Source of the DNA: a virus
Length of the DNA: 64,000 nucleotides
Reading direction: 5' to 3' (one strand)
Virus record (IMG/VR): IMGVR_UViG_3300023174_000046
Location: 124,001-188,000 of that record
Below, piece by piece: positions 1-64,000 of the stretch; within the stretch, counting starts at the first letter, position 1, and the number at the start of each line of letters is the position of its first letter. Both the position numbers and the translations under genes were made by a program. The notes beneath the pieces were generated by a model. It worked only from the letters and a program-made list of their open reading frames with translations, had not been told where the DNA came from and did not search any database.

Positions 1-3
1 GGG

Positions 4-2259
4 TTGTTTAAAGAAATTAACCCTGTAGGTGTTGGCCCCGATGGTAGCAATCAAGGTGATTTTATTTCTCAAGATGAATTAAACTTTTTTAATTTTACTG
101 GTGGTCGTGGTGGACTAAACGGTACTGGTCGCAAAGGACTCTCTTATAATCAATTTAACGAACTAAGATCAACACAGAAAAAACCGTGTATGATACTTGA
201 TGGGTATGTATTTTACGATATAACGGACGGTTATAATTTTAATTACTCAGTACCTAATCCTGACAAAAGAGTGTCTGGTGTCTTTACAAGAACTGTAACT
301 CAAATACCACCAGGCAGCGGTTACTACACATCTGGACCCAGTATTCTCTCTGCAGCACCCGATCCATATATTAATTATAAAATTTCGTTTCCTTATTCTG
401 CACCACCTAGCTTTAAGCCACTACCAACACCTTTGCTTCTTGTAGCGTACGGCAAAGGTCATTTTGTGCCTGATGATTTTTGCGATGTTAATACTGTAAG
501 TTATTGTTTAGTGTTAGATTGTGTTACCTTTCTCGATTCACTGAGCAATGCAAGATTAGACGTATCATCTGATTTACCTTCATGGTCAACCGCTATACCT
601 GTATATTACAGTGAATTACTCGAAGGCAGCTTAACAACTTCACTAACTAAGCCAAACAATATAGATAGAGCTACCTTCTCTTACACATACCCCGCTTCCG
701 CGCAAGTAATACAGGAGTTAAATGGTTACAGGTTTAATCTTCAAGGACAAACACCTTGCGCAGTGAATAATACTGCAATTACACCAGGATTGGATTACAA
801 TATTGATAATTCAAGCTTTGTAAACTTGCCTGTTCTGCCTGCTTTTGAAACCAAGGTTCAAGACTTATCTACTTCTCTTATTGGCAACAAAACCATTTAT
901 GCAGGCCGTAACGAAGTAGTTGGTACTATGTATTACAAAAACGCTAATACCTCACGGGTAGATCTCATTCAAGATGCACTATCTTCTGTTTTTGCAAAAT
1001 ATCCAATAGATGTTCAAAATAATATATCACAAGGTGTAATCAACTTTGATCTCATTTTCAATGTTATTTTCATTGAAACAGTTAATTATTTTATAATTGA
1101 TAAATTAGACTATGATTACGAACAAAATAATGTTGAACCGTACAATAGCGATAAAAATTTCTTACCTACATACATAGTAGATAAAAATATTGAAAAAATA
1201 AGCAATATTTTCTATAATGAAAAATTAAACGAAGTTGTCTTTACCCGCATGGTATTGCTACCAACAATGAGTGCCAGCAATTTAAAGATTATCTACCCTG
1301 AAATTTATAAAATTGATATAACAACCCCGGTAATTAAAAAACTTTATCCAAATTTTGAATTAACTTATAATAACTTATCGAGCTTTATTCATATTGACGC
1401 AGATACAAATGTTGAGCGAATTGATAAGCCTATTATTTCATATAATGAAGATTCAAAAACATATCTAATAAATTATCTTGCTAAAGATAGCAATAACGTA
1501 TTTTTTAATGTTTTTGAAGAATTTCAAATAAAGAATAGTGATATTATTTTCTTACAAAACGTATTCTATAAGCCTGAATACTTTATTAAAGATTATAATT
1601 TTACAGTTATCAATTCAATAACTGCACTCCAAGGCAATTTACTAGCCGGTACACTTTCATCTTTTCAAAATATCAATACACACACATATTGGTTCTGTAT
1701 TTCCTCTGAGCCTATAGTTATTGTTCCTGAATACATTGTTTGTTCTTATGGTATAGCGTTTGAACCAATAACTACTCCTGTGCCTACACCTTCTGTGACA
1801 CCAACAGTCACACCAACACCAACACCTACACCACCACCAACACCTACACTTCCTCCGTGGACCAATACATGTTCCACTTACAGCATCCAAGTTAGCGGGG
1901 CAGGTCTACTTGCAGCAAATGGCATGTATATTTTCTCTGCTGGTGACACTCTATTTTTCAGTGATTCATCACAATTTACTGTATTTTATCAATCAACAAG
2001 TGACTCGCGTTTCTTCGTAATCTTTGACAATGCATATCCTACAGCCAACAACGTAATTAAAGCTGTAGTACTTTCTGCAGATAATACTTACAGCAATCAA
2101 GCTTTCTTCTATGCAAGCACAGGGTTGATTCTTGATTATGCCTGTGTACCTTACGGTCAATATGGTGTTAGATCTGCCTTGGATCCAGTTTATCTTGAAA
2201 CATTGAATCTCTCCGGTATTGCACCATATCCAACAGTTTCATTCTTTAGTATGACGTAA
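4..2259 (+). CDS. Virion surface protein with Thr-Pro linker (5' end may lie outside the window)
   Basis: A protein of at least 751 residues. The frame is open to the window edge and the TTG used here has no clear ribosome site, so the true start may lie upstream. Residues 1-585 match no family I recognise and are rich in Tyr, Asn and Ser, like phage fibre proteins. Residues about 590-618 are a Thr-Pro tract of the kind seen in the next two proteins. A C-terminal domain of about 130 residues follows, opening with the pattern VSGAG..ANGMY; a similar SG...NG pattern occurs in the minus-strand protein at 54473-55216. A late promoter for the next gene overlaps its stop. A tail or fibre component is inferred from composition and neighbours. 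Confidence 0.6.
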   Translation: MFKEINPVGVGPDGSNQGDFISQDELNFFNFTGGRGGLNGTGRKGLSYNQFNELRSTQKKPCMILDGYVFYDITDGYNFNYSVPNPDKRVSGVFTRTVTQIPPGSGYYTSGPSILSAAPDPYINYKISFPYSAPPSFKPLPTPLLLVAYGKGHFVPDDFCDVNTVSYCLVLDCVTFLDSLSNARLDVSSDLPSWSTAIPVYYSELLEGSLTTSLTKPNNIDRATFSYTYPASAQVIQELNGYRFNLQGQTPCAVNNTAITPGLDYNIDNSSFVNLPVLPAFETKVQDLSTSLIGNKTIYAGRNEVVGTMYYKNANTSRVDLIQDALSSVFAKYPIDVQNNISQGVINFDLIFNVIFIETVNYFIIDKLDYDYEQNNVEPYNSDKNFLPTYIVDKNIEKISNIFYNEKLNEVVFTRMVLLPTMSASNLKIIYPEIYKIDITTPVIKKLYPNFELTYNNLSSFIHIDADTNVERIDKPIISYNEDSKTYLINYLAKDSNNVFFNVFEEFQIKNSDIIFLQNVFYKPEYFIKDYNFTVINSITALQGNLLAGTLSSFQNINTHTYWFCISSEPIVIVPEYIVCSYGIAFEPITTPVPTPSVTPTVTPTPTPTPPPTPTLPPWTNTCSTYSIQVSGAGLLAANGMYIFSAGDTLFFSDSSQFTVFYQSTSDSRFFVIFDNAYPTANNVIKAVVLSADNTYSNQAFFYASTGLILDYACVPYGQYGVRSALDPVYLETLNLSGIAPYPTVSFFSMT

Positions 2260-2265
2260 TAAATA
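2258..2265 (+). promoter_or_regulatory. Late promoter AATAAATA
   Basis: T4-type late -10 element overlapping the end of the upstream gene. Exactly 5 nt separate it from ATG 2271, so the expected +1 is the start codon. Confidence 0.7.
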
Positions 2266-2270
2266 ACTAG

Positions 2271-2741
2271 ATGGCAACGCTACCATACATATATGCCGAT
2301 TCATTATCAGGTTCTATCAAATATCTCGGAGAATGTTATGTTACAACAGGTAATAGCGGCATTATTAATGCTAAAAAAGAAGAATTTGTTGATTCACAAG
2401 ATTGTAATATCTGCTTAGGCCAATCGCCTTTCCCTTTACTTACACCAACACCTACAATTTCCCTTACACCAGATCCTACAAGAACTGTCACACCAACACC
2501 TACTGTAACTCCAACCGTGACCCCTACAGTAACACCCACTGTTACTCCTACGGTAACACCAACTGTTACACGCACACCAACACCTACAGTAACACCCACT
2601 GTTACTCCTACGGTAACACCAACTGTTACACGCACACCAACACCCACGGTAACACCGACAATTACCATCACACCTACAATTTCTCTTACACCTACTGTTA
2701 CACGAACACCAACACCTACAGTAACACCTACTAAACCATAA
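2271..2741 (+). CDS. Short Thr-Pro-repeat virion protein
   Basis: A 156-residue protein. The first 56 residues form a small domain with three Cys (C22, C44, C47). The rest, about 100 residues, is almost pure (V/P)TPT repeat, extended and without hydrophobic core. It includes a perfect 60-bp tandem duplication at DNA level. Such tracts act as stalks or as O-glycosylation sites in other proteins; which applies here is not shown. It starts 5 nt after a late motif and is followed within 3 nt by the next gene. No catalytic motif is visible. Confidence 0.7.
2523..2642 (+). repeat. Perfect 60-bp tandem repeat in Thr-Pro coding sequence
   Basis: Bases 2523-2580 are identical to 2583-2640, with a 60-base period that extends by about two bases on each side. 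It encodes 20 residues of Thr-Pro repeat twice. It stays in frame, so copy-number change would lengthen or shorten the linker without breaking the gene. Confidence 0.9.
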
Positions 2742-2744
2742 TAT

Positions 2745-4187
2745 ATGAACCTTTCAGCATCCAGATCCTTTTCTCTATTACCTACAGATCAATTATCGCC
2801 CGAAAATGACATTCTTGTTTCATTTGATTACGTAACAAATGTTTATGATAACTATCAAAATGTTTATGATAATGAAACACCGTCTGAGGGGTTTTGTTTG
2901 TTTTTTTACGAGGGCAATGCACCTCTTGGTGGTGGTGCGCCTGGTTCTGGCTTAGGGTATCTCCCCGACTCTTTTGCTGTAACAAATAATAATAATATTC
3001 TTTTTAGCGAATTTAACAATACTTTTATATCTTATAATCTCACAGCATATGGTACAGTCAATAACATGCCCGCATATAGAGGTGACTCATCTAGATTGAG
3101 CGGTGCTAAAATCGATTTTTATACTTCAGGTTACAATGGTCTCTTTCCTAGTACTTCCGGTTGGCGCATCTGGGATGGTACAAACAAATATTTTTACTAT
3201 AGTGACAGTAATGTATTGTATCCAATGTGGGCTGTTAACTGGAATAATGGGCCTGATATTCAATCGGGCTGGGGATACCCTTTAATTACCAGAAAAGATA
3301 TTGGATACAGTTATGCAGGTAAAGCTGGAAGCTTATTGGGAATTGGTTTTGATTTTACTGGTAATTTCAGAACCGCATACAACTCACCTGTGACAGGAAG
3401 CCCTGTTATTAATAATGTTACTATTAGAAACGGTGATTATACCTACCTCACAAATTCAACCAATCTTACTTCCACAAATTTTTTATACCCAACTATTCTT
3501 TGGAATAGTTTGACAAATAGCGGTCTACCCAATATTGGTAACCGCGTAAAAGTTAGATTAACGGATCTCGGCAGAACTATTAATGTAAAAATGCGCCCCT
3601 ACGGCATTGAGGAATACGTGGATGTATTAACTTATAGTTCTTTAAATTTAGGCCCAGGAAATACAACAGATAGTATTAAAGTAGGTTTAAATTTTTCTTC
3701 ACTTAATAATACAGATTTCGGTATTCGTAATTTCAATATTGCAGGGGTAGCTGCAACACCTACTGCAACACCAACACCAACATCAACAGTTACACCAACT
3801 GTTACACCTACACAAACAGTTACACCAACTGTAACACCTACACGAACTGTGACACCAACACCTACACGAACAGCTACACCAACAGTTACACCAACAATTA
3901 CTATCACGCGCACCCCAGGTATTACACCGACTGCAACTCCAACAGTTACACCTACAGCTACTGTCACACCAACAGCAGGCGCTACATCCACGCCTACACC
4001 TACTGTGACACCAACTGCAACACCGCCACCTTCACAGACACCTACTACAACACCAACACCTACAGTTACAGTAACTGCAACACCAACACCTACTGTGACA
4101 CCTACACCAACTGCGCCACCATCACCGTTCCCTGACGGCACTGTTCTGGCCAACGGTGTTATTGTTGGATTTGGAAGAACCCCATAA
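2745..4187 (+). CDS. L-type lectin-like virion protein with Thr-Pro tail
   Basis: A 480-residue protein. Residues 1-335 look like a legume or L-type lectin (concanavalin A-like) domain. Visible signs are GFCLFFYEG, then a Gly-rich G.GLGYLPDS, the strand [10 protein letters not shown], and near the end [18 protein letters not shown], in the order expected for that fold. Residues about 337-460 are Thr-Pro repeats, and a short end ([17 protein letters not shown]) follows. Probable role: a carbohydrate-binding particle protein for host attachment, with the tail as a stalk. The lectin call rests on pattern, not alignment. The gene follows the Thr-Pro protein by 3 nt. Confidence 0.55.
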
Positions 4188-4190
4188 ATA
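4183..4190 (+). promoter_or_regulatory. Late promoter CATAAATA
   Basis: Late-type motif before ATG 4200. The gap is 9 nt, longer than the usual 5, so a leader of about 4 nt is expected. Confidence 0.55.
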
Positions 4191-4199
4191 TCTTAATAT

Positions 4200-5642
4200 A
4201 TGGCAACAAATATATACAATCCAATTAATTTAGTTTACAGTACTAATACCTGGACAGGTGTTGATAATTCTTTAAGTGGTGGTGATACTTACAGAACACT
4301 CATTCACGATATTGTATATTCAGGGAGCAATCTTTTCTTTGGTGGTGCGTTTATATATGACTACACAAATGCAAACAACCTGCCCAGCTATCAACTGCCC
4401 ACTGATAAGAAAATACAAGTTATTAACATAGGATATTTTGATACTACAAGCAACCGCATACGCTCCATAGGCGGTATAGGGACACGCGTACAGGTTTCAA
4501 GCGCACAAACAGTAAACCAAAATACAGCCATATATAGCATGGCAATGAGCGGTAGCAATCTTGTTGCAGCAGGTAACTTTAATTTAATTAATACACAAAT
4601 TACAAGTTTTGAATGCACATCTGCAATAAATAGGACTCAATTTTACACACTTTCAGATACCATACCGTTTAATGCAAATGTAACTGTGGGGCAAGTTATC
4701 CATTTGTCTGCTTATAATTTACTATTCACATCTCTTTTTACAAACTCGTTACCTGGAATATGCTTCACTCCAAGGTTTTCCGGAGATTATGCAGATAGCA
4801 TTGCATACTACAGCTCTTCGAATCAAAAATGGAACGCGTTCCCTAACAGTACAAACGTTTCTTTTGGTCAATCAGCATATGCAGTAGAATTTTACAACAA
4901 CAGAATATACACTGCAGGTGCATATCTAAGCGGCACTATTTTCTATAATGATGGTACTACTTGGCAACAAGTAACGCCCAACATGGCAGCTAATAGAAAT
5001 TCGGATGCAACATGTTTGAAGCTATACAACGATCAACGTGGCAATCTTATATACTGCGGAACATTTTCTGGATTTAATGGTGATTTGAAAAAAACTGGCA
5101 TAATGGGGTATGACGGTAGCACATTCTTTGCTCTTGGTTCAGGCTTATCCGGTACTGCACCATATGCAGGTAATGTTGTTTTGTCGGGCGATAACTACAT
5201 TGCTGCTGGTCTTTTTGATGATCGTATTGCATATTGCAACCGATCAACTAATTCCAATTTTAAAAGTTTTTATAATGGTACAAATAATTTTGCATCTGAT
5301 GCATATGTTCTTTCAATTGCTCTTTCTGGCAGTACACTCATATTTGGTGGTTATTTTTACAACCTCAATTCTGTTGCAACTACTGTTGGTGCCGTTGATA
5401 CTGCCGGTAACATCACAAATCTTGGTGGGTTGATTGATGATAACGTGTACAATTTCGGCCCCGTGCCAAGAATAATGTTAGCAAATGTGCCAGTTAACTA
5501 CACCCTTGCTTCTTCAATATCAGGCGACTTCACTACTATAGATCTTCAAACATCACGCGATATTCTGGGTACAATTTCAGGTCTCTCCGCGTATGGTAGC
5601 TCACCTTATCAAGGTGTTAGCGGTATTGATGTAACTCTATAA
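4200..5642 (+). CDS. Beta-propeller virion protein (GGxF blades)
   Basis: A 480-residue protein with at least six repeats of the form L-x-x-G-G/A-x-F, such as LFFGGAFIYD, LVAAGNFNLI, IYTAGAYLSG, LIYCGTFSGF, YIAAGLFDDR and LIFGGYFYNL. They are spaced about 50-90 residues apart and several are followed by a short turn. This resembles the Delta-60/DUF5122 type of beta-propeller found in bacterial surface proteins. The last 50 residues lack the repeat. No signal peptide or catalytic motif is present. It has its own late motif and closes the first structural block, so a tail-fibre or decoration role is likely. Confidence 0.6.
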   Translation: MATNIYNPINLVYSTNTWTGVDNSLSGGDTYRTLIHDIVYSGSNLFFGGAFIYDYTNANNLPSYQLPTDKKIQVINIGYFDTTSNRIRSIGGIGTRVQVSSAQTVNQNTAIYSMAMSGSNLVAAGNFNLINTQITSFECTSAINRTQFYTLSDTIPFNANVTVGQVIHLSAYNLLFTSLFTNSLPGICFTPRFSGDYADSIAYYSSSNQKWNAFPNSTNVSFGQSAYAVEFYNNRIYTAGAYLSGTIFYNDGTTWQQVTPNMAANRNSDATCLKLYNDQRGNLIYCGTFSGFNGDLKKTGIMGYDGSTFFALGSGLSGTAPYAGNVVLSGDNYIAAGLFDDRIAYCNRSTNSNFKSFYNGTNNFASDAYVLSIALSGSTLIFGGYFYNLNSVATTVGAVDTAGNITNLGGLIDDNVYNFGPVPRIMLANVPVNYTLASSISGDFTTIDLQTSRDILGTISGLSAYGSSPYQGVSGIDVTL

Positions 5643-5675
5643 TAGCATTTTACACTTATTGTAGTAAAATAAAGT

Positions 5676-6932
5676 GTGGAAAATATTTTTATACAGATTG
5701 CTGCCTATCGCGACCCACAACTAGTACCAACTTTACGTGACTGCATTAAGAATGCAAAGTTTCCTGACAGGCTAAGATTTTGCATATGCTGGCAACATGA
5801 TGAGAAAGATAGCTTGGAAGAATTTGCTACTGATAAACGGTTTACTATTCTAGATGTACCATATCAAAAAAGCCAAGGTGTTTGTTGGGCAAGAAGTACC
5901 ATTCAGAATTATTATCGTGATGAAAAATATACACTCCAATTGGATAGCCATCATCGGTTTACCGAAAACTGGGATGATACGTTAATAAAAATGGTCAAAC
6001 AATTGCAAAAGAAAGGACACAGAAAGCCTCTCCTTACCGGGTATATTCCTAGTTTTGATCCAGATAACGATCCCGGTGCACGTATTCATGTGCCTTGGAA
6101 AATGAATTTTGATAGATTTATTCCTGAAGGAGCCGTTTTTTTCTTACCTGCATCAATTGACAATTTTAAAGAATTAAAAGAACCTATTCCTGCTAGATTT
6201 TATTCAGCACATTTCTGCTTTACATTAGGTCAATTCTGTAAAGAAGTACCACATGATCCTAATTATTACTTTCACGGTGAGGAGATTAGCATTGCAGTGA
6301 GAGCGTTCACACATGGATACGATTTATTTCATCCACACAAAGTAATTATTTGGCATGAATATACTAGAAAAGGCAGAACCAAACAATGGGACGATGATAA
6401 AGATTGGGGCAAACGAAATGAACAATGTCATCTACGCAATCGTAAACTATTTGAAATGGATGGTGAGAAAAAAGATATTGATTTCGGACCATACGGCTTT
6501 GGTGATAAAAGAACTCTTAAAGACTACGAAAAATATGCTGGTCTTAATTTTAAGAAAAGAGCTGTGCAGCAGTATACAGTAGACCATCACTTAGCACCAA
6601 ACCCATATACATTCAAAAATGAAAAAGAATGGGAAGCGTCTTTCCTTCAAATCTTTAAACATTGTATTGATATACGATACGATCAAGTGCCTGAAAAAGA
6701 TTATGATTTCTGGTGTGTAGCTTTTAAGGATAAGGAAGGCAAAGATGTATTCCGAAAAGATGCGGACAAAGACGAGATTCAGCGCATGTTTAATGATCCA
6801 GACAAGTACTGTAAAGTTTGGCGAGAATTTAATTGTGAAACAATGCCTGTGAGTTGGTTGGTGTGGCCACATAGCATAGGCAAAGGTTGGGCTGATCCTA
6901 TTACAGGTAGGATAGGTGACAGGGCTAGCTAA
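5676..6932 (+). CDS. GlcNAc-transferase, Skp1 GnT1-like family (PF11397 type)
   Basis: A 418-residue enzyme starting at GTG. The opening IFIQIAAYRDPQLVPTLRDC, then CICWQH, then GVCWARS, then YTLQLDSHHRF (near residue 90) followed by W.D.L are the hallmark order of the family named for Dictyostelium Skp1 GlcNAc-transferase. The DSH triplet serves as the metal-binding DxD-like site. Characterised members add GlcNAc from UDP-GlcNAc to hydroxyproline in a protein. Later GEEI and HEYTR motifs also fit. It lies directly after Thr-Pro virion proteins, which makes them candidate acceptors (inference). A late-like GTAAAATA lies 4 nt before the start. Confidence 0.8.
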   Translation: MENIFIQIAAYRDPQLVPTLRDCIKNAKFPDRLRFCICWQHDEKDSLEEFATDKRFTILDVPYQKSQGVCWARSTIQNYYRDEKYTLQLDSHHRFTENWDDTLIKMVKQLQKKGHRKPLLTGYIPSFDPDNDPGARIHVPWKMNFDRFIPEGAVFFLPASIDNFKELKEPIPARFYSAHFCFTLGQFCKEVPHDPNYYFHGEEISIAVRAFTHGYDLFHPHKVIIWHEYTRKGRTKQWDDDKDWGKRNEQCHLRNRKLFEMDGEKKDIDFGPYGFGDKRTLKDYEKYAGLNFKKRAVQQYTVDHHLAPNPYTFKNEKEWEASFLQIFKHCIDIRYDQVPEKDYDFWCVAFKDKEGKDVFRKDADKDEIQRMFNDPDKYCKVWREFNCETMPVSWLVWPHSIGKGWADPITGRIGDRAS

Positions 6933-6935
6933 CAT

Positions 6936-7514
6936 ATGATAGCGGTACAAATCGGTGCCAATAGAGGCAATGATGAATTTACATCATTAATAAAAAACGT
7001 ACATGTTGATACTCTTGTTTTAGTTGAACCATTAAGTGTTCACAATTCAAGCCTGAACGATTGTTACTCGAATATTCAAAATAAATTTATAGAAAATATT
7101 ATCATTACAGATAAAGAAAATAGCGAGGAGGTTATTTATTTTCATAAGCTTGACGGGCTAGAATACGGTAATAATTATGAATTAGCAAGCCTCAACAAAC
7201 AACATTCTTTAAATATAAGAAATTCTTACGAGGAAAAAGAGGTAATCGCATTAAAGCTGCCCAATTTGACAATCAATAATCTATTGGACAAATATAAATT
7301 ACAAAATATTGATTTGCTATTTATAGACACTGAAGGATATGATAGCAAAATAATTATGAGTATAGATTTCACTAAATTTAATATTAAAGAAATTTACTAT
7401 GAAAATCTTCATATTAACGCTTATGAATTAAGAACATTCTTAAAAGAGAAAAATTATTCTGTAAATGAAGGTGTTTTAACATATGGATGGAATGACAGGG
7501 CAATCAAATGCTAA
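6936..7514 (+). CDS. FkbM-family methyltransferase
   Basis: A 192-residue, SAM-dependent methyltransferase. The SAM-binding motif VQIGANRGN lies at residues 4-12, VEP at the end of strand 2, and LLFIDTEGYD near residue 130, the FkbM signature. FkbM enzymes usually O-methylate sugars or polyketides. The start is 4 nt after the GlcNAc-transferase stop and the end overlaps the next gene by 7 nt, so it belongs to a translationally coupled sugar operon. A terminal O-methyl cap on the glycan is the likely product. Confidence 0.8.
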   Translation: MIAVQIGANRGNDEFTSLIKNVHVDTLVLVEPLSVHNSSLNDCYSNIQNKFIENIIITDKENSEEVIYFHKLDGLEYGNNYELASLNKQHSLNIRNSYEEKEVIALKLPNLTINNLLDKYKLQNIDLLFIDTEGYDSKIIMSIDFTKFNIKEIYYENLHINAYELRTFLKEKNYSVNEGVLTYGWNDRAIKC

Positions 7515-8395
7515 CCTTAATAGATAACGGTGATTTTTATGACTGGTCCTGCTGGGGAGGCACGCATAGATATTATAAGAACGAAAAAAAATATTACTGT
7601 GATCGCGATTCAGGCATTTTTTCAAATCTTACCAATATGATGTTTTGTATTGCTTTTTTAGAATTGGATAATAAACCGGTAATTGAACTCGAAACAATAT
7701 TTGGTGAGTATATTTCTTCTGAGAATATATACAGTAAAATCTTTAAAAAAAATTCTGATTTGTTGTTAGATTTAAATTTAATTCAAAATAAGGAAGCTTT
7801 TCTACAAGCACATCCTTCTTACTGGGGAATAGGACAAAATCTAAAAGAAGTAAATTTTAAATTTTATAATAATATTATAAGAAAATTTTTTATGCCTAGT
7901 GATGAAACGCTTGAAATAAAAAATAATTTATTAACAAACAATAGTATAAATTTAGAAAAGAGTGTTTTTTTATGGTGCCGACTAACCGATAAGCGTAGAG
8001 AAACTGTAGTACCGCCAGTATCTAAGTATATAGAGATTATTGAAAAAAATTTCAAAGATTACGAAATTATAGTGCAGACAGATGATATTAGTGTTTTAAA
8101 TGAAATTAAAACATATAATTATAATTTTAAATTTTTAAAAGAAATACCCATTGACAACTCTAACACTTTTGATGGCTGTTTCCACAGTAAAATGTGTAAC
8201 GTTGATGAGGTAGATTTTTACAATAAATACAAAATGTCTAAGGTAGATTACATAAGGCATATGTATGCGGCAGCATTAATCGCTTCAGAAAGCAAATATT
8301 TCATATGTTACCCAGGTAATCCTGTAACTTATGTTCCAATGTTAAAAGGTGATACAGATAATACTTTTTTATTTAAAAATCAGGAGCTTTTCTAA
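7508..8395 (+). CDS. Fucosyltransferase-like glycosyltransferase (GT-B type)
   Basis: A 295-residue protein. The C-terminal half carries FLWCRLTDKR followed by a conserved-looking spacing to IIVQTDD and a late YFICYPGNPVTYV. This order resembles the NodZ/FUT8 and O-fucosyltransferase fold, where the H/C-R-x-x-D-K segment binds GDP-sugar. The protein at 62284-63126 on the minus strand has the same architecture (FYRGTDKH, LIQTD, VVNHTGN), so the two look like distant paralogues. The sugar donor is not determined. It overlaps both neighbours by a few bases within the operon. Confidence 0.55.
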   Translation: MLTLIDNGDFYDWSCWGGTHRYYKNEKKYYCDRDSGIFSNLTNMMFCIAFLELDNKPVIELETIFGEYISSENIYSKIFKKNSDLLLDLNLIQNKEAFLQAHPSYWGIGQNLKEVNFKFYNNIIRKFFMPSDETLEIKNNLLTNNSINLEKSVFLWCRLTDKRRETVVPPVSKYIEIIEKNFKDYEIIVQTDDISVLNEIKTYNYNFKFLKEIPIDNSNTFDGCFHSKMCNVDEVDFYNKYKMSKVDYIRHMYAAALIASESKYFICYPGNPVTYVPMLKGDTDNTFLFKNQELF

Positions 8396-9261
8396 TGGAT
8401 ATACTTGTACAGCATAATTTTAATACCGGTCTTGGTGATGGGTTATTTGCTATGACAGAATATCTCACAAACATTAAGGCTTTAAAAGAATATGGGTTTA
8501 GCGCTAAATTGCATTTTAATCTAAGTAGAAATTTATATTTTAAAGAAAAAACACCTCTAGATTACTTGAATAATAACGAATTTAAAGTTTTTGATACTAT
8601 AAGTACCGAGCATTGTGGTATTAATGAAGATACAATTAAAGACTATACATGTGTCTTTACACACGCAAATGCTAATCATAGTCAACACTACTGGGATTTA
8701 TTTGTACATAATTCAGTTTTAGACAAATACCACTCATTCAATTATAAAATTAAACAATTTAATATTAAAGAAATGCTGGCTGGTGTGTTGCCTGATTTTT
8801 ACCCAAAACTTTCTGAACATATTCTCAGTAAATTTAATGAATTCAAAATAAAAAATAATTTAGATGACTATGATGCGATATATTTTAGAACACAAGATTT
8901 ACAAGAAGAATTAGACTTCTTAGAAAACAATAAAAGTAAATTAAAAGAAATACTTTTCGAAAATACCGACAAAAAAATATTTTATTGTTCTAACAGTAAA
9001 GAATTTAAAAAATATATTAAAACATTATCAAGACCTAACCTTTACAACTGGGAAATGCCTTTAGAAGAAGAATGGGGCGGTAACCACTTATTACACCAAA
9101 CAATTGACTCTGAAAATCTACATCAACGAACCATATACACATTATTAGACATGTGGACTTTATGCTCAGCTAAAAAAATAAATTTTTTTACTACGTGGGG
9201 CAGGTATTCAAATTTCTTTATTTACGCCCCTATTAACCACAGTTCAGTAGTATGGTATTAG
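8395..9261 (+). CDS. Putative glycosyltransferase, fucosyltransferase-like
   Basis: A 288-residue protein. The N-terminus NFNTGLGDGLFAMTEYL has the Gly-rich loop typical of GT-B enzymes that open with a donor or acceptor loop. Later AIYFRTQDLQEE and KIFYCSNSKEF match the positions of the R-x-x-D and Q-T-D motifs in the preceding gene. An AGGAG-like site (caggagc) sits 9 nt upstream, and the start overlaps the previous stop (TAATG). Family assignment is by pattern only; a sugar-transfer role fits the operon. Confidence 0.45.
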   Translation: MDILVQHNFNTGLGDGLFAMTEYLTNIKALKEYGFSAKLHFNLSRNLYFKEKTPLDYLNNNEFKVFDTISTEHCGINEDTIKDYTCVFTHANANHSQHYWDLFVHNSVLDKYHSFNYKIKQFNIKEMLAGVLPDFYPKLSEHILSKFNEFKIKNNLDDYDAIYFRTQDLQEELDFLENNKSKLKEILFENTDKKIFYCSNSKEFKKYIKTLSRPNLYNWEMPLEEEWGGNHLLHQTIDSENLHQRTIYTLLDMWTLCSAKKINFFTTWGRYSNFFIYAPINHSSVVWY

Positions 9262-10184
9262 AAATATCCTCTATCTGTGTAGCTAATGATTGGTATGTTG
9301 GTGAAATATACCAATATATCATTCAACAGTTTATTGAAAAATATCCTAATATAAAATTTAATGTTACAGACAACAAATCTTTTGCCTCAAAATATGATAT
9401 TAACAATGATACCCACAAAAATTCAATAGCTAATATATATAATTTGCTGATATATAATCCTAAAAATAATAAACTATTTGTTAATAGCCTTAATGACTAT
9501 GCACCGTATTGTTTGATGAACGGCACAGGTGTTGAAAAATTTGATTTGGTAGGGTTTGGCTGTGTTTCAAATCATAATCAGTACACTATTGATAGTTTCA
9601 AACCCTACAATATCATACCTTCTTTTTATATTTTAGAAAATATGAGCGATTTCGAACGCATACAAAAGTATAAGAATAAGCCTAGAAAGTTCAACAGTGC
9701 GTATTTCTTAGGTTTACTATATAACAGAAGAAAAGAATACTTTGATACATTTAAAGATAGTGATTTAGTAAAAATTTATAATAAAGATGAATTCTGGAAA
9801 AATAGGGATGATTATTTTTGTGAACTGTCCGATTACAAGATGTCTTTTAGTATGGATGGTGCTGCATTAATTTGTCACCGTGATATTGAATCAATAGGTT
9901 TGGGTAATATTTTAGTTAGAGAGTATCTGGACGTGAGAATGCATGATCCTTTATTACCCAATATACATTATATTGAAGCCGTTACAAAAAAAGAAAAAGA
10001 AACTATGCGAATACAAGACTGTAAAGAGTTAATAATAAATAGAATAAACGATTTTATTAGTAATGAAAAATTAGTCACAGATTATTTAAATGAATGCAGC
10101 AGTTGGTTTCAACGCAATTGCATTCCTGAAAACCAATTTAAAATCGTTGAAGATATAACCAACAGTCTAGAACTCCTTCGTTGA
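9252..10184 (+). CDS. Putative CAP10/GT90-like glycosyltransferase
   Basis: A 310-residue protein overlapping the previous gene by 10 nt. The segment KMSFSMDGAALICHRDIE followed by GLGNILVRE resembles the donor-binding part of CAP10 (GT90) enzymes, in which an arginine-containing loop precedes a Gly-rich turn. CAP10 members transfer xylose or glucose to glycans or proteins. The N-terminal 150 residues match nothing I recognise. A glycosyltransferase is likely from context; the exact family is uncertain. Confidence 0.4.
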   Translation: MVLEISSICVANDWYVGEIYQYIIQQFIEKYPNIKFNVTDNKSFASKYDINNDTHKNSIANIYNLLIYNPKNNKLFVNSLNDYAPYCLMNGTGVEKFDLVGFGCVSNHNQYTIDSFKPYNIIPSFYILENMSDFERIQKYKNKPRKFNSAYFLGLLYNRRKEYFDTFKDSDLVKIYNKDEFWKNRDDYFCELSDYKMSFSMDGAALICHRDIESIGLGNILVREYLDVRMHDPLLPNIHYIEAVTKKEKETMRIQDCKELIINRINDFISNEKLVTDYLNECSSWFQRNCIPENQFKIVEDITNSLELLR

Positions 10185-10207
10185 TATATAGAAAAAGCAA
10201 ATAATAT
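10181..10207 (+). promoter_or_regulatory. Sigma70-like promoter for the second FkbM gene
   Basis: TTGATA, 15 nt spacer, TAATAT, then 6 nt to ATG 10214. The expected +1 is the start codon. Confidence 0.5.
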
Positions 10208-10213
10208 ATTATT

Positions 10214-10909
10214 ATGTCGTACGATCATATAAAGAAATGGGACGACATTTTTTGTGCACAACATGTTATAAATCTAGTTAACCACATTTCGAGTTTGCTC
10301 TTAAAAAATAATATCAACCAAATAAACTATCTGGATATTGGTGCAAACGTGGGTAAAGTCTACGATTTATTATCAGAAAGAATACCAATTAACAAAGCAT
10401 ATCTTGTTGAAGCCAGTCCCCTACTTTTTAACTATATCAAACAAAAATATACAAATAATTCAAAAGTACAATTGTTTAATTTTGCCGCTTATAACGAAGA
10501 AACAAAAATTCAATTTGATCAATCTTCAATGCTTCATCAATTTGAAACAGATGGATCAAATTTAAATTTAGGTCTTTCTAAAATTCAACACACACCCCAA
10601 TCTGTTAGTATTGATGCAAAGCGTGTCTCAACATTTTTAAATGAGCGTCAGCTTTTTAGTGAATTATCTTTTATAAAAATAGACACTGAAACAGTAGATT
10701 TCATGATACTTGAAGATTTGCTAAAAGTCATATCGTTATTTGACGTTAAACCACTTATTGAATTTGAAAAAAATCATTTCATACAAGGCTTGAGCGATGA
10801 ACAAGCTCAGCATATACTTGATAAATTTGTAAACTATGGTTATAAACCATTGAATTTAGGTCAATGTTACGGCGACGGGCTGTTAATACCGGAAGGGTTT
10901 GTAGAGTAA
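10214..10909 (+). CDS. FkbM-family methyltransferase
   Basis: A 231-residue protein with YLDIGANVGK at about residue 38 (SAM loop), YLVEAS, FNFAAYN and FIKIDTETVD near residue 154, the FkbM pattern. The second FkbM enzyme in this block is only distantly similar to the first, so they probably methylate different positions or sugars. Unlike its upstream neighbours it is preceded by a 29-nt gap with a sigma70-like promoter, so it could be expressed separately. One nucleotide separates it from the HtrL-GT2 fusion. Confidence 0.8.
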   Translation: MSYDHIKKWDDIFCAQHVINLVNHISSLLLKNNINQINYLDIGANVGKVYDLLSERIPINKAYLVEASPLLFNYIKQKYTNNSKVQLFNFAAYNEETKIQFDQSSMLHQFETDGSNLNLGLSKIQHTPQSVSIDAKRVSTFLNERQLFSELSFIKIDTETVDFMILEDLLKVISLFDVKPLIEFEKNHFIQGLSDEQAQHILDKFVNYGYKPLNLGQCYGDGLLIPEGFVE

Positions 10910-10910
10910 T

Positions 10911-12575
10911 ATGAATAATTTAACGTTAGTTACAGGTATTTGGGATTTAAGGCGCGACCAAGCGGGTGAAGGTTTTAAGCGACCTTTTACCCATTATATT
11001 GTAAAGTTTACCGAACTCCTAAGAGCCGCTAAAGAATACAATATGGTTGTTTATATTGAAGAAAAGTATAAAGATTTGGTATTGAGTATAAGAGATCCAC
11101 AAAATACACAAATTCGTATAAAAGAAGTTGATGAGTTCAAAACAAGCTTTCCTTTTTACGATAAAATTACAGAAATAAGAAATAAAGACAGTTGGCTGAA
11201 TCAAGCTGGTTGGTTACGCGAAAGCACGCAAGCAACTATGGAACTTTATAACCCCATGGTTATGTCAAAGTTGTTCATGCTTCACGACGAAAAAATTAGA
11301 AATTCTTTTAATACAGATTATTTTTATTGGATTGATGGTGGGTTAACTAGCACTGTGCATCACGGTTATTTTTCAAAAGAAAAAATATTAGACAAAATAC
11401 CAAAAATTACAGATAAATTTCTTTTTATAGCATTCCCTTATGCAGAAGGAGATGAGATACATGGGTTTACTAGAACAAAAATGAATGAGTTGGCACAAAC
11501 AAAGAATGTAGAGTATGTTTGCCGTGGAGGTTTTTTTGGTGGTCATAAGAATAATATATCGGACATTAACGGTATATATTACTCTCTTTTAAGCAGTACC
11601 CTTAATGACGGATACATGGGCACAGAAGAAAGCATCTTTACCCTCATGACATATACTCACCCGCACTTGTTTGCAAAACATATGATAGATGGCAATGGCC
11701 TTGTTGGTAAATTTTTTGAAGATATTAAAAACACACCATTTACTGAAAATAAAATTACACTAAATAATTATTCTGGTGTCAACTTATATGTTCTATCATT
11801 TAACTCACCAGAGCAGTTTGAGAGATTAATTGAAAGCTATTTAAAGCAACCTGGGTTTGTGCGTGAAACAAAAAATATTTTAATAGATAATAGTACAGAC
11901 CCTGCAGTTAATGACAAATATGTGGAGCTTTGCGCAAAATTTAATTTTGAACACATTAAAAAAGATAATATAGGTATTTGTGGTGGAAGACAATTTGTTG
12001 CAGAGCATTTCAATACTACTGACGCAAAATATTATATGTTTCTTGAAGATGATATGAATTTATGTGATGAAAATTTTAAATTTTGTAAAAACGGATTTTC
12101 AAGAAATATCGAAAATCTTTACTATAAGATTCAAAAAATTATGGATAAAGAAGATTATGATTTTCTTAAGCTCTCATTTACAGAGTTTTTTGGTGATAAT
12201 ATGACCCAGTGGTCGTGGTATAATGTACCGCAGTCTATAAGAGAGCTGTACTGGCCAGGTAAAGTTAAACTACCTGTAATAGGATTAGACCCTAACGCAC
12301 CGAAGACAGTTTTTAAGAATATAGGCAGTGTAGATGGTTTAAGTTATATTGATGGTGAGATATACTATTGTAACTGGCCTCAAATTGTATCGCGAGCTGG
12401 CAATAAAAGAATGTTTCTTAGCACTAAATGGGATCATCCCTTTGAGCAGACATGGATGTCTTATATGTATCAGCTAACTAAGAGAGACATGTTAAAAAGC
12501 GCAGTTTTGTTAGCGTCACCTATAAATCATGAGAGATTTGCCTTTTATAAAAGCGAAGAGAGAAGAGAGAACTAA
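10911..12575 (+). CDS. Two-domain glycosyltransferase: HtrL/YibB-like plus GT2-like
   Basis: A 554-residue protein with two halves. Residues 1-275 resemble HtrL/YibB (TLVTGIWDLRR, a K..ELL..A segment, YFYWIDGG near residue 140 as a D-containing site). Residues about 285-520 form a GT-A domain: LYVLSFNSPEQFERLIESYL, LIDNSTD, NIGICGGRQF, and YYMFLEDDMNL near residue 378 as the metal-binding DxD. The fusion suggests two successive sugar additions by one chain. It ends the first sugar block. The next gene is structural and has its own late motif starting at the stop codon. Confidence 0.65.
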   Translation: MNNLTLVTGIWDLRRDQAGEGFKRPFTHYIVKFTELLRAAKEYNMVVYIEEKYKDLVLSIRDPQNTQIRIKEVDEFKTSFPFYDKITEIRNKDSWLNQAGWLRESTQATMELYNPMVMSKLFMLHDEKIRNSFNTDYFYWIDGGLTSTVHHGYFSKEKILDKIPKITDKFLFIAFPYAEGDEIHGFTRTKMNELAQTKNVEYVCRGGFFGGHKNNISDINGIYYSLLSSTLNDGYMGTEESIFTLMTYTHPHLFAKHMIDGNGLVGKFFEDIKNTPFTENKITLNNYSGVNLYVLSFNSPEQFERLIESYLKQPGFVRETKNILIDNSTDPAVNDKYVELCAKFNFEHIKKDNIGICGGRQFVAEHFNTTDAKYYMFLEDDMNLCDENFKFCKNGFSRNIENLYYKIQKIMDKEDYDFLKLSFTEFFGDNMTQWSWYNVPQSIRELYWPGKVKLPVIGLDPNAPKTVFKNIGSVDGLSYIDGEIYYCNWPQIVSRAGNKRMFLSTKWDHPFEQTWMSYMYQLTKRDMLKSAVLLASPINHERFAFYKSEERREN

Positions 12576-12582
12576 TTAAATA
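12575..12582 (+). promoter_or_regulatory. Late promoter ATTAAATA
   Basis: Exactly 5 nt before GTG 12588, which marks the return from sugar genes to virion genes. Confidence 0.65.
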
Positions 12583-12587
12583 ATAGT

Positions 12588-13277
12588 GTGAATACAGTTG
12601 TAGTAAACCTATCTTCTAAGCAAGATCCTGGCGATATTGTAATGTACAACCATTACTGGTTTTCAGATCCTCTATCCGGCACAAATATTGCATACCCAGT
12701 TACTGCAAATGGTGATTTCTTTACATACAGTACTACTCCTACAGTAACAGCAGATGATGGTAACTTTTTTCCATGGGGATATATTTTCCAAGACACATCT
12801 GAAACTATATATGCGGGCAAATACAAAGGCCTTACAACTTTGAATATCAATGCGTCGGGCCTATCAACTGATTATTTTCCCATCTTGCGTATATATTATG
12901 ATTTTGGTGATGGTGAAGTATACAATAACTCCAGAAATGTATTAATCGATTATTCCAAGCTTGCTATTGACTCTTTTATCAATGGCTATGGTTACGGCGA
13001 TCCCAAATTTGTGCCTGTAAACCATACCTACCAACCAAGTGATACTACTTTCACTGTTACCTATACAGCGCATGTACAAGTGTTTAATGGTAGTTTGGTT
13101 ACCAACAACTTCTTCATTATAATAGACTTAGTACAAGATTCTATATTTGATTTTGATGATATAAATCTGTTAGATACAAAGTTCATATCATTATCTGATA
13201 AAACCATCATAAACGTGTTAGAAGCCTCTAAACCTGAATATATTCTAAATAATCTTTTAAAATATAGTAATACCTAG
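12588..13277 (+). CDS. Virion protein with PKD-like strand pattern
   Basis: A 229-residue protein starting at GTG, 5 nt after a late motif. The central part has IYYDFGDGEVYNN and later VPVNHTYQ, the DFGDG and NHTY pair of PKD or immunoglobulin-like surface domains. The last 50 residues are more helical (LLDTKFISLSDKTII). It opens the baseplate/fibre block of 12.6-22 kb. Probably a fibre or baseplate accessory protein; no enzymatic motif is seen. Confidence 0.5.
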   Translation: MNTVVVNLSSKQDPGDIVMYNHYWFSDPLSGTNIAYPVTANGDFFTYSTTPTVTADDGNFFPWGYIFQDTSETIYAGKYKGLTTLNINASGLSTDYFPILRIYYDFGDGEVYNNSRNVLIDYSKLAIDSFINGYGYGDPKFVPVNHTYQPSDTTFTVTYTAHVQVFNGSLVTNNFFIIIDLVQDSIFDFDDINLLDTKFISLSDKTIINVLEASKPEYILNNLLKYSNT

Positions 13278-13291
13278 AAAGTATTGAAATT

Positions 13292-13299
13292 CATAAATA
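13292..13299 (+). promoter_or_regulatory. Late promoter CATAAATA
   Basis: Late motif 6 nt upstream of ATG 13306. Confidence 0.65.
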
Positions 13300-13305
13300 T
13301 TTTAG

Positions 13306-16300
13306 ATGGAAATCAGACCTTTAAATAAAACTACATTCCCGTCATTGAGATTGCAGTATAGTCTTGATTCAACGGTAAATGTAAACAGTGATAATTTCGA
13401 AAACGAGCAAAATCTTGATGTTCTTCTTAATAATTTCTTAAGCGATGCACGTGATGCATCTTCTAATAAATACAGCAATTTTTATTTAACAAATAGGGTC
13501 AATTTAAGTCAAAATATTGAGTTCAAAGAACTAGCAAACCCTGAAGTAGAAGTATTCACAACATGGTTAGCATCTGATGCTGACAGACAATTAAACACAA
13601 AAACAGATTTTTGGACCATTGGAACTGATATTGAAGGGGCAACGACACTGCAGGATGTCGCAGCCTCAGGTATTTTTGTTTCAATTGACAATACATATAT
13701 TTTTGATGTAGAGTTATTAAATGAAAAAGTTTGTAGGGTAGGCCACACCTATAATAACTATACAAGATATCTGACCATAAATTATCTCAACGCAACAGGT
13801 AATAGCTTTTTTTGTCTCAATAACGGGCAAGATCCTTATGATTTAAATTCTACACAAACGTTTTGCTATTTGTATGATAGGAAAAATGATTTTATTGTTC
13901 TTTATAAACTTATAAATGATATTGCTTATATTGTCTATACATTTGAAACTACAAAAGATATTTCCCTTGCAATACCCCTTACATCAGATGATTTTGGGTT
14001 TACGAACGATCAAATTTATAGATGCAGGGCACGTTTTGAATCTGCAAACAAACCAATTGTCAATAGCATATGGGCACAATATGAAAAAGGATTCAAGGAT
14101 AATAATTTAACAATCGACGATAGACCTGCACCATACAATATCTACTGCCCATCATACGCAAGCATTGATACAAACTTTCTTGTTAACACAGAATACTACA
14201 ACCTTTCTAATAATACATTACCGATTAACATATTAACTCTTAAAAATACAACCACACCCGAAAATTATGAATCGAAAAATAACCCTTTTGCGGTAAGAGA
14301 ACCTGAAATACAGCAACGTCAATACAGAAAACTCTTTACCGGTACAAATCAAATCGGTGGTTATGATAACATCAGACTTAGTTACGAAACATTTACAAGT
14401 CAGCGCAAATTTGAACCTGATAAACTAACATATTTTCATGCACCACAAGATTTGTTTCCATACTTGCAGCTTAATATTAAAGATACAGGTTTGATTGAAA
14501 GCGGGTCTATAGCAGGTGACCATCCTCTAAAATCAGATAAAATTTTTAAAAAGAAAGCCGGGTACAAGTATACCTCTCCGTTTGGTAATGCGAGTAATGA
14601 ACAAAATGGTTCTTTTCTTTGCTCTTGGCTATCGGGAGCTGACAGCATAACAACTAGACCCATATGGTTAGACCGGTATTATTTTCCTGACCAAACAACT
14701 TATCTTGCTGCTATGACAGCTGCGGTTAACCCCTTTATTAATTATATTTCAGAAGTGCAGGGTGTAAGAAATGAGCTTCCGTTTTTAAAGCAAGTTGTGG
14801 TTGATATACCTAGCCGGTTAGCATTTGAGCCTGGCGTGCAATATGCATATCATCATATTGGTAAAAATACAACAAATCAACTAATAGAAACTCTTGATAA
14901 TGTATTGTTTGAAAAAAATTTACCTGTCTACACAAATACAACATATGATGTTCTTACTGGTGAGCTAATAGATCAAGAACAACAAGAGTATGTTTTTGAT
15001 GGTTTTCGTTACGGAAAAACAGATCGCATATCAAGTCCTGGAAACTTCAACCAATTCACATTAAACTTTTACATGTATGTGAATGATTGGCAGTCTAATT
15101 TCGGTAATCAAATTATTGGCAATTATGTTAATGATGGATTTGGTGTATACAATACAAACTACGTTACACCGTTTATTACTTTACTTTCACCATCCGCAAT
15201 TAATATTTTTAATACAGATGGTATACTAGCAGATAGAAAGTCTTTTGATTCTAAAGTCACCAATATTTTTAAGTATGATCAATGTGAAGATTATTTTGCT
15301 GTAAAAGCAGATAATATTGTTATTAGAGTTGATACAGATAATGTCTCGTTAAACAAGTATGCTTTTGGGAATATAGGCAGCTCACGATCTATATACACAT
15401 TTAACGATAATTTAGCTTTTGTATTAACAGGCAGTCAATCCAATGCTTTTTATTGCATTAACACTGATACAGGTGGCTTGTCCGGTTACAACCAAACACC
15501 TTACCTTTACGATGCTGCAAATATAATTGATTTTACAAATACCGGGTTTTTAAATATTCTTACACACAAAAAACAAATTTATGTAATACAAGGATATTCA
15601 CCACAAATACTAAACAACGACATTTACTTTAGTTGGGGCAACTTCTTGTGGCAATTCAATACAATCACTAAAGAGAGATATTCTGCATACAAATTTAACA
15701 CACTAATTGACTTTAATGTTGATTTAGATGGTAATTTATGGGCTTTGCATGATAGTAATAAAATTTCGAAACTTGACACATCAGTAGATAAAAATGTTTT
15801 ATTTACAAAAACATTAGATCTTTCAGGCACCTTTTCGAATATAGATTTACTTTCCTATTTCCAGGGCAATGCCTACAAAAAAGAAATGTTAGTCTATTCA
15901 CGTTTAAGTGGGGCTGATCCTAAATTAAGAATGGATAAGATTGATTATGATGGCAATGTCGTTATGACAACATTGCTCCCTAGCTACCTCTCTGCTTCTG
16001 TTACTGATAATAACGGAATTACTTCAAAAACAGATACAACAGGTGGTGATTATGCAAGATACTATGTAAAAGAACAGTACCCCAAGAATAACTTGTCTGC
16101 AAAAATTAGATTAAGAAATGTTTATGATTTCGGTAAAACAAGAAAAATTGATTTGAAGTTTAATCTCTCTGCTGTGGACATTGGTTATCACCATGTGAGT
16201 GTCAGAGCTGATACATATAAAGGTATCATGTCGCTATATTTTGATGGTGAGCTCGTAGGGAATCAATATTTTGAAGAAAATAACTTTATCTTTAACAATC

Positions 16301-16728
16301 TTCTCAAAGAACCTTTTTATGCTGGCGCAACACCTTCATTTAATAATAAACTACTTGCGACTAGATTGAGACAAAAAGATACATTCCTTACAAATAATTT
16401 AAAACTAAAAAATATATACCTTTACAACAGACCACTTGATTACCATGAAATCGGATTACATGTAAAGCAAGGATTAGATTTCTATCCTGTTAGCTTTGAT
16501 ATCCCATCTGGTCGTCGTAATATATTAGATGAAATTGAGTACATCTTTAAAAATAAGATTCCAGGGTTTAAGACAGGCATCTTTGATCTTGAAATTAAAA
16601 ATACTGGGATCACAGACCCAGCACTAAGAATTACATTGGAAAAGCAAATCAAACAAACTCTTGCTAGCTGTATACCTTCGTATACAAAATTAAGAGATAT
16701 TATATGGAGTGACCCAAATGCAAGCTAA
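13306..16728 (+). CDS. Large baseplate/tail structural protein with LamG-like domain
   Basis: An 1140-residue protein, Asn/Tyr/Phe-rich and without signal peptide, typical of large myovirus baseplate proteins. Residues about 955-1050 look like a LamG/concanavalin domain: YHHVSVRADTYKGIMSLYFDG, then VGNQYF and LKNIYLYNRPLD. The centre (about 690-860) has propeller-like segments with alternating D-G and LW.L strands. The last 60 residues (LRITLEKQIKQTLASCIPSYTKL) are helical and may anchor it. The next gene overlaps by about 11 nt, so the two are probably made together. I cannot name a T4 equivalent. Confidence 0.6.
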   Translation: MEIRPLNKTTFPSLRLQYSLDSTVNVNSDNFENEQNLDVLLNNFLSDARDASSNKYSNFYLTNRVNLSQNIEFKELANPEVEVFTTWLASDADRQLNTKTDFWTIGTDIEGATTLQDVAASGIFVSIDNTYIFDVELLNEKVCRVGHTYNNYTRYLTINYLNATGNSFFCLNNGQDPYDLNSTQTFCYLYDRKNDFIVLYKLINDIAYIVYTFETTKDISLAIPLTSDDFGFTNDQIYRCRARFESANKPIVNSIWAQYEKGFKDNNLTIDDRPAPYNIYCPSYASIDTNFLVNTEYYNLSNNTLPINILTLKNTTTPENYESKNNPFAVREPEIQQRQYRKLFTGTNQIGGYDNIRLSYETFTSQRKFEPDKLTYFHAPQDLFPYLQLNIKDTGLIESGSIAGDHPLKSDKIFKKKAGYKYTSPFGNASNEQNGSFLCSWLSGADSITTRPIWLDRYYFPDQTTYLAAMTAAVNPFINYISEVQGVRNELPFLKQVVVDIPSRLAFEPGVQYAYHHIGKNTTNQLIETLDNVLFEKNLPVYTNTTYDVLTGELIDQEQQEYVFDGFRYGKTDRISSPGNFNQFTLNFYMYVNDWQSNFGNQIIGNYVNDGFGVYNTNYVTPFITLLSPSAINIFNTDGILADRKSFDSKVTNIFKYDQCEDYFAVKADNIVIRVDTDNVSLNKYAFGNIGSSRSIYTFNDNLAFVLTGSQSNAFYCINTDTGGLSGYNQTPYLYDAANIIDFTNTGFLNILTHKKQIYVIQGYSPQILNNDIYFSWGNFLWQFNTITKERYSAYKFNTLIDFNVDLDGNLWALHDSNKISKLDTSVDKNVLFTKTLDLSGTFSNIDLLSYFQGNAYKKEMLVYSRLSGADPKLRMDKIDYDGNVVMTTLLPSYLSASVTDNNGITSKTDTTGGDYARYYVKEQYPKNNLSAKIRLRNVYDFGKTRKIDLKFNLSAVDIGYHHVSVRADTYKGIMSLYFDGELVGNQYFEENNFIFNNLLKEPFYAGATPSFNNKLLATRLRQKDTFLTNNLKLKNIYLYNRPLDYHEIGLHVKQGLDFYPVSFDIPSGRRNILDEIEYIFKNKIPGFKTGIFDLEIKNTGITDPALRITLEKQIKQTLASCIPSYTKLRDIIWSDPNAS

Positions 16729-18448
16729 AGACATAGTTAAACTCTACAACTACAATTACGATAGATCGCTCGGGATACCGCATAGCTTGCCCTACAGTCT
16801 TGATTCTATTCTTTTGCCTAACAATGAAATTGCATACCACACAACCATTAATGAGGTTTACGCCAAGTTACAGGCAAATTTAATTTATTTGTATTCCCTC
16901 ACTAAATTATCTGATAACAATATACCAGTAGATTATGCGAAAATAGCGTCAGGTACACCCACTGCTTTCTATCCTGCCTCAGGCGCTTTTAGATGGATAT
17001 CTACTGATATAATTACATCAAATCAAAGCAAACCACTCTCATCCTACGGTTTGCCTCAACTAGATAAATTAAACGATGGTAAATTTTATGAAAACAATGT
17101 TCTGGGTGGTGGTTCCAATCTTGGTTTTTTTGTTTCAAATAATTACATTTATGCATTAACATCCAACTACACCCAAAACACTATTGGTGTTCTTATTTCT
17201 GCTAATAGAGTTACAGAAAGTTCACAGTTTACTTTTTCAAATCTTAATTCTATAGCTTTTGATGGTAATATTTTTATATATGTAGCGGATAGTGGTCTCG
17301 ATTCAATATACAAATATGATATTTCTAATTTAATTTTTGAAGATAATTTAATCGGTAGAAAAATTCTCTATGTTGATAGCATGGGCGGTACCGGCACATA
17401 CCAAGATAGAGATAAGTTTAACAACCCTTCACATATTAATATATACGGAAGTGATTTATATGTTGTAGATAAAAATAATTATTGTGTGAAAGTTTTTGAT
17501 AGCAATCTGAACTGGAAGACAACATATAGAAGAAAAGCACTATTTCAGCAAAATAATGTCACAGCTTTCAGAGTTAATCCTTATAATAATTTATTTTATT
17601 TTGGATTTGAAGATAGGTTTACTATTTTAACTTCACAATTAACAGTGCCTCTACCACCTGCGACACCTAAAATTTTAGAAGGCAACATACCGTACGATGC
17701 GCAAAGGGCATCTATACCTACTAATGTTGATATTAACGATACTGTATTGTATAGCTTATCATCATTTTTGCTCTCTGGTGAAAATATTGTTGATTTTAGC
17801 TTTTCAAAAGTAGATAAAAATATTTTTTATATTATTACAAATAAAAACATATACAAGAGATTTATAAGCAAGCCAGATGCATATATCGGTCAGTTCCAGC
17901 TTTCACGAGATAATCTCTATATTGATAATTTCAAATTTAGTTATCTTGAAACATATGACGATAATACTGATAATCTCATTGTTTACGGCAATAGAAATAA
18001 CGCAGGCATATTTTATTCTTTCTTAGAAGACTCCAATTACATAACAATTTTAACAAATAATGATCTAGATTTTTATACTATACAAGAAATTGATATAGAT
18101 CCTGAAGAGTATTCACAAGATTGGGTATTTTCCAAAGCTAATCATAAGATCTTACTCAATATTCTCGCAATGAGAGATAGAATAGTAAAGAGATTTGCTG
18201 GTAAATATGATGAAGACGGCAATCTATTGTTTTTTGGTACTCTATATTTACTTGATAATGAAATACAAAAAGAACAGTTTGATTTATCGTTGAATTATTT
18301 TGTCGGGGTCAATGAAATGTTTAGTAATTCTGTAATAAACAGAAGTATTAAGAAATTCTACAGTCTTCAAACACAAATGCTAAGTGTTTTAAGAGATACA
18401 GCTGTAAACGTATACCCCCCACTAACATCTATAAGGGTGGTAACATAA
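16718..18448 (+). CDS. Tail structural protein with NHL/propeller-like repeats
   Basis: A 576-residue protein. I place the start at ATG 16718, 8 nt after a GGAG and inside the end of the previous gene; GTG 16709 is an alternative. The middle holds NHL-like repeats such as IYVADSGLDSIYKYD and LYVVDKNNYCVKVFD. The C-terminal 100 residues are helical (HKILLNILAMRDRIVKRF). Its overlap with the 1140-residue protein suggests a pair in the same baseplate or fibre assembly. No catalytic motif is visible. Confidence 0.55.
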   Translation: MQAKDIVKLYNYNYDRSLGIPHSLPYSLDSILLPNNEIAYHTTINEVYAKLQANLIYLYSLTKLSDNNIPVDYAKIASGTPTAFYPASGAFRWISTDIITSNQSKPLSSYGLPQLDKLNDGKFYENNVLGGGSNLGFFVSNNYIYALTSNYTQNTIGVLISANRVTESSQFTFSNLNSIAFDGNIFIYVADSGLDSIYKYDISNLIFEDNLIGRKILYVDSMGGTGTYQDRDKFNNPSHINIYGSDLYVVDKNNYCVKVFDSNLNWKTTYRRKALFQQNNVTAFRVNPYNNLFYFGFEDRFTILTSQLTVPLPPATPKILEGNIPYDAQRASIPTNVDINDTVLYSLSSFLLSGENIVDFSFSKVDKNIFYIITNKNIYKRFISKPDAYIGQFQLSRDNLYIDNFKFSYLETYDDNTDNLIVYGNRNNAGIFYSFLEDSNYITILTNNDLDFYTIQEIDIDPEEYSQDWVFSKANHKILLNILAMRDRIVKRFAGKYDEDGNLLFFGTLYLLDNEIQKEQFDLSLNYFVGVNEMFSNSVINRSIKKFYSLQTQMLSVLRDTAVNVYPPLTSIRVVT

Positions 18449-18450
18449 AT

Positions 18451-18471
18451 TTTTACGTTTAAAACGTAAAA
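18451..18471. repeat. Near-perfect 21-base palindrome between virion genes
   Basis: TTTTACGTTT is followed, after one A, by AAACGTAAAA. It lies directly after the stop of the upstream gene and 6 nt before an exact TATAAATA late promoter. It could be a weak hairpin terminator or a protein-binding site. Confidence 0.55.
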
Positions 18472-18476
18472 TTACT

Positions 18477-18484
18477 TATAAATA
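18477..18484 (+). promoter_or_regulatory. Late promoter TATAAATA (exact T4 consensus)
   Basis: Exactly 5 nt before ATG 18490. Confidence 0.8.
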
Positions 18485-18489
18485 CATAT

Positions 18490-18747
18490 ATGGCTGGAAA
18501 TGCACGATTTCATAACAAGTATCATAGAGCTAATCATCATACAACACCTTCTGGCACAATACCTGATAGTGGTTCAGATCCTATAGCATCACCACAATAT
18601 CCATTTCAAGGCGATTTTGTTATCAACGGTACACTTTCAGCTAGTGGTGGGTTAAAAATGCAAGGTCTATCTGGTATAAATTATTCTGCCACTATTAACG
18701 CTTTAACCTGGACATGGAAAAACGGAATATTGGTAAGCGTGGTATAA
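18490..18747 (+). CDS. Small virion-associated protein
   Basis: An 85-residue protein, His-rich at the N-terminus (FHNKYHRANHHTT), with a short Gly/Ser middle and a C-terminal strand pattern (GDFVINGTLSASGGLKMQ) common in fibre N-terminal regions. It has the best late promoter in the window and is followed after 4 nt by a fibre gene. Probably a connector or small fibre component; function unknown. Confidence 0.55.
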   Translation: MAGNARFHNKYHRANHHTTPSGTIPDSGSDPIASPQYPFQGDFVINGTLSASGGLKMQGLSGINYSATINALTWTWKNGILVSVV

Positions 18748-18751
18748 TAAA

Positions 18752-19450
18752 ATGGCAGATATAAGCATAGTCAAAATTAAGGTTCGTAGAGGCACAGACT
18801 CTGATAGAACGCGTGTAATTCTTGATGAAGGAGAGTTAGGATTTACAACGGACACACAGCGCCTTTATGTAGGTGATGGCAATACTCTTGGCGGTGTTAG
18901 TGTTGCAAATAAATTTCAAGGCAGAGGGTTGAGAGGATCATATGGTTCTGCTGTTGTTGGTGATACAGCTTATGATGTTTTACAGAATAATCTTTTCGCT
19001 TTAACAGCTGCTCCTGCTTCTCTTTCTGCAAATTGGACCAATTTAGGACCATTAGTTGATAATACTACACTTGAGTACAACACAACTTGTAAACTTGGCA
19101 TTATTGATCACGCTATTACACGCCAGCAGTTTAATGCAGCGGATATTGTTTATACAGGGTTGTCTGCAACAGGTGATAGCCAGATTACTCTGGATCTCGA
19201 TCAAAATACTTTAAAATTTAATGCTAATAAAGTTTATGTTGATACAACAGTTATTTCAGTTTCTTCTCTTAAGTCTACAGCGTTCGGGTTAAATGTAGGT
19301 AATCTAAGATTTGATGGTCTTTATGTTGTACAGGGTGCTTCTACACTTGCAACTGATCCCACATACATAACATTACCGGTCAAGTCATTGTTCATTCTCA
19401 ATGAACCATACCCATCAAACTTCTATTATCTAATGGTCAAGGCACCTTAA
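18752..19450 (+). CDS. Short tail-fibre protein with RRGT/GELG head motif
   Basis: A 232-residue protein. The start IVKIKVRRGTD.DRTRVILDEGELGFTTDT followed by RLYVGDGNTLGG is the common attachment motif of phage fibre and receptor-binding proteins, also seen in Mtd-like proteins. The next gene opens with the same motif, so they are paralogous at the N-terminus. The remaining 180 residues are beta-rich and unassigned. Role: trimeric fibre or adaptor at the tail tip. Confidence 0.65.
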   Translation: MADISIVKIKVRRGTDSDRTRVILDEGELGFTTDTQRLYVGDGNTLGGVSVANKFQGRGLRGSYGSAVVGDTAYDVLQNNLFALTAAPASLSANWTNLGPLVDNTTLEYNTTCKLGIIDHAITRQQFNAADIVYTGLSATGDSQITLDLDQNTLKFNANKVYVDTTVISVSSLKSTAFGLNVGNLRFDGLYVVQGASTLATDPTYITLPVKSLFILNEPYPSNFYYLMVKAP

Positions 19451-19451
19451 C

Positions 19452-19459
19452 ATTAAATA
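19452..19459 (+). promoter_or_regulatory. Late promoter ATTAAATA
   Basis: Exactly 5 nt before ATG 19465. Confidence 0.65.
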
Positions 19460-19464
19460 TTTTT

Positions 19465-21399
19465 ATGGCAGTATTTGAAGTAACAGATAAGACAATTCTC
19501 AAGATCCTTGTAAGACGAGGATTAGAAGAAGAGCGTCAAAACGTTCGCCTTGATGAAGGAGAGCTGGGATACACCATTGATTCTAAACGTGTATTTGTTG
19601 GTGATGGGCTAGGTGGCGGAGGCAACGTTGTTGGTAATTTATATCAAGGTGCATTCCCTGATGTAGATACTGTAATAGGTACAGTTGCAGGCTTACAGCC
19701 AGGCGATACTTTTTACGATACAACTGAATCAACACTGTATGCACTCGGTGAAGATGCTGTAACAAAATTTGATATTCACCCACGCTATGAAGATTTTGTT
19801 CTTGAAAAAACAACATCACCTACAGGAAGAGTAAGAATATCTGAAAGTGTTTACGGTAAAAGTGTTGTGGGTGTTACCAATTATCGCAAAGCATTTTTCT
19901 TTGATTATGCTTTGTATGAACCTTTTTACGGTACAAACAGAGTAGTAGAGTTAAACACAAACTATTGGGCTATAACTTCAAAATCTAATTTTGATCCTGC
20001 AAATAATGATGGTGTTTTTTACTTTGGTAATATTGGTAGCATTGTACCAGGTACTAAAAAATCTGATCTAGATTATAGAATCAATATCAATACTGCTGGT
20101 CTCAATAAGGGCGCGCTCATTGTTTACGGAACCGGCACCGATGTGTTTACAATTGGTAGCGGTGGTGAAATTGGCAACGCTCTTGGTGTTACTAGTATAA
20201 TTGGTGCTAGTGGTATTCAGTTTTTCCCTGGAGCAGACAATAAAAACGACCCCACAAAAAGTGCACTCTTTTTAAGTTCTTCTGGTACTGCATATTTTCA
20301 AAAGACAGGCGGTTCAGCATCGCAACCAGCTCTCTTAGTTGATGGGTTTAGCAGATTTACAAACAGTGTAATGATTGATACTAACTTATTGGTAGTAGGC
20401 AATCTAACAGCGCTGGGCGATTTCTCTGTTCTTGATACATTTGTTACAACATCATCTGCTTTGTCTGTTATTAATTCATCACCTAACACTGCCTTTACTG
20501 TAAAACAAGAAGCTAATAATGCTAATTACAATACTGCGCAGTTTATTAATAGCAATTTACCTGCAAATCGAGTATTGATCGACCGCTATTCAAATGCTGT
20601 TTTTGGTCAAGGCTATGGCACACAAAGTAGAGGTAGTCCCATTACAAATACCGCTGCAATGTCAACTGTACTTGTAGCAGGTGGCGTCTTTATTAGAGAC
20701 ATTTCAACTACTAATAATGGTGGTCTTGATGTTAGTGTGCGTGGCAATTCACAACTGCAATCTGGGTTCAATTTTATTGACGGCTCTAATAACGGTACTT
20801 TAATTTCAAAAAATAACGCTACAACAAATTATTACCCGACTGACATGGCATTGTTTGTGGATAGCGTAGCTCCTAACCAAGCTGGAGCCAAGATACTAAG
20901 TAACCCTGCCTATGGTGCAGCCTATCCAACTCTTGTTCTTGCGTCAAATCAAGCAGCTGGGAACGCTAGCCATTATTTGTTTAGTGGCAGGTATAATGGT
21001 TCTGGCGCTGCACCAAACAATGGCACCCAAACATCATTCATTGCTTCAGATGGCAGTTTTCAATTTAACGGAAACGGCACAGTGCTAGGCTATTTGAATG
21101 TAGGTGGCGACGTCACCGCGTTCTATAGCTCGGATGAGAGATTAAAGGATAACGTTCAAGTACTTGAATCACCTCTAGAAAAAATTGACAAGATTCGTGG
21201 TGTAAGTTTTGATTGGTCTAAAGAAGCTCAACATGAAGGTCATGATGTGGGTGTTATTGCACAAGAGATTGAAAAAGTTTTACCGGAGGTTGTAGTAACT
21301 CGTGAAAACGGCATGAAAGCTGTCAAGTATGAAAAGTTAGTACCCCTACTCATTGAAGGTATTAAAGAGTTACACAAATTAATTAAATGCCAGCAATAA
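19465..21399 (+). CDS. Tail fibre with C-terminal S74 intramolecular chaperone
   Basis: A 644-residue protein. The N-terminal motif ILVRRGLEEERQNVRLDEGE and FVGDGLGGGG matches the preceding fibre. A long beta-rich shaft follows. From about residue 555 the sequence SSDERLKDNV begins an endosialidase-type S74 chaperone, and RGVSFDW, HDVGVIAQEIEKVLPEVV and KYEKLVPLLIEGIKEL complete it. This domain trimerises the fibre and in characterised members cuts itself off just before the Ser of S-D-x-R-L-K; that Ser-Asp pair is present. Likely the mature host-binding fibre. The next gene begins 13 nt before its end. Confidence 0.85.
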   Translation: MAVFEVTDKTILKILVRRGLEEERQNVRLDEGELGYTIDSKRVFVGDGLGGGGNVVGNLYQGAFPDVDTVIGTVAGLQPGDTFYDTTESTLYALGEDAVTKFDIHPRYEDFVLEKTTSPTGRVRISESVYGKSVVGVTNYRKAFFFDYALYEPFYGTNRVVELNTNYWAITSKSNFDPANNDGVFYFGNIGSIVPGTKKSDLDYRININTAGLNKGALIVYGTGTDVFTIGSGGEIGNALGVTSIIGASGIQFFPGADNKNDPTKSALFLSSSGTAYFQKTGGSASQPALLVDGFSRFTNSVMIDTNLLVVGNLTALGDFSVLDTFVTTSSALSVINSSPNTAFTVKQEANNANYNTAQFINSNLPANRVLIDRYSNAVFGQGYGTQSRGSPITNTAAMSTVLVAGGVFIRDISTTNNGGLDVSVRGNSQLQSGFNFIDGSNNGTLISKNNATTNYYPTDMALFVDSVAPNQAGAKILSNPAYGAAYPTLVLASNQAAGNASHYLFSGRYNGSGAAPNNGTQTSFIASDGSFQFNGNGTVLGYLNVGGDVTAFYSSDERLKDNVQVLESPLEKIDKIRGVSFDWSKEAQHEGHDVGVIAQEIEKVLPEVVVTRENGMKAVKYEKLVPLLIEGIKELHKLIKCQQ

Positions 21400-22058
21400 C
21401 CACGTCACCTTCAGCGCAACTAGCGATGTCTACTATTAGACAGTTCTTACAAAATGCAGGCAACGGGTCTGTTCCTTCTACTACAAACCTATCTTTATCT
21501 AATTTAGAATTCAGATACATGGGCAACAATACCACTGGAACAGGTGCTATTGTAACAACTGCAAAAGTTTGCATGTGGCGTCAACAAGAAACTTTTAACC
21601 TTGGCCCGATTCCACCAGGCCCAGGGCTTAATCCTGATCCAACGGCATATACACCCGGCAGTACAAATAAACCATGGGATTACTATGGTGGTACAGGTGT
21701 GCCGTGGAGACCTTCAAGGTTCTCAGAGTTTCAACAAGCATATTACAATCCACCTTCAGGTGTTGGTTATGGTGTTGCAACTGGAGCTACAAATTCTACA
21801 GGTATTATACGATTTGATTTTGCTGGTGGTTCGCGAGCTGCTCTAGGAACTGGTTCGTATTACTTGTATATATACAATGGAGGCGGACTCGGTGTTACTG
21901 TACCTGGTTGGTATTCAACAGCCGGTACAAGAATTGATTTTGGTACTGGCACAAGTGCTTTTGCACAAGCATATGTAGTTGACGATAAGTTCTGCGGCGG
22001 ACAGATGGTACTTGCATCTTCCGAAATTACAACTACTGGCTCTGCATCATACCCATAA
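21387..22058 (+). CDS. Putative fibre-tip or adhesin protein
   Basis: A 223-residue protein starting inside the S74 chaperone gene. It is rich in Gly, Pro, Ser and aromatic residues (GPIPPGPGLNPDP, KPWDYYGGTGVPW, GSYYLYIYNGGG), a composition typical of fibre tips and distal adhesins. The position straight after a self-cleaving fibre fits a receptor-binding or adhesin subunit. No family is recognised and no template/variable repeat pair or reverse transcriptase is nearby. Confidence 0.5.
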   Translation: MPAITTSPSAQLAMSTIRQFLQNAGNGSVPSTTNLSLSNLEFRYMGNNTTGTGAIVTTAKVCMWRQQETFNLGPIPPGPGLNPDPTAYTPGSTNKPWDYYGGTGVPWRPSRFSEFQQAYYNPPSGVGYGVATGATNSTGIIRFDFAGGSRAALGTGSYYLYIYNGGGLGVTVPGWYSTAGTRIDFGTGTSAFAQAYVVDDKFCGGQMVLASSEITTTGSASYP

Positions 22059-22060
22059 TA

Positions 22061-22088
22061 TTGATTTTTTTGTTTGCATTTGTAAATT
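22061..22088 (+). promoter_or_regulatory. Weak sigma70-like promoter
   Basis: TTGATT, 16 nt spacer, TAAATT, then 6 nt to ATG 22095. The -10 is poor, but the spacing matches the other promoters here. Confidence 0.35.
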
Positions 22089-22094
22089 ATAATA

Positions 22095-23399
22095 ATGATT
22101 ACTGAATTAGATAAGCATTTAAATGCTTCACTGTTGCTAATTAAAGACGAATCATCATGCTCGCCCTTTATTCTCGCTACCCGCAATAAAACAATTGCCG
22201 AATTTTTAAATACCCCGTACAATGAAAAGAAATTAAATTCATTTGATGAGCATCAAAAAACAAATTATAGTCAGTTTTATAATGTTATAACAAATAAAAT
22301 CGAAAATGTAGATCCAAATTCAATCACATTTCGTCATCATATTGGCATACCCATGTCATTTTCACCATCCTTTTTAGTTTCAGAGTTTTTAGATACAGAT
22401 GACAGAAATACCGCTTTTACAGTATATTTTGAAAATATGAAACCGCTTTTTCAAAAAATTAAAGAATTTAAAGAGTTAGGTATTGATGATTTCGGGCAAG
22501 TACCATCTTTAAATAACACTGTTTTCAATTTAAACAAAAAACTCCACGATCTTAATATCATTATTCCAGAAAATAACATTTACGGGTTCATGTCGTTTAT
22601 TGCTGCAAGCAATACATTAACACAAACGTTCATACGTAACTACGAAACACTTGACTACTTGCCTAGTGTAGAGTATGTATTTAAAGATCAAAATTTTTCT
22701 CTTGAGGTGACTACTTTTTCTGAATTCTGTGATAAAATTAATGACTCTGCTTTTATTGAAAAAATTAAAGACGTGTATATTTCATTTATTAACAAATATC
22801 GTAGCGAATACATTCTTAAAATTGAAAACGACTTGAACAATATACAACAAATTGTTGATAATACTGATCTGAATAACACAATTAATATTACTGATCTTAA
22901 GTCACAGCTTTTATTACAATTGCAACAGCTTAAAGAGCTCAATATAGAGGAAGATCTAAAAGATATTGACTCACCTTACATTGTTTACAAATATTGGCCT
23001 TTCAATACATTGCCACCTGAAGAACTTGGATTGAGTCTCCCTGCATTTGATAAAAAAGATATCACTCTTGTTAGAACACTACTCAAATTTACAGATATTG
23101 ATCATATAACTAACATTCTTATCAACCCTTCTTTCTACCTCGATGAACTCAAAACAATAAGAGAAAAGCAAATCTTAACATATAGAGACAATTTTACAGA
23201 AGAAATTAAAAAAGATATTGACAACACAACAGATGAGGATGAAGCAACAGATTTAAGAGATATCATTGCGCTGCTCAAGGACGATAACAAGCTTTACAAG
23301 GAAGAACTCGAGAAAAAGAATAATATTTACGAACTTTTAGAATACTGGCCGACTATGCTTTATCCTGCACCAGATTTTGTTTACAATTATGACAAATAA
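22095..23399 (+). CDS. Unknown protein with helical, Asp/Glu/Lys-rich C-terminus
   Basis: A 434-residue protein that I do not recognise. Two thirds in, stretches such as ENDLNNIQQIVDN and LQLQQLKELNIEEDLKDI suggest coiled coil, and the end (EEIKKDIDNTTDEDEATDL) is highly charged. The repeated phrase YKYWPFNTLPPEELG / LEYWPTMLYPAPD suggests two similar short units. It opens the second sugar block but shows no transferase motif. It may be a structural or scaffold protein. Confidence 0.45.
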   Translation: MITELDKHLNASLLLIKDESSCSPFILATRNKTIAEFLNTPYNEKKLNSFDEHQKTNYSQFYNVITNKIENVDPNSITFRHHIGIPMSFSPSFLVSEFLDTDDRNTAFTVYFENMKPLFQKIKEFKELGIDDFGQVPSLNNTVFNLNKKLHDLNIIIPENNIYGFMSFIAASNTLTQTFIRNYETLDYLPSVEYVFKDQNFSLEVTTFSEFCDKINDSAFIEKIKDVYISFINKYRSEYILKIENDLNNIQQIVDNTDLNNTINITDLKSQLLLQLQQLKELNIEEDLKDIDSPYIVYKYWPFNTLPPEELGLSLPAFDKKDITLVRTLLKFTDIDHITNILINPSFYLDELKTIREKQILTYRDNFTEEIKKDIDNTTDEDEATDLRDIIALLKDDNKLYKEELEKKNNIYELLEYWPTMLYPAPDFVYNYDK

Positions 23400-23401
23400 G
23401 C

Positions 23402-24160
23402 ATGTATACAGACATTCAATTAGTATCTACGCTTAATAAAAAATATCTACCTGGCGCGCGAGCCTTTTTACGAAGTCTAGTCAAGCATAATAAAATTAAT
23501 TATCTTTATAATTTTTTTATTTTTGAAGAAATTAGCAGTTCAGACAAAGAGTCTCTCCAATGCATTTATCCTTCCGTAAATTTTATTGAAATAGATACAG
23601 AAGACTACTCTTACTATAATACTAATGATGTTTTTCGAAATTGGGGGTTCAATTGTTTTAATAGATTTGAGATTTTTACTTTAAAGTGTAAAAAATTGAT
23701 TTTTTTTGATTTAGATATGATTGTATTAGATTCATTAGAAGATATATTTACTAGTGATGTACGCTTTGGTTCTGTCGAAATAGAACCTTTCGGTAGACTA
23801 GATCACCCAACAAAAAGAATGTTTGATGGTGGTTTAATGGTAATCTCAGAAGAGTTTTTAACTCATAAGACAAAAAATAAGTTAATTGAAATATCTAAAC
23901 TGAAAAAATGGTCTAGTGATGAGCCAGTTTTAAATTTATTTTTTGAAAATGATGTTACTTTTTTACCTAAAAAATACAATATATTAAGCTACGAATATAA
24001 CAAACACAAGAATAATTGTAGCGTTTTGCAATATGTCGGTACTAAAAAACCATGGGCAGGTAAAACTATCGAAAGCAATTTTGATAATTATGTAATTAAA
24101 AGAAATAAAATTACAGATCTTATGAAGATACAACACATTTTTAATCAATATGCAAATTAA
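23402..24160 (+). CDS. GT8-like glycosyltransferase
   Basis: A 252-residue GT-A enzyme. LVSTLNKKYLPGARAFLRSL at the start, FDLDMIVLDSL near residue 103 (the DxD metal site) and MFDGGLMVIS, equivalent to the family N-x-G-x-x motif, point to GT8 (glycogenin/galactosyltransferase type). The DxD binds Mn and the UDP-sugar in this family. The next gene starts 11 nt before its end, so it is part of a tightly packed operon of transferases. Confidence 0.75.
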   Translation: MYTDIQLVSTLNKKYLPGARAFLRSLVKHNKINYLYNFFIFEEISSSDKESLQCIYPSVNFIEIDTEDYSYYNTNDVFRNWGFNCFNRFEIFTLKCKKLIFFDLDMIVLDSLEDIFTSDVRFGSVEIEPFGRLDHPTKRMFDGGLMVISEEFLTHKTKNKLIEISKLKKWSSDEPVLNLFFENDVTFLPKKYNILSYEYNKHKNNCSVLQYVGTKKPWAGKTIESNFDNYVIKRNKITDLMKIQHIFNQYAN

Positions 24161-24893
24161 TTCATTCTATTTTGGTAAAAAATTAAATCTTATGGAACAA
24201 CTCACTATAGTGAGCTTTCTTAATCAGGGGCATAGCTTTAAGCTATATACATATGATAATAATATTTGTGATATCAAACATAATAGTTTTAATATCATTG
24301 ATGCAAATGAAATTTTAGATAAAAAGTACTTCTTTACATATGACGGCAAGGGTGATTGTCCCGCTAATAGCGTTGGTGGTTTTTCAGATATTTTTAGATT
24401 TTCTATTTTAGAAAAAAATCAAGGCTGGTATGTAGATATGGATGTGACTTGTTTGAAAGACTTCAATCATTTAGATCAATTACCATGTGTATTTCGGCCA
24501 AATAAAAATTATGGAGCTGTCGCAAACATTATTAAATGCGAGAACAAGCAGTTAATTAGTGAAATACTAGCCCAGTATAAAGAATGTATAACTCCAATGA
24601 ATAACGAATGGGTTAAACCTCTTAATATTTTTTATGAACTAATTAAAAACCATAATCTAGAAAATTATATAATTGATAAAAAAATATTTGGTGATGATAA
24701 TGCATCGGACCTACTCAACTTTATTAATAAAAATATTTACGAACTTAATAATGTACCTGAATACGCTATACACTGGTGCAATACTGCATGCACAACTGCA
24801 TCTTGGAATAAGCGGCTAAAAATAGACTGGAATAATCCAAGACCTGCGTCCCTGTACTATTGTTTACTTAAAAAGAACGGCTTAATTAATTAG
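24150..24893 (+). CDS. GT32-like glycosyltransferase
   Basis: A 247-residue protein. The segment GGFSDIFRFSILEKNQGWYVDMDVTCL (cited in part: SDIFRFSIL and GWYVDMDV, DxD near residue 96) is the core of GT32 and OCH1/TcdB-like transferases. The C-terminus keeps IHWCNTACTTASW, the place where members of the family have a His-W segment. Characterised members transfer mannose, GalNAc or glucose. It overlaps the preceding GT8 gene. Confidence 0.75.
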   Translation: MQINSFYFGKKLNLMEQLTIVSFLNQGHSFKLYTYDNNICDIKHNSFNIIDANEILDKKYFFTYDGKGDCPANSVGGFSDIFRFSILEKNQGWYVDMDVTCLKDFNHLDQLPCVFRPNKNYGAVANIIKCENKQLISEILAQYKECITPMNNEWVKPLNIFYELIKNHNLENYIIDKKIFGDDNASDLLNFINKNIYELNNVPEYAIHWCNTACTTASWNKRLKIDWNNPRPASLYYCLLKKNGLIN

Positions 24894-24895
24894 TT

Positions 24896-25639
24896 ATGAT
24901 ATCGATAGCTTGTGTTTCTGATTCTGGTTATTTACGCTACGCAAAAGCTATGTTTAAATCTTTTAATTACAAACATCAAAAATTACAGAAACATATGCTA
25001 TATGTAGGTAATAAACAAGAGTATGTAAACGAAGCAATTAATATGCATTACGATGGTACACAGCTTTCTGATGTGAAAGATATAATTAAAGATACGAATA
25101 CCGAAGATAATGAGTACAAGCAGTACTTTACAAATAGTACTTTTTTATCAGAAAAAAACTGCTACTGTAATAATCAGAGATTCAAATTCATAAGCAATTT
25201 ATTAGAAGCAAATACAAGAAATTTAATTTTTACAGATGCAGATATGCTATGCAACCGCAATGTAGATTTTTTAAAAGCCATTTCATACAAAAGAGATATT
25301 TGCTTACAACCATATTTTGAAGATAAAAAATATTACAGGACAAATTTTTGCTATATTAATAATACACCTGCGACGAGAGACTTTTTTAAGATGGTTTCTG
25401 TAGGTATAGAGAAAGATTTTGGTCTATTAAAATGGGGTCATACAAAATATTTTACTGAATTAATAAAGCAATCAAATTTAAAGGTATTAGACCTGCCAGA
25501 AAATTTTATTGATACTAATTATAGTGCTGATAGTTATATCTGGTCAGGAGAAAGTTTTAGAAAAGATAAAAATATGGTAAACCTATCAACTAAAAATTTT
25601 AATTATATTAACAAATATGAAAGTTATTATGAATCATGA
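24896..25639 (+). CDS. GT-A glycosyltransferase with DADM motif
   Basis: A 247-residue protein. ISIACVSDSGYLRYAKAMFKSF at the start and LIFTDADMLCNRNVDFL near residue 112 mark a nucleotide-sugar GT-A fold with DxD; CYINNTPATRDFF follows. It resembles GT8/GT77-type enzymes in layout. The end overlaps the radical SAM gene by 23 nt. Donor and acceptor are unknown. Confidence 0.65.
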   Translation: MISIACVSDSGYLRYAKAMFKSFNYKHQKLQKHMLYVGNKQEYVNEAINMHYDGTQLSDVKDIIKDTNTEDNEYKQYFTNSTFLSEKNCYCNNQRFKFISNLLEANTRNLIFTDADMLCNRNVDFLKAISYKRDICLQPYFEDKKYYRTNFCYINNTPATRDFFKMVSVGIEKDFGLLKWGHTKYFTELIKQSNLKVLDLPENFIDTNYSADSYIWSGESFRKDKNMVNLSTKNFNYINKYESYYES

Positions 25640-26453
25640 ATTAATAATGGAGGTGAGCTTATATGTAGGGTGTAGTGTTAATTGCAGTTATTGTCCACAG
25701 TTTAGCTTGTTTAAACTATCAAAAAAGCGTAAAATGGGTATTGATGATTATAAAATTCTTTTAGATAAAATTCCTTGCACAACACATATAGGGTTTATTG
25801 GTATGAGTGAACCACTACTCTACAAAGAGTTTGATAAAATTATACAGTATACGCTCCACAAAAAACATAAAATGATATGCTTTACAACCTTACCCGAGAA
25901 GATACAAGCCAATGCTGATATATTTCTCAATAAAAATCTTTGGTATAGAAGATCGGTGCATATTAAAGATGAGAACATGTTGGATAAGACTATTACACAT
26001 CAGTATCTTAATAATTTAGAAAAATACTTTGATCAAATTGATATTAACGATATGAGCAAACAAAACTCCATCACAATATTATCAGATAATATAGATTCAC
26101 AAATTGAAAATTTAATATCAAAATACAACTTACAAGAATACGTCTTTAGAACACAACCTTTTAAACGCATAAGAGCTCCTATCACCTATAAAACACCTGT
26201 AATACCGTCAAAATTATCAGGCAAAATTTATTGTTCTCAGGGTCACGATAAAATACAACACTTATTGCCCGACGGTGATGTTGTGCTGTGTTGTATGGAT
26301 GTTGAAAAGATGCATGTTCTTGGCAACCTCTTTAAAAACTCCTACCAAGACCTATATAATTCAAAGGAATATAAGGAAATACAGCAAGGCTATGAAGATG
26401 ATAGAGTTAAAACTATATGCAGATCATGTATTTTTGCAAAAAACGTAATATGA
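25617..26453 (+). CDS. Radical SAM/SPASM enzyme
   Basis: A 278-residue protein. C19-x3-C23-x2-C26 (CSVNCSYC) is the classic site for the 4Fe-4S cluster that cleaves SAM. The C-terminal part has IYCSQGHDK, LLPDGDVVLCCMD, VLGNL and ICRSCIF, a SPASM-type second cluster region. SPASM enzymes modify peptides or act as sugar/aminoglycoside dehydrogenases or epimerases. Among glycosyltransferases the sugar role is more likely (inference). Internal ATGs at 25629 and 25647 are alternative starts. The next gene overlaps it in the form ATGA. Confidence 0.8.
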   Translation: MKVIMNHELIMEVSLYVGCSVNCSYCPQFSLFKLSKKRKMGIDDYKILLDKIPCTTHIGFIGMSEPLLYKEFDKIIQYTLHKKHKMICFTTLPEKIQANADIFLNKNLWYRRSVHIKDENMLDKTITHQYLNNLEKYFDQIDINDMSKQNSITILSDNIDSQIENLISKYNLQEYVFRTQPFKRIRAPITYKTPVIPSKLSGKIYCSQGHDKIQHLLPDGDVVLCCMDVEKMHVLGNLFKNSYQDLYNSKEYKEIQQGYEDDRVKTICRSCIFAKNVI

Positions 26454-27241
26454 AGATTTGTTTTTCATACAGTGTTGATGAGAACTACTATTCATACGTT
26501 AAAAATAGTATTAATTCGCTTACCAAAAATGCTCCAAACGTATATGCAAATATTGATCTTGTTGATTTCTACCAAACATATATTAATTTTGTCGACAGCA
26601 ATAAGATAAAATTCAATTACATTTTTCCTAAAGTACCGGCTAACAAAATTACTATTAAAAATAAAGGTTGTGAAGCATTAACAGAGAGAATAGTCAGTCT
26701 CACAGGTGCATATGCAAATCTACGCAAAGTTTACAACATTTATAGCCTACTATTAACTAATGAGTATGATTACGTGGTTAATATGGATGCAGATAATTTA
26801 ATTCTCAAGAATGTAGAGGACTATATCTCCAGATTACCACAAGGTTTCGATATTCACATCAAATATAATGAAGGTAAACTAGAAGGTGATGAGCTAGTAA
26901 GAAGAAAGGATAATTTTAAACATTTTAACGCAGTAGGGGTTGAATTAATCGACAAGCATTTCCGGGAAGGATGCATGGTAGTTAGCAATACTGAGAACTC
27001 ACGTAAATTTTTTAAGCTAGTGGCAGAGAATATCTTATCAAAAATTGTATGGTACGGTGATTCATACTGGATAACATATGCTTATTCTTTAATGAAAGAC
27101 GAAATTAAAATAAATCGTCTCCCTGAGGATTTTGTAATTTATGATCTCAATGAAACCAACATTGATACTGCATATGTTTGTAGTGGTTATGGCATGAATA
27201 AACATAGTAATTTATATAAACAGTTAATAGTTGATGAATAA
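26450..27241 (+). CDS. GT-A glycosyltransferase with DADN motif
   Basis: A 263-residue protein when started at ATG 26450, which overlaps the radical SAM stop as ATGA; an in-frame ATG at 26417 lies deep in that gene and is less likely. KICFSYSVDENYYSYVKNSI at the start, YVVNMDADNLIL near residue 112 (DxD), then FREGCMVVSN and WYGDSYWITYAYS fit the GT8-like GT-A layout. The third such enzyme in this operon. Confidence 0.65.
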   Translation: MKICFSYSVDENYYSYVKNSINSLTKNAPNVYANIDLVDFYQTYINFVDSNKIKFNYIFPKVPANKITIKNKGCEALTERIVSLTGAYANLRKVYNIYSLLLTNEYDYVVNMDADNLILKNVEDYISRLPQGFDIHIKYNEGKLEGDELVRRKDNFKHFNAVGVELIDKHFREGCMVVSNTENSRKFFKLVAENILSKIVWYGDSYWITYAYSLMKDEIKINRLPEDFVIYDLNETNIDTAYVCSGYGMNKHSNLYKQLIVDE

Positions 27242-27992
27242 ATTTTTAAATTTATACAATAGCTATATTAAGCTATCTAACACACATCAGTTTGAAAAAA
27301 ATAATACTAAGTTTATAGGTATGTTCGGTAAAACATATGAAAACGGCAAAATAATCACAACAAAATTATACTTTAATATAGAAAAGTCTATTAACTGTGA
27401 CTCCTTTCCGTATCAAAATAAAATTAACCTATATAAAAAATACGAACCCTTTGTAGATTATACACGCACTTTCAGCAACTGTATTGCAGTTAAAAAAGAT
27501 TTAACAAAAAATAATTTTACCGAATACTTTCATCTTAAATTTAACAACCAGTTCAAGTTTGAAGAGCTTGATACTTTTCATGGTATTAATTTAAATGATT
27601 ACAAAAAAGGTATATCTGTAGAATTCAATAAAACAAAAGAAGACATAAAACGATATTATTATATAAGTGACATTTTCGATATACAGACAATTTTCAATCA
27701 ATTTAATATTAAAGAGAATGCATCTGCATTAAAATATATCGAGTTTACATACAATCCAACTAAGAGCATTTTTATATATAACGATACAGAAAAGCTTTTA
27801 ACGGGCATAACACATAACTGCCCTGGTGATATTGTACTTGATGTGCATGCCATGACTGACAGCTACGGGCTTAAGCCATGTTTATTCGGAAAATACTATG
27901 GTACACCAAAATATACAGTATATTGGGATCTAAATTTTAACAATTTTAATTTGGGTAGCGACTTATTTAAATATATTACTGAGCAAAGTTGA
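27234..27992 (+). CDS. Unknown protein in the sugar operon
   Basis: A 252-residue protein that I do not recognise; ATG 27234 overlaps the previous stop. It is rich in Asn, Lys, Tyr and Phe, with alternating strands such as LKYIEFTYNPTKSIFIYND, and a C-terminal GDIVLDVHAMTDSYG and TPKYTVYWDLNF. The repeated strand pattern might suit a beta-barrel enzyme, but no catalytic motif is clear. A promoter for the next gene overlaps its last codons. Confidence 0.45.
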   Translation: MNKFLNLYNSYIKLSNTHQFEKNNTKFIGMFGKTYENGKIITTKLYFNIEKSINCDSFPYQNKINLYKKYEPFVDYTRTFSNCIAVKKDLTKNNFTEYFHLKFNNQFKFEELDTFHGINLNDYKKGISVEFNKTKEDIKRYYYISDIFDIQTIFNQFNIKENASALKYIEFTYNPTKSIFIYNDTEKLLTGITHNCPGDIVLDVHAMTDSYGLKPCLFGKYYGTPKYTVYWDLNFNNFNLGSDLFKYITEQS

Positions 27993-28016
27993 TATTATAA
28001 GTAGTTATTGTAGTAT
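27989..28016 (+). promoter_or_regulatory. Sigma70-like promoter of the amidinotransferase operon
   Basis: TTGATA, 16 nt spacer, TAGTAT, then 6 nt to ATG 28023. It could drive the whole modifying-enzyme cassette. Confidence 0.5.
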
Positions 28017-28022
28017 AAACTT

Positions 28023-29120
28023 ATGGAGTGTCCTGTCAATAGTCATAATGAATGGGATGTTTTGGAGGAAGTTATTGTGGGTAATGGATTTCCAGAAAAA
28101 ATACCTATTGATGATATGTCTTTCCGTTTATTTTTTCACGATAATATATACGGCAAACCTACAACTTACTTTTCCGAACGCTGGGGCATGTGTTCTAAGA
28201 TAATAGATGAGCATAATGAAGATTTAGAAAATTTTGTTAGTCTACTGCAACAGAATAACGTAACAGTAAGGAGACCGAAGAAACCTACCAGTATAAAGAA
28301 GATAAAAACCTTGGGCTGGAATAGTATAAATTACCCCGCACTCAATGTAAGAGACCTAACCATGATAGTTGGTAGTACGATTATTGAAACACCTGTTTCT
28401 GCGCGCTGGAGACAGTTTGAAAATGATTATATGAAACATTTATTTTTAGAATACTTTAATAAAGGTGCAAGATGGTTGAATGCACCGCGTCCTATCGCTA
28501 CAGACAACTCATACGATTTGAATGAAGTGTATAAAACAGAAGGTGCAGAAGCATTTTATTTTGATATTAAAGATAAGTTTAGTCACGAATTAGATTGTGG
28601 ATATGAAATAATGTTTGACGCAGCAAACTGTCAACGTCTAGGTGATAAAATTCTTTTTAATGCACCTACTAAAAATGAGATGCTTGGAGTAAAGTGGTTA
28701 CAAGACATGTTAGGGGAAGCATATACAATCTGGCCATGCAATGTAACAGATCATCATATAGACTCAGTATTTTTACCTTTACGCCCTGGATTGGCATTAA
28801 TTACACTTGATATTGTTGATAAGTTGCCGTGTGAATTACAAAAATGGGATTTTATACGCATACCTGCAGAGCTTGATTCCGATAAAAACATAAACTACAC
28901 ACCGCTAGCATCTGAAAAAATTTATTGTAACGTACTTTCTTTAAATCCAAATAAAATTATTTGTTTGCCTGAGTATTACTCTTTACTATCATCAAAGCTC
29001 AAGCCTTACAACATTGAAGTTATACCTTCACAAATACGTTATAGTCGGTTATTTGGTGGTGGTCATCACTGTCTCTCGTTAGATATACGAAGACAAAGTA
29101 AGTTAGAAAGCTATTTTTAA
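28023..29120 (+). CDS. Arginine:X amidinotransferase (AGAT/StrB-like)
   Basis: A 365-residue enzyme of the glycine/inosamine-phosphate amidinotransferase family. ECPVNSHNEWDVLEEVIVG opens it. NVRDLTMIVG and ETPVSARWRQFE match the family, as does FDAANCQRLGDKI with the catalytic Asp. DHHIDSVFLPL holds the catalytic His, and GGGHHCLSLDIRR near residue 349 holds the nucleophilic Cys. The full triad is present, so an active enzyme is expected. Family members move the amidino group of arginine to an amine, giving guanidinoacetate or the guanidino groups of streptomycin-type sugars. Next to a deacetylase that can expose sugar amines, a guanidino-sugar is a plausible product (inference). Confidence 0.88.
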   Translation: MECPVNSHNEWDVLEEVIVGNGFPEKIPIDDMSFRLFFHDNIYGKPTTYFSERWGMCSKIIDEHNEDLENFVSLLQQNNVTVRRPKKPTSIKKIKTLGWNSINYPALNVRDLTMIVGSTIIETPVSARWRQFENDYMKHLFLEYFNKGARWLNAPRPIATDNSYDLNEVYKTEGAEAFYFDIKDKFSHELDCGYEIMFDAANCQRLGDKILFNAPTKNEMLGVKWLQDMLGEAYTIWPCNVTDHHIDSVFLPLRPGLALITLDIVDKLPCELQKWDFIRIPAELDSDKNINYTPLASEKIYCNVLSLNPNKIICLPEYYSLLSSKLKPYNIEVIPSQIRYSRLFGGGHHCLSLDIRRQSKLESYF

Positions 29121-29884
29121 TGAAATTATTAGTTTTAATATTTTCTTGCAAGAAAAATATAGACCGTTGCCTGGCAATACAACAGTCATGGCTGCAAGAT
29201 CTCAAGCAAAACCATATTGAGTATTTTTTTGTTTCTGCAGATGATCTAGAATTACAAGAACCGTCAATTAAACTAGAAAATTTTACTGAATGTTACGAAC
29301 AATTACCGCTTAAAACATTTCTTACTCTCAAACAAATTTACAATTATAAGTTTACACATCTTGTTAAAACAGATGATGATGTTTTCTTGAATATTAAAAA
29401 GTTAATTGCAACACTTCCGAAAAATGTTGATTATTCAGGCAAATTTAACCTCAAAGGTGTTGATGCGTCCATGATACACTATTATAAATGTAGTGGAGAA
29501 TTTAGAACACCAAAAAAGAAAGCAAGCCACGACTACGCAGAAGGGGGCATGTACATACTCAGTAAGAAAGCTGTTAAATATATTGTAAGTTGTGATCAGG
29601 AAACTTTCATTAATTCACCTAAAACTTATAAAGGTGAAGATGTTGCAGTTGGTGAACTACTTAATAATGAAAAATTTACTAAATTAGATCTTACAGATAG
29701 CTTATCTGACAAACTTAATATGGATATCACAAGAAATGGTGTCTCGTATCACCCGGTGCATAAATCGTTGATGCACAAATTATATAAAGCTAAGACAACG
29801 AACGACAGAATAGATATATTAGTTGCAAATACAGCAAAGAATGACTATAATAAACGGGATATATTTATTAGAAAATATGAGTAA
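29120..29884 (+). CDS. GT31-like glycosyltransferase (beta-3-galactosyltransferase type)
   Basis: A 254-residue protein. QQSWLQD, HLVKTDDDVFLN near residue 83 (the GT31 DDD motif), then YAEGGMYILSKKAV and GEDVAVGELL follow the GT31 order. These enzymes add Gal or GlcNAc in beta-1,3 linkage, in eukaryotes often on O-glycan cores. GT31 is uncommon in phages. It has no transmembrane anchor, unlike Golgi members. It abuts the amidinotransferase (stop and start share the region TAATG) and overlaps the next gene by 8 nt. Confidence 0.8.
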   Translation: MKLLVLIFSCKKNIDRCLAIQQSWLQDLKQNHIEYFFVSADDLELQEPSIKLENFTECYEQLPLKTFLTLKQIYNYKFTHLVKTDDDVFLNIKKLIATLPKNVDYSGKFNLKGVDASMIHYYKCSGEFRTPKKKASHDYAEGGMYILSKKAVKYIVSCDQETFINSPKTYKGEDVAVGELLNNEKFTKLDLTDSLSDKLNMDITRNGVSYHPVHKSLMHKLYKAKTTNDRIDILVANTAKNDYNKRDIFIRKYE

Positions 29885-30527
29885 TAATGTTTTAGTGCTA
29901 GCACCTCACGGTGATGACGAAGTTTTAGGCTGTGGTGGCAGCATTGCCAAGCATATTGAATTGGGTGATCAAGTTACAGTTGCTTTTATTAAAGCTGCGT
30001 ACGATGAGAGATCCACAGTACAGCTTCAAAACACGATAAGTGCGCAAAAAGTATTAGATTATGAGAGAATGATTATTATGAATTTAGATGAGAATACTAT
30101 TCATAACAAACTTGAGTTTATAAAAGAGCTTGAAGTAATCGTGAATACGGTAAAACCTGATACAATTTATTCAACTTTTTATGGCGATTTGCATCAAGAT
30201 CATCGCGCATTATTTGAAGCGCTCAATACAGCAGCGCGTGTATGGGCAGACCATCTTGTTAAAAAAATTCTACTTTGTGAGACAATATCTTCAACTGATC
30301 AAGGTATTATTCGTAATATTCATCCGTTTGTACCCAATTATTATGTAACATTAAGTGAACACCATATAGACAAAAAGATGAATGCATTATCATGCTATGA
30401 AAGGGAAATTAAAAAAGAATGTCACCCAAGATCAATAGAGCATGTTTTGAATGTAGCAAAATCTCGAGGTCGTGAGATAAGAAACTCTTATGCAGAAGCA
30501 TTTATGCTTATGAGATTTATAGATTAA
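29877..30527 (+). CDS. PIG-L/LmbE-type deacetylase
   Basis: A 216-residue protein started at ATG 29877, 8 nt inside the previous gene; an in-frame upstream ATG at 29823 would add 18 residues with no family match. VLVLAPHGDDEVLGCGGS carries the zinc-binding H-x-D-D motif, and GDLHQDHRA the second His pair. PIG-L/LmbE enzymes remove the acetyl group from GlcNAc-containing molecules, leaving a free amine. That amine is the kind of group the neighbouring amidinotransferase family uses. Confidence 0.85.
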   Translation: MSNNVLVLAPHGDDEVLGCGGSIAKHIELGDQVTVAFIKAAYDERSTVQLQNTISAQKVLDYERMIIMNLDENTIHNKLEFIKELEVIVNTVKPDTIYSTFYGDLHQDHRALFEALNTAARVWADHLVKKILLCETISSTDQGIIRNIHPFVPNYYVTLSEHHIDKKMNALSCYEREIKKECHPRSIEHVLNVAKSRGREIRNSYAEAFMLMRFID

Positions 30528-30528
30528 C

Positions 30529-31308
30529 ATGAATACTTGCAGACATAATAATAAAAATTATAATCTCAACGTAGCTAGTTATACAGAAGAAGAAAATTTT
30601 TTAAAAGAATTTATAGCTAAAGGTTACGTTTTCTTAGAGAATGTTGTTAACCTCAATTACAACTATAAAGAGAGATCTGAATATTCTAGAATAAAGCAAA
30701 TGGATGTTATTGATAATTTCTTTCCTGATAACCCCGAATATTTTCAAATTTATAATAGTTTTAAAAAATCAAAAATATTTGATATACTTTCCAATAATTT
30801 AACAAGCTTAAGACTGTATAATTTTATGTGTTTTCGTCTATACAAAGGGAACGAATGCTCATCATTGCACCGTGATGATGATTTTGCTATAACGTATACC
30901 CTCAAAACACCATTTGTAATTTGCTGGATGCCTTTGACAGACGTCTCTCTTGCGGCTGGTCCTCTTGCAATTGCAGAAAGAACCAAGACTGTGTATACAC
31001 AGCATGATATCAAAGAGGGTGAAAAATATATTCAAAAATATTTAAAAAGTAACAACGTTATGGAGAATATTGATGGTATACGCAATGCCATGCTAGAGGA
31101 AGAAGATTATAAAATTTCTGTACATAGAGATTTCGATACATTAATCTCACGTGATCTCAAAAAAGGTGATGTTGTTGTAATGAATCACGATATTGTTCAT
31201 GGATCATTAGATAATAATAATTTGATTCGGTCTTCTATTGATTTGAGATTGTTTTATAACTGTGACACAAATAATAATCTGCTCAAAAGAGTATCTCTAG
31301 ATACATGA
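30529..31308 (+). CDS. Fe(II)/2-oxoglutarate oxygenase (PhyH-like)
   Basis: A 259-residue protein. SLHRDDDFAI near residue 113 gives the H-x-D iron ligands, HGSLDNN near residue 223 the distal His, and RSSIDLR the 2-oxoglutarate-binding Arg, with LAAGPLAIAERT in between as in phytanoyl-CoA dioxygenase-like proteins. Such enzymes hydroxylate or halogenate small molecules, sugars or residues; the Asp ligand is retained, so hydroxylation is expected. The stop overlaps the halogenase start. A prolyl-hydroxylase role for the Thr-Pro proteins is possible but not shown. Confidence 0.78.
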   Translation: MNTCRHNNKNYNLNVASYTEEENFLKEFIAKGYVFLENVVNLNYNYKERSEYSRIKQMDVIDNFFPDNPEYFQIYNSFKKSKIFDILSNNLTSLRLYNFMCFRLYKGNECSSLHRDDDFAITYTLKTPFVICWMPLTDVSLAAGPLAIAERTKTVYTQHDIKEGEKYIQKYLKSNNVMENIDGIRNAMLEEEDYKISVHRDFDTLISRDLKKGDVVVMNHDIVHGSLDNNNLIRSSIDLRLFYNCDTNNNLLKRVSLDT

Positions 31309-32723
31309 ATAAAAGCATAGTTATTTTGGGTGGCGGTACTGCTGGTTGGATGAGCGCGCTTTTCTTTAAGAAAGCATACCCCCAATCAAAAGTTACTGTA
31401 GTTGAGTCCGAAGAGATAGGTATTATAGGCGTGGGCGAAAGCACCACACCGTATTTTATAGAAATGTTAGATTTTCTTGATATAAATGTTTTAGATATTT
31501 TAAAAGCAAGTGATATCGCTTTTAAAACAGGTGTAAAATTTGATGGATGGGGTAAAAGTATTTTCTACCACCCTTTTAATCTGAACGATGAACACTATAA
31601 TCATGATACTGCTCTTATTCAATACTATTTGAAAAATAAAGATACAAATGTGTTTAAAACATTAAACCCGTTAGTAACAATTACTGAACAAGGTAAGATT
31701 CAAAAAATTAAAAAAAACCTTCCACATAACGATTTTGCGGTTCATATTGATGCTTGCAAAACAAGCATTGCTTTAAAAAGTATTGCTCTCTCACGAGGCA
31801 TTCAGCTTGTACAGGGTGTAGTTGGTAGTGTAGAGGTAAAAGATAATAACGTTGCTTCTTTAATCTTAAATAGTGGGCATAGAGTTTGTGGTGATTTCTT
31901 TGTAGATTGTTCAGGATTTAATAGGGTTCTTGCAAATAAGTTCAATATTAAATTTTTAAAATTTAACGATTTATTGACAAATACAGCTATACCTTGCCCT
32001 ATTAAGAAGACTTTTTTTGAACCATATACAACCGCAAAAACCTTGAATTATGGCTGGACATGGAAGATACCTACACACTCTAGAACAGGTACCGGTTATG
32101 TTTTTTCAAGAGATTACACTGATATAGATAGTGCAAAAAAAGAATTTTATACATATTTGAAAACTGTTACAGATGAAGAAATTAACCTAAATAAAATTAT
32201 CTTTTTTGAAACTGGGACTCTTGAAAAAATTCATTTTAATAATGTATTAGCTGTTGGGTTAGCGTCACATTTTCTTGAACCACTAGAAGGCACATCTCTC
32301 GCTATATCTGCGATTATATTATTTGAGTTTATCAAACAAAAAGAAGGCTTTAATAGTAAAATACTACAAAAAATTTTACAGATAAAAGACTTTATTGTAT
32401 TACATTATTTAACTAAAAAAACACAGAGTAATTTTTGGTTGGACGCAAGCAAAAAAGCAAAAGAAAATAATTTAATTCAAAAACTCCTGTCTAGCAAAAC
32501 ATTAAATTTTGATTTATTTAAAGACAATGATTATTATTTTAGCTTTTTAAATCATCTCAACTTTTTACAGAATCTCGATGCGGTTGATACCAACACAAGT
32601 GTATCAACAGAACGCTATAAGACTGATTTTAGCTATATTAAGCTTTTAAAGTCTAAGGCATGGCATTACAGTCATGTTAAAAACGCTGTAGATTATAAAA
32701 CATATTACGAGCAGTTTCTATGA
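31305..32723 (+). CDS. Flavin-dependent (tryptophan-type) halogenase
   Basis: A 472-residue protein. G9-GGTAGW15 is the FAD-binding motif of flavin halogenases, and GWTWKIP near residue 250 is the W-x-W-x-I-P motif that distinguishes them from monooxygenases. AFKTG holds the Lys near residue 74 in the position of the catalytic Lys, and FLEPLEGTSLA near 325 provides the Glu. The key residues for HOCl use are therefore present. Known family members chlorinate tryptophan, pyrroles or phenols; a cyanophage member (VirX1) has been characterised. The substrate here is unknown. It is flanked by an oxygenase and a methyltransferase in an overlapping operon. Confidence 0.85.
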   Translation: MNKSIVILGGGTAGWMSALFFKKAYPQSKVTVVESEEIGIIGVGESTTPYFIEMLDFLDINVLDILKASDIAFKTGVKFDGWGKSIFYHPFNLNDEHYNHDTALIQYYLKNKDTNVFKTLNPLVTITEQGKIQKIKKNLPHNDFAVHIDACKTSIALKSIALSRGIQLVQGVVGSVEVKDNNVASLILNSGHRVCGDFFVDCSGFNRVLANKFNIKFLKFNDLLTNTAIPCPIKKTFFEPYTTAKTLNYGWTWKIPTHSRTGTGYVFSRDYTDIDSAKKEFYTYLKTVTDEEINLNKIIFFETGTLEKIHFNNVLAVGLASHFLEPLEGTSLAISAIILFEFIKQKEGFNSKILQKILQIKDFIVLHYLTKKTQSNFWLDASKKAKENNLIQKLLSSKTLNFDLFKDNDYYFSFLNHLNFLQNLDAVDTNTSVSTERYKTDFSYIKLLKSKAWHYSHVKNAVDYKTYYEQFL

Positions 32724-33397
32724 AGATATTAGAAGAAATAGACCGCAAATATAGTTTTGATAAACTTAAAAAAGTTATTGACGAGTTTGGTCTCTGCCCT
32801 AACTGGCGAGCAATTTTGGATAACAATAAGTCTATTAATTTAGAGTATAAAGTATTACTTTTTTACAAAAAAATCTTTCTTAAATATAAAATTGATAAAA
32901 CTAAAAATATTTTAGATGTAGGGTCAGGGCTCTGCCACAATTACATGATCAGCAATATAATTGGAGCAAAATGTACCTGTCTTGAAAAAATACCATGCTC
33001 CACAGGCACAGATGAAAGCAATCTGTACGCATTATTTCATAAAATTTTAAATATAGAGTCAACACTTTATTATAACATTAATTCACCCAACGTTTCTCTC
33101 CCAGGAAAATTTGATTATATACTATTACTCAACCAGACTTTCGATGAAAAACAAAACGCTAATGGTGATATAACTGTGTGGAGCATTGAGGATTGGGAAA
33201 CGTTTATTAAAAACCTGAACATCAACTTAAACCCTGGTGGCAAGATACTTATCAATTGGACGTTGCAACAGTTAAATGATGTGCATGAAAATGACCCGCT
33301 TTATACTAGCAAAAATGGAAAGATTGTTAAGTATCAGCACAATAAAAACTTTAAATTTTTTAAAAAACACCCAGAATTTAATGTGAGGTTTATATAA
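32720..33397 (+). CDS. Class I SAM-dependent methyltransferase
   Basis: A 225-residue protein. NILDVGSGLCHNYM is motif I, CLEKIP the acidic end of strand 2, and FDYILLLNQTF motif IV, with NPGGKILINW as post-motif III. It is not of the FkbM type, so a third methylation activity exists. Start and halogenase stop overlap (ATGA), which suggests coupled expression. The acceptor could be a sugar hydroxyl, amine or carboxylate. Confidence 0.7.
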   Translation: MKILEEIDRKYSFDKLKKVIDEFGLCPNWRAILDNNKSINLEYKVLLFYKKIFLKYKIDKTKNILDVGSGLCHNYMISNIIGAKCTCLEKIPCSTGTDESNLYALFHKILNIESTLYYNINSPNVSLPGKFDYILLLNQTFDEKQNANGDITVWSIEDWETFIKNLNINLNPGGKILINWTLQQLNDVHENDPLYTSKNGKIVKYQHNKNFKFFKKHPEFNVRFI

Positions 33398-33400
33398 TAC

Positions 33401-33634
33401 ATGGATATTGAATTGTTTGGATGGTTTTCTACATTCTTTCTTTGGGGTGCTGCTCTACCCAAGCAAAGGCATGTATTGCATCTCTGTACAGCCATAGCAG
33501 CTTTGTCTCGTGCGGTCTATATTATAACCTTGTACCTGGGGCCTACAGGTAATCTCGCTAGGCCATTGATAATAAATTGGATAGCGCTATTTGTTATTCA
33601 CCTATATCAGTACTTTGTATATAAAAATAAATAA
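33401..33634 (+). CDS. Small membrane protein
   Basis: A 77-residue protein with two or three hydrophobic segments (LFGWFSTFFLWGAALP, YIITLYLG and LIINWIALFVIHLYQYF). It starts 4 nt after the methyltransferase stop and ends just before a small Cys-rich gene. The hydrophobic turn pattern recalls small multi-span inner-membrane proteins, but I recognise no family. Confidence 0.5.
   Translation: MDIELFGWFSTFFLWGAALPKQRHVLHLCTAIAALSRAVYIITLYLGPTGNLARPLIINWIALFVIHLYQYFVYKNK
33626..33633 (+). promoter_or_regulatory. Possible late promoter AATAAATA
   Basis: Overlaps the end of the membrane protein gene. The gap to ATG 33638 is 4 nt, one less than usual. Confidence 0.4.
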
Positions 33635-33637
33635 TAA

Positions 33638-33826
33638 ATGGTAAGTTTGAGTGCAATTAACGATTTTTTTGATCTGTCTAAACCATGCCCCTCAGAAATA
33701 AAAAGATGTCGACAACTTAGAAACGATTACCGACTTGAACTTCGAAATATGAAGCAATGCACAAGCTGTGCAACACGAGTAGTAAAAAACGTTTATATTA
33801 ATAAAATAAATCAATGCTCGAATTAA
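33638..33826 (+). CDS. Small Cys-rich protein, paralogue 1
   Basis: A 62-residue protein. FFDLSKPCPSEIKRC, then a basic helix (RNDYRLELRNM) and CTSCATRVVKN. The next gene has the same plan (FFDMNQPCPSDIPDC, RKDYLNKLEEL, CSPCKMRGIRN), so they are tandem duplicates. The C-P-S, C and C-x2-C cysteines could bind one zinc. Function unknown; a small regulatory or virion factor is possible. Confidence 0.6.
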   Translation: MVSLSAINDFFDLSKPCPSEIKRCRQLRNDYRLELRNMKQCTSCATRVVKNVYINKINQCSN

Positions 33827-34017
33827 CTAAAATAGAAAGGTTTTTTGATATGAATCAGCCTTGCCCGTCAGATATACCTGATTGTGAACAACATAGAAAA
33901 GACTATTTAAATAAATTAGAAGAATTGAAAAAACAAAACGGTTGCAGTCCTTGCAAGATGCGAGGGATCAGAAACCATTATCTTCAAATTATTACAGGAG
34001 CGTATGGAGCTAAGTAA
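33814..34017 (+). CDS. Small Cys-rich protein, paralogue 2
   Basis: A 67-residue tandem paralogue of the preceding protein, overlapping it by 13 nt. All four cysteines (C-P-S, C at +6, C-x2-C) are kept, which suggests that the metal site matters. It also overlaps the next gene by 14 nt, so these genes are likely translated in series. Confidence 0.6.
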   Translation: MLELTKIERFFDMNQPCPSDIPDCEQHRKDYLNKLEELKKQNGCSPCKMRGIRNHYLQIITGAYGAK

Positions 34018-34333
34018 TTTTATAATAGGGTTTTTATCGACAAGTAGTTTACTGCTACTTTGGTTTTATTCTTCTTTAAAGATTACTTTAGCAGAAATCT
34101 TTTTTAATGAGAAAATTACAAATAATGATCAATTTGAAGACTTAATTATGATTCGTCTAAAAAATGAAAAACTATCACATTTATCAAGTTGTTATATTTG
34201 CATGAGTTTTTGGACATCATTTCTTGTAGGATGTCTTTTAACGTTTTTGGGTAGCCCCAACTATACCCCTGTCATTACATTCTTGACTTACCCCTGCTTG
34301 TGTTATATAATGAAGAAATATGTCTTTGATTGA
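34004..34333 (+). CDS. Membrane protein with CxxC-W motif
   Basis: A 109-residue protein with an N-terminal hydrophobic stretch (IIGFLSTSSLLLLWFY), a charged middle, and CYICMSFWTSFLVGCLL, a Cys-x2-Cys followed by a membrane span with Trp. This resembles DUF1360-type membrane proteins. The motif might bind metal at the membrane surface. The next gene overlaps it by 14 nt. Confidence 0.5.
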   Translation: MELSNFIIGFLSTSSLLLLWFYSSLKITLAEIFFNEKITNNDQFEDLIMIRLKNEKLSHLSSCYICMSFWTSFLVGCLLTFLGSPNYTPVITFLTYPCLCYIMKKYVFD

Positions 34334-35096
34334 TAGCAAAGTGTGTATCCTGGGGGATGGGTTCGTTGGCCAATCTCTAAAGAAAGCACTACAAAAATGT
34401 CATGATGTGGTTCTTCTTGGACCTCAAGAAGTGCCTGTACAGAAGGCTTTTGATGTCTGTTTTATTTGTGTGCCTACAAATAACACAAACAGTGTTACTG
34501 ATTTATCAAATATAGAAGACGCTTTTCACAAGATAAAGAGCAATCTATATATTATTAAGTCTACTGTGCCAGTTGGTACTTGTAAAGAATTGACTGATCG
34601 CTTTAAAGTAGATATAGTTTATTGTCCAGAATTTTTAAGTGAATCAACATACCACAATCCAACTAATTGTGCAGGCAATTTACTTGAATGGCCTTTTTTC
34701 GTTCTCGGTGGAAACAACGGGCCTGTTGATAATGCATATAATTTTTTATTAGAAATTTTTGGTCCCTGCAAGTCTTACTCTTTTGCTACTTTTGAAACTG
34801 CAGAGCTTTTTAAGTACACAATAAATTTATTCTGGACGTTTAAATTATCTTTTTTTAATAGCATATTTGATGTCTGTGCTGATTTTAATGTAGATTACAA
34901 AAAATTAAGAGAATTGGTACTTTTAGATAAACGTATACACCCGCTTCATACCGCTATTTTTAAAAATAAGAGAGGTTTTAGGGGAAAATGCTTGCCCAAA
35001 GATCTTGAATCCTTTGTATCACAAATAAAAAACAAACAAAGCAAAGATTTATTTGCTATGATTCAGCAATATAATAACCTTTTTATTAAAAAATAA
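34320..35096 (+). CDS. UDP-sugar 6-dehydrogenase-like protein, short form
   Basis: A 258-residue protein of the UDP-glucose/GDP-mannose dehydrogenase family. VCILGDGFVGQSL is the NAD-binding loop; CFICVPTNN, IKSTVPVGT and PEFLSESTYHNP follow in order. FRGKCLPKDLESF near residue 223 holds the catalytic Cys. Full-length enzymes run to about 390-450 residues and have a third, UDP-binding domain. This one stops right after the central helix, so it is C-terminally short. It could bind NAD and perform oxidation only with a partner, or act on another substrate. A uronic acid in the glycan would need this activity. Confidence 0.7.
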   Translation: MSLIDSKVCILGDGFVGQSLKKALQKCHDVVLLGPQEVPVQKAFDVCFICVPTNNTNSVTDLSNIEDAFHKIKSNLYIIKSTVPVGTCKELTDRFKVDIVYCPEFLSESTYHNPTNCAGNLLEWPFFVLGGNNGPVDNAYNFLLEIFGPCKSYSFATFETAELFKYTINLFWTFKLSFFNSIFDVCADFNVDYKKLRELVLLDKRIHPLHTAIFKNKRGFRGKCLPKDLESFVSQIKNKQSKDLFAMIQQYNNLFIKK

Positions 35097-35098
35097 TA

Positions 35099-35126
35099 TT
35101 GCATTTCTATCTTTCCAATTTAATAT
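35099..35126 (+). promoter_or_regulatory. Sigma70-like promoter
   Basis: TTGCAT, 16 nt spacer, TAATAT, then 6 nt to ATG 35133; a clear example of the promoter-to-ATG lock. Confidence 0.6.
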
Positions 35127-35132
35127 AACATT

Positions 35133-35333
35133 ATGTTTAAGTACAAAGCGGTGATCAAGGATAACTATTTAACTAAAACAAGAAATAAGTATGTACATGC
35201 AGCCAACAGCCTTGATGCACATAAATTTGCGCTTTATACAGTTAACCTTGCAAAAGAAGACATCATCAAAATTCTAGATGAAGATGGTGGCACGGTTTAT
35301 TCTGTTGCAAAAGGTTTCATACATAAGCATTAA
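35133..35333 (+). CDS. Small hypothetical protein
   Basis: A 66-residue protein, basic at the start (FKYKAVIKDNYLTKTRNKY) with a helix and an acidic turn (KILDEDGGTVYSVAKGF). No family recognised. It is first in a run of four small genes and has its own promoter with a predicted leaderless start. Confidence 0.55.
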   Translation: MFKYKAVIKDNYLTKTRNKYVHAANSLDAHKFALYTVNLAKEDIIKILDEDGGTVYSVAKGFIHKH

Positions 35334-35336
35334 TAT

Positions 35337-35537
35337 ATGAGCGATGTTGAAATAAATCTTGCTGATCTCAAAGCTGTGGTTGATATCATTAATTTGATGG
35401 CATCCCGAGGAGCCATTAGAGGTCAAGAGCTGGCAGTAATTGGTGGTGTCTATAATAAATATTCATACGTCATTGAAAAAATCAAAGAAAAGCAAGACAG
35501 TCCTAGGCCTGGAGTTGAATCAGATTCAGCGAATTGA
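35337..35537 (+). CDS. Small helical hypothetical protein
   Basis: A 66-residue protein starting 4 nt after its neighbour. Helices LADLKAVVDIINLMASRG and LAVIGGVYNKYSYVIEKIKEK look like a two-helix bundle, a plan common among phage early proteins. No family match. The following gene overlaps its last codons in another frame. Confidence 0.5.
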   Translation: MSDVEINLADLKAVVDIINLMASRGAIRGQELAVIGGVYNKYSYVIEKIKEKQDSPRPGVESDSAN

Positions 35538-35709
35538 TGATAAAAGCGTTGAAGTCAATTTCTCTATTACCCATGATGTTGAAGAGCTTTTTAAAAACGT
35601 ATACAAGCTCCATAAACTTACTGATAAGCAGTTTTGCAAAAAGATCGGTTCTATAATTGTTGAATATGTTGAAGAAAAATTGAATGAAAAGTATAGAGAT
35701 AGAAGTTAA
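35515..35709 (+). CDS. Small hypothetical protein, start uncertain
   Basis: About 64 residues when read from TTG 35515. The frame is open from TTG 35440 and has no ATG near the end of the upstream gene, so the start is a guess. The core (VEVNFSITHDVEELFKNVYKL, then FCKKIGSIIVEYVEEKL) is amphipathic and looks coding. It overlaps both neighbours, which fits coupled translation. Confidence 0.4.
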   Translation: MNQIQRIDDKSVEVNFSITHDVEELFKNVYKLHKLTDKQFCKKIGSIIVEYVEEKLNEKYRDRS

Positions 35710-35896
35710 AGATTCTTACAACGACAAACAAAATCTTATTGTCAAAATTGACGGTAAAGAGGTTGGTATCTTATACATTGACGAAGATCAGAAGTTTGAT
35801 TTACTTAAGATTCTACGCAGAGGCAAAGATGAAGACACTGAATTAATTGAGCCTCAAGAGCTGGACGACCTTGATGAAGACGGTGAAGAGTATTAA
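35684..35896 (+). CDS. Small acidic hypothetical protein
   Basis: A 70-residue protein, strongly acidic at the C-terminus (EDTELIEPQELDDLDEDGEEY), with two strands before it (NLIVKIDGKEVGILYIDED). It overlaps the end of the previous gene by 26 nt. Highly acidic small phage proteins can act as DNA mimics, but nothing specific supports that here. Confidence 0.5.
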   Translation: MKSIEIEVKDSYNDKQNLIVKIDGKEVGILYIDEDQKFDLLKILRRGKDEDTELIEPQELDDLDEDGEEY

Positions 35897-35899
35897 ATA
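35892..35899 (+). promoter_or_regulatory. Late promoter ATTAAATA
   Basis: 4 nt before GTG 35904, overlapping the previous stop. Confidence 0.45.
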
Positions 35900-35903
35900 A
35901 TAA

Positions 35904-36716
35904 GTGTTTAAGTATATAGTAGGTTTTTCATCGTTTCTCATAGCATCTATTGCCGCATATTTTTCAATAAAAGGCATATCTTTACTGTTCGCAGGTAGTT
36001 TTTGGCCTGTTGTTTTGATGGCCGGTTCTCTTGAAATTGGCAAGCTTGTTGCAACCAGTAGCTTATATCGGTATTACCATGAATTGAATGGTTTTATTAA
36101 AACATACCTATTTACTGCTATAGCTGTTTTAATGATTATTACTAGCTTGGGCATATTTGGGTTTTTATCCGATGCATTTTATAGAAGTAAAATCAAGTCA
36201 GAAACCATGTCAGCTAAAGTTACTTTTGCTGAAGAAAAGAAAATTACATTGCAGCAGAAATTTGACTACAATAAAGAAAGAGTCAAAACATTATCAAATA
36301 TTAGAACATCGCAAGAGGAGAGACTCTCTTCAACAACCAAACAAAATACAAGTACGCAAAAAAGCGGTCTTTTTGGCACAGACCAATCAATAGATGCAAA
36401 TGCTCTTAAGAGTAAAACTAAAATTCTCGAAAACGTAAGTGAAGAAATAAAAACTGCAAACTTACAGATTGATGAGCTTAATAAAGAAAACGGTGGCATA
36501 ATGAATGAGCTAGAATCACTCAATTCGCAACTATTAGCGCTTAAACAGAATGAAAGCAAGGAATCAGATATTGGCACTTTCAAGTTTATTGCAAAATCAT
36601 TTAATCTTGAGTTGGATGTAGCTGTAAAATACTTCATCATATCACTAGTGTTTGTATTTGACCCATTAGCAGTAATCTTGTTGATAGTTTTTAACTCTCT
36701 AATAAAAAAAAAGTAA
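35904..36716 (+). CDS. Membrane protein with central coiled coil
   Basis: A 270-residue protein starting at GTG. Three N-terminal spans (VGFSSFLIASIAAYF, SFWPVVLMAGSLEIGK, LFTAIAVLMIITSLGIFGFL) precede a soluble helical region of about 120 residues rich in Lys, Glu and Gln (coiled coil, with LFGTDQSIDANALKSK in its middle), and a last span (YFIISLVFVFDPLAVILLIVF). This plan recurs in T4-like marine phages as a protein of unknown function. It may act at the inner membrane during infection or lysis. Confidence 0.6.
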   Translation: MFKYIVGFSSFLIASIAAYFSIKGISLLFAGSFWPVVLMAGSLEIGKLVATSSLYRYYHELNGFIKTYLFTAIAVLMIITSLGIFGFLSDAFYRSKIKSETMSAKVTFAEEKKITLQQKFDYNKERVKTLSNIRTSQEERLSSTTKQNTSTQKSGLFGTDQSIDANALKSKTKILENVSEEIKTANLQIDELNKENGGIMNELESLNSQLLALKQNESKESDIGTFKFIAKSFNLELDVAVKYFIISLVFVFDPLAVILLIVFNSLIKKK

Positions 36717-36742
36717 TATTTGACGAAGAAATAATTGTACTG

Positions 36743-37129
36743 GTGCCTTCACCAACACCGACTGTCACTCCGACGCCCACAGTAACGCCAACTTTAACTG
36801 TAACTGCTACGCCTGCTCCCACTATGACTTCAACCCCTACGGCCACATATACTCCACCACCCACACAAACGCCAACCGCTACCAGTTTTTCTACACCCCT
36901 TCAAGTAGATGAAATGAAAACTACATCAAATAGCAGACTAGAAGGCACCATATATTGGAGTAAAATGAAATGGGATCTGCCTACATTGACGCCTACACCA
37001 CAGGCACAAGAAAGTGAAAAAATAGAACAAAAAGAAATAAATAGTGAAAATTTTATTCGTATAACCGACAACACCCCATCAGTATTTGATAGTAAAAACA
37101 AGCTGTCATATTTTAAAAAGATTGATTAA
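36743..37129 (+). CDS. Short Thr-Pro-repeat protein with charged tail
   Basis: A 128-residue protein. Residues 1-53 are Thr-Pro repeats like those in the virion proteins at 4-4187. The rest is soluble and Lys/Glu/Ser-rich (ESEKIEQKEINSENF), with the segment GTIYWSKMKWDLP. GTG 36743 is used; the frame is open further upstream and the true start may be earlier. It lies far from the other Thr-Pro genes, next to a membrane protein. Confidence 0.5.
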   Translation: MPSPTPTVTPTPTVTPTLTVTATPAPTMTSTPTATYTPPPTQTPTATSFSTPLQVDEMKTTSNSRLEGTIYWSKMKWDLPTLTPTPQAQESEKIEQKEINSENFIRITDNTPSVFDSKNKLSYFKKID

Positions 37130-37132
37130 ATA
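37125..37132 (+). promoter_or_regulatory. Late promoter ATTAAATA
   Basis: Exactly 5 nt before ATG 37138. Confidence 0.6.
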
Positions 37133-37137
37133 TTATT

Positions 37138-37368
37138 ATGATTGGAAGCGATGCATTTACAAATGGCATTGCCATTTGCGAAGAGTTTTCTCGCCATACA
37201 TATGGCGACAAAGAGAATCAATCTATGCTTGTCAATGTTTCACATGATTGGGTTGATAGCTTAATAAACAGAATGTCAAGAATTGGTTTCAAATTAATTA
37301 CAAAGATAGAGATGGACATGACAACCACGGTCGTCTTTAGTTTGGTCAAGCTTAAAAAATCTGCTTGA
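37138..37368 (+). CDS. Small hypothetical protein
   Basis: A 76-residue protein, with GIAICEEFSRHTYGDKENQ and a C-terminal strand-rich half (FKLITKIEMDMTTTVVFSLV). No family recognised. It starts 5 nt after a late motif and precedes the nuclease gene. Confidence 0.5.
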   Translation: MIGSDAFTNGIAICEEFSRHTYGDKENQSMLVNVSHDWVDSLINRMSRIGFKLITKIEMDMTTTVVFSLVKLKKSA

Positions 37369-37391
37369 ATTATAGAATCTTATATTATCAT
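37365..37391 (+). promoter_or_regulatory. Sigma70-like promoter of the nuclease gene
   Basis: TTGAAT, 15 nt spacer, TATCAT, then 6 nt to GTG 37398. It begins at the stop of the upstream gene. Confidence 0.45.
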
Positions 37392-37397
37392 TAGTAG

Positions 37398-38096
37398 GTG
37401 ATAGAATTTAATAAAGCACTTCATGCCTATACAAATGTCCATACAGGCGCAAATTACTTCTCTGTAACAACTGTAATTAATTCTTTTAAAGAGCCTTTTG
37501 ATGTTGATAAATTTTCCAAGCTTGTAGCTGCAAAAGAAGGTGTAACACAAGATGAGATCAAGAAGAGATGGAATACTGTAAAAACAACTGCGTGTGACTT
37601 TGGCACTGATTCACATTCAAAGATTGAAGAGCATATAAAATCTGGTGGTGAAAAATTTAAGGATGATGAAATGGTTATTAAGTTTCTGGAGATATCGGAT
37701 CTGAATATTGATAAAGTTAAGAGTGAAACACTTGTACATAATAACGAATACAGAATTGCTGGTACAGCAGATTTTATTGTTGATCAGGGCAAAACGTTTG
37801 ATGTGTATGATCTCAAGACCAATAAGAATTTCAGACAATCCTCAAAATATAACAAAACTTTACTGGCGCCTCTGACTCATTTTAGTGATTGTGAATACAA
37901 TGCATACTCACTTCAAATTTCTACCTATGCTTATCTCTACAGTACCATGACAGGCAAGAACGTTAATAGCTTACGTTTATTTTGGTATGATAAACAGAAA
38001 AACGTGTTTTCTCGTTACGATACACCTTATCTGTATACTGACGTGAAAAACATGTTAGAAGCATTTAAAGCCAAAGGTTTTACATTAAAGAAATAA
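37398..38096 (+). CDS. PD-(D/E)XK nuclease, RecB/Cas4-like
   Basis: A 232-residue protein starting at GTG. AGTADFIVDQGKTFDVYDLKTNK (near residues 120-141; D of GTAD, D and K of DLKTNK) is the PD-(D/E)XK core, and YSLQISTYAYLY is the Q-x3-Y motif of RecB-type nucleases. FGTDSHSKIEEH earlier supplies the conserved His/Glu helix. It likely processes DNA ends in replication, recombination or host DNA breakdown. Confidence 0.8.
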   Translation: MIEFNKALHAYTNVHTGANYFSVTTVINSFKEPFDVDKFSKLVAAKEGVTQDEIKKRWNTVKTTACDFGTDSHSKIEEHIKSGGEKFKDDEMVIKFLEISDLNIDKVKSETLVHNNEYRIAGTADFIVDQGKTFDVYDLKTNKNFRQSSKYNKTLLAPLTHFSDCEYNAYSLQISTYAYLYSTMTGKNVNSLRLFWYDKQKNVFSRYDTPYLYTDVKNMLEAFKAKGFTLKK

Positions 38097-38099
38097 ATA
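38092..38099 (+). promoter_or_regulatory. Late promoter AATAAATA
   Basis: Exactly 5 nt before ATG 38105, at the head of the portal operon. Confidence 0.7.
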
Positions 38100-38104
38100 T
38101 TAAT

Positions 38105-38287
38105 ATGCCAAGCAGTAAACCAACACCCAAACCTACACACAAGGTTATTGATTCAAGTAACAACAATAAAGAATTGGCTAAAAAAGCCATATATAACGGT
38201 GATATGAGTCATATCATTCATTACTGCAAGCTCCGTGGTATTAAACTAGAAGATTACCTAGGAACATCTGAAGTAGATGATAAGTAA
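38105..38287 (+). CDS. Small protein upstream of the portal gene
   Basis: A 60-residue protein with Lys/Pro/Thr start (SSKPTPKPTHKV) and helical body (KELAKKAIYNGDMSHIIHYC). The portal gene follows after 13 nt without its own promoter, so this gene leads the head operon. In T4-like phages, small proteins beside the portal are often prohead factors; I cannot assign one. Confidence 0.55.
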   Translation: MPSSKPTPKPTHKVIDSSNNNKELAKKAIYNGDMSHIIHYCKLRGIKLEDYLGTSEVDDK

Positions 38288-38300
38288 TTTAACTTAATTT

Positions 38301-40076
38301 ATGGCAACAGAAGGCTCAGGTGGATTCGGAAGACAACTATATAAGTTTATTAGCAATAAACTGCCTTATACTTCTTATAATATTCTCGATAAATTTGATG
38401 AGTTGAACCCAAAGTTTAAATTGTTCCACGATCAAGGAACATCCAGGCAGGAAGCTTTGCAAAGACAGAGCATTTCTTCTTCTACAAGTTACGGTGATGA
38501 TCAAGTTGCGAATGTGATGCGCGAATCGCAATTCTATCAATACATGTACGCAAACGTACAAACTGATAAACCTAAGCGCATGATGGATTACAGAATCATG
38601 GCAGCATTTTCAGAAGTTGCAGATGCATTGGATGAGATTTGTGATGAGTGTGTTAATAAGAATGATAAAGGTGAAATTGTTAAACTTACTTTTAATGTTT
38701 CAGAAGATTTTGAAGCAACAGTAAAGGAAAGTCTTTCACGTGAATTTGACCGCTACATCAATTACTTTAACCTTGAAGCTAATGGTTGGGAATATTTTAG
38801 AAGAATGCTTGTTGAAGCTGAGTTATATTTTGAGCATGTTATTCATAAAAGATTTCCACAAGAAGGTGTTCTGGGTGTTGTATCTGTTCCAAGTGAATTA
38901 ATTGATCCTATCTTTTCTAATGTACAGAACATGCTTGTAAAGGGCTTCTTGCTTAGAAAGCCAATCATGGATCCACAAAATCCTCTTAAGATTAAAGACT
39001 ACAAGATGATCCCGATGGACAAGAATCAGATAACATATATCAATTCTGGTATATGGAACGAAAATAAGACGCTCCGTCTTCCATTCATTGAGAATGCTCG
39101 TCGTGCTTATCGTCAGTTATCTTTGATTGAAGATTCAATCGTAATTTATAGATTAGTTAGAGCACCAGAACGTTTGATCTTTAATGTGGATGTGGGTAAC
39201 ATGTCGCCACCAAAAGCTGAGGCTTATCTGCGCAAGCTCATGAGCAATTATTGGTCCAAGAGAACATTTGATATTGACCAGAGTGCAACTGTGCAGAAGT
39301 TTAACCCACAATCAATGTTGGATAGCTTCTGGTTTGCCAAGCGTGCTGGCAGCGATGGTACCAATGTTACCTCGTTACCTGGTGGTCAGAATCTCGGTGA
39401 GTTGACTGACTTGATGTACTTTGTTAAGAAACTCTATAAAGCTCTTAAAGTACCAACTACAAGATTGAATCCAGAAGATCAATACCAAGGTGGTGAAAAT
39501 ATTCTTCGTGAAGAGTTAAAGTTTGCAAAATTTGTTGTACGGTTGCAACAGAGATTTGCTTTAGGTTTGAAGAACGGTTTTATTACACATCTAAAGCTTA
39601 AAGAGTTGTGGGACAAGCATAAACTCAAAGAACATCACCTCGATCTCACTTTTAACCCACCATCTAACTTTTATGAACTCAGAGAACAACAGAAACTCGA
39701 ACTCAAAGCTAAGACATTTAATGATTTCTCTCAAAACGATAGTGTCTCAAAGACTTACGCACAAAAGCGTTATCTTGGATGGACTGAGAAAGAAATTATG
39801 GCTAACCGTGAATTCTTACGTAAAGATAAAGAATTCTCATGGGAACTTGCACAAATTGAAGCAGCAGGTCCAGCATGGCAAAAAGCTATTGCAGCAGGTG
39901 GCGAGCCAGCGGCTGCAGAAGGTGGTGCTGAAGCCGGTGGTGGTGCGCCTCCCGCGTTTGGACCAGGTACTGCAGCTGTCAGTGGCGGGGCAGAAGCAGG
40001 CGCGGCTCCTGAGGCTCCAGCAGCTGGTGCAGAAGCAGGTGCGGCCGCAGCAACTCCTGAAGCACCTGCAGCATAA
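38301..40076 (+). CDS. Portal vertex protein, T4 gp20 type
   Basis: A 591-residue protein, the dodecameric gate through which DNA enters and leaves the head. T4-portal landmarks are clear: YRIMAAFSEVADALDEICDE, LVEAELYFEHVI, YRLVRAPERLIFNVDVGNM, KAEAYLRKLMSNYWSKR, then LPGGQNLGELTDLMYF and VPTTRLNPEDQYQGG. Residues 1-530 fit the family length. From about 535 on, an Ala/Gly/Glu/Pro-rich low-complexity tail of roughly 55 residues is added, which T4 gp20 lacks. The gene directly upstream carries the late promoter. Confidence 0.95.
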   Translation: MATEGSGGFGRQLYKFISNKLPYTSYNILDKFDELNPKFKLFHDQGTSRQEALQRQSISSSTSYGDDQVANVMRESQFYQYMYANVQTDKPKRMMDYRIMAAFSEVADALDEICDECVNKNDKGEIVKLTFNVSEDFEATVKESLSREFDRYINYFNLEANGWEYFRRMLVEAELYFEHVIHKRFPQEGVLGVVSVPSELIDPIFSNVQNMLVKGFLLRKPIMDPQNPLKIKDYKMIPMDKNQITYINSGIWNENKTLRLPFIENARRAYRQLSLIEDSIVIYRLVRAPERLIFNVDVGNMSPPKAEAYLRKLMSNYWSKRTFDIDQSATVQKFNPQSMLDSFWFAKRAGSDGTNVTSLPGGQNLGELTDLMYFVKKLYKALKVPTTRLNPEDQYQGGENILREELKFAKFVVRLQQRFALGLKNGFITHLKLKELWDKHKLKEHHLDLTFNPPSNFYELREQQKLELKAKTFNDFSQNDSVSKTYAQKRYLGWTEKEIMANREFLRKDKEFSWELAQIEAAGPAWQKAIAAGGEPAAAEGGAEAGGGAPPAFGPGTAAVSGGAEAGAAPEAPAAGAEAGAAAATPEAPAA

Positions 40077-40079
40077 ATA
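40072..40079 (+). promoter_or_regulatory. Late promoter CATAAATA
   Basis: Overlaps the portal stop; exactly 5 nt before ATG 40085. Confidence 0.75.
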
Positions 40080-40084
40080 ATTAG

Positions 40085-41161
40085 ATGGAATGCACAGCAG
40101 TCACGCCAGTAACAGCGTTCGTTAGTACCAATCTTAATAGTAAAATCACTAATTATAATAGATTAGGTGAACGAATTTCACGTGCGCTTGGCGCCCCATT
40201 AATCAATCTTGAAGTACATCAAGATCAACTGTATGAGAACATATCTATTTCTGCAGAAATGTTTACTAAATTTGCTGGTTATACAGAAGAGCTTCTTGTA
40301 TTTGATTCTGATTTGTATGTTGATAATGTTGGGTTGAGATTAGATCAATTATATTCTATAACACCATTCTTTAACCGTGTAAATGTTAACGCTAGTGTGG
40401 TGTTTATTGCAAACACTGCTGTACCGAGCAGTGTATTTTCTGCTTCTTCATCTTTGAGTGCCACTTATGCAAGCGGGTTGTTTACAAATCAAATTCTCAA
40501 TCAAACATTATATGGTGCTATTACTGCGTATAATCTTGCTTTAAGTTCTTACTTTACACCATCTCAACCAAGCACAACACAATACGTTAATAGTTTTGAT
40601 TATGACATAATGGACTACCGCAAGGTAATAGATATTACAGATTTCGAAGAAGGATCAACAACCGGTGTCAATACATTGTTCACTATTGAACAAACTTTAG
40701 CTCAACAAACTTATTTTAGTTATGCAATGGGCAATTATGGTTTTGATCTTATCAGTTGGGTTGTTCTTAAGAACTGGTTAGATACCCGTGAAAAAGTTTT
40801 AGCACAAAGAAGATATATTCAATTTGACGATCGTACACAAATGATGACCATGTTCCCACCTCCTCGCACACCTGGAAGTGGTCATCGTTTCTATGGTGTA
40901 ATTTCTTGCTACGTGGAAAGACCTCTGCGTGATATTATTAAGGAACCTTGGGTCTATCAATACGCTCTCGCATTGACCAAGATTAACATTGGTCAAGTCC
41001 GTGGCAAATATAATAACATGAATTTACTTGGTGGTGGTGTGTTGAATTACAACGACATGCTACAGCAAGGTTTAGCCGAAAAGAAAGAATTGGAAGAAAG
41101 GCTTTATACAGGTGCGCCTGGGCTTGGAGATGTTGCTCCACCACAATTCTTCTTGGGCTAA
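40085..41161 (+). CDS. T4-like neck protein (gp13-like)
   Basis: A 358-residue protein. Its position after the portal and its C-terminal half fit the neck/head-completion proteins of T4-like phages: GHRFYGVISCYVERPLRDI, YQYALALTKINIGQVRGKY, LLGGGVLNYNDMLQQGLAEK and KKELEERL. The N-terminus (RLGERISRALGAPLINLEVHQDQLY) matches the usual start. It would form the ring joining the portal to the tail. Naming as gp13 is by resemblance; it is longer than the T4 protein. Confidence 0.65.
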   Translation: MECTAVTPVTAFVSTNLNSKITNYNRLGERISRALGAPLINLEVHQDQLYENISISAEMFTKFAGYTEELLVFDSDLYVDNVGLRLDQLYSITPFFNRVNVNASVVFIANTAVPSSVFSASSSLSATYASGLFTNQILNQTLYGAITAYNLALSSYFTPSQPSTTQYVNSFDYDIMDYRKVIDITDFEEGSTTGVNTLFTIEQTLAQQTYFSYAMGNYGFDLISWVVLKNWLDTREKVLAQRRYIQFDDRTQMMTMFPPPRTPGSGHRFYGVISCYVERPLRDIIKEPWVYQYALALTKINIGQVRGKYNNMNLLGGGVLNYNDMLQQGLAEKKELEERLYTGAPGLGDVAPPQFFLG

Positions 41162-41162
41162 C

Positions 41163-41615
41163 ATGTTCGTTAAAAACGACAGATACAATCAAGGCATTTA
41201 CAAGCCGATCAATCCACAAAAATACAGAGGCAAAGGATATGCCATATATCGCTCTGGATACGAATTAAAATTCTTCAAATGGTGTGATATGAATTCCAGA
41301 GTGCTTGAGTGGGGTAGCGAGAATTTTGTAATACCATATCTCAATCCTCTGGATAGTAAGTATCATCGATATTTTGTTGATAACTATGTAAAGATCAAAT
41401 TAGATAACAATATAATAGAAAAGTATCTAATAGAGATAAAGCCTTTTAAACAAACGCTTAAACCTGTTAAAGGTAATAAGAAAAATACAACGTTTATCTA
41501 TGAAGCTAAAACATATGTTCAGAACCGTGCTAAATGGGATGCTGCAAAAGCCTTCTGTGATCAAAAGGGTTTTAAGTTTTTAATCATTACAGAGAACGAG
41601 CTAAACATTAAATAA
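41163..41615 (+). CDS. Head-completion nuclease, T4 gp4 type
   Basis: A 150-residue protein when begun at ATG 41163, one base after the neck stop; the T4 protein is also 150 residues. GKGYAIYRSGYELKFFKWCD, WGSENFVIPYLNP, YFVDNYVKIKLD and KYLIEIKPFKQT (the E-x-K part of a PD-(D/E)XK site) follow the gp4 pattern. T4 gp4 acts on packaged heads before tail joining. An in-frame upstream ATG at 41112 would lie inside the neck gene and is unlikely. Confidence 0.85.
   Translation: MFVKNDRYNQGIYKPINPQKYRGKGYAIYRSGYELKFFKWCDMNSRVLEWGSENFVIPYLNPLDSKYHRYFVDNYVKIKLDNNIIEKYLIEIKPFKQTLKPVKGNKKNTTFIYEAKTYVQNRAKWDAAKAFCDQKGFKFLIITENELNIK
41607..41614 (+). promoter_or_regulatory. Late promoter ATTAAATA
   Basis: Overlaps the gp4-like stop; exactly 5 nt before GTG 41620. 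Confidence 0.65.
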
Positions 41616-41619
41616 TTTA

Positions 41620-42327
41620 GTGAAAGATCGGGCATTTAGCTTTGAAATCAAAGACTTAATGATTCAATTTGTCGCTGCATTCGACAATGTAATTATTAAG
41701 AGGTATAATTCTATACGTGAAGAGCAAGATCAGATTCAGGTAAGATATGTTTACAGTCCAAAGCAACGTGTTCTATTTGATATTGTAAATAGATCTCAAA
41801 ATTTAACACTACCTGTTATTGCTGTATCTATTAATAGTGTGTCACGCGATAACGAAAGAGTCTTCAATAAGATAGCTGGCTTTTATACTAACAAGACACA
41901 AACTGAATCAAACCGAGGTGCAACATCTGCATACATGCGCACACCGGTGCCTGTTAACATATCTGTTAATATGTCTATTCTTGCAAAATATCAAAGTGAT
42001 ATGGATCAAATTATTTCTAATTTTGTACCTTATAATGACCCGTACATCATTATAAGTTGGAAGATACCTGAAGCAGCCGGTCTCTCTATTCCTCAAGAAA
42101 TAAGAAGCGAAGTATTATGGGATGGTAATTTGAACATGACATACCCAACAGACATTAACGCATCTGACAAGTATCGTATTTCTGCAGATACTTCATTCAC
42201 AATTAAAGGTTGGTTGTTCAAGGATCTATCTAAAAATGCTGTATCAAATATATTCTTTATTGATAATAATTTTAATTTAGATACTAGCTTTAGTTCACTC
42301 ACATCATTCGATGCAGATACCAGATAA
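41620..42327 (+). CDS. Tail sheath completion protein, T4 gp15-like
   Basis: A 235-residue protein starting at GTG, 5 nt after a late motif. LMIQFVAAFDNVIIKRYN, then IQVRYVYSPKQRVLFDI, then LPVIAVSINSVSRDNERV match the layout of gp15-type proteins that cap the tail tube and sheath (short opening on a moving-tail fold, Y-x-P-K-x-R-x-L, then a strand before basic residues). The last third is strand-rich (YRISADTSFTIKGWLF). Gene order after gp4 supports it. Confidence 0.6.
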   Translation: MKDRAFSFEIKDLMIQFVAAFDNVIIKRYNSIREEQDQIQVRYVYSPKQRVLFDIVNRSQNLTLPVIAVSINSVSRDNERVFNKIAGFYTNKTQTESNRGATSAYMRTPVPVNISVNMSILAKYQSDMDQIISNFVPYNDPYIIISWKIPEAAGLSIPQEIRSEVLWDGNLNMTYPTDINASDKYRISADTSFTIKGWLFKDLSKNAVSNIFFIDNNFNLDTSFSSLTSFDADTR

Positions 42328-42332
42328 AGAAA

Positions 42333-43946
42333 ATGATCCTCGAGGCTATAGATGGCAGTATATTAATTGCGCTTGATGATGCAATCTTACTAGATGTAGG
42401 AAGTACACCGCCCGCTCCAGACACAAATTATACAGAACTCCCACAAGGTGAACCTCTTACACTTTCACTTCAAAGTTACAACTTGTTAAGAACCAACGGT
42501 GTGTATTTGTGTGGAGCTGATTATTCATCAGTAACTGATTATTTGAGTACAGGGTTTTTCGATGGTTACGTAAATGTTGAAGATTTTAAAAACACAAAAA
42601 GTTTATCTGGGTATTTTCCTTCGTTCTCTGCATATAAAATTTCAACAAATGCATACAGAGTAGCAAATAATAATATTATTGATGTAAAGTTACCGCCAGT
42701 AGCAATTTCATACGATACAGATGCATCGTTTAATATTATTGTAAAAAATACAGGTGGGTATAGTAAGAGCAGGTTATATTACCCAGCTAGCATCGAACCT
42801 TCACCAACGCCCACACTAACTGTCACACCAACTGTCACACCAACTGTCACACCTACAGTAACGCCATCTGCAACACTCCCACCCCCTTTACCAAAGAAAT
42901 TGCTTAGCACAGGAAACAATTTATATGGTCAATTGGGATTGGGCAACAGTGGTGCTAGTACAAGCAGAAACACTCTCACTCCATTGACTGGCAATTGGTT
43001 ACAGGTCACATGTGGGTATTGGCACACCATGGCGCTGTCTGCTGGTGCTACAAAATGGTTTAGCGCAGGAAGCAATTTCAGTGGTCAATTAGGATTAGGA
43101 TTGGAATTTGGTAACACCAGAAGCACATTCACTCCATTGACTGGCAATTGGAGTCAGATGGCATGTGGTCACAGCTACACCATGGCACTGTCTGCTGGTA
43201 CTACTCGGTTGTTTGGCACAGGACTCAATTCCTTTGGTGGTTTTGGATTGGGTGATACAGTTCGGAGAAACACCTTCACTGCACTGACTGGCAACTGGTC
43301 CCAGATGGCATGTGGTGTGGGTCACACCATAGCATTAAGTGCAGATACAGACAGGTGGTTTATCACAGGAGACAATTTCAGCGGTCAATTAGGCTTAGGT
43401 GACAGTGGCAGCGCTACTGATAGACTCACTTTTATAGCATTGACTGGCAATTGGTCACAAGTCAGATGTGGTGGGTATCACACCATGGCACTGTCTGCTG
43501 GTACTACTCGGTTGTTTGGCACAGGAAACAATAGCAGCGGTCAATTGGGATTGAGCGACACAACTAATAGAAACACTTTCACTGCATTGACTGGCAATTG
43601 GTCACAAGTCATATGTGGAAGCGAACTTACCATAGCATTAAGTGCAGATACAGACAGGTGGTTTATCACCGGGCGGAATGACAATGGTCAATTGGGATTG
43701 GGTGATACAGTTCAGAGAAACACCTTCACTGCATTGACTGGCAATTGGTCACAGTTTGCATGTGGTAGGTTTCACACCATGGCACTGTCTGCTGGTACCG
43801 ATGCATGGTTTGGCACAGGAAACAATAGCAGCGGTCAATTGGGATTGGGTGATACAGTTCAGAGAAACACCTTCACTGCATTGACTGGCAATTGGTTACA
43901 ATTCATATGTGGAAGCGAACACACCATGGCATTGAGCGCTACATAA
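42333..43946 (+). CDS. RCC1 seven-blade beta-propeller fibre protein with Thr-Pro linker
   Basis: A 537-residue protein. Residues 1-150 form a beta-rich head. Residues about 155-186 are Thr-Pro repeats. The remainder has exactly seven RCC1-like repeats (LLSTGNNLYGQLGLG, WFSAGSNFSGQLGLG, LFGTGLNSFGGFGLG, WFITGDNFSGQLGLG, LFGTGNNSSGQLGLS, WFITGRNDNGQLGLG, WFGTGNNSSGQLGLG), enough for a closed propeller. Each repeat carries a C-G..HTMALSA strand. The blades are nearly identical in DNA, so they were duplicated recently. Propeller ends of this kind commonly bind receptors; here the linker would project it from the virion. Confidence 0.8.
   Translation: MILEAIDGSILIALDDAILLDVGSTPPAPDTNYTELPQGEPLTLSLQSYNLLRTNGVYLCGADYSSVTDYLSTGFFDGYVNVEDFKNTKSLSGYFPSFSAYKISTNAYRVANNNIIDVKLPPVAISYDTDASFNIIVKNTGGYSKSRLYYPASIEPSPTPTLTVTPTVTPTVTPTVTPSATLPPPLPKKLLSTGNNLYGQLGLGNSGASTSRNTLTPLTGNWLQVTCGYWHTMALSAGATKWFSAGSNFSGQLGLGLEFGNTRSTFTPLTGNWSQMACGHSYTMALSAGTTRLFGTGLNSFGGFGLGDTVRRNTFTALTGNWSQMACGVGHTIALSADTDRWFITGDNFSGQLGLGDSGSATDRLTFIALTGNWSQVRCGGYHTMALSAGTTRLFGTGNNSSGQLGLSDTTNRNTFTALTGNWSQVICGSELTIALSADTDRWFITGRNDNGQLGLGDTVQRNTFTALTGNWSQFACGRFHTMALSAGTDAWFGTGNNSSGQLGLGDTVQRNTFTALTGNWLQFICGSEHTMALSAT
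42900..43945 (+). repeat. Seven near-identical RCC1 blade repeats
   Basis: About 150 bases per unit. Segments such as 43695-43755 and 43843-43903 share long identical runs (starting gggattgggtgatacagtt), as do 43514-43552 and 43810-43848. High identity at synonymous positions suggests recent duplication or gene conversion and room for blade shuffling. Confidence 0.8.
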
Positions 43947-44005
43947 TAATTGTATAGTTTCTTAAATGGTCTTTAATTTTAGACAAGTTATTCGTAAGGA
44001 ATTTT

Positions 44006-44013
44006 AATAAATA
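44006..44013 (+). promoter_or_regulatory. Late promoter AATAAATA
   Basis: 6 nt before ATG 44020, in a 73-base gap after the RCC1 gene. Confidence 0.65.
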
Positions 44014-44019
44014 TATACA

Positions 44020-47000
44020 ATGCCAACGTATAAGAAATTTACAGATTTTAGTCTTGTAACTGCACCTGCAGACGCAGATTTCATAGTGGGCTACAAGGCA
44101 GATGCATCTGCGGAGCAACGCACCACAGTGAATGATTTGCTCAGTACAAGTCTTGCCTCCAAAGGTGTATTTTTACAGGGTGACCTAAGTGTTGCAATTG
44201 GTGGTGATGGTAACACGGTCAATTCACAATGCATGGCCATTGGTGACGCAAATGTTGCTCAGGGGCTCAATTCTTTGGCTCAGGGTTATTCCAATGTTAC
44301 AGCTTTACTGTACAGCACTGCTATGGGCTATAACAACAAAGCAACAGGTGATGTGGCATTTGCACAAGGTGATTCCAATCAGGCCACAGGTGAAGCCAGC
44401 TTTGCACAAGGCACTCTCAACATTGCAGAAGGTACAGACAGTCAAGCACAAGGCTTCCGCAACATTGCTTCAGGTCCTTATTCACATGCACAAGGCTACA
44501 ACAATTGCACTGGAGGCTATGTGACCGGTAACATTTCATATGGTGCTGCACATGCACAAGGTGGTTACAATGTGGTGGCCATTCCACTTGCACATGCACA
44601 AGGTTTTGCAAACAAAATTGGTTATTATGAATATGCAGATTGGTATGCAACCAACCCACCTCGCCTGGGATTTGGTTACAGTGACCGAACTTTATCCGGT
44701 TTGAATGTGTATGGTTTGAACAATCCTGCATTGAGTTCTTCTGTGCGATTGTTTTTCATTGGTGACAATGGTATCAATACATATTCTGCCTGTGTTTCCT
44801 GCACACAGGCCAATTACTATGATCCATTTAGTCAAACAACTGGATTTACAATTTTCTTAAAAAATGATGCATCTGCTGTATTGCCTGCAGACGACTACTA
44901 TAGTCCTTCAATCATATGTGTGCCTATCACAGCATATGATGGATCCACCAGTTTCAGTAACTTTGGTGTTGCAGCTTATGCACAAGGCCTTCAAAATGTT
45001 GTAGCTGGTAATTACGCATATGCGCAAGGAATTAGCAATACAGCTCAAGGATATGCCAGCCATGCAGCAGGTTATGCCAGTAGCACAGGACCAAATGCAG
45101 TATATGCTTTTGCACATGGTTACAATTGCATAGCTTATGGTCGTTATAGCCATGCCATAGGCATAAAAGCATATGCACAGCATGATAACAGTTATGTGTG
45201 GAATTCTGATCCAAATCCTACAGGAAATTATTTTACTTCATCTCTGAGTGCACAATACAGTGTGAATGCACCCGGTGGCATTGTGCTCAGTGGAGGCAAC
45301 ACATCAGTGCAAGGGTTGGTAGTTAAGAATGGAAATAATATAGTTGCAGAACTTACTGATGGGACCAAAAACTGGATCTATGGTGGTTTAAGCGCCAGCA
45401 CATTGTTTGGTTATGGCAACAGTGCAGGCTTTTTCTATAGAGGCATAGGTCTTGCCACTGGCAATGTAGCTGTTAGTATCAATGGTGTTGCAAATTATGC
45501 TAATAGTGGGATCACAGATATTAATGGGGCATATAATTTTGTTTATAGTGATCTAGGCAGAGTTTCTGGTATTTCAAATGTGTTGGGTATGGAGAGTGGA
45601 TCTGTGGAAGGAGCCCTCAACACAGTTGGTTCACCTTTTACCATATCAAGAATAGTTTCAGCTTCAAATACCATATTTGTTCATTCTACTTTCATAAACA
45701 ACAATACCAATAGTTTTTATTTTAGACCTAATCAAGTCATACAGATAGATGGCATAGTGGGCAATACTTATAATAACTCAGCTGCCAGCAGAGTAAACAC
45801 CCGCTTCACAGTTGTATCATCTGACACAACAGCCAGATCAATTACTGTTGTTGAATCTGTAACAGCAATGCAAGATTACCGAGACAATCAGCCATTTACC
45901 GATCAAAGATATGTTGTGGCAGTACAAGGCCGTAATACAAGCAATACTTTAAATGTAGCGGGTGCTCATGCTGAGGGTATGGGTAATACGGTTTTTAGTC
46001 GAGCAGGGCATGTTGAGGGAGAAGCTAATGTAGTTACCGGTTCAGATGGACATGCAGAAAATTTTGGTAATTTTGCTGCCACTGGTGCACATGCAGAAGG
46101 TAATGAGAACCGGGCCGGTTTTGGTGTTCTGTATTTTGATTCCTATAATGCCAGTACAAAGACTTTTCAGTTGTTTACAAACTTTCTCAGCGCACATAAC
46201 ACCATTGATCTTCCTCTCACACCAAACTCTACTCTGTATTTTATTAATGTAGCTGCTGGCGCTTCAAACAAAAGAAAATTTACTAGATTTTTGGTGCTTT
46301 CATCAGATCCAGCGCTCAACACAGTAACAGCTTTATCAGCTGTGTATCCTGATGACATACCTAGTTCAGGAGTTTCTACATTGACCCGTGCAAAACAATT
46401 GCTTCAATCACTCAATAGTTATACACATGCAGAAGGATCATTCAATAATGCAAAAGGTCCATCAAGCCATGCAGAAGGTGCATTTACTATAGCTCAAGGA
46501 TCTTATTCACATGCTGCAGGTGTCAATGCAACTGCCAAGCAAGATTATACATATGCATGGAGTAGCAATGATGGTGCTGGTCCTCAAAGCAATCGTAAGA
46601 ACACAGAAACAACTCGCACTGGCCAATACATGGTGTCAGCACATGGCGGCATATTCTTCCCTGGCAAAGTGGGCATTGGCACTGATAGCATAGAAAATGC
46701 ATTAACTGTAGCTGGTACCATATCTGCTACTACCATAACAGCAGATAGCATTTCATACAATGGTGCAGGGTTCAATACATTACCCACATACAAAACTTAC
46801 CAAGTCAATTTAGCTGCTAAAAATTCTGCATGGCCTGTCATTTCAGCTGCACAGCTAGCTGAAACTGGTTACTATGATAGTGGTGCTGCATATGCCATGC
46901 CTGGCGGTCTTGTCATCAAAGGTCATTCACCTGCTTACAACACCAGCATTCAAAACTTACCTGGTTATGGCACATACGGCATGTGGCTTCAAGGTGTAGA

Positions 47001-48717
47001 TCAAATGGATCCAGGTACCACTTTTGTGAGTGATGGGCGTGCTGCAGTAACTCATGCCATGACATTCCGAGCAGGTATCAATAACTTTACCGGGGGATCA
47101 GATCATAATCACGTGCAATGGCAAGGCGCCCCTTCCAATCCTACCCAAGCATGGCAAATGACCAATGGTGGATCAACAAGTGTTTATGGTTATGGTGCCA
47201 ATACATATTCACAAAGATTTCTTGTACATACACTGCCACAATATCAAATCAGTACCACCATTGCAGCTGTTAGCGGTTTCCTTGACACTCAATCAGCTAC
47301 CCTTGGTGCAGATTCAGATACACTGTCAGGAGTTAAACTTATTCTTGATACTACTGCTGGAGTAGGCAATTATGGGTTAATTAATGTGGGAGAGGTGGTT
47401 GGGTTTGTAGTTAATCCGGGATTGGTAGGCTTGGTTGCTGCAGCTTACGAAACACAATGCACATTAATTTCATCCAATAACACTGGTACATTATCGACAT
47501 TTCAATTTAATTTCTTTATTGGTAACGGTGACAACTGGAGCTCTGCAAACAGAGGTATTCAACCAGTTAATTTAAAATCTAGAGCTGAAGGAGGCAATCC
47601 AGGCGTAAATCAAGTTACAAGTCAAATTGGTACCCCCAGCACACAGTACATAGGTCTCACCGGCAGTTACAGAGGCATGAACAAGCATTGCTTAGCCCGC
47701 TTCACTACAGGTGATATTTTAACTGGCTTCAAGCCAGGCTCTCCTCTCACATTGTGGGTACCTAAGAGCATGCCATCATCTTCTCCAATTGGCTCTGGTT
47801 TCATCACATCTGATAAAATTTCAACCTTTGCACAAGGCACATTCCCCACTGGTGTGCGCACAGGTTATTTTGATGCTTATGTAGTGAATGTGAGTGGTGG
47901 AGACATGGAATTTGCTTTGTGTAACTTGATGGATTCATATGGATTTGAAAACAGGTCTTGGCCCATATCTGCTGCTGGAAATGCGGGGTGGTTGTTGTAC
48001 GGTGGCACACAAGACACAGTGCATAGACCCACATTTGGTACTGCTGGTTTTTATTTTGAAAGAGAACCTTGGTACTTTTCTGGCCCGGATTATAACTACC
48101 TAAGCGGTGGCATGGTCAAGTGTGTTGGCTTAGGTAACTCAGAGGTGTATGGTGATTACTCTTATGGCTTGGGTTACCGTGGTGCTGTGTTAGGTAAGAA
48201 GTCCGGTACATTTGCAGGTGATTACAATGCAGTATTTGGTGATAATTCAGTAGCCATCGGTGGCAGTAATTTAATCTCTACAAGTGGCAATCAGGTAGTC
48301 ATTGGCACGTATAACAACCCCAACACCAATTCATTGTTTGTAGTTGGCAGCGGCGCATCAGATAAAAATAGAAAGAATGTATTTGAAGTAAAAGGAAATG
48401 GAGACACTACACAGTCTGGATTTAATATTAGAAGTTTCTCTCTTATTGCTGCTGCTGGTAGCAATCAAGCAACTGCTACAGAAATAACAACAGAAATTGT
48501 TACTGTTACCGGAGGTACCGGTGGTGTTAGATTGCCTGTTACAAATGGAGGTCATTACATAACATTAAATAATAGAAACATAGCTTTCTCACTTTACCCT
48601 CCCGTAGGTGGTATAATCATAGATCAGAGTATTGGTGTTAATCAACCATATGTTAGCCAGTGGTTCGGTAGCTTGATTATGTATTCGATTAGCGCTAATA
48701 CCTGGGCACTTTACTAA
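44020..48717 (+). CDS. Giant fibre with YadA-head-like beta-roll repeats
   Basis: A 1565-residue protein. From residue about 60 on, many short repeats of the form A-x-G-x-x-N-x-A-x-G-x-x-S-x-A-Q-G (for example ATGYNNKATGDVAFAQG-type segments and HAEGAFTIAQGSYSHAAG) form the left-handed roll of YadA/Hia trimeric adhesin heads; they recur near residues 60-180, 325-380, 640-700 and 800-840. Separate beta domains sit between, and residues about 1430-1480 return to the roll (GDNSVAIGGSNLI). The end (FGSLIMYSISANTWALY) may be the trimer tip. It is likely a trimeric tail fibre. The DNA is less AT-rich than the sugar blocks. Confidence 0.7.
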   Translation: MPTYKKFTDFSLVTAPADADFIVGYKADASAEQRTTVNDLLSTSLASKGVFLQGDLSVAIGGDGNTVNSQCMAIGDANVAQGLNSLAQGYSNVTALLYSTAMGYNNKATGDVAFAQGDSNQATGEASFAQGTLNIAEGTDSQAQGFRNIASGPYSHAQGYNNCTGGYVTGNISYGAAHAQGGYNVVAIPLAHAQGFANKIGYYEYADWYATNPPRLGFGYSDRTLSGLNVYGLNNPALSSSVRLFFIGDNGINTYSACVSCTQANYYDPFSQTTGFTIFLKNDASAVLPADDYYSPSIICVPITAYDGSTSFSNFGVAAYAQGLQNVVAGNYAYAQGISNTAQGYASHAAGYASSTGPNAVYAFAHGYNCIAYGRYSHAIGIKAYAQHDNSYVWNSDPNPTGNYFTSSLSAQYSVNAPGGIVLSGGNTSVQGLVVKNGNNIVAELTDGTKNWIYGGLSASTLFGYGNSAGFFYRGIGLATGNVAVSINGVANYANSGITDINGAYNFVYSDLGRVSGISNVLGMESGSVEGALNTVGSPFTISRIVSASNTIFVHSTFINNNTNSFYFRPNQVIQIDGIVGNTYNNSAASRVNTRFTVVSSDTTARSITVVESVTAMQDYRDNQPFTDQRYVVAVQGRNTSNTLNVAGAHAEGMGNTVFSRAGHVEGEANVVTGSDGHAENFGNFAATGAHAEGNENRAGFGVLYFDSYNASTKTFQLFTNFLSAHNTIDLPLTPNSTLYFINVAAGASNKRKFTRFLVLSSDPALNTVTALSAVYPDDIPSSGVSTLTRAKQLLQSLNSYTHAEGSFNNAKGPSSHAEGAFTIAQGSYSHAAGVNATAKQDYTYAWSSNDGAGPQSNRKNTETTRTGQYMVSAHGGIFFPGKVGIGTDSIENALTVAGTISATTITADSISYNGAGFNTLPTYKTYQVNLAAKNSAWPVISAAQLAETGYYDSGAAYAMPGGLVIKGHSPAYNTSIQNLPGYGTYGMWLQGVDQMDPGTTFVSDGRAAVTHAMTFRAGINNFTGGSDHNHVQWQGAPSNPTQAWQMTNGGSTSVYGYGANTYSQRFLVHTLPQYQISTTIAAVSGFLDTQSATLGADSDTLSGVKLILDTTAGVGNYGLINVGEVVGFVVNPGLVGLVAAAYETQCTLISSNNTGTLSTFQFNFFIGNGDNWSSANRGIQPVNLKSRAEGGNPGVNQVTSQIGTPSTQYIGLTGSYRGMNKHCLARFTTGDILTGFKPGSPLTLWVPKSMPSSSPIGSGFITSDKISTFAQGTFPTGVRTGYFDAYVVNVSGGDMEFALCNLMDSYGFENRSWPISAAGNAGWLLYGGTQDTVHRPTFGTAGFYFEREPWYFSGPDYNYLSGGMVKCVGLGNSEVYGDYSYGLGYRGAVLGKKSGTFAGDYNAVFGDNSVAIGGSNLISTSGNQVVIGTYNNPNTNSLFVVGSGASDKNRKNVFEVKGNGDTTQSGFNIRSFSLIAAAGSNQATATEITTEIVTVTGGTGGVRLPVTNGGHYITLNNRNIAFSLYPPVGGIIIDQSIGVNQPYVSQWFGSLIMYSISANTWALY

Positions 48718-48725
48718 ACAAAAGC

Positions 48726-48753
48726 TTGACTACATTGAACGTTCCTTTATAAT
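48726..48753 (+). promoter_or_regulatory. Sigma70-like promoter, start of the small-gene region
   Basis: TTGACT, 16 nt spacer, TATAAT (perfect -10), then 7 nt to ATG 48761. The ATG at 48752 lies inside the -10 and cannot be used if this promoter is real. Confidence 0.75.
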
Positions 48754-48760
48754 GGGAACA

Positions 48761-49261
48761 ATGAAATCAAAAGTACTTACTTGTATTGTGTCTGGTATTG
48801 AGAAGCGGGTGTCTGGCAGTACCATGAACAAACAATCATTAAAGTTTGGCAATGAAGAACAGTTTGAAAGTCATTTTGTTTGTCGAGAAGCCAAGCAACT
48901 ACTCAAGAAACGCATTCAACCTGATCAAGTACAAGCACAATTGCTTCCCAAAGGCAAAAGACCATTCAGTATTGATCTAGTAGCATTGGCTCGTCTCAAG
49001 CTTCTCAAGAAACCCAAGTCAGAAAAAAGCAAAGCCAGTACTAATATTGTTTTTGAGCCAACAGGGCCCAGAGAATTTGATAGCTTTCGCGCTTATGTGG
49101 AAGAAATGACTGGTGGCAAGAATCGCTGTCAAGTGGTGCAAGGCGGCACATGCATTCGACCAGACATTTATTATGATAATGAATTCAGTAAGCAGGGCAA
49201 TTGTTACACCTGCACATACAAAGAGTTTTGTTTGTGTGCCAATAAAAAAGTGTTGATGTAA
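48761..49261 (+). CDS. Cys-containing hypothetical protein, leaderless
   Basis: A 166-residue protein; ATG 48761 is chosen because the promoter above would start transcription there. The N-terminal part (TCIVSGIEKRVSGSTMNKQ) and the basic middle (LKKRIQPDQVQAQLLPKGKR) recall phage proteins with small nucleic-acid-binding modules, and the C-terminus has C-x-I-R-P-D and CYTCTYKEFCLC, a Cys cluster able to bind zinc. Function unknown. Confidence 0.6.
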   Translation: MKSKVLTCIVSGIEKRVSGSTMNKQSLKFGNEEQFESHFVCREAKQLLKKRIQPDQVQAQLLPKGKRPFSIDLVALARLKLLKKPKSEKSKASTNIVFEPTGPREFDSFRAYVEEMTGGKNRCQVVQGGTCIRPDIYYDNEFSKQGNCYTCTYKEFCLCANKKVLM

Positions 49262-49281
49262 AGCACTTTTACCGGTATAAT
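49253..49281 (+). promoter_or_regulatory. Sigma70-like promoter
   Basis: TTGATG, 17 nt spacer, TATAAT, then exactly 6 nt to ATG 49288. The -35 overlaps the previous stop region. Confidence 0.75.
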
Positions 49282-49287
49282 ACTTGT

Positions 49288-49575
49288 ATGCTAAAAAAGA
49301 AAGACGCATACGCAACAACAAGTAAACTTTGCCGGGTTCTGTCTGCCAGAGAAAGGGGGGAGCGGTTTCCAGTTATTGAGTTAAATTTTCTAGCAGATAA
49401 AACTGTTAGCACTGGCCACAAGGTGTATGTCAATTTAGATTGTGCTAAACGTCTGTTAAGCAATTTACAGAATAACATTGATGTGATTGAATCTACTTAT
49501 GATGCAGCTAATTATTATGAGAGACGCAATTATGAAACTGCCAACGGAACTCGAAGAGATTCAGAACACAATTGA
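49288..49575 (+). CDS. Small hypothetical protein, leaderless
   Basis: A 95-residue protein with a basic, Arg-rich first third (CRVLSARERGERFPVIE) and a helical centre (LDCAKRLLSNLQNNID). Predicted start is at +1 of its promoter. The end overlaps the next gene. Confidence 0.5.
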   Translation: MLKKKDAYATTSKLCRVLSARERGERFPVIELNFLADKTVSTGHKVYVNLDCAKRLLSNLQNNIDVIESTYDAANYYERRNYETANGTRRDSEHN

Positions 49576-49837
49576 GACGCACAACAAAGACGTCTTCATT
49601 GATACACACAGTTTATCTAATTTAGGCATATACCCTATATTGGGTGAAAATAGTTTCGTAGGGTTTGTTTACATCTACGAAAATAAAATTAAAGAGTTTG
49701 GCATACTCAACAACAATATAGTTGAATATGCACTAACAGAAGGTTTTAAAATAAACGATATTTACAAATCTTTTGATCGAAAATTGTTTTCATTTTACAG
49801 CAAAGAAGAGTTTTTACAAAAGCTTTTGCACAGTTAA
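49532..49837 (+). CDS. Small hypothetical protein
   Basis: A 101-residue protein from ATG 49532, which follows a GAGAG by 7 nt; ATG 49517 is an alternative. IGVYPILGENSFVGF-like hydrophobic strands lie in the middle and a helical C-terminus (SKEEFLQKLLHS) follows. No family recognised. Confidence 0.45.
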   Translation: MKLPTELEEIQNTIETHNKDVFIDTHSLSNLGIYPILGENSFVGFVYIYENKIKEFGILNNNIVEYALTEGFKINDIYKSFDRKLFSFYSKEEFLQKLLHS

Positions 49838-49840
49838 TAT

Positions 49841-50146
49841 ATGTTTAAAAAAGAATTAAATATTGATATGGAGTTGCCAGAGAAACTTAAAGATCAAGAG
49901 GCTTTGGTCAAGTGGTATGTCAAAGGAATTAACCGTAAAATTTTTACAGCTAAATTCATTGATCCGGTTTCTGCATCAGAAGCTGCCACAAGAATTTTAG
50001 AGACTGAAATGAGAGCCAACGATAAGATTACACTGGCGAAAAAGATTGATGTATATGGCACTCACAAAAACTCAAAAGTGCATACTTTTGACCCAGATAT
50101 TATTGCCGCAAATGCAGGCTACTATTCTCTTAAAAAAAATAATTGA
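49841..50146 (+). CDS. Small hypothetical protein
   Basis: A 101-residue protein starting 4 nt after the previous stop. VKWYVKGINRKIFTAKFIDP and SEAATRILETEMRAN are mixed strand/helix. No known domain. The next promoter overlaps its stop, so it ends a transcription unit. Confidence 0.5.
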   Translation: MFKKELNIDMELPEKLKDQEALVKWYVKGINRKIFTAKFIDPVSASEAATRILETEMRANDKITLAKKIDVYGTHKNSKVHTFDPDIIAANAGYYSLKKNN

Positions 50147-50170
50147 TTATTATTTTGAATATATTATAAT
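50143..50170 (+). promoter_or_regulatory. Sigma70-like promoter
   Basis: TTGATT, 16 nt spacer, TATAAT, then exactly 6 nt to ATG 50177. Confidence 0.7.
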
Positions 50171-50203
50171 AGGGGTATGTTAAGCAATAAACGTAAACAT
50201 ACA

Positions 50204-50213
50204 AGGAAAGGAG
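50204..50213 (+). promoter_or_regulatory. Strong Shine-Dalgarno (aaaggagg class)
   Basis: The segment aaggaaaggagg precedes GTG 50222 by about 8 nt. It is the strongest ribosome site seen in the window, and most genes here lack one. Confidence 0.65.
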
Positions 50214-50221
50214 GTAGCAAA

Positions 50222-50416
50222 GTGATCGACTATAATAACCGTAATCTTCGCGCGAAGACGTTCTACGCAAAGTTCACCCGGAACCGCAATGGTTCTTTTG
50301 AACTTGCTCGCGTTAACGTTCTTGACGTTAAGAATCAGTACGCACAGCGTATTCGTCGCGCCGACAAGCGTGACTTTACCCGTGCCCTACGCAACAACAA
50401 CATCGTTGTAGCCTAA
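50222..50416 (+). CDS. Small basic protein with unusual, GC-richer codons
   Basis: A 64-residue protein started at GTG 50222 behind the strong ribosome site; the leaderless ATG 50177 in the same frame would add 15 residues. It is very basic (YAKFTRNRNGSFELARVN, AQRIRRADKRDFTRALR). Codons use cgt/cgc, acc, gac and aag far more than neighbouring genes, as in highly expressed or foreign genes. It is closed by a strong terminator. The basic surface suggests nucleic-acid or ribosome binding; no family is recognised. Confidence 0.6.
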   Translation: MIDYNNRNLRAKTFYAKFTRNRNGSFELARVNVLDVKNQYAQRIRRADKRDFTRALRNNNIVVA

Positions 50417-50466
50417 GTGCTGGTTCAAGTTGCCCGTGCTACCTTGGAACGTACACGATTTTCGCC

Positions 50467-50504
50467 GATCCCCGTATATGGCAACTATACGGGGATCTTT
50501 TTTG
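50467..50504 (+). terminator. Rho-independent terminator
   Basis: Twelve-base perfect stem (gatccccgtata / tatacggggatc) with a 7-base loop (tggcaac), followed by ttttttg. It directly abuts the TATAAATA late promoter of the next gene. Confidence 0.9.
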
Positions 50505-50512
50505 TATAAATA
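50505..50512 (+). promoter_or_regulatory. Late promoter TATAAATA (exact)
   Basis: Starts at the base after the terminator T-run and lies exactly 5 nt before ATG 50518. Confidence 0.8.
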
Positions 50513-50517
50513 ACAAC

Positions 50518-50799
50518 ATGGACAAGTTCGAAGATCTTCCAGACTCTGAAGAAACATATCCAGAAGATGAAGAATACATATACTCTGCAAACACCATAAA
50601 AGAGATATTAGAAAAGTTTCGAAACAAATATAATGAACGGTTGGATCCTAATTTTAATCCTGATCTATGGCTGGAAGATTTTACTATATACGATTATGTT
50701 ATAGAAGTGCAAAAGCGTAACATGAACAAGTTTGATAAACTTACTGATCAAGGTTACAAGCTAGACTACATGACTGGTGAGTTTAAACTATCTGCTTGA
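50518..50799 (+). CDS. Small acidic hypothetical protein
   Basis: A 93-residue protein, acidic at the start (FEDLPDSEETYPEDEEY), then a helix (ANTIKEILEKFRNKYNE) and W-LEDFTIYDYVIEVQ. No family match. It is a late gene bracketed by a terminator and the next sigma70-like promoter. Confidence 0.55.
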   Translation: MDKFEDLPDSEETYPEDEEYIYSANTIKEILEKFRNKYNERLDPNFNPDLWLEDFTIYDYVIEVQKRNMNKFDKLTDQGYKLDYMTGEFKLSA

Positions 50800-50823
50800 A
50801 AGTTTTGAGATTTCCTTCATAAT
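50796..50823 (+). promoter_or_regulatory. Sigma70-like promoter
   Basis: TTGAAA, 16 nt spacer, CATAAT, then exactly 6 nt to ATG 50830. The -35 overlaps the previous stop. Confidence 0.65.
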
Positions 50824-50829
50824 TCTTGC

Positions 50830-51072
50830 ATGATTAGAAAAGACCCACCATTCCCCATTAAAGAACGTAAAGTTGTGCAAATTTATTCAGATCCTGAAAA
50901 AAATAAAAATCGATTTGGCCGAATGGTATATCTGCATAAAACTGGTGCTGTGGTCGACGTTATGACCAAGGAACAGTTCAATAATTTTAAGTCTTATGAA
51001 CCCGGTAGAATGGGCATAAGTTCAATCAAAACAAGAAGTAAATCTAGCTCCGGCCAAGCGGGAACTATTTAG
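50830..51072 (+). CDS. Small basic hypothetical protein, leaderless
   Basis: An 80-residue protein. KERKVVQIYSDPEKNKNRFG and DVMTKEQFNNFKSY look coding, and the tail (SIKTRSKSSSGQAG) is Ser/Lys-rich. Its end overlaps by 8 bases the end of the convergent gene on the other strand. Confidence 0.5.
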   Translation: MIRKDPPFPIKERKVVQIYSDPEKNKNRFGRMVYLHKTGAVVDVMTKEQFNNFKSYEPGRMGISSIKTRSKSSSGQAGTI

Positions 51073-51256
51073 ACTTCTTACGACCTTTTTTCTTTTTCTT
51101 TGGAACTACTTCTTCTTCAAAGGATTCAACATCATAATATTCATTCTTTGCAAATGAATCTTTTACAATATAGCCAATTTGTTCGAAGTAGACAACAAAT
51201 GCTGAGCCAAGCTCAGTCACAAGGTCTTTGGTTGCATACAATATAGATGATAGCAT
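51065..51256 (-). CDS. Small late protein with poly-Lys tail
   Basis: A 63-residue protein on the minus strand. It has a helical first half (LYATKDLVTELGSAFVVYF), acidic centre, and a Lys-rich end (PKKKKKGRKKSK). A CATAAATA motif 5 nt upstream of the ATG confirms it as a real late gene rather than a shadow frame. The basic tail suggests DNA binding or packing in the head. Confidence 0.6.
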   Translation of the reverse strand: MLSSILYATKDLVTELGSAFVVYFEQIGYIVKDSFAKNEYYDVESFEEEVVPKKKKKGRKKSK

Positions 51257-51261
51257 AATTA

Positions 51262-51269
51262 TATTTATG
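51262..51269 (-). promoter_or_regulatory. Late promoter CATAAATA (minus strand)
   Basis: Exactly 5 nt upstream of the ATG at 51254-51256. Confidence 0.7.
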
Positions 51270-51300
51270 AAGAAAAGCTGTTATATCTCAAGAAAACACA

Positions 51301-51306
51301 TATAAT
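51301..51306 (+). promoter_or_regulatory. Promoter -10 TATAAT
   Basis: Exactly 6 nt before ATG 51313. No good -35 is visible at 16-17 nt. Confidence 0.5.
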
Positions 51307-51312
51307 ATTCAT

Positions 51313-51480
51313 ATGAGCAAGAGTACAAACAATGCCGGGAAAGGCGACAAAGCGCGTAATTGCTTTAGTAGGCAGTTCAAAGACAATTTTGATATTATTG
51401 CCGGTTGGGCATCCAAAGAGAACAAAGAGATACGAAACTACACATCAAAAAAAGGTAAAAAGATCTACAAATATCCATGA
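51313..51480 (+). CDS. Small basic protein, leaderless
   Basis: A 55-residue protein (MSKSTNNAGKGDKARNCFSR onward, ending KGKKIYKYP). It is highly basic with W-ASKENKEIR in the middle. It is supported by the TATAAT 6 nt upstream and the ATGA overlap with the next gene. Function unknown. Confidence 0.6.
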   Translation: MSKSTNNAGKGDKARNCFSRQFKDNFDIIAGWASKENKEIRNYTSKKGKKIYKYP

Positions 51481-51842
51481 GTTGGGACCGCAAGCGAATG
51501 AACAAAGGTAAACCGTATACCTTTCATGTGTTTGTTTTCTTCTCTCCTAAGCAATTTGCTAGTAAGAAGAAATACGAAGATAAAGATTTTCTATTTAAAA
51601 TTAAAGTTTGTACTAATTCAAACCGAGCTTATTCAGGTCCTTTCATTGATGAAGTTGTGGGTGAGTATGAACTAACCAATAAAGAGCTCAAGAAAATGCT
51701 TGAGATAGTGAATGAAACACCAGACTTGATCATGTGTGGTGAAGAGTATACCATTTATGATGATTACAACGGGCTGTGGAAGCACTACGGCCGAGAAGAA
51801 GAGACGCCTTTAGCTCATATTGTTGCGGAAGAGCTTATTTAA
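51477..51842 (+). CDS. Hypothetical protein upstream of tRNA-Leu
   Basis: A 121-residue protein overlapping the previous stop as ATGA. It opens with basic residues (WDRKRMNKGKPYTFHVFVFF) and continues with alternating strands and an acidic Tyr-rich end. No family recognised. The tRNA begins one base after its stop. Confidence 0.5.
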   Translation: MSWDRKRMNKGKPYTFHVFVFFSPKQFASKKKYEDKDFLFKIKVCTNSNRAYSGPFIDEVVGEYELTNKELKKMLEIVNETPDLIMCGEEYTIYDDYNGLWKHYGREEETPLAHIVAEELI

Positions 51843-51843
51843 C

Positions 51844-51935
51844 GCGCGGGTGGTGAAACGGCGAAACACATCTGGCTTAAGATCAGATACGGATTAATGA
51901 TCACACTGTGGGTTCAAATCCCACCCCGCGTACCA
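51844..51935 (+). tRNA. tRNA-Leu (anticodon TAA)
   Basis: Acceptor stem gcgcggg pairs with cccgcgt (first pair G-U). The D-arm is gtg...cac. The anticodon stem tctgg/tcaga encloses cttaaga, which puts TAA at the anticodon. A long variable arm follows (class II, Leu type). The T-arm is gtggg-ttcaaat-cccac, and the 3' ACCA is encoded. It reads UUA, a codon favoured in this AT-rich phage. Confidence 0.9.
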
Positions 51936-52372
51936 TTTAAAAGCTGCAAAGCTCTAGAATAATTAGCGCCCCTAGGACTTAATTTAACCGCTATTAACGC
52001 CTGTCTAATATTAGAAGTATTTTTAAGTGCTTTCAAAAGCCTATCATTTGATACTTTTTTCTTTCCACTGTTTTTATTTTTTCCTTTGTATGTTTTGGTT
52101 TGACTGTGACAGTTGGGGCATAAAAATCTTAGATTATCTAAAGTATTATTAAACGTATCACCATCAATGTGATCTAAATCTAGATTTATTGGTTTACCTC
52201 TCCATTCGGTCATATTGCAATGATTGCATTTATACTTTCTGCCTGATGTTAATAAAATTTTCTTTAAAGCATGATTAGATAAAAAAGGCTGATTTGCTTG
52301 CTTAGCCCTTTGTAGAGCTTTAGCCCTTTTGGCTTCTATAGATTTTTGCCTTTGCTCATTATTCCAACTCAT
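51914..52372 (-). CDS. HNH endonuclease overlapping the tRNA 3' end
   Basis: A 152-residue protein. Cys pairs C49-x2-C52 and C85-x2-C88 hold a zinc, with LDLDHIDGDTFNN (D67-H68 active site) and LRFLCPNCHSQT between, a classic HNH layout. The N-terminal helix (EAKRAKALQRAKQANQ) is basic, and the C-terminal part (NDRLLKALKNTSNIRQAL) resembles a helix-turn-helix seen in homing HNH enzymes. The last 7 codons and stop run into the opposite strand of the tRNA. A late motif precedes it. Probably a mobile freestanding endonuclease. Confidence 0.85.
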   Translation of the reverse strand: MSWNNEQRQKSIEAKRAKALQRAKQANQPFLSNHALKKILLTSGRKYKCNHCNMTEWRGKPINLDLDHIDGDTFNNTLDNLRFLCPNCHSQTKTYKGKNKNSGKKKVSNDRLLKALKNTSNIRQALIAVKLSPRGANYSRALQLLNGTRGGI

Positions 52373-52377
52373 ACCAA

Positions 52378-52385
52378 TATTTATG
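52378..52385 (-). promoter_or_regulatory. Late promoter CATAAATA (minus strand)
   Basis: Exactly 5 nt upstream of the HNH start at 52370-52372. Confidence 0.7.
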
Positions 52386-52410
52386 AGACATATATTATAA
52401 ATTTTGTGTG

Positions 52411-52438
52411 TTGCACTATTTTAATTTTCATGCATAAT
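52411..52438 (+). promoter_or_regulatory. Sigma70-like promoter with leader
   Basis: TTGCAC, 16 nt spacer, CATAAT. Here the gene start (52462) is 23 nt further on, behind an AAGGAG site at 52452-52457. A leaderless ATG at 52443 opens only an 8-codon frame that stops at 52467-52469, overlapping the start codon of the gene. Confidence 0.65.
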
Positions 52439-52461
52439 AAGCATGAACAATAAGGAGATAT

Positions 52462-52758
52462 ATGGATAACATAGATGCATTGTGTGATCAAATAGAATTG
52501 TACAACAAGAACTATGAATGGATTATCAGAGAATCAGAACGTATTCTTGTGGAGATGAACAAACTTGATAAAATGGAAACATTTCAAGCAGACAAGTATG
52601 AAGCGCTTTCACGAAAACATCTGGAGCTACAACAACGTTATAGTAGAGATAAAGATAATTACAATCAAATGATTAAAGCGGTGCGATCCTATTTCAATGA
52701 AAATCATGGCATTGATATAATAGGGTTGCTGGAAGGTGATATTGATGAGGTTAAATAA
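52462..52758 (+). CDS. Small coiled-coil protein
   Basis: A 98-residue protein, nearly all helical (NKNYEWIIRESERILVEMNK, SRKHLELQQRYSRDKDN). It is preceded by AAGGAG, a standard ribosome site. No family recognised. First gene of an eight-gene plus-strand operon to 54460. Confidence 0.6.
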   Translation: MDNIDALCDQIELYNKNYEWIIRESERILVEMNKLDKMETFQADKYEALSRKHLELQQRYSRDKDNYNQMIKAVRSYFNENHGIDIIGLLEGDIDEVK

Positions 52759-53026
52759 TAGCATGATTGATCATATTACCAAGCATAGCTTGCTCTGGAG
52801 TTTAGATATCAGTATCAGAGAACTCAAAGCATCATACGATAAATACACAACATTTGGAAGATGCACAATATTTCCATTGGAGTTTCTTTTTGCGGGGTGT
52901 TGTGTATTGGTGGGTACTGTAGCTATTCTTGCATCCATAGTTTTAGATAAGCTTCTTTTGATTCATATCTCCAGAGCTTTAAGATTTGTTACGAAAGGGT
53001 TGCATGGATTATTCTTTAAATACTAA
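52745..53026 (+). CDS. Small membrane protein
   Basis: A 93-residue protein from ATG 52745, which follows GGAAGG by about 8 nt; GTG 52736 and ATG 52763 are alternatives. It has one or two spans (FPLEFLFAGCCVLVGTVAILA, VLDKLLLIHISRA) and a basic N-terminal helix. Function unknown. Confidence 0.5.
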   Translation: MRLNNSMIDHITKHSLLWSLDISIRELKASYDKYTTFGRCTIFPLEFLFAGCCVLVGTVAILASIVLDKLLLIHISRALRFVTKGLHGLFFKY

Positions 53027-53186
53027 ACAACAAGAAATAATGTCCAAGCTCCGAACTATAGCTGGCAGTGACAGAGAACTAGATCTTTGGTTGTCAACTC
53101 CAAACAAAGAGTTTCGCGGCAAAGCTCCAATTGATATGCTTCGTCAAGAAGAATACCAATACTTTGCCAAGGTGGTAGCAAAATGA
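53004..53186 (+). CDS. DUF2384-like (MbcA/ParS/Xre toxin-binding) protein
   Basis: A 60-residue protein from ATG 53004. The core SDRELDLWLSTPNKEFRGKA followed by PIDMLRQEEYQYF matches the DUF2384 pattern (W-L-x-T-P-N, G-K-A/T-P, L), the C-terminal domain by which Xre/MbcA/ParS antitoxins hold RES or related toxins. No helix-turn-helix precedes it and the next gene has no RES features, so it stands alone here. It might neutralise a host toxin (inference). Confidence 0.65.
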   Translation: MDYSLNTKQQEIMSKLRTIAGSDRELDLWLSTPNKEFRGKAPIDMLRQEEYQYFAKVVAK

Positions 53187-53434
53187 AACATCAACACTTT
53201 ATTCCTTGTAGCTGTGAAACAGAAGGTCTTTATATTACAAAATATGAAGATGAACCAGAGACATATGTAGCCATCTTCAAGCATGGGTACAATCCTAAAT
53301 GCAAATCATTGTGGAACAAAGTTCGTTACATCTGGCAAATTATTAAAACAGGTCAGCCTTTTGGAGATGATATTGTGCTAAGCAAATCAGATGCTTTGAG
53401 ACTTTCCAGTTTGCTCAATTCTTTGTACAAATGA
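53183..53434 (+). CDS. Hypothetical protein, phage DDIVLS type
   Basis: An 83-residue protein overlapping the previous stop (ATGA). CSCETEGLYITKYEDEPETY and FGDDIVLSKSDALRLSSLLN fit a small conserved phage protein with an early Cys pair and a helical end. Function unknown. Confidence 0.55.
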   Translation: MKHQHFIPCSCETEGLYITKYEDEPETYVAIFKHGYNPKCKSLWNKVRYIWQIIKTGQPFGDDIVLSKSDALRLSSLLNSLYK

Positions 53435-53721
53435 ACACATGGCATATTCGGTTGAGCGATCAGATGGCATACATGAAAGCTTCTGGTGACTGTGTAGTAA
53501 ATGCTGCAACTGAAGTGTATGAGAAAATGTGCAATAGCAACGAAAACTTTAAAGTGTCTCTGGTGGGTGAAGCATATGAAGATGGTTATACACCTGAAGA
53601 TCCAGATCATACTTTTTTCTTTTTAAATGCTTTGGTAGTGGCCAATGCAGGTGATCATGCCATGGCCAAAGCCTTGAAACAATTGGAAAAGAAGATAATT
53701 AAACAAAATGGTCATTCTTAA
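53431..53721 (+). CDS. Small hypothetical protein
   Basis: A 96-residue protein, overlapping its neighbours. SGDCVVNAATEVYEKMC and NALVVANAGDHAMAKALKQL are helical with small residues. No family recognised. Confidence 0.5.
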   Translation: MNTWHIRLSDQMAYMKASGDCVVNAATEVYEKMCNSNENFKVSLVGEAYEDGYTPEDPDHTFFFLNALVVANAGDHAMAKALKQLEKKIIKQNGHS

Positions 53722-53911
53722 CAAAGACAAGTTGTTAATTCGATTAACACATCCTAAACTTTTGCTTCACCGCAAAAGCGATTTAGGGGACGTTGAATGT
53801 GGACCGTATCTTACAGATACAGAAACTGGAATTTACTTCAGTCATTATGATTATGGGTGTGTTTTTAAACTGCAGCTTCTTGGTTTTGGCATAGATATTT
53901 GGTGGTTATGA
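53708..53911 (+). CDS. Small hypothetical protein
   Basis: A 67-residue protein, basic at the start (KDKLLIRLTHPKLLLHRKSD) then strand-rich with Tyr/Gly (GIYFSHYDYGCVFKLQLLGF). It ends overlapping the next gene as ATGA. Confidence 0.45.
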   Translation: MVILNKDKLLIRLTHPKLLLHRKSDLGDVECGPYLTDTETGIYFSHYDYGCVFKLQLLGFGIDIWWL

Positions 53912-54198
53912 AAATTCCAACTACATTTAAATTAGCAGGTCAAACATGGAATGTGGTGTTTGATAAAGATCTCTTGGCCAATGAAGATGAGTATGGTAGT
54001 TGTCATGAAGTCACAAATACCATTAGATTGCAGGCAGAAGGTGTTGTGCCTAGATCCAGAGTAGAAGCCACATTCTTGCATGAACTTCTGCATGCAATAT
54101 TTCATGAATTAGGACAAAGCTCTTTAACCAGTGATGAAAAGTTAGTTGACAGTGTTTCTGCGCTGCTACACCAAGCGCTAGCTGAATGTGAAGAGTAA
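53908..54198 (+). CDS. Small zinc metalloprotease-like protein (HExxH)
   Basis: A 96-residue protein from ATG 53908. H58-E59-L-L-H62 lies within VEATFLHELLHAIFHELG, a zinc-binding helix, after a beta-rich first half (AGQTWNVVFDKDLL). A helix with acidic residues follows (SDEKLVDSVSALLHQAL) and may supply the third ligand. Small proteins of this plan are frequent in phages; the substrate is unknown. Confidence 0.7.
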   Translation: MKIPTTFKLAGQTWNVVFDKDLLANEDEYGSCHEVTNTIRLQAEGVVPRSRVEATFLHELLHAIFHELGQSSLTSDEKLVDSVSALLHQALAECEE

Positions 54199-54460
54199 AT
54201 ATTTTTTCTTAATTGTAATTCTTTTAACTGCAAACATAAGAGCAGAAGAAGAAGAGCAAGACCTGGTTAAAGACACTGCACTTGGTGCTGTAGCAGGGGC
54301 TGCAATTGGGTATGTGTGTGGTGGGTGGTTATGCTCCATTCCTAGTGCAGCAGGTCAAGCATTCCTTGTATATGACTCAGAGTCCAATACAACACCACGT
54401 GATGTGTACAAACACCCTACTATTGATTTGGATGAATTTAACAAGAGATATAGCAAATAA
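54188..54460 (+). CDS. Exported glycine-zipper-like protein
   Basis: A 90-residue protein from GTG. KYFFLIVILLTANIRAEEEEQ looks like a signal peptide cut after IRA. The mature part has GAVAGAAIGYVCGGWLC, a Gly-zipper that could insert into or span a membrane. It could take part in lysis or in superinfection exclusion; neither is proved by sequence. Confidence 0.55.
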   Translation: MKSKYFFLIVILLTANIRAEEEEQDLVKDTALGAVAGAAIGYVCGGWLCSIPSAAGQAFLVYDSESNTTPRDVYKHPTIDLDEFNKRYSK

Positions 54461-54472
54461 TAGATACAAGTT

Positions 54473-55216
54473 TTATACGTATTCTAACAACCTCAACCTA
54501 AGCCAATTTTGCAGACCGCCCCAAGGAGCATAGGGGTCAGGAGTATTATTAAAGGTTAACACAGGCATCCCTGTGGGTACTTGAGTCTGGGATACCCATG
54601 CTACATCTGTCGGATAATAAGATAGATCGCCTTCCTCAGAGCGAAACAAAAAACCATTGCCAACATATTCATTATAGATATACCAAAAGTCATCATCCCA
54701 TCTTATAATGTATGACCAACGATCATAATCTTCCGAACTATATCCATTAGTTTTTACATAAAAAGGTCTCTGGAAATTAGTACCAAATTCTTCCCCGTTA
54801 GGATCTTGCCACCAATTTCCAAACCCCCTGTAACCTAGAATATAACTTCCATTTATATCAATACCCTCTACACCAGAATTTCCAAGTCCAGAAACAACAA
54901 TATTAGATTTGTTAAAAGATACAAGAGCAAACACAGGAGTGCCATCAAGTTCACCATCTTGAAGTGCCCAGCTTGTTACATTCCATGGCCAGTCTATATT
55001 TTGCTGATTTGAAACCAGATTAAAATCATTATTAAGAGCTTTAAAAATCCAATTGTTGTTCTCATAATAAATGGTAAAAGCATCATCTAGAGAATTCCAA
55101 AAAGGCTTCCCTTCATTAAAACCTGCATAGCCATAAAATGTATTGGCACTTGGATTGCTTAGACCAGAGATACTGAAGTTATAATCCGGGTAATTCTGAA
55201 AAACACCTTCAGCCAT
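54473..55216 (-). CDS. Late virion protein with two related beta domains
   Basis: A 247-residue protein on the minus strand. Two repeats carry the order FSISGLSN.S.NTFYGYAGF..GKPFW, then YYENNNWIFKAL, and again VSGLGNSGVEGIDINGSYIL, then WSYIIRWDDDFWYIYN. It resembles small receptor or adhesin domains, and the SG...NG pattern is also found at the C-terminus of the first protein in the window. It has a late promoter. Likely a particle protein set in the small-gene region. Confidence 0.6.
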   Translation of the reverse strand: MAEGVFQNYPDYNFSISGLSNPSANTFYGYAGFNEGKPFWNSLDDAFTIYYENNNWIFKALNNDFNLVSNQQNIDWPWNVTSWALQDGELDGTPVFALVSFNKSNIVVSGLGNSGVEGIDINGSYILGYRGFGNWWQDPNGEEFGTNFQRPFYVKTNGYSSEDYDRWSYIIRWDDDFWYIYNEYVGNGFLFRSEEGDLSYYPTDVAWVSQTQVPTGMPVLTFNNTPDPYAPWGGLQNWLRLRLLEYV

Positions 55217-55222
55217 ATAATA

Positions 55223-55230
55223 TATTTATT
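55223..55230 (-). promoter_or_regulatory. Late promoter AATAAATA (minus strand)
   Basis: 6 nt upstream of the ATG at 55214-55216. Confidence 0.6.
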
Positions 55231-55388
55231 AATAAACTGCATTGTATTCTAGGATTAGAAGGCCTAATAACATCCATTAGCAGCTTGCTTTAATAATAAT
55301 ATCTGTTATAAGTATAGGTATAAGAACAAATTAAAAAATATGAAAAATATTTCTAATGTTTTCCAGTCTCACCTGTCTAATATGGTAT

Positions 55389-55568
55389 ATGAAAGGTAAC
55401 ACTTTAACTTTCCATGATAAGAAAAGTCTCGCTGCAATAGGCGATACAATAGGACAAGCCGCATTTAGTGCGGCTTTTTTTATGGCCTATGGTGTTTTCT
55501 GGTTAATACTTTTACCTTTTGAATTGTTTTTGAAACTAGATGATTTTTTTAAAAAAATAAATTTATGA
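55389..55568 (+). CDS. Small membrane protein
   Basis: A 59-residue protein from ATG 55389 (an in-frame ATG 55356 would add 11 residues). It has one or two hydrophobic spans (AAFSAAFFMAYGVFWLILLP, FELFLKLDDFF). The upstream text ctgtctaata..tatATG is shared with the FecR gene at 59641. It overlaps the PEP-CTERM gene by 4 nt. Confidence 0.5.
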   Translation: MKGNTLTFHDKKSLAAIGDTIGQAAFSAAFFMAYGVFWLILLPFELFLKLDDFFKKINL

Positions 55569-57997
55569 AAACAACAAACATAATAAAGAAGGCATTGAGC
55601 TTAATTGCCGCTGCTTTCATGACAACCGCAGCCAACAATGCCCAAGCAGTAGTGTTTCTATGGAACAACACTGGATCCAACTGGACATCCCCCACCAGCT
55701 GGACCAATGGCATTCAACCTTCTGCAACCAGCTCCAGCACCACCACAGATGAAATACAGTTTGGTAATTATGGAGCCAACAATAACACTGTCATCTTGAC
55801 ATCCACCAGAGCTGCAAAAAATATCACATTCTTAGCCAATGCAAATCCATATTTGATCAACAGTTTCAATGGTGCTCAAACACTGTCATCTAGTGCAGGC
55901 ATTACCAACAATTCTACTGCTACCCAAACATTCAACATATTGGTAGAGAATGCTAACAACAGTAACACCTGGTTTCAAACTGCAGGAGGAGCATTAGTAT
56001 TCAATAATGTAGCTTCACTCACCACTGCATCTTCTAGCACATCCAGACTATTAACTCTGGCAGGAGATGGTGCATTCACATTCAACAATGAATTGAGGCA
56101 AGGTGGTTCAGCTACAGCTGGCAGAGTCCTGTACACAGGCAATGGCACAGTCACATTCAATGGCACCAACACTCTGGGTGGAGGGTTTGAAATCAAAGGA
56201 GGAGGCACTGTGAATGTGAATGGAGGCACTGGAGTCGGTCAAGGGTTGGTAACAATGGGAGCGGCAACTGGCACAACCAATACACCCAAATTGGTAATCA
56301 ACACCACCAATGGCTTGTCTGTGGCCAACAGCTTCAAGGGTTCCAGCAGCTTAGCTACCATGGCCACATTGGATTTGCTAGCAGGCAATGATGCAAATGC
56401 AGTCACGACTTTTGTTGTGAATCAATATCAAGGCAACAACATGAGCTTCACCAACCATGGTGCAGGCAAAACACTGCTACAATTCACCAATGCTGCCAAC
56501 ATACTCACACTATCCACAGACACCAGTGGTGGCAGGAGATTGATTAATAACAGCGCCAATTTAACTATACAGTTTGATGGCACCATGGACATTGGATCCA
56601 CAACTGCAGATGTTAGTACTTTAGGTGGAGCAGGTGATCTTCTCTTCAAAGGATCTCTGTTCAACAACACAGCGTCAGTGCTCAGAGGATTGAACAAAAC
56701 AGGCACTGGAACAGTCACTTTGCAAGCAGTCAATGCTTACAATGGAGACACTACCATTCAAGACGGTACACTGTTGGTGGACACTGCAGGTTCCATTGCT
56801 TCCAGTGCTGCTGTAGTATCAGGGGGTACTTTAAGAGTCAAAGGTACAGCTGGCAGTGCAGCACTTAATAGTGGAACCTTGCTAGTAGAAGGCACAGCTG
56901 GTGTAATAACACAAGGTGGGGGTACTTTTGATCTGAGAGGCACAGCTGGTGCCTTTACTATCTCCTCAGGAACTGCCACAGTGTATAGTGGTGGGTTTCT
57001 TGGCAACTCAACTCTCACTGGAGGCAGCTTGCTTAACAGTGGTACAGTAGGTGAAACAACCATTGCCACTGGCAGTACATTTGATGTGAAGACGGGCGGT
57101 ACATCTTCCAAAGCTACTGTGAATGGTGGTACTTTGTTGGTATCAGGATCAGTGGCACAGACTGTTGTTAATTCTGGCACAGCCACAGTAAATTCTGGTG
57201 GTAATTCTGGCATTACAACTGTGAATGGCAGTGCATTGAATGTGTATGGAAGAACTGGTGTATCCACAGTTAATACAGGTGGCACACTCAATGTAAAGAC
57301 AGGTGGCAGTCTGTTGGGCACTAGCACTGTAGGTGGTGGCACATTGCTAGTGGATGGAACTGCTGGTACAGTAACAGTCAACTCTGGAACTGCTACAGTT
57401 AATACTGGAGGCACAATTAACAGCACCACTGTGAATGGCGGTCTATTATCTGTGAATGGATCTGCAGGAGATGCATTGGTTAATACAGGAGGTACTTTGG
57501 GTGGTTCTGGTAGCGTGCAAGGCCTGACACTCAATGGTGGTATTGTGGCCCCAGGCAACAGCCCGGGTCTGCTCACTGCCTATGAGTTGAATGGAAGCAA
57601 TGGAACATTCCAATTCCAGTTGGGTGCACCTACTACCAGAGGGGTAACATATGATGCTATCAATGTGACAAGCTTGTTAACATTGGGTGCCAATACAGCA
57701 TGGACATTTGAAACCTTAGACAATTATGCATATGCTGATGGCAACACATATGACTTGTTTGATTGGGGTACAGCTGACATGAGCACATTTGATAGTGCAG
57801 TGCTGTTGGCTGCTCTGCCTGATCTTAACACTGCTAGTACAGATCTGAAATGGAATGTGAGCAACTTTACCATGGACGGTACAATTGGTGTTATTCCTGA
57901 ACCTTCTACAGGTTCACTCATGGTGTTTGGTATTGCTAGCTTGATAACACTCAAAGCTATAAGGAGAAGAAAATGCCAACACCAAATACATTCCTAA
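55565..57997 (+). CDS. PEP-CTERM protein with autotransporter-type beta repeats
   Basis: An 810-residue exported protein. The first 28 residues are a signal peptide (KKALSLIAAAFMTTAANNAQA). Residues about 375-405 (TGTGTVTLQAVNAYNGDTTI, then DGTLLVD) are an autotransporter-associated beta-strand repeat. Residues 405-660 hold many TVNxGGT / LLVxGTA / TxVNGG units that form a right-handed beta solenoid. At the end, IPEPSTGSLMVFGIASLI followed by a basic RRRK is a PEP-CTERM sorting signal, normally handled by exosortase in EPS-making Gram-negative bacteria and very common in Verrucomicrobiota. No exosortase is in this window. It appears host-derived, and its composition is richer in G+C than the sugar blocks. 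Confidence 0.85.
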   Translation: MKTTNIIKKALSLIAAAFMTTAANNAQAVVFLWNNTGSNWTSPTSWTNGIQPSATSSSTTTDEIQFGNYGANNNTVILTSTRAAKNITFLANANPYLINSFNGAQTLSSSAGITNNSTATQTFNILVENANNSNTWFQTAGGALVFNNVASLTTASSSTSRLLTLAGDGAFTFNNELRQGGSATAGRVLYTGNGTVTFNGTNTLGGGFEIKGGGTVNVNGGTGVGQGLVTMGAATGTTNTPKLVINTTNGLSVANSFKGSSSLATMATLDLLAGNDANAVTTFVVNQYQGNNMSFTNHGAGKTLLQFTNAANILTLSTDTSGGRRLINNSANLTIQFDGTMDIGSTTADVSTLGGAGDLLFKGSLFNNTASVLRGLNKTGTGTVTLQAVNAYNGDTTIQDGTLLVDTAGSIASSAAVVSGGTLRVKGTAGSAALNSGTLLVEGTAGVITQGGGTFDLRGTAGAFTISSGTATVYSGGFLGNSTLTGGSLLNSGTVGETTIATGSTFDVKTGGTSSKATVNGGTLLVSGSVAQTVVNSGTATVNSGGNSGITTVNGSALNVYGRTGVSTVNTGGTLNVKTGGSLLGTSTVGGGTLLVDGTAGTVTVNSGTATVNTGGTINSTTVNGGLLSVNGSAGDALVNTGGTLGGSGSVQGLTLNGGIVAPGNSPGLLTAYELNGSNGTFQFQLGAPTTRGVTYDAINVTSLLTLGANTAWTFETLDNYAYADGNTYDLFDWGTADMSTFDSAVLLAALPDLNTASTDLKWNVSNFTMDGTIGVIPEPSTGSLMVFGIASLITLKAIRRRKCQHQIHS

Positions 57998-58641
57998 GAC
58001 ATTTAAGACTATTAAGACGTACATATTTTGGCTTTACATTAGTTGAAATGGCAGTGGTCATAGTTATAATGGCATTTGTAATGAGTCTTTCATTCCCTTC
58101 ATATGCAGCTGTTAAACGCAAGTCATCTCAAGCTGCTTGTGCATCCAACATGAAACAAGTGGGTACAAGCATTGTGTTGTTTGCCACAGAAAATGATGGA
58201 TGGCTTCCACCAGGTCCTTCTGGTCAAACAATTAATTCGTTTATTAGCGATTCTAGGTTTGGTAGTGATACATCAAATGTTGTAGATACATCCAATCTTG
58301 AATATTATCTTACTAATTATATATCAACCAAATCTTTGGGTAAAAAAAAGAGAAAAGGCAATCCTGTGTTTTCATGCCCAGCTCATGATGAAAAGCGACC
58401 TTTGATTTGGAAGAGAGGATCTTGTTTTGGTGGAGCAGGAGGGCAATATGGTACGCAAAATTCAGAAAAATTAATTGCAGTAGATACAAATGATTATTTT
58501 TTAGTTGACTTTACAAAAGCTTTCACCAATCATTCTGGTGCATCTTTAGATCGAACAATGAAAAATCCGCATGGCGCAACCAGAAATCTGCTAAGAACAG
58601 ATGGCAGTGTGACTACAGAACTGGATAACAAGGCTAGGTAA
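57973..58641 (+). CDS. Type IV/II pseudopilin with H-X9-DG motif
   Basis: A 222-residue protein. G20-F21-TLVE(25)M is the prepilin peptidase cut site, followed by the hydrophobic pilin helix (AVVIVIMAFVMSLSFPSY). H200 with D210-G211 (within HGATRNLLRTDGSV) is the H-X9-DG signature of pseudopilins found widely in Planctomycetes, Verrucomicrobiota and Lentisphaerae. AGGAG precedes the start, and the gene overlaps the PEP-CTERM gene by 25 nt, so the pair is coupled. A role in pilus or secretion systems is expected from family; in a phage it may alter the host surface. Confidence 0.85.
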   Translation: MPTPNTFLRHLRLLRRTYFGFTLVEMAVVIVIMAFVMSLSFPSYAAVKRKSSQAACASNMKQVGTSIVLFATENDGWLPPGPSGQTINSFISDSRFGSDTSNVVDTSNLEYYLTNYISTKSLGKKKRKGNPVFSCPAHDEKRPLIWKRGSCFGGAGGQYGTQNSEKLIAVDTNDYFLVDFTKAFTNHSGASLDRTMKNPHGATRNLLRTDGSVTTELDNKAR

Positions 58642-59105
58642 TGGAGTATGTGTCTGTATCACAAGCTATTAAGGCTGCTGCAGATCTTAATACGCCTTCC
58701 ACAGAGTATCTTAATAATTTCTTGCCTGCTTATAGAAAGTACCATAAGAGGCAAAATTTCAGAAGAGCAGTTTGCAAAATTGGTTCGGGTATTGCAGTCT
58801 TTATAGTTGCATGTCTCTGCTATTCATCTATAAATAATGATAGCAAGCTGGACATTGATACAGCTTCAGGAGGTGAAATGGCACAACACAATACACATGG
58901 CAAGCACGTGGTGTTTGAAGGTGATGTAAAAGAAGTTACTAATTTTATCAAAGAGCATGTCAAAGAAAAAACACAAACGTTAAATTTAAGAGATCATTTT
59001 CAAGCTGATGTATGGGGTGTGTATGTTGAGGGAGAACAGACATTTAGATATTATTACCAATGCTTAGGGCATGGCAGATATTCTGTCTTTATTATCAATG
59101 AATAA
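58641..59105 (+). CDS. Single-span membrane protein
   Basis: A 154-residue protein. A cytoplasmic N-terminal helix (VSQAIKAAADLNTPSTEYLN) and one span (IGSGIAVFIVACLCYSSI) precede an extracytoplasmic domain (HVVFEGDVKEVTNFIKEHVK). The layout recalls anti-sigma or FecR-type membrane proteins, but the family is not clear. Its start shares a base with the pseudopilin stop. Confidence 0.5.
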   Translation: MEYVSVSQAIKAAADLNTPSTEYLNNFLPAYRKYHKRQNFRRAVCKIGSGIAVFIVACLCYSSINNDSKLDIDTASGGEMAQHNTHGKHVVFEGDVKEVTNFIKEHVKEKTQTLNLRDHFQADVWGVYVEGEQTFRYYYQCLGHGRYSVFIINE

Positions 59106-59436
59106 TGCGCAACGCATAGAAAATTTTGTTCCTTATATAGTTGGGTTGTGCCTGGCAGGTAGTATTTTTTACACTGTGTACAGCCCACATGCATCCATGG
59201 TGAAGCAACACATGGACACATATGGCATGGATTTTGAATATGTAACTCCTGAAGGTTCTTGTTTTACGCAAAATATTGAACCCATTGGTCATGAGAGCCA
59301 TAAATATGTTTTAAGCCTGAGCAAACCTGCTAAACCTACAAATGCAGAAGAGCCTTTGTATGTGATGGTTGGATACACCATGAAACAAGTGAGAGTTAGA
59401 TACAGATCTAATGCATTAACATCTAATAATCTATAA
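59098..59436 (+). CDS. Single-span membrane protein
   Basis: A 112-residue protein from ATG 59098, overlapping the previous gene by 8 nt. One span (FVPYIVGLCLAGSIFYTVY) and a soluble domain with an internal Cys follow. No family recognised; part of the envelope cassette. Confidence 0.45.
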   Translation: MNNAQRIENFVPYIVGLCLAGSIFYTVYSPHASMVKQHMDTYGMDFEYVTPEGSCFTQNIEPIGHESHKYVLSLSKPAKPTNAEEPLYVMVGYTMKQVRVRYRSNALTSNNL

Positions 59437-59437
59437 T

Positions 59438-59620
59438 ATGCCATTTAATTTTTTAGACAAAGACAAGTGCAAAAGAAGCTACTATTATCAGGTGACTGAT
59501 ATTTGGCATAGATTGAGTAGTGATCACCCCATAAAGCAGATTTTGACATCTGTAATATTCATTGGCACCATAGGCTTAATAATTCATTTTATTTTTAAAC
59601 TCTTTTCTAATGATTATTAG
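59438..59620 (+). CDS. Small membrane protein
   Basis: A 60-residue protein with a charged N-terminus and a C-terminal span (ILTSVIFIGTIGLIIHFIF). It completes the group of small membrane genes before FecR. Confidence 0.45.
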   Translation: MPFNFLDKDKCKRSYYYQVTDIWHRLSSDHPIKQILTSVIFIGTIGLIIHFIFKLFSNDY

Positions 59621-59640
59621 TTTCAACTGTCTAATACTAT

Positions 59641-60582
59641 ATGAAAACATTAATTTGCTTAGCCTTAATAGCAGTAGCAAGCCATAGTGCATGTGCTACC
59701 TCTGTATCTTTCTTAAAGAATAGTGTATATAAAATTGACAATACCAACAAAGTCACAGCTACTTTAAATGATAAAGTAGAATCCAACACACAAGTGGGCA
59801 CAGGTGCACAGAGCATGTGTGAATTGTCATTAGATGATAAGTCCATAACACGCATTGGAGCCAATGCTGTCTTCACATTTGTAGAACAAGAGCGTTTGGT
59901 TAAATGCGACAAAGGAACATTTCTGGTTTCCAAAGATCCTGCAACAGAAACTATGACAGTTACCACAGGCAGTGTTACTGCTGCAGTTAATGGCAGCACT
60001 GTGATGTTTGATGTGACAGGTGATGCAACACATGTTGCTGTTGCTGAAACAACTACTGGAGTTGTGGTGACAGATAAGAATGGCAAATCTATAACATTGC
60101 AATCTGGTGAAGGCATCTCTGCAACACCTAATGGCATGGCATCTGCAGCTCCTAAATCTGTGGACGTTAAAGATCTAGCATCATCATCGCCTCTGTTTAC
60201 TGAAGCGGGGTTGGCTCCTCTGGCCAATGATGCATTGATCAAGGGTGTTGCAAGCGCTCAAGAATCTGCAAAAGCTGCAGGCATGTCTTTTACAAGTGAA
60301 ATTAATGATGTGGTAGCTGGTAGAATTGATAGTGCTACTGCTTTGGCCAGAGCCAGTGGCATGGATGCGCCAGGTGCTGATGTGCCTGACATTGATACTG
60401 CTGCAGGGGGTGAAGCTGTAGGTAGTAATGCACCTGCAGGCAGTGGAGCAGGAGCCATCTCTGGTTCACAGCAGTTTAATCCTTTATTGAATCCCAATCT
60501 TGTGCCCCCTGTAACTTCTTCTCCCTTGCCTTCATTAGCTACGCCAATAGGAAGTGATATTACCCCTTATCCTGGTAGATAA
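59641..60582 (+). CDS. Exported FecR-domain protein
   Basis: A 313-residue protein. The signal peptide (TLICLALIAVASHSACA) is cut near residue 19. Residues 20-160 are a FecR-type domain: VGTGAQSMCELSLDDKSITR, IGANAVFTFV, LVKCDKGTFLVS, TVTTGSVTAAVNGSTVMFDV. The second half is Ala/Ser/Gly-rich and ends with a Pro-rich tail. Secreted FecR-domain proteins of this form are common in Verrucomicrobiota. It shares the upstream text ctgtctaata..tatATG with the gene at 55389. Confidence 0.8.
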   Translation: MKTLICLALIAVASHSACATSVSFLKNSVYKIDNTNKVTATLNDKVESNTQVGTGAQSMCELSLDDKSITRIGANAVFTFVEQERLVKCDKGTFLVSKDPATETMTVTTGSVTAAVNGSTVMFDVTGDATHVAVAETTTGVVVTDKNGKSITLQSGEGISATPNGMASAAPKSVDVKDLASSSPLFTEAGLAPLANDALIKGVASAQESAKAAGMSFTSEINDVVAGRIDSATALARASGMDAPGADVPDIDTAAGGEAVGSNAPAGSGAGAISGSQQFNPLLNPNLVPPVTSSPLPSLATPIGSDITPYPGR

Positions 60583-60598
60583 GAGCAGACTAATTTAG

Positions 60599-60626
60599 TT
60601 GACTACTTCGTATTTTCCTGCATAAT
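60599..60626 (+). promoter_or_regulatory. Sigma70-like promoter of the uvdE operon
   Basis: TTGACT, 16 nt spacer, CATAAT, then 7 nt to ATG 60634; a leaderless start is expected. Confidence 0.75.
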
Positions 60627-60633
60627 ATAAGAA

Positions 60634-61530
60634 ATGAAGTTATCTTTGTGCTGTCAGAGTAATGTGCTTAATGACAAAGGCATTAAATTTCGCACCATGA
60701 CTGTGACACAATTCAAGAAGAAGCCTCTCAATGAATCTTTAAATGTGTTGTGTCATAGAATTGTAGAGAACTTTCAAACACTCAAAGCTACAGTAGAATT
60801 ATGCAAAAGCATGAACCTGGCTGGCATGCGCATTGGCAGCGACTTGATACCTGTTATCAATCACCCAGATCTTAATTTAGACTTTTACAAATTACCCATG
60901 CAAGATGAAATGATGCATGCTATTGGTGAAGCTAAACAAGCCATGAAATGTTCTGGCTTACGCTTTTCTGCTCATCCTTCTGAGTTTATTAGCTTAACAT
61001 CCGATAACCCTAAAGTTGTTGCCAATAGCATTCGCGATCTGATTGCTCATGCATTAGTGTTTGAATTGCTTGCATTGCCTGAATCATATGAAGCACCATT
61101 GAACATTCATATTCGCAAAGATGGTGATCCTGAAACGATCTATGCCAATGTGGTGCGTAGTTTGAAGCAATGTCCTGTCAATGTGACCAAGCGATTGGTT
61201 TTTGAGAATAATGACAACAAGAAAGGTGTGTGGAGCATCAGCAATTTGGTAAAATATTTTCATGCTCGTGATGGCATACCCATCACTTTTGATAATTTGC
61301 ATCACAAAATGTTGCCTGGAGATCTATCAGAGTCTGAAGCATTTCACTTGGCACATGGCACATGGCCTGTGATGCCCATATTTCATTATTCAGAAGGCAT
61401 AGGTGACACACGCAAGCATGCAGATTACGCACAATATGCTCCTCCAGATTATGGCAAACCTGTGGTATGGGAAGTGGAGCTCAAAGCTAAGGATAGAGCT
61501 ATTAACAAGATCATGGGCATGATTTCATGA
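60634..61530 (+). CDS. uvdE: UV damage endonuclease (UvdE/UVDE)
   Basis: A 298-residue TIM-barrel enzyme. SLCCQSN at the start, NLAGMRIGSDLIPVINHP, RFSAHPSEFISL, NIHIRKDG, LVFENNDNKKG, ITFDNLHHKM and HYSEGI give the metal-ligand set (His, Glu, Asp) in the usual order. UvdE nicks DNA 5' of UV photoproducts and other lesions. The length agrees with the family. The next gene starts inside its stop. Confidence 0.92.
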   Translation: MKLSLCCQSNVLNDKGIKFRTMTVTQFKKKPLNESLNVLCHRIVENFQTLKATVELCKSMNLAGMRIGSDLIPVINHPDLNLDFYKLPMQDEMMHAIGEAKQAMKCSGLRFSAHPSEFISLTSDNPKVVANSIRDLIAHALVFELLALPESYEAPLNIHIRKDGDPETIYANVVRSLKQCPVNVTKRLVFENNDNKKGVWSISNLVKYFHARDGIPITFDNLHHKMLPGDLSESEAFHLAHGTWPVMPIFHYSEGIGDTRKHADYAQYAPPDYGKPVVWEVELKAKDRAINKIMGMIS

Positions 61531-62279
61531 ACATTCTCATCATTGATGCTACCAATTTGTTGTACCGCATTTATCATGTGTTGCGTGTCACTGGAGGGCA
61601 GGACATGGTGCCTGCATACATGCGCAGCATCAACAAGTATGTGCGTGATTTTGCACCTGATGCAACATATGCAGTGTCAGATAAGCGCTTGATCAAAGGG
61701 CAGAAGAATTACAGACGTCAACAAGCTGATTACAAGCAAAACAGAGACTGTAGCATGTGGGAAACTGTGCATGCTGCTGAAGATGAATTGGAGCAGGTCA
61801 TGCAAACACAAGGCATTCACATGATGTATCCAGGCATACTGGAAGCAGATGATGTAATTGCATTCTTGTGCAAACATTTGACTGGGCGCAAGACCATAGT
61901 ATCCACAGACAATGACATGGTGCAATTGATTGATGAACATACACAATTGTATTCACCCATCAAGAAGGTGATCATTGATGTGCACAATTGCGAACAGCAT
62001 TTGCCAGTGCATGTGAACAAGTATCTGCTATACAAGAGCATACTAGGTGATGCATCAGATTGCATCAAAGGGTTATCAGGTTATGGCAAAGTGAAAGCCA
62101 AGAGATTAACAGAAAATTATGATGCGGAGTTTGCAAAATTATCTGTTGAACTGCAACAGCAACAGCTCAATAACATGAGGCTCATGAACTTGAATCAAGG
62201 TCTTATAGAACATCCAGAAGAACGCAATTGTTACATGCAGCAATTGCAACAATTAACAACCCAGAGTGCTTGCAATTGA
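61527..62279 (+). CDS. 5'-3' exonuclease (T4 RNase H/FEN type)
   Basis: A 250-residue protein. LIIDATNLLYR gives the first Asp, LEADDVIAFL the Asp/Glu cluster, TIVSTDNDMVQLI the third, and LGDASDCIKGLSGYGKVKAK the helix-hairpin DNA-binding part, all expected for FEN/RNase H of T4-like phages. It removes RNA primers and flaps at the fork. Coupled to uvdE by an ATGA overlap. Confidence 0.88.
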   Translation: MNILIIDATNLLYRIYHVLRVTGGQDMVPAYMRSINKYVRDFAPDATYAVSDKRLIKGQKNYRRQQADYKQNRDCSMWETVHAAEDELEQVMQTQGIHMMYPGILEADDVIAFLCKHLTGRKTIVSTDNDMVQLIDEHTQLYSPIKKVIIDVHNCEQHLPVHVNKYLLYKSILGDASDCIKGLSGYGKVKAKRLTENYDAEFAKLSVELQQQQLNNMRLMNLNQGLIEHPEERNCYMQQLQQLTTQSACN

Positions 62280-62283
62280 GTTT

Positions 62284-63126
62284 CTATAGAAACTCACCAT
62301 TATGATTGTATTTAAAAGTATTCTCCATATTACCTCTAAACAAATCTACAAACGCGCCACAATTTCCTGTATGGTTTACAACATACTTGCATTCAGCTAC
62401 TAATCTTAATACTGCATCAAATATTTGTGCTTTAGCAATAGGGTCGTCATTGGTTTCTTCATGTATTATAAGCCAAGTAACTTTACTGGTATCTGTAACA
62501 ACTGCTTCATCAAAGTAAAAACATTTCTCACCAAACTCTTGTTTAAAAAAGTCTCGAACTTGCAGCTGATCTGTTTGAATTAAAACCCTACACTCCGGGT
62601 GAATATTGGTAAGTTTTTTGGTTTGCTCCAAGACATATTCTTTAGAAGGGAGACGACATTCAGTGTGTTTATCTGTGCCCCTATAAAATACAGATATGGT
62701 TCTTTCAAAATTAATATTATACTTAGAAATTAATTGCTGTTTAATTGTATTAATTTGATCGGAAGGTGAGAAAAAACAATTTAAAATTTTTGTATAATCT
62801 TCAAAATTATATAATTTTATTGTATCCAAGTTATATGTATTTGCACCATTAAATGAGTCGGGTAAGAATAAATTTTTATTAACAGGTAGCTCGTTAATAT
62901 TATAATTTGTTTTATAAAATAGAGGGTAAATGTCAAGATTCTTGTCTCTTTTAAAATACCAAAAACCTTGCGCATAATTTATTTTATCTGGTATTATACC
63001 ACTGTTAAGACACATAATAAGAGATAAAAATGTTTGGTAGGAATTAGAATAAAATCCGCTGTTCCATCTATTATAAATAATTTTTTGGCCGTTTTCTTCT
63101 TCTAGAGTGCAATTGCAAAGCTGCAT
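62284..63126 (-). CDS. Fucosyltransferase-like glycosyltransferase (late, minus strand)
   Basis: A 280-residue protein. SVFYRGTDKHTECRLPS, VLIQTDQLQVRDFF and YVVNHTGNCGAFVDLF follow the GT-B pattern of NodZ/FUT8-like enzymes, as in the gene at 7508, of which it seems a distant paralogue. It is far from the sugar blocks, alone, and convergent with the exonuclease gene, with 4 nt between their ends. A late motif lies 5 nt before its ATG, so it is made when virion proteins are made, which suits a particle-glycosylating enzyme (inference). Confidence 0.6.
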   Translation of the reverse strand: MQLCNCTLEEENGQKIIYNRWNSGFYSNSYQTFLSLIMCLNSGIIPDKINYAQGFWYFKRDKNLDIYPLFYKTNYNINELPVNKNLFLPDSFNGANTYNLDTIKLYNFEDYTKILNCFFSPSDQINTIKQQLISKYNINFERTISVFYRGTDKHTECRLPSKEYVLEQTKKLTNIHPECRVLIQTDQLQVRDFFKQEFGEKCFYFDEAVVTDTSKVTWLIIHEETNDDPIAKAQIFDAVLRLVAECKYVVNHTGNCGAFVDLFRGNMENTFKYNHNGEFL

Positions 63127-63131
63127 TTAAT

Positions 63132-63139
63132 TATTTATT
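63132..63139 (-). promoter_or_regulatory. Late promoter AATAAATA (minus strand)
   Basis: Exactly 5 nt upstream of the ATG at 63124-63126. A second similar motif lies just upstream within a ggaagtatat direct repeat. Confidence 0.7.
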
Positions 63140-63165
63140 CGGAAGTATATTTATTTGGAAGTATA

Positions 63166-63193
63166 TTGCAATCATATCAAAATCCTATAATAT
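63166..63193 (+). promoter_or_regulatory. Sigma70-like promoter
   Basis: TTGCAA, 16 nt spacer, TAATAT, then 6 nt to ATG 63200. A TATAAT two bases earlier overlaps it. Divergent from the late promoter at 63132. Confidence 0.6.
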
Positions 63194-63199
63194 ATTCAT

Positions 63200-63880
63200 A
63201 TGGGCATGTTTGACACAGTTATTACAGAAGGATTAAAGCTCAAGGCTCCCAAGGAGATTGCTAACTTTCTCAGGATTAATAATGCAGAGTTTCCTGCTGA
63301 ATTTCAAACTAAAGATCTAGATAATGTTTTGGGTACTTATAAGATAAATGCAAAAGGTGATATCTTTAGAGAAGAAAGAAAGCCTACAGGTAAAAAAATA
63401 TCTTATGAATTGCCTTTTTTAAGCTGGAAAGATAATAGATCATGGTTAGAGAGAGTATACTGGAAGATCAAGTATAAAGAAAATAAAAAAGAGAAAATTA
63501 AGTTAATTGACGAAACAAAGCCAGTATTTGTAAGAGTAAAATTAACAAATACTTTCACAATGTTAGCTGTAGAACAGATTAGTGGTAGGAATTTAGTTTT
63601 AGATTACGAGGTTAAAGCAATAGATGGCAAGGTTAAATCAACAAAACTCTTGGAATGGTCTTTAGAGTCTGAAAAAGATGCACAAAAGCGTCATCTGGAT
63701 GATAAAGAGTTTACATTACAAACAGATAGAGCCATGGCTAAGCATAGAGAATTAAGATCCAAATGGTATTATCCTGTATTAAAAGAAACTTATAATCCTT
63801 TTATATTCTTTTCTCGCATAACGGTTCAAGCTGCTTGCAACACTATAGTGCGCTGGAGCTACAGCTGGACGGGTATATAA
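63200..63880 (+). CDS. Hypothetical phage protein (MGMFDTV start)
   Basis: A 226-residue protein. The N-terminus MGMFDTVITEGLKLKAP resembles a family of small phage proteins beginning MGMFD. The centre (WLERVYWKIKYKENKKEKIK) is basic, and LEWSLESEKDAQKRHLDDKE is helical. Function unknown; leaderless start predicted. Confidence 0.55.
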   Translation: MGMFDTVITEGLKLKAPKEIANFLRINNAEFPAEFQTKDLDNVLGTYKINAKGDIFREERKPTGKKISYELPFLSWKDNRSWLERVYWKIKYKENKKEKIKLIDETKPVFVRVKLTNTFTMLAVEQISGRNLVLDYEVKAIDGKVKSTKLLEWSLESEKDAQKRHLDDKEFTLQTDRAMAKHRELRSKWYYPVLKETYNPFIFFSRITVQAACNTIVRWSYSWTGI

Positions 63881-63881
63881 T
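63876..63881 (+). promoter_or_regulatory. Promoter -10 TATAAT
   Basis: Overlaps the previous stop and is exactly 6 nt before ATG 63888. The -35 is weak. Confidence 0.5.
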
Positions 63882-63887
63882 AAGAAT

Positions 63888-64000
63888 ATGACATATACGC
63901 TCAAAGTGGAGCAAAACGAAATTACAGGTGAATATTTTATTATATTGCCAGAAAAACTTTTAAAAAGAATGAAGTGGAAGACTGGTGATAATATTAAATG
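63888..64000 (+). CDS. AbrB/MazE-like DNA-binding protein (cut by window end)
   Basis: The first 37 residues are visible and the gene runs past the window. EYFIILPEKLLKRMKWKTGD matches the swapped-hairpin AbrB/MazE/SpoVT fold (L-P, then W-x-x-G-D). It is probably a small transcription or antitoxin factor. Leaderless start predicted. Confidence 0.55.
   Translation, partial: MTYTLKVEQNEITGEYFIILPEKLLKRMKWKTGDNIK

What the first reader, a model, noticed from the sequence alone, without database searches (positions are those of the whole stretch)
5676..35096. Two sugar-gene islands inside the virion region: candidate particle glycosylation system
About 20 sugar-transfer or sugar-modifying genes (GlcNAc-transferase, GT8, GT32, GT31, HtrL-GT2, fucosyltransferase-like, CAP10-like, two FkbM, radical SAM, PIG-L, amidinotransferase, short UDP-sugar dehydrogenase) lie between tail-fibre genes instead of in a host-type O-antigen cluster. 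No Wzx/Wzy-type exporter or polymerase is seen. Virion proteins beside them carry long Thr-Pro tracts. I infer that the enzymes decorate the particle itself. Phage DNA glycosylation is well known; a multi-step protein glycan of this size is not, to my knowledge.
Basis: inference. Interest (0 to 1): 0.85.

Follow-up and report, generated by a model that had tools for sequence, protein, structure and literature searches.

The report
Phage cassette for mucin-like protein glycosylation
This large virus of bacteria appears to carry a swappable set of enzymes that would hang sugar chains on threonine-proline-rich proteins of its own particle, much as animal and protist cells coat mucins; such phage 'mucins' could hide or re-label the particle, but no sugar has yet been measured here.

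Summary
The sugar genes are real and lie in the tail/baseplate region, but the two islands differ in kind. Island 1 (5676-12575) is a conserved phage cassette. Its first gene is a PF11397 (GT60-type) polypeptide transferase whose predicted fold matches mucin-type polypeptide GalNAc-transferases best, with an invariant DxH + His metal site (39 of 39). Its other conserved gene is a two-domain HtrL/YibB transferase. The remaining genes are soluble and hypervariable: phages with >=95% identical GT60 can share none of them.

The likely acceptors are Thr-Pro tracts next door. The TP pattern occurs in 31 of 40 GT60 records >=50 kb against 1 of 24 random ones; in 3 of 3 cultured GT60 jumbo phages against 0 of 5 without it; and in two bacterial genomes (4.5 and 5.3 Mb) the only strict TP tract lies about 1 kb or less from GT60. 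XacN1, a cultured carrier, is published as having at least two glycoproteins.

Island 2 (22095-33397) is stable in the one relative compared; its target is unknown. Virion glycosylation is known in mycobacteriophages. A mucin-type, cassette-swapping version was not found in the papers searched. Virion protein glycosylation is well supported by inference; attachment to Thr-Pro is probable but unproven.

The parts
1..2259 (+). Virion-region protein with a Thr-Pro tract (3' part; the whole ORF is 1273 aa and begins upstream of the window); candidate acceptor
   Evidence: cluster c18, in 16 of 81 GT60 loci with the window
2271..2741 (+). Small protein, C-terminal two thirds Thr-Pro repeats; candidate acceptor
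   Evidence: kept in relative G001
2745..4187 (+). Protein with C-terminal Thr-Pro tract; candidate acceptor
4200..5642 (+). Flanking virion-region protein without family
   Evidence: kept in G001 at 37%
5676..6932 (+). Polypeptide glycosyltransferase, PF11397 (GT60 type): presumed initiating enzyme; D90-S91-H92 and H227 invariant
6936..7514 (+). FkbM methyltransferase, variable cassette gene
7508..8395 (+). Variable cassette gene, no family
8395..9261 (+). Variable cassette gene, no family
9252..10184 (+). Variable cassette gene, no family above cut-off; recurrent cluster c8 (23 of 81 GT60 loci)
10214..10909 (+). FkbM methyltransferase, variable cassette gene
10911..12575 (+). HtrL_YibB (PF09612) protein with a second, C-terminal GT-A-like domain; conserved partner of GT60
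12588..13277 (+). Virion-region protein after the cassette (cluster c15); several relatives carry a Thr-Pro tract
13306..16728 (+). Conserved virion-region protein downstream of the cassette (cluster c20)
19465..21399 (+). Tail fibre with Mtd_N and S74 chaperone domains
23402..24160 (+). Island 2: GT8
24150..24893 (+). Island 2: DXD glycosyltransferase (Gly_transf_sug)
25617..26453 (+). Island 2: SPASM radical SAM
28023..29120 (+). Island 2: amidinotransferase
29120..29884 (+). Island 2: galactosyltransferase (PF01762; GT31 label recalled)
29823..30527 (+). Island 2: PIG-L deacetylase
30529..32723 (+). PhyH-type dioxygenase and tryptophan-halogenase-type flavoprotein; no counterpart in G001
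36743..37129 (+). Small Thr-Pro-tract ORF
42333..43946 (+). RCC1-propeller protein with a Thr-Pro linker

Best explanation
Island 1 is a phage-encoded, mucin-type protein O-glycosylation cassette. In infection (probably late) the PF11397/GT60 enzyme moves a sugar (probably an N-acetylhexosamine) from a host UDP-sugar to threonines in Thr-Pro tracts of tail/baseplate-region proteins, in the cytoplasm and without lipid carrier or export. The HtrL-GT2 enzyme and the variable cassette genes (transferases, FkbM and other methyltransferases; in other phages also carbamoyl-, sulfo- and fucosyltransferase families) extend and cap the chain. Swapping the variable genes re-types the glycan. Shown: genes, conservation, swapping, predicted fold, metal-site residues, co-occurrence and adjacency of enzyme and TP tracts. 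Inferred: sugar identity, Thr as acceptor, presence in the virion, and the benefit (escape from host sensors or neutralising binders, or altered adsorption).
For: Fold: AF2 model pLDDT 90.3; the first 29 VIA-align entries are all polypeptide GalNAc-transferases (Z 18.7-22.5, 260-283 residues aligned, rmsd 3.2-3.9), the next is SpsA at 16.9; Foldseek ranks 1-30 are the same family. D90-S91-H92 and H227 are invariant in 39 of 39; GalNAc-Ts bind manganese by a DxH motif and a further His (passages). GT60 enzymes are polypeptide alpha-GlcNAc-transferases initiating mucin-type glycans (passages of PMC8724618). Co-occurrence: TP pattern in 31 of 40 GT60 records against 1 of 24 random records >=50 kb (1 of 50 of all sizes); GT60 in 18 of 50 TP records against 0 of 50 random; portal relatives 5 of 5 with GT60 against 4 of 20 without (Fisher p 0.002, 0.034 for >=50 kb only), and a sixth carrier, G161, also has it; cultured jumbo phages 3 of 3 against 0 of 5. 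Bacteria: TP gene next to GT60 in 5 of 28 loci; in two genomes it is the only strict TP tract, 494 and 1003 bp from GT60. PF09612 occurs in exactly the 3 GT60 carriers among 38 records. XacN1 has the cassette, 15 TP ORFs in the 255 kb examined (joined) and reported glycoproteins. 199 of 203 variable proteins have no TM window.
Against: 9 of 38 GT60 viral records >=50 kb lack the TP pattern; in three of them inspected almost whole, Thr/Ser-rich repeats were found in two and none in one, and such tracts also occur in 15 of 1026 random ORFs. 22 of 40 TP records >=50 kb lack GT60, and their TP neighbours show no recurrent transferase. 4 of 20 portal relatives without GT60 have TP tracts. In nine of eleven bacterial genomes with the strict pattern it is not within 1.1 kb of GT60. 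Records are related and mostly fragments, so p values are optimistic. No TP protein here is proven to be in the virion. The XacN1 report does not name its glycoproteins in the passages read, and its supplement was not seen. A shared fold does not show the acceptor.
Confidence: 0.74

Rival explanations
1. The cassette glycosylates virion proteins, but elsewhere (tail fibre, capsid); TP tracts are only spacers that travel with the same lineages.
For: 9 of 38 GT60 viral records lack the TP pattern; 4 of 20 portal relatives without GT60 have it; 22 of 40 TP records >=50 kb lack GT60.
Against: Adjacency recurs in bacteria, in two as the only strict TP tract of the genome; cultured jumbo phages split 3 of 3 against 0 of 5; the fold is that of enzymes that act on mucin peptides.
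Confidence: 0.13
2. The enzymes change the host's lipopolysaccharide or capsule (receptor masking).
For: HtrL/YibB is an E. coli protein family (TIGR02192) whose gene lies by the LPS core genes (recalled); GT25 is described as an LPS biosynthesis family.
Against: No exporter- or polymerase-like membrane protein seen; 199 of 203 variable proteins without TM windows, 4 with one; the initiating fold is a polypeptide transferase; location among tail genes.
Confidence: 0.06
3. The enzymes glycosylate modified bases in phage DNA.
For: Phage DNA glycosyltransferases are common (established knowledge).
Against: No thymidylate-synthase/dCMP-hydroxymethylase family in the 217-kb record (the record may be incomplete, and other base-modifying routes were not searched); fold and TP association point to peptides; the cassette sits among tail genes.
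Confidence: 0.03
4. GT60 acts on hydroxyproline of the TP tracts, as Skp1 GnT does, after a phage dioxygenase (30529) hydroxylates proline.
For: The Skp1 hydroxyproline enzyme is related to the GT60 mucin initiators (passages); a PhyH-type gene lies in island 2.
Against: The PhyH gene has no counterpart in relative G001, which keeps GT60 and TP tracts; no dioxygenase is among the 25 families listed for the cassette scan (150 of 203 proteins; 25 of 48 families shown).
Confidence: 0.04

Closest known systems
GT60 polypeptide alpha-GlcNAc-transferases (Dictyostelium, Trypanosoma cruzi mucins; related Skp1 GnT)
   Same: Pfam PF11397 (8.6e-72; that this Pfam is GT60 is recalled); like GT60, no lectin domain detected; Thr-rich acceptor proposed
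   Different: In phages paired with an HtrL protein and a variable gene set; own C-terminal part (about 300-418) not assigned a fold; activity untested
GT27 polypeptide GalNAc-transferases of animals and Toxoplasma
   Same: Best structural matches, Z up to 22.5; DxH + His metal site
   Different: 11-15% identity; no lectin domain detected by Pfam; donor sugar unknown
Mycobacteriophage virion glycosylation (Freeman et al. 2023, known here only from citations)
   Same: Phage transferases decorating capsid and tail proteins
   Different: There the C-termini of capsid and tail tube subunits; here Thr-Pro tracts beside GT60/HtrL and a swapping cassette are proposed
Xanthomonas phage XacN1 (PMC5852040, passages)
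   Same: Carries a GT60-HtrL cassette and 15 TP ORFs; at least two glycoproteins reported
   Different: Different cassette genes (a carbamoyltransferase and two others); authors named two transferases (ORF328, ORF334) and in the passages read did not link them to TP tracts
Moraphages (PMC12619734, passages)
   Same: Large aquatic phages with four core groups of putative glycosyltransferases; virion glycosylation discussed as one possibility
   Different: Whether any of those groups is GT60 or HtrL was not tested here
Chlorovirus PBCV-1 capsid glycosylation (as mentioned in PMC5852040; details recalled)
   Same: At least partly virus-encoded glycosylation of the particle
   Different: Different enzymes and N-linked sites (recalled)

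Membership tests
GT60 / PF11397 polypeptide transferase | Match to the curated Pfam model | tested here: met
   242.9 bits against cut-off 21
GT60 / PF11397 polypeptide transferase | GT-A fold with DxH metal site like GT27 | tested here: met
   predicted model; motif meaning from passages
GT60 / PF11397 polypeptide transferase | UDP-GlcNAc donor, Thr/Ser or hydroxyproline acceptor | not testable with these tools
   needs enzyme assay
Mucin-type O-glycosylation | Thr/Ser/Pro-rich acceptor protein linked to the enzyme | tested here: met
   genetic linkage only: adjacency and co-occurrence in phages and bacteria, with 9 of 38 GT60 viral records lacking the pattern
Mucin-type O-glycosylation | Sugar on those residues | not testable with these tools
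   needs mass spectrometry
Virion glycosylation system | Glycosylated protein present in the particle | not testable with these tools
   only the XacN1 report (passage), proteins not named there
O-antigen / LPS-modifying cluster | Flippase, polymerase or lipid-linked transferase (multi-TM protein) | tested here: not met
   by hydropathy: none of 203 variable cassette proteins has two or more TM windows; in the finding's range only a 109-aa ORF (34004) has two; specific Wzx/Wzy models not searched
T4-type DNA glucosylation | Base hydroxymethylase of the thymidylate synthase family | tested here: not met
   PF00303 absent from the held record; record may be incomplete

The most novel reading that the evidence does not exclude
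Large aquatic phages and some bacteria share a mobile mucin system: a GT60 initiator, an HtrL-GT2 partner and Thr-Pro 'phage mucins', with the extension enzymes exchanged wholesale, so that phage particles have glycan serotypes that diversify like O-antigens; the protist and animal mucin initiators would belong to the same wider family as these phage and bacterial enzymes.
Probability: 0.55. Interest if true: 0.9.

Novelty: new variant of a known kind. Interest (0 to 1): 0.8.

Why it matters
It would add a mucin-type, swappable glycan coat to phage biology, make the function of Thr-Pro tracts in phage structural proteins testable, give soluble bacterial-type tools for making mucin-like glycoproteins, and bear on the origin of mucin-type O-glycosylation in eukaryotes. 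It also suggests that phage particles can vary chemically without changing protein sequence, which matters for adsorption, host defence and immune recognition of phages.

Tried and rejected
Rejected or inconclusive: one system for both islands (one search shows island 1 genes replaced and island 2 kept in G001). DNA modification and LPS modification are unlikely. Hydroxyproline via the PhyH gene: no counterpart in G001. PHROGs did not name the TP proteins as virion proteins; the hit of L002:4343-8440 to a virion protein family (residues 597-895) may run through low-complexity sequence. Sequence searches of GT60 and HtrL against solved structures gave nothing credible. The near-identity search of the phage collection with window bases 1-25000 gave no match. 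A strict hydropathy cut-off (1.9) missed the 34004 and 33401 ORFs that flags at 1.6, so one search is used. Alternative transferases beside TP tracts in GT60-free records: none recurrent (59 neighbours; 3 of the 22 loci showed no TP ORF). Alternative Thr/Ser-rich acceptors in TP-free GT60 records: inconclusive (G020 whole, G035 and G024 but for their last 0.8 and 2.1 kb). Promoter and terminator scan no better than shuffles. Papers: no paper in the held library holds both 'phage' and 'PF11397'; HtrL with phage and glycosyltransferase gave one unrelated paper (listing only); other searches are. Freeman et al. 2023 is not held.

Limits of counts: only 80 of 236 GT60 loci were kept, and the TP test used the 38 of them on contigs of at least 50 kb plus two cultured phages. 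rang nowhere, control genomes included, but the same family search rang. 25 of 80 portal loci were examined, mostly on longer contigs; two contigs of comparable length were left out: L145 (28.8 kb, untested) and L095, which is the GT60 contig of L011 and turned out to have the TP pattern. 150 of 203 variable proteins were scanned. CM1 and RAS14 have GT60 hits of equal score and the same TP matches and appear near-identical, so cultured carriers count as about two lineages (p 0.048 then, 0.018 with three). One bacterial scan was made (28 loci); 20 of their genomes were tested with the strict pattern, nine had none, among them three (L472, L495, L496) whose neighbour is TP-rich by the looser protein measure.
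Full report
WHERE IT IS. The window is bases 124001-188000 of a 217,413-bp virus record. The same-strand genes upstream of the window include tail sheath, tail tube and a baseplate wedge; the tail fibre 19465-21399 has Mtd_N and S74 domains, and the portal is at 38301.

WHAT THE GENES ARE. Of 20 island ORFs scanned with Pfam, 11 pass a curated cut-off, and 28023 is an amidinotransferase by solved-structure comparison.

TWO DIFFERENT ISLANDS. In the relative G001 (portal 87%, GT60 80% identical) the virion-region genes on both sides of island 1 are kept in order. Of the cassette only GT60 and HtrL are kept, with two unmatched genes between them in place of five, and one more unmatched gene after HtrL. 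Island 2 from 22095 to 30527 is kept gene by gene at about 40-69% (with one extra ORF), while the genes 30529, 31305 and 32720 have no counterpart there. This rests on one relative.

THE CASSETTE. GT60 relatives are abundant: 236 confirmed in viral contigs, 80 kept at 66-95% identity. The cluster that contains HtrL occurs in 77 of 81 loci, the window included. Of the four without it, L021 and L031 are cut by the contig end; L074 and L080 are true exceptions in the DNA held. A long HtrL in the same gene run is downstream of GT60 in 38, upstream in 35 and not found by that rule in 8 of 81 loci. The other cassette genes are hypervariable: after dereplicating loci at 90% GT60 identity, 203 of 208 remain as less than 70% identical to another over most of their length. 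Of 20 pairs of loci with GT60 at least 95% identical, 4 share none of the variable genes (for example L032/L052 and L079/L090); the 12 pairs with 100% identity share all. A scan of 150 of the 203 finds FkbM, GT25, GT10, carbamoyltransferase, GT_PLOD, RXYLT1-like, sulfotransferase and other sugar-building or tailoring families. 199 of 203 have no transmembrane window and 4 have one. PF09612 HtrL was found in exactly the three GT60 carriers among 38 records, and in none of 24 random and 11 GT60-free portal relatives.

WHAT GT60 DOES. The AlphaFold2 model (pLDDT 90.3) is matched best by polypeptide GalNAc-transferases: the first 29 VIA-align entries, Z 18.7-22.5, against 16.9 for the next protein; Foldseek ranks 1-30 are the same family. 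D90-S91-H92 and H227 are invariant in 39 of 39 sequences, and a DxH motif plus a further histidine binds manganese in GalNAc-Ts (passages of PMC6994419 and PMC9996832). That H227 is the equivalent histidine is inferred from its invariance. GT60 enzymes are described as polypeptide alpha-GlcNAc-transferases related to GT27, initiating mucin-type glycans in Dictyostelium and T. cruzi, and a relative modifies Skp1 hydroxyproline (passages of PMC8724618). That PF11397 corresponds to GT60 is recalled. The HtrL model (pLDDT 89.9) has two transferase-like halves; the C-terminal one is like B4GALNT1 and POMGNT1 (Z 14-16).

THE ACCEPTOR. A DNA pattern for Thr-Pro-Thr-Pro-Thr-x-Thr-Pro is found in 31 of 40 GT60 records (29 of 38 viral contigs of at least 50 kb, 27 of 33 after collapsing 90% identical GT60s, and 2 of 2 cultured). 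In size-biased random records it is found in 1 of 24 of at least 50 kb (1 of 50 in all). PF11397 is in 18 of 50 TP records (18 of 40 of at least 50 kb) and 0 of 50 random ones. Within portal relatives, 5 of 5 GT60 carriers and 4 of 20 others have the pattern; a sixth carrier left out of that test, G161, has one match. Among cultured jumbo phages, XacN1, RAS14 and CM1 have 22, 11 and 11 matches; RaK2, 121Q, GAP32, Atu_ph07 and SCTP-2, in which GT60 was not found, have none. In the 80 viral loci, 33 have a TP ORF in the flank; of 81 loci, it is directly upstream of GT60 in 12 and directly after HtrL in 10.

INDEPENDENT SUPPORT FROM BACTERIA. One scan of species genomes gave 28 GT60 loci; several are on small contigs of metagenome-assembled genomes and may be phage. 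A TP gene is the neighbour of GT60 in 5 of 28, and in L472 and L475 HtrL is there too; in L475 the TP gene lies between two GT60 relatives. In the Jiulongibacter genome and the Desulfobacterales chromosome, all three matches to a stricter TP pattern (4.5 and 5.3 Mb searched) lie from 494 and 1003 bp from GT60 on. Eleven of 20 genomes had the strict pattern; in the other nine of these it was not within 1.1 kb of the GT60 locus. A simple calculation gives 1.6e-5 for two such cases; it ignores relatedness. Two of the bacterial TP proteins (L472, L475) begin with twin-arginine-like leaders (sequences; motif recalled), which would fit glycosylation in the cytoplasm before export.

A CULTURED CARRIER. 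XacN1 has GT60 (ORF334) and HtrL (ORF330) with a carbamoyltransferase and two more genes between them, and 15 TP ORFs in bases 65,001-320,000 after joining pieces of one ORF, some beside the tail sheath genes. [quoted passage not shown] which ones is not said there, and the supplement was not read.

AGAINST. Nine of 38 GT60 viral records lack the pattern, 22 of 40 TP records lack GT60, and no other transferase recurs beside TP tracts in those. Fragments explain some but not provably all. No mass spectrum links sugar and Thr-Pro. Virion presence of the TP proteins is inferred from gene order.

ISLAND 2. Its PIG-L deacetylase and amidinotransferase suggest that an N-acetyl sugar is deacetylated and given an amidino group (inference). 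Its acceptor is unknown.

NOVELTY. Virion glycosylation by phage enzymes is in print for mycobacteriophages (seen as citations), and PMC12619734 describes four core groups of putative transferases in another large aquatic phage lineage (passage), which I did not compare. The searches did not show a report of a GT60/HtrL, mucin-type phage cassette; subscription papers are mostly not held. I class it as a new variant of a known kind.

Noticed in passing
window 55565-57997: Large autotransporter-type repeat protein (PATR repeats) with a weak PEP-CTERM-like tail (below cut-off), unusual for a phage; may hint at the host group.
   Followed up: partly
window 57973-58641: Protein with a prepilin N-methylation motif, weakly like pseudopilins and a 'Verru_Chthon cassette' family (below cut-off).
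   Followed up: partly
window 59641-62279: FecR-domain protein followed by a UvdE-type UV endonuclease and a 5'-3' exonuclease.
   Followed up: no
window 31305-32723: Strong tryptophan-halogenase-family flavoprotein in a phage (8.6e-84), without counterpart in relative G001.
   Followed up: no
window 42333-43946: RCC1-type propeller protein with a Thr-Pro linker near the portal and adaptor genes.
   Followed up: no
L495 and L496: In two Rhodocyclales contigs the TP gene beside GT60 begins like a LapA-type adhesin (resemblance recalled; sequence), suggesting bacterial mucin-like adhesins.
   Followed up: partly
window 51844-52372: tRNA-Leu overlapping the end of a small HNH-endonuclease-like gene on the other strand (HNH match below cut-off).
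   Followed up: no

Follow-up and report, generated by a model that had tools for sequence, protein, structure and literature searches.

A GT60-family glycosyltransferase gene linked to Thr-Pro tracts of tail-region proteins in large phages

INTRODUCTION

Initiation of O-glycans on Thr/Pro-rich tracts by GT60- or GT27-type enzymes is described, in the openly available part of the literature, as a eukaryotic process. The characterised GT60 members comprise the T. cruzi enzymes, which place GlcNAc directly on mucin threonines as GlcNAc-alpha-Thr (PMC9472816; PMC3769586), a Golgi counterpart in Dictyostelium (PMC8724618) and the enzyme that modifies hydroxyproline in Skp1 (PMC8724618; PMC6939170). 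TcOGNT1 and the Dictyostelium Golgi enzyme are UDP-GlcNAc:polypeptide alpha-GlcNAc-transferases that act on Thr-rich mucin domains, and T. cruzi membranes show a Mn2+-dependent activity on KPPTTTTTTTTKPP (PMC3769586). The Skp1 enzyme, Gnt1 of Dictyostelium and Toxoplasma, is cytosolic and strictly hydroxylase-dependent (PMC6939170), modifying a single hydroxyproline in a single protein once a dedicated prolyl 4-hydroxylase has acted; PgtA, which is bifunctional and contains a GT2 domain (GT2 plus GT74), then attaches the following two sugars (PMC8724618). The GT27 enzymes, among them GalNAc-T2, -T4 and -T12, PGANT9 and TgGalNAc-T3, initiate mucin-type O-glycans on Ser/Thr. A C-terminal metal-binding His is known for GT27, and DxH replacing DxD is given as the hallmark of both GT27 and GT60 (PMC7185993).

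Among phages, the mycobacteriophages Che8, Corndog and Myrna encode glycosyltransferases that modify their own virion proteins, the targets being capsid and tail tube, and the accessible portion of that account mentions no Thr-Pro tract partner (PMC12363180, citing Freeman 2023). For the Xanthomonas jumbo phage XacN1 at least two glycoproteins were reported by proteomic analysis; as far as the accessible text of that report goes, these are not assigned to individual proteins, and the GT60 family, the acceptor proteins and a Thr-Pro link are not named (PMC5852040). A search of the open literature (subscription papers lay outside it) found no paper that ties GT60 or PF11397 to phages under that name. 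Here we describe a GT60 gene in a 64-kb stretch of viral DNA (the window; positions 124001–188000 of a 217,413-base virus record) and compare its surroundings with those of its relatives in phages and bacteria.

RESULTS

Family, fold and active-site motifs

The following features define the gene and its active site (window coordinates).

5676–6932, + strand: predicted GT60 (PF11397) polypeptide HexNAc-transferase, 418 aa, GTG start, intact ORF
5943–5960, + strand: DSHHRF, containing D90-S91-H92 (DxH, metal/UDP site), invariant in 48 phage and bacterial sequences
6273–6287, + strand: HGEEI, candidate catalytic/acid motif, H200–I204 invariant in the 48 sequences; role suggested by likeness to the GT-A xED motif
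6351–6362, + strand: WHEY, whose H227 is a candidate C-terminal metal His and, like Y229, does not vary among the 48 sequences; role suggested by the GT-A C-His (PMC7185993)

The Pfam profile PF11397, 'Glycosyltransferase (GlcNAc)' (CAZy GT60), matches the ORF with an E-value of 8.6e-72 and 243 bits (Pfam cut-off 21) in two stretches, the best of which spans profile positions 97–351 of 352. This bears out an earlier note on this DNA, which had placed the protein in the family of the Skp1 GlcNAc-transferase. PHROG 24687, 'glycosyltransferase', matches at E 7e-178, and the NCBIfam library holds no model that matches the phage protein. A scan for promoters and terminators gave no signal above shuffled sequences.

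An AlphaFold2 model built on the alignment of these 48 phage and bacterial members reached a pLDDT of 93.0 and a pTM of 0.84, and replaced an earlier model from 29 close homologues only (pLDDT 69). When this model was compared with the PDB by Foldseek, the 36 top-ranking matches were without exception GT27 polypeptide GalNAc-transferases (best E 2.5e-10), including several structures with bound peptide, and these ranked above GlfT2. Searches of the PDB sequences by phmmer and HMM returned no meaningful match for the GT60 protein, so that the fold comparison is the informative one. Identity to the GT27 enzymes is about 11–16%, and Pfam finds in the phage protein no counterpart of the C-terminal ricin-type lectin domain that most metazoan GT27 enzymes carry (PMC8724618). 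Together, fold, family and active-site motifs indicate a polypeptide transferase; as part of the overall explanation favoured below, the enzyme is likely to be a soluble GT-A glycosyltransferase with a predicted dependence on metal.

Relatives were collected from IMG/VR with exact peptide seeds, giving 236 close ones, of which 80 (66–95% identical) were kept. Homologues are also encoded by three cultured phages (XacN1, RAS14 and CM1), and 29 were found in bacterial genomes.

Thr-Pro tracts of the phage

Candidate and possible acceptors in the window are as follows.

1771–1857, + strand: Thr-Pro tract, candidate acceptor, within an ORF that ends at 2259 and encodes 1273 aa when read in the full record
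2442–2738, + strand: Thr-Pro tract, candidate acceptor, most of ORF 2271–2741 (156 aa)
3747–4127, + strand: Thr-Pro tract, candidate acceptor, C-terminal quarter of ORF 2745–4187 (480 aa)
36743–37129, + strand: short ORF with an N-terminal Thr-Pro tract, possible acceptor
42801–42881, + strand: Thr-Pro linker, possible acceptor, in the RCC1-repeat-like protein of ORF 42333–43946

In the record, genes for tail sheath, tail tube, gp25 and a gp6-type baseplate wedge (101.8–118.9 kb) are followed by the Thr-Pro genes (122.4–128.2 kb; 4–4187 of the window) and then by the GT60 gene. Other Thr-Pro ORFs of the phage lie at record positions 4.3–8.4 and 66.2–69.2 kb and at window positions 36743 and 42333, and that at 4.3–8.4 kb has a PHROG match annotated 'virion structural protein'. 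This match and the sheath, tube and wedge context suggest that the upstream Thr-Pro genes are virion genes. The GT60 gene had been described as following a run of Thr/Pro-rich virion genes at a distance of 33 nt. The 33-nt gap is there, as are three upstream ORFs with tracts, whose virion nature is probable from context, but the gene that ends 33 nt before GT60 (4200–5642) contains no Thr-Pro tract and 1.55 kb separate the end of the last tract from GT60, so the description is slightly off.

The RCC1-repeat-like protein (PHROG 7220, E 1e-59) is encoded near the phage portal and head-closure genes. Elsewhere in the window, 55565–60579 holds host-like genes for an autotransporter-repeat protein with a PEP-CTERM-like tail, an N-methylated pseudopilin and a FecR-domain protein, whose Verrucomicrobia-like look may hint at the host. 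A tRNA-Leu gene (taa; 51844–51935) and an HNH-endonuclease-like ORF on the opposite strand (51914–52372) share 22 nt at the 3' end of the ORF.

Residue phase was analysed over 93 tracts (12,374 residues), in which Thr makes up 33% and Pro 19%. The position +2 from a Thr is occupied by Thr or Ser in 88% of cases, whereas the position +2 from a Pro is again Pro in only 25%, the remainder being Ile, Val, Asn, Leu and further residues. The Thr phase of the phage tracts is constant, with all four Thr codons in use, while the Pro phase varies. Since the tract windows were chosen by their TP count, which selects both residues equally, this asymmetry is informative, and threonine appears the likelier acceptor residue rather than proline. 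An origin of the tracts as a DNA microsatellite was judged unlikely because their Thr and Pro codons are synonymously diverse.

Co-occurrence of GT60 and Thr-Pro tracts

Viral records were searched for Thr-Pro tracts with a DNA pattern for TPxxTPxxTP, which was present in 36 of 50 GT60-bearing records; among 26 contigs drawn by random patterns, neither the Thr-Pro pattern nor GT60 occurred (0/26 each). For viral contigs of 38–160 kb the pattern was found in 27/40 with GT60 and in 0/17 random ones, the latter being a coarse control for phage lineage (Fisher p 9e-7), and a logistic model that includes length gave p 2e-6 for the GT60 effect; because the sampled records are fragments and partly related, these p-values serve as guides. 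The lineage-matched sample chosen by portal gene, though small, agrees (5/5 GT60-positive versus 6/22 GT60-negative records, p 0.006). In the reverse direction, GT60 was found in 18 of 50 records picked by Thr-Pro, rising to 13/21 of those of at least 90 kb. Chance as the source of the association is ruled out by the random-pattern contigs, the portal sample and the whole bacterial genomes described below.

Two counts go against a strict pairing. Fourteen of the 50 GT60-bearing records, including 4 of the 20 above 100 kb, are without the Thr-Pro pattern; some of these loci have Thr-rich, Pro-poor stretches and others have none. Conversely, 8/21 large Thr-Pro records are without GT60, so the tracts do not require the enzyme. 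The Thr-rich, Pro-poor stretches (loci L072, 1–780; L063, 19467–21233; L079, 13509–14621) could be alternative acceptors.

Adjacency in phages and bacteria

At 13 phage loci GT60 is preceded, at a distance of 34–60 nt, by the end of a Thr-Pro ORF of the same strand. The strongest evidence of adjacency comes from loci in bacterial genomes, prophage or not. All 13 pattern matches of the 4.5-Mb Jiulongibacter sediminis genome fall within one gene adjoining GT60, as do all 4 matches of the 5.3-Mb chromosome of Desulfobacterales bin60. An S/T-P-tailed gene stands directly beside GT60 at loci of Saprospiraceae, Bacteroidia and two Gemmatimonadota, and an S/T-P gene lies just downstream at two Rhodocyclales loci. 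Burkholderiaceae homologues have no adjoining tract gene, and the AP-rich tracts near the Magnetococcales homologues (L446, L447) look ordinary and were not counted as support. When the GT60 tree was labelled for a Thr-Pro gene within 2.5 kb, 13 changes were needed, at least 9 of them forced by well-supported branches; the adjacency is therefore not one inherited accident. Through co-occurrence and adjacency, linkage thus gives good support to the core idea of the earlier note, that the enzyme acts on Thr-Pro tracts of the virion.

Several bacterial loci have further features. In Jiulongibacter two GT60 genes (L429, 7948–8865 and 9968–11227) flank one Thr-Pro gene, and this set is followed by a carbamoyltransferase and then an FkbM-HtrL-GT2 fusion; a carbamoyltransferase (ORF333) also comes after GT60 in phage XacN1. 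A 708-aa Desulfobacterales ORF fuses GT60 to a solute-binding domain and may be an assembly artefact, since its neighbourhood contains an N run. Bacterial Thr-Pro partners (L426, 8513–9655; L429, 8947–9732; L430, 9161–9877; L442, 6720–7475) carry twin-arginine-like motifs (NRRKALK, NRRLALRELF, GRRDVLV, GRRDLVR); in two of these proteins the motif follows a PqqD-like domain. The motifs would fit glycosylation in the cytosol followed by Tat export.

A recurrent two-domain partner

GT60 is one of seven genes in an island that also contains further sugar and methyl genes, including the following.

6936–7514, + strand: FkbM-type methyltransferase, possible glycan O-methylation (PF05050, E 2e-13)
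10214–10909, + strand: second FkbM-type methyltransferase (PF05050, E 1.7e-10)
10911–12575, + strand: HtrL_YibB plus GT2-like two-domain glycosyltransferase, 554 aa, candidate extension enzyme (PF09612, E 2.4e-15)

In 4 of 18 homologues the second domain of the HtrL_YibB protein is recognised as Glycos_transf_2, and searches of PDB sequences with the protein (phmmer, HMM) gave no meaningful match. Genome-wide, the two-domain protein is present in 20/22 large records with GT60 and in 0/18 without. It lies within 10 kb of GT60 at 76 of the 80 phage loci, on the same strand in all 76 and directly abutting it 31 times, and a homologue is also near GT60 in XacN1, RAS14 and 9/29 bacterial loci. Given this near-constant pairing, it is the natural candidate for a second step. 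Homologues of the FkbM gene at 6936–7514 recur at 11/80 phage and 3/29 bacterial GT60 loci, and those of the FkbM gene at 10214–10909 at 6/80 phage loci.

DISCUSSION

Our results make it probable that the phage GT60 enzyme adds an alpha-linked HexNAc, most likely GlcNAc, to threonines of Thr-Pro tracts in tail-region proteins and that the HtrL_YibB plus GT2-like protein extends it, the pairing of GT60 with Thr-Pro genes in related phages and some bacteria being the reason to assign the tracts as substrate. The enzyme would take UDP-GlcNAc as its most likely donor and transfer the sugar to Thr-x-Thr-Pro tracts of the phage's own proteins; this would take place in the host cytosol during virion assembly, with no need for proline hydroxylation. 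The two-domain protein would then add further sugars, and the remaining island genes, such as the FkbM methyltransferases, would decorate the glycan in a strain-variable manner. The glycosylated tracts may form mucin-like stalks or linkers of the virion.

A variant of this explanation is that GT60 modifies the Thr-Pro tracts but uses UDP-GalNAc or another sugar, or accepts Ser too, as GT27 enzymes do. It draws on the nearest solved structures being GalNAc-transferases, on donor choice being something the sequence does not reveal and on the Ser-rich tracts of several bacterial partners. Since the characterised GT60 members use UDP-GlcNAc (PMC9472816, PMC8724618), a donor other than that of the known GT27 members, and Thr exceeds Ser about 3.6:1 in the phage tracts, we consider this variant unlikely.

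It is also rather unlikely that GT60 acts on another host or phage glycoconjugate (LPS, capsule or another protein) and merely shares a variable tail or host-range island with the Thr-Pro genes. The further sugar and methyl genes of the seven-gene island would suit such a role, and E. coli yibB/htrL belongs to the LPS-core region. A passage in one review also describes phage glycosyltransferases whose targets are DNA or sugars of the host surface (PMC12619734). Against this, the GT60 fold matches polypeptide transferases first, the bacteria pair GT60 with their sole pattern-matching Thr-Pro gene or with an adjoining S/T-P gene, and the adjacency recurs across the GT60 tree.

The earlier note had also proposed the logic of the Skp1 glycan, in which a phage 2OG oxygenase would hydroxylate tract prolines, GT60 would add GlcNAc to hydroxyproline and GT31- and GT8-like enzymes would extend it. 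The enzymes it named, a PhyH-type 2OG oxygenase, a GT31-like (Galactosyl_T/Fringe) enzyme and a GT8 enzyme, are all present in a second island, GT60 does include the Skp1 enzyme, and PhyH scores above cut-off in 5/22 records with GT60 (the phage of the window included) versus 0/18 without. However, the prolyl-4-hydroxylase-type family PF13640 has no match in this phage and is similarly frequent in large records with and without GT60 (3/22 and 3/18), and no homologue of the second-island 2OG, GT31 or GT8 enzymes is found less than 10 kb from GT60 in any of the 80 relatives, which rules out these enzymes as a conserved pathway with GT60 and leaves the HtrL_YibB plus GT2-like protein as the consistent candidate for extension. 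Pro is also the variable phase of the tracts and Thr/Ser the constant one, GT60 equally includes the T. cruzi enzymes that act directly on mucin threonines, and the 2OG gene adjoins a tryptophan halogenase and a PIG-L enzyme, suggesting that it belongs to another pathway; a hydroxyproline-based route is therefore very improbable. The second island itself (23402–33397) encodes GT8, GT32-like and GT31-like transferases, a radical SAM/SPASM protein, a PIG-L deacetylase, the PhyH oxygenase and the tryptophan halogenase (PHROG 2928, E 5e-92), an unusual combination for a single run of phage genes.

For the proposed threonine-directed initiation by the phage enzyme, the mucin-type O-GlcNAc initiation of protists (T. 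cruzi and Dictyostelium) appears a better analogue than Skp1. TcOGNT1 and its Dictyostelium counterpart share the Pfam and CAZy family and the DxH motif, but they are Golgi enzymes, whereas here a phage gene is paired with an HtrL_YibB plus GT2-like protein and the candidate acceptor tracts alternate Thr with Pro, Val or Ile in probable tail proteins. The Skp1 enzyme also belongs to the family, and its GT2-domain partner offers a parallel to the putative extender, but GT60 shows no association here with a dedicated prolyl 4-hydroxylase like that of the Skp1 pathway.

Among the cultured phages, XacN1 resembles the present locus: ORF334 is a GT60 homologue (50% identical), the HtrL homologue ORF330 lies 4 kb from it, and Thr-Pro proteins are encoded by ORF325 (3,313 aa, beside baseplate wedge genes) and ORF350. 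It differs in that the carbamoyltransferase adjoins GT60 in place of the island genes of the window. The glycoproteins reported for XacN1 are an experimental hint in favour of the proposal, tempered by a second transferase, ORF328, that this phage also encodes. Cultured XacN1 makes the proposed Thr-Pro glycosylation directly testable by mass spectrometry.

More broadly, the evidence leaves evenly balanced the proposition that mucin-type O-glycosylation is widespread in prokaryotes, with a GT60 initiator, an HtrL_YibB-GT2 extender and a dedicated Thr-Pro 'mucin', in large tailed phages (on tail-region proteins) and in several bacterial phyla (on exported, often twin-arginine-like proteins), and is perhaps the source of the protist GT60 pathways. 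If true, a phage and bacterial cassette with its own extender and substrate would explain the puzzling Thr-Pro tracts and sugar-gene islands of many large phages. It would also supply a glycosylation sequon and a tool enzyme that works in the bacterial cytosol, and would bear on the origin of the GT60 pathways of protists.
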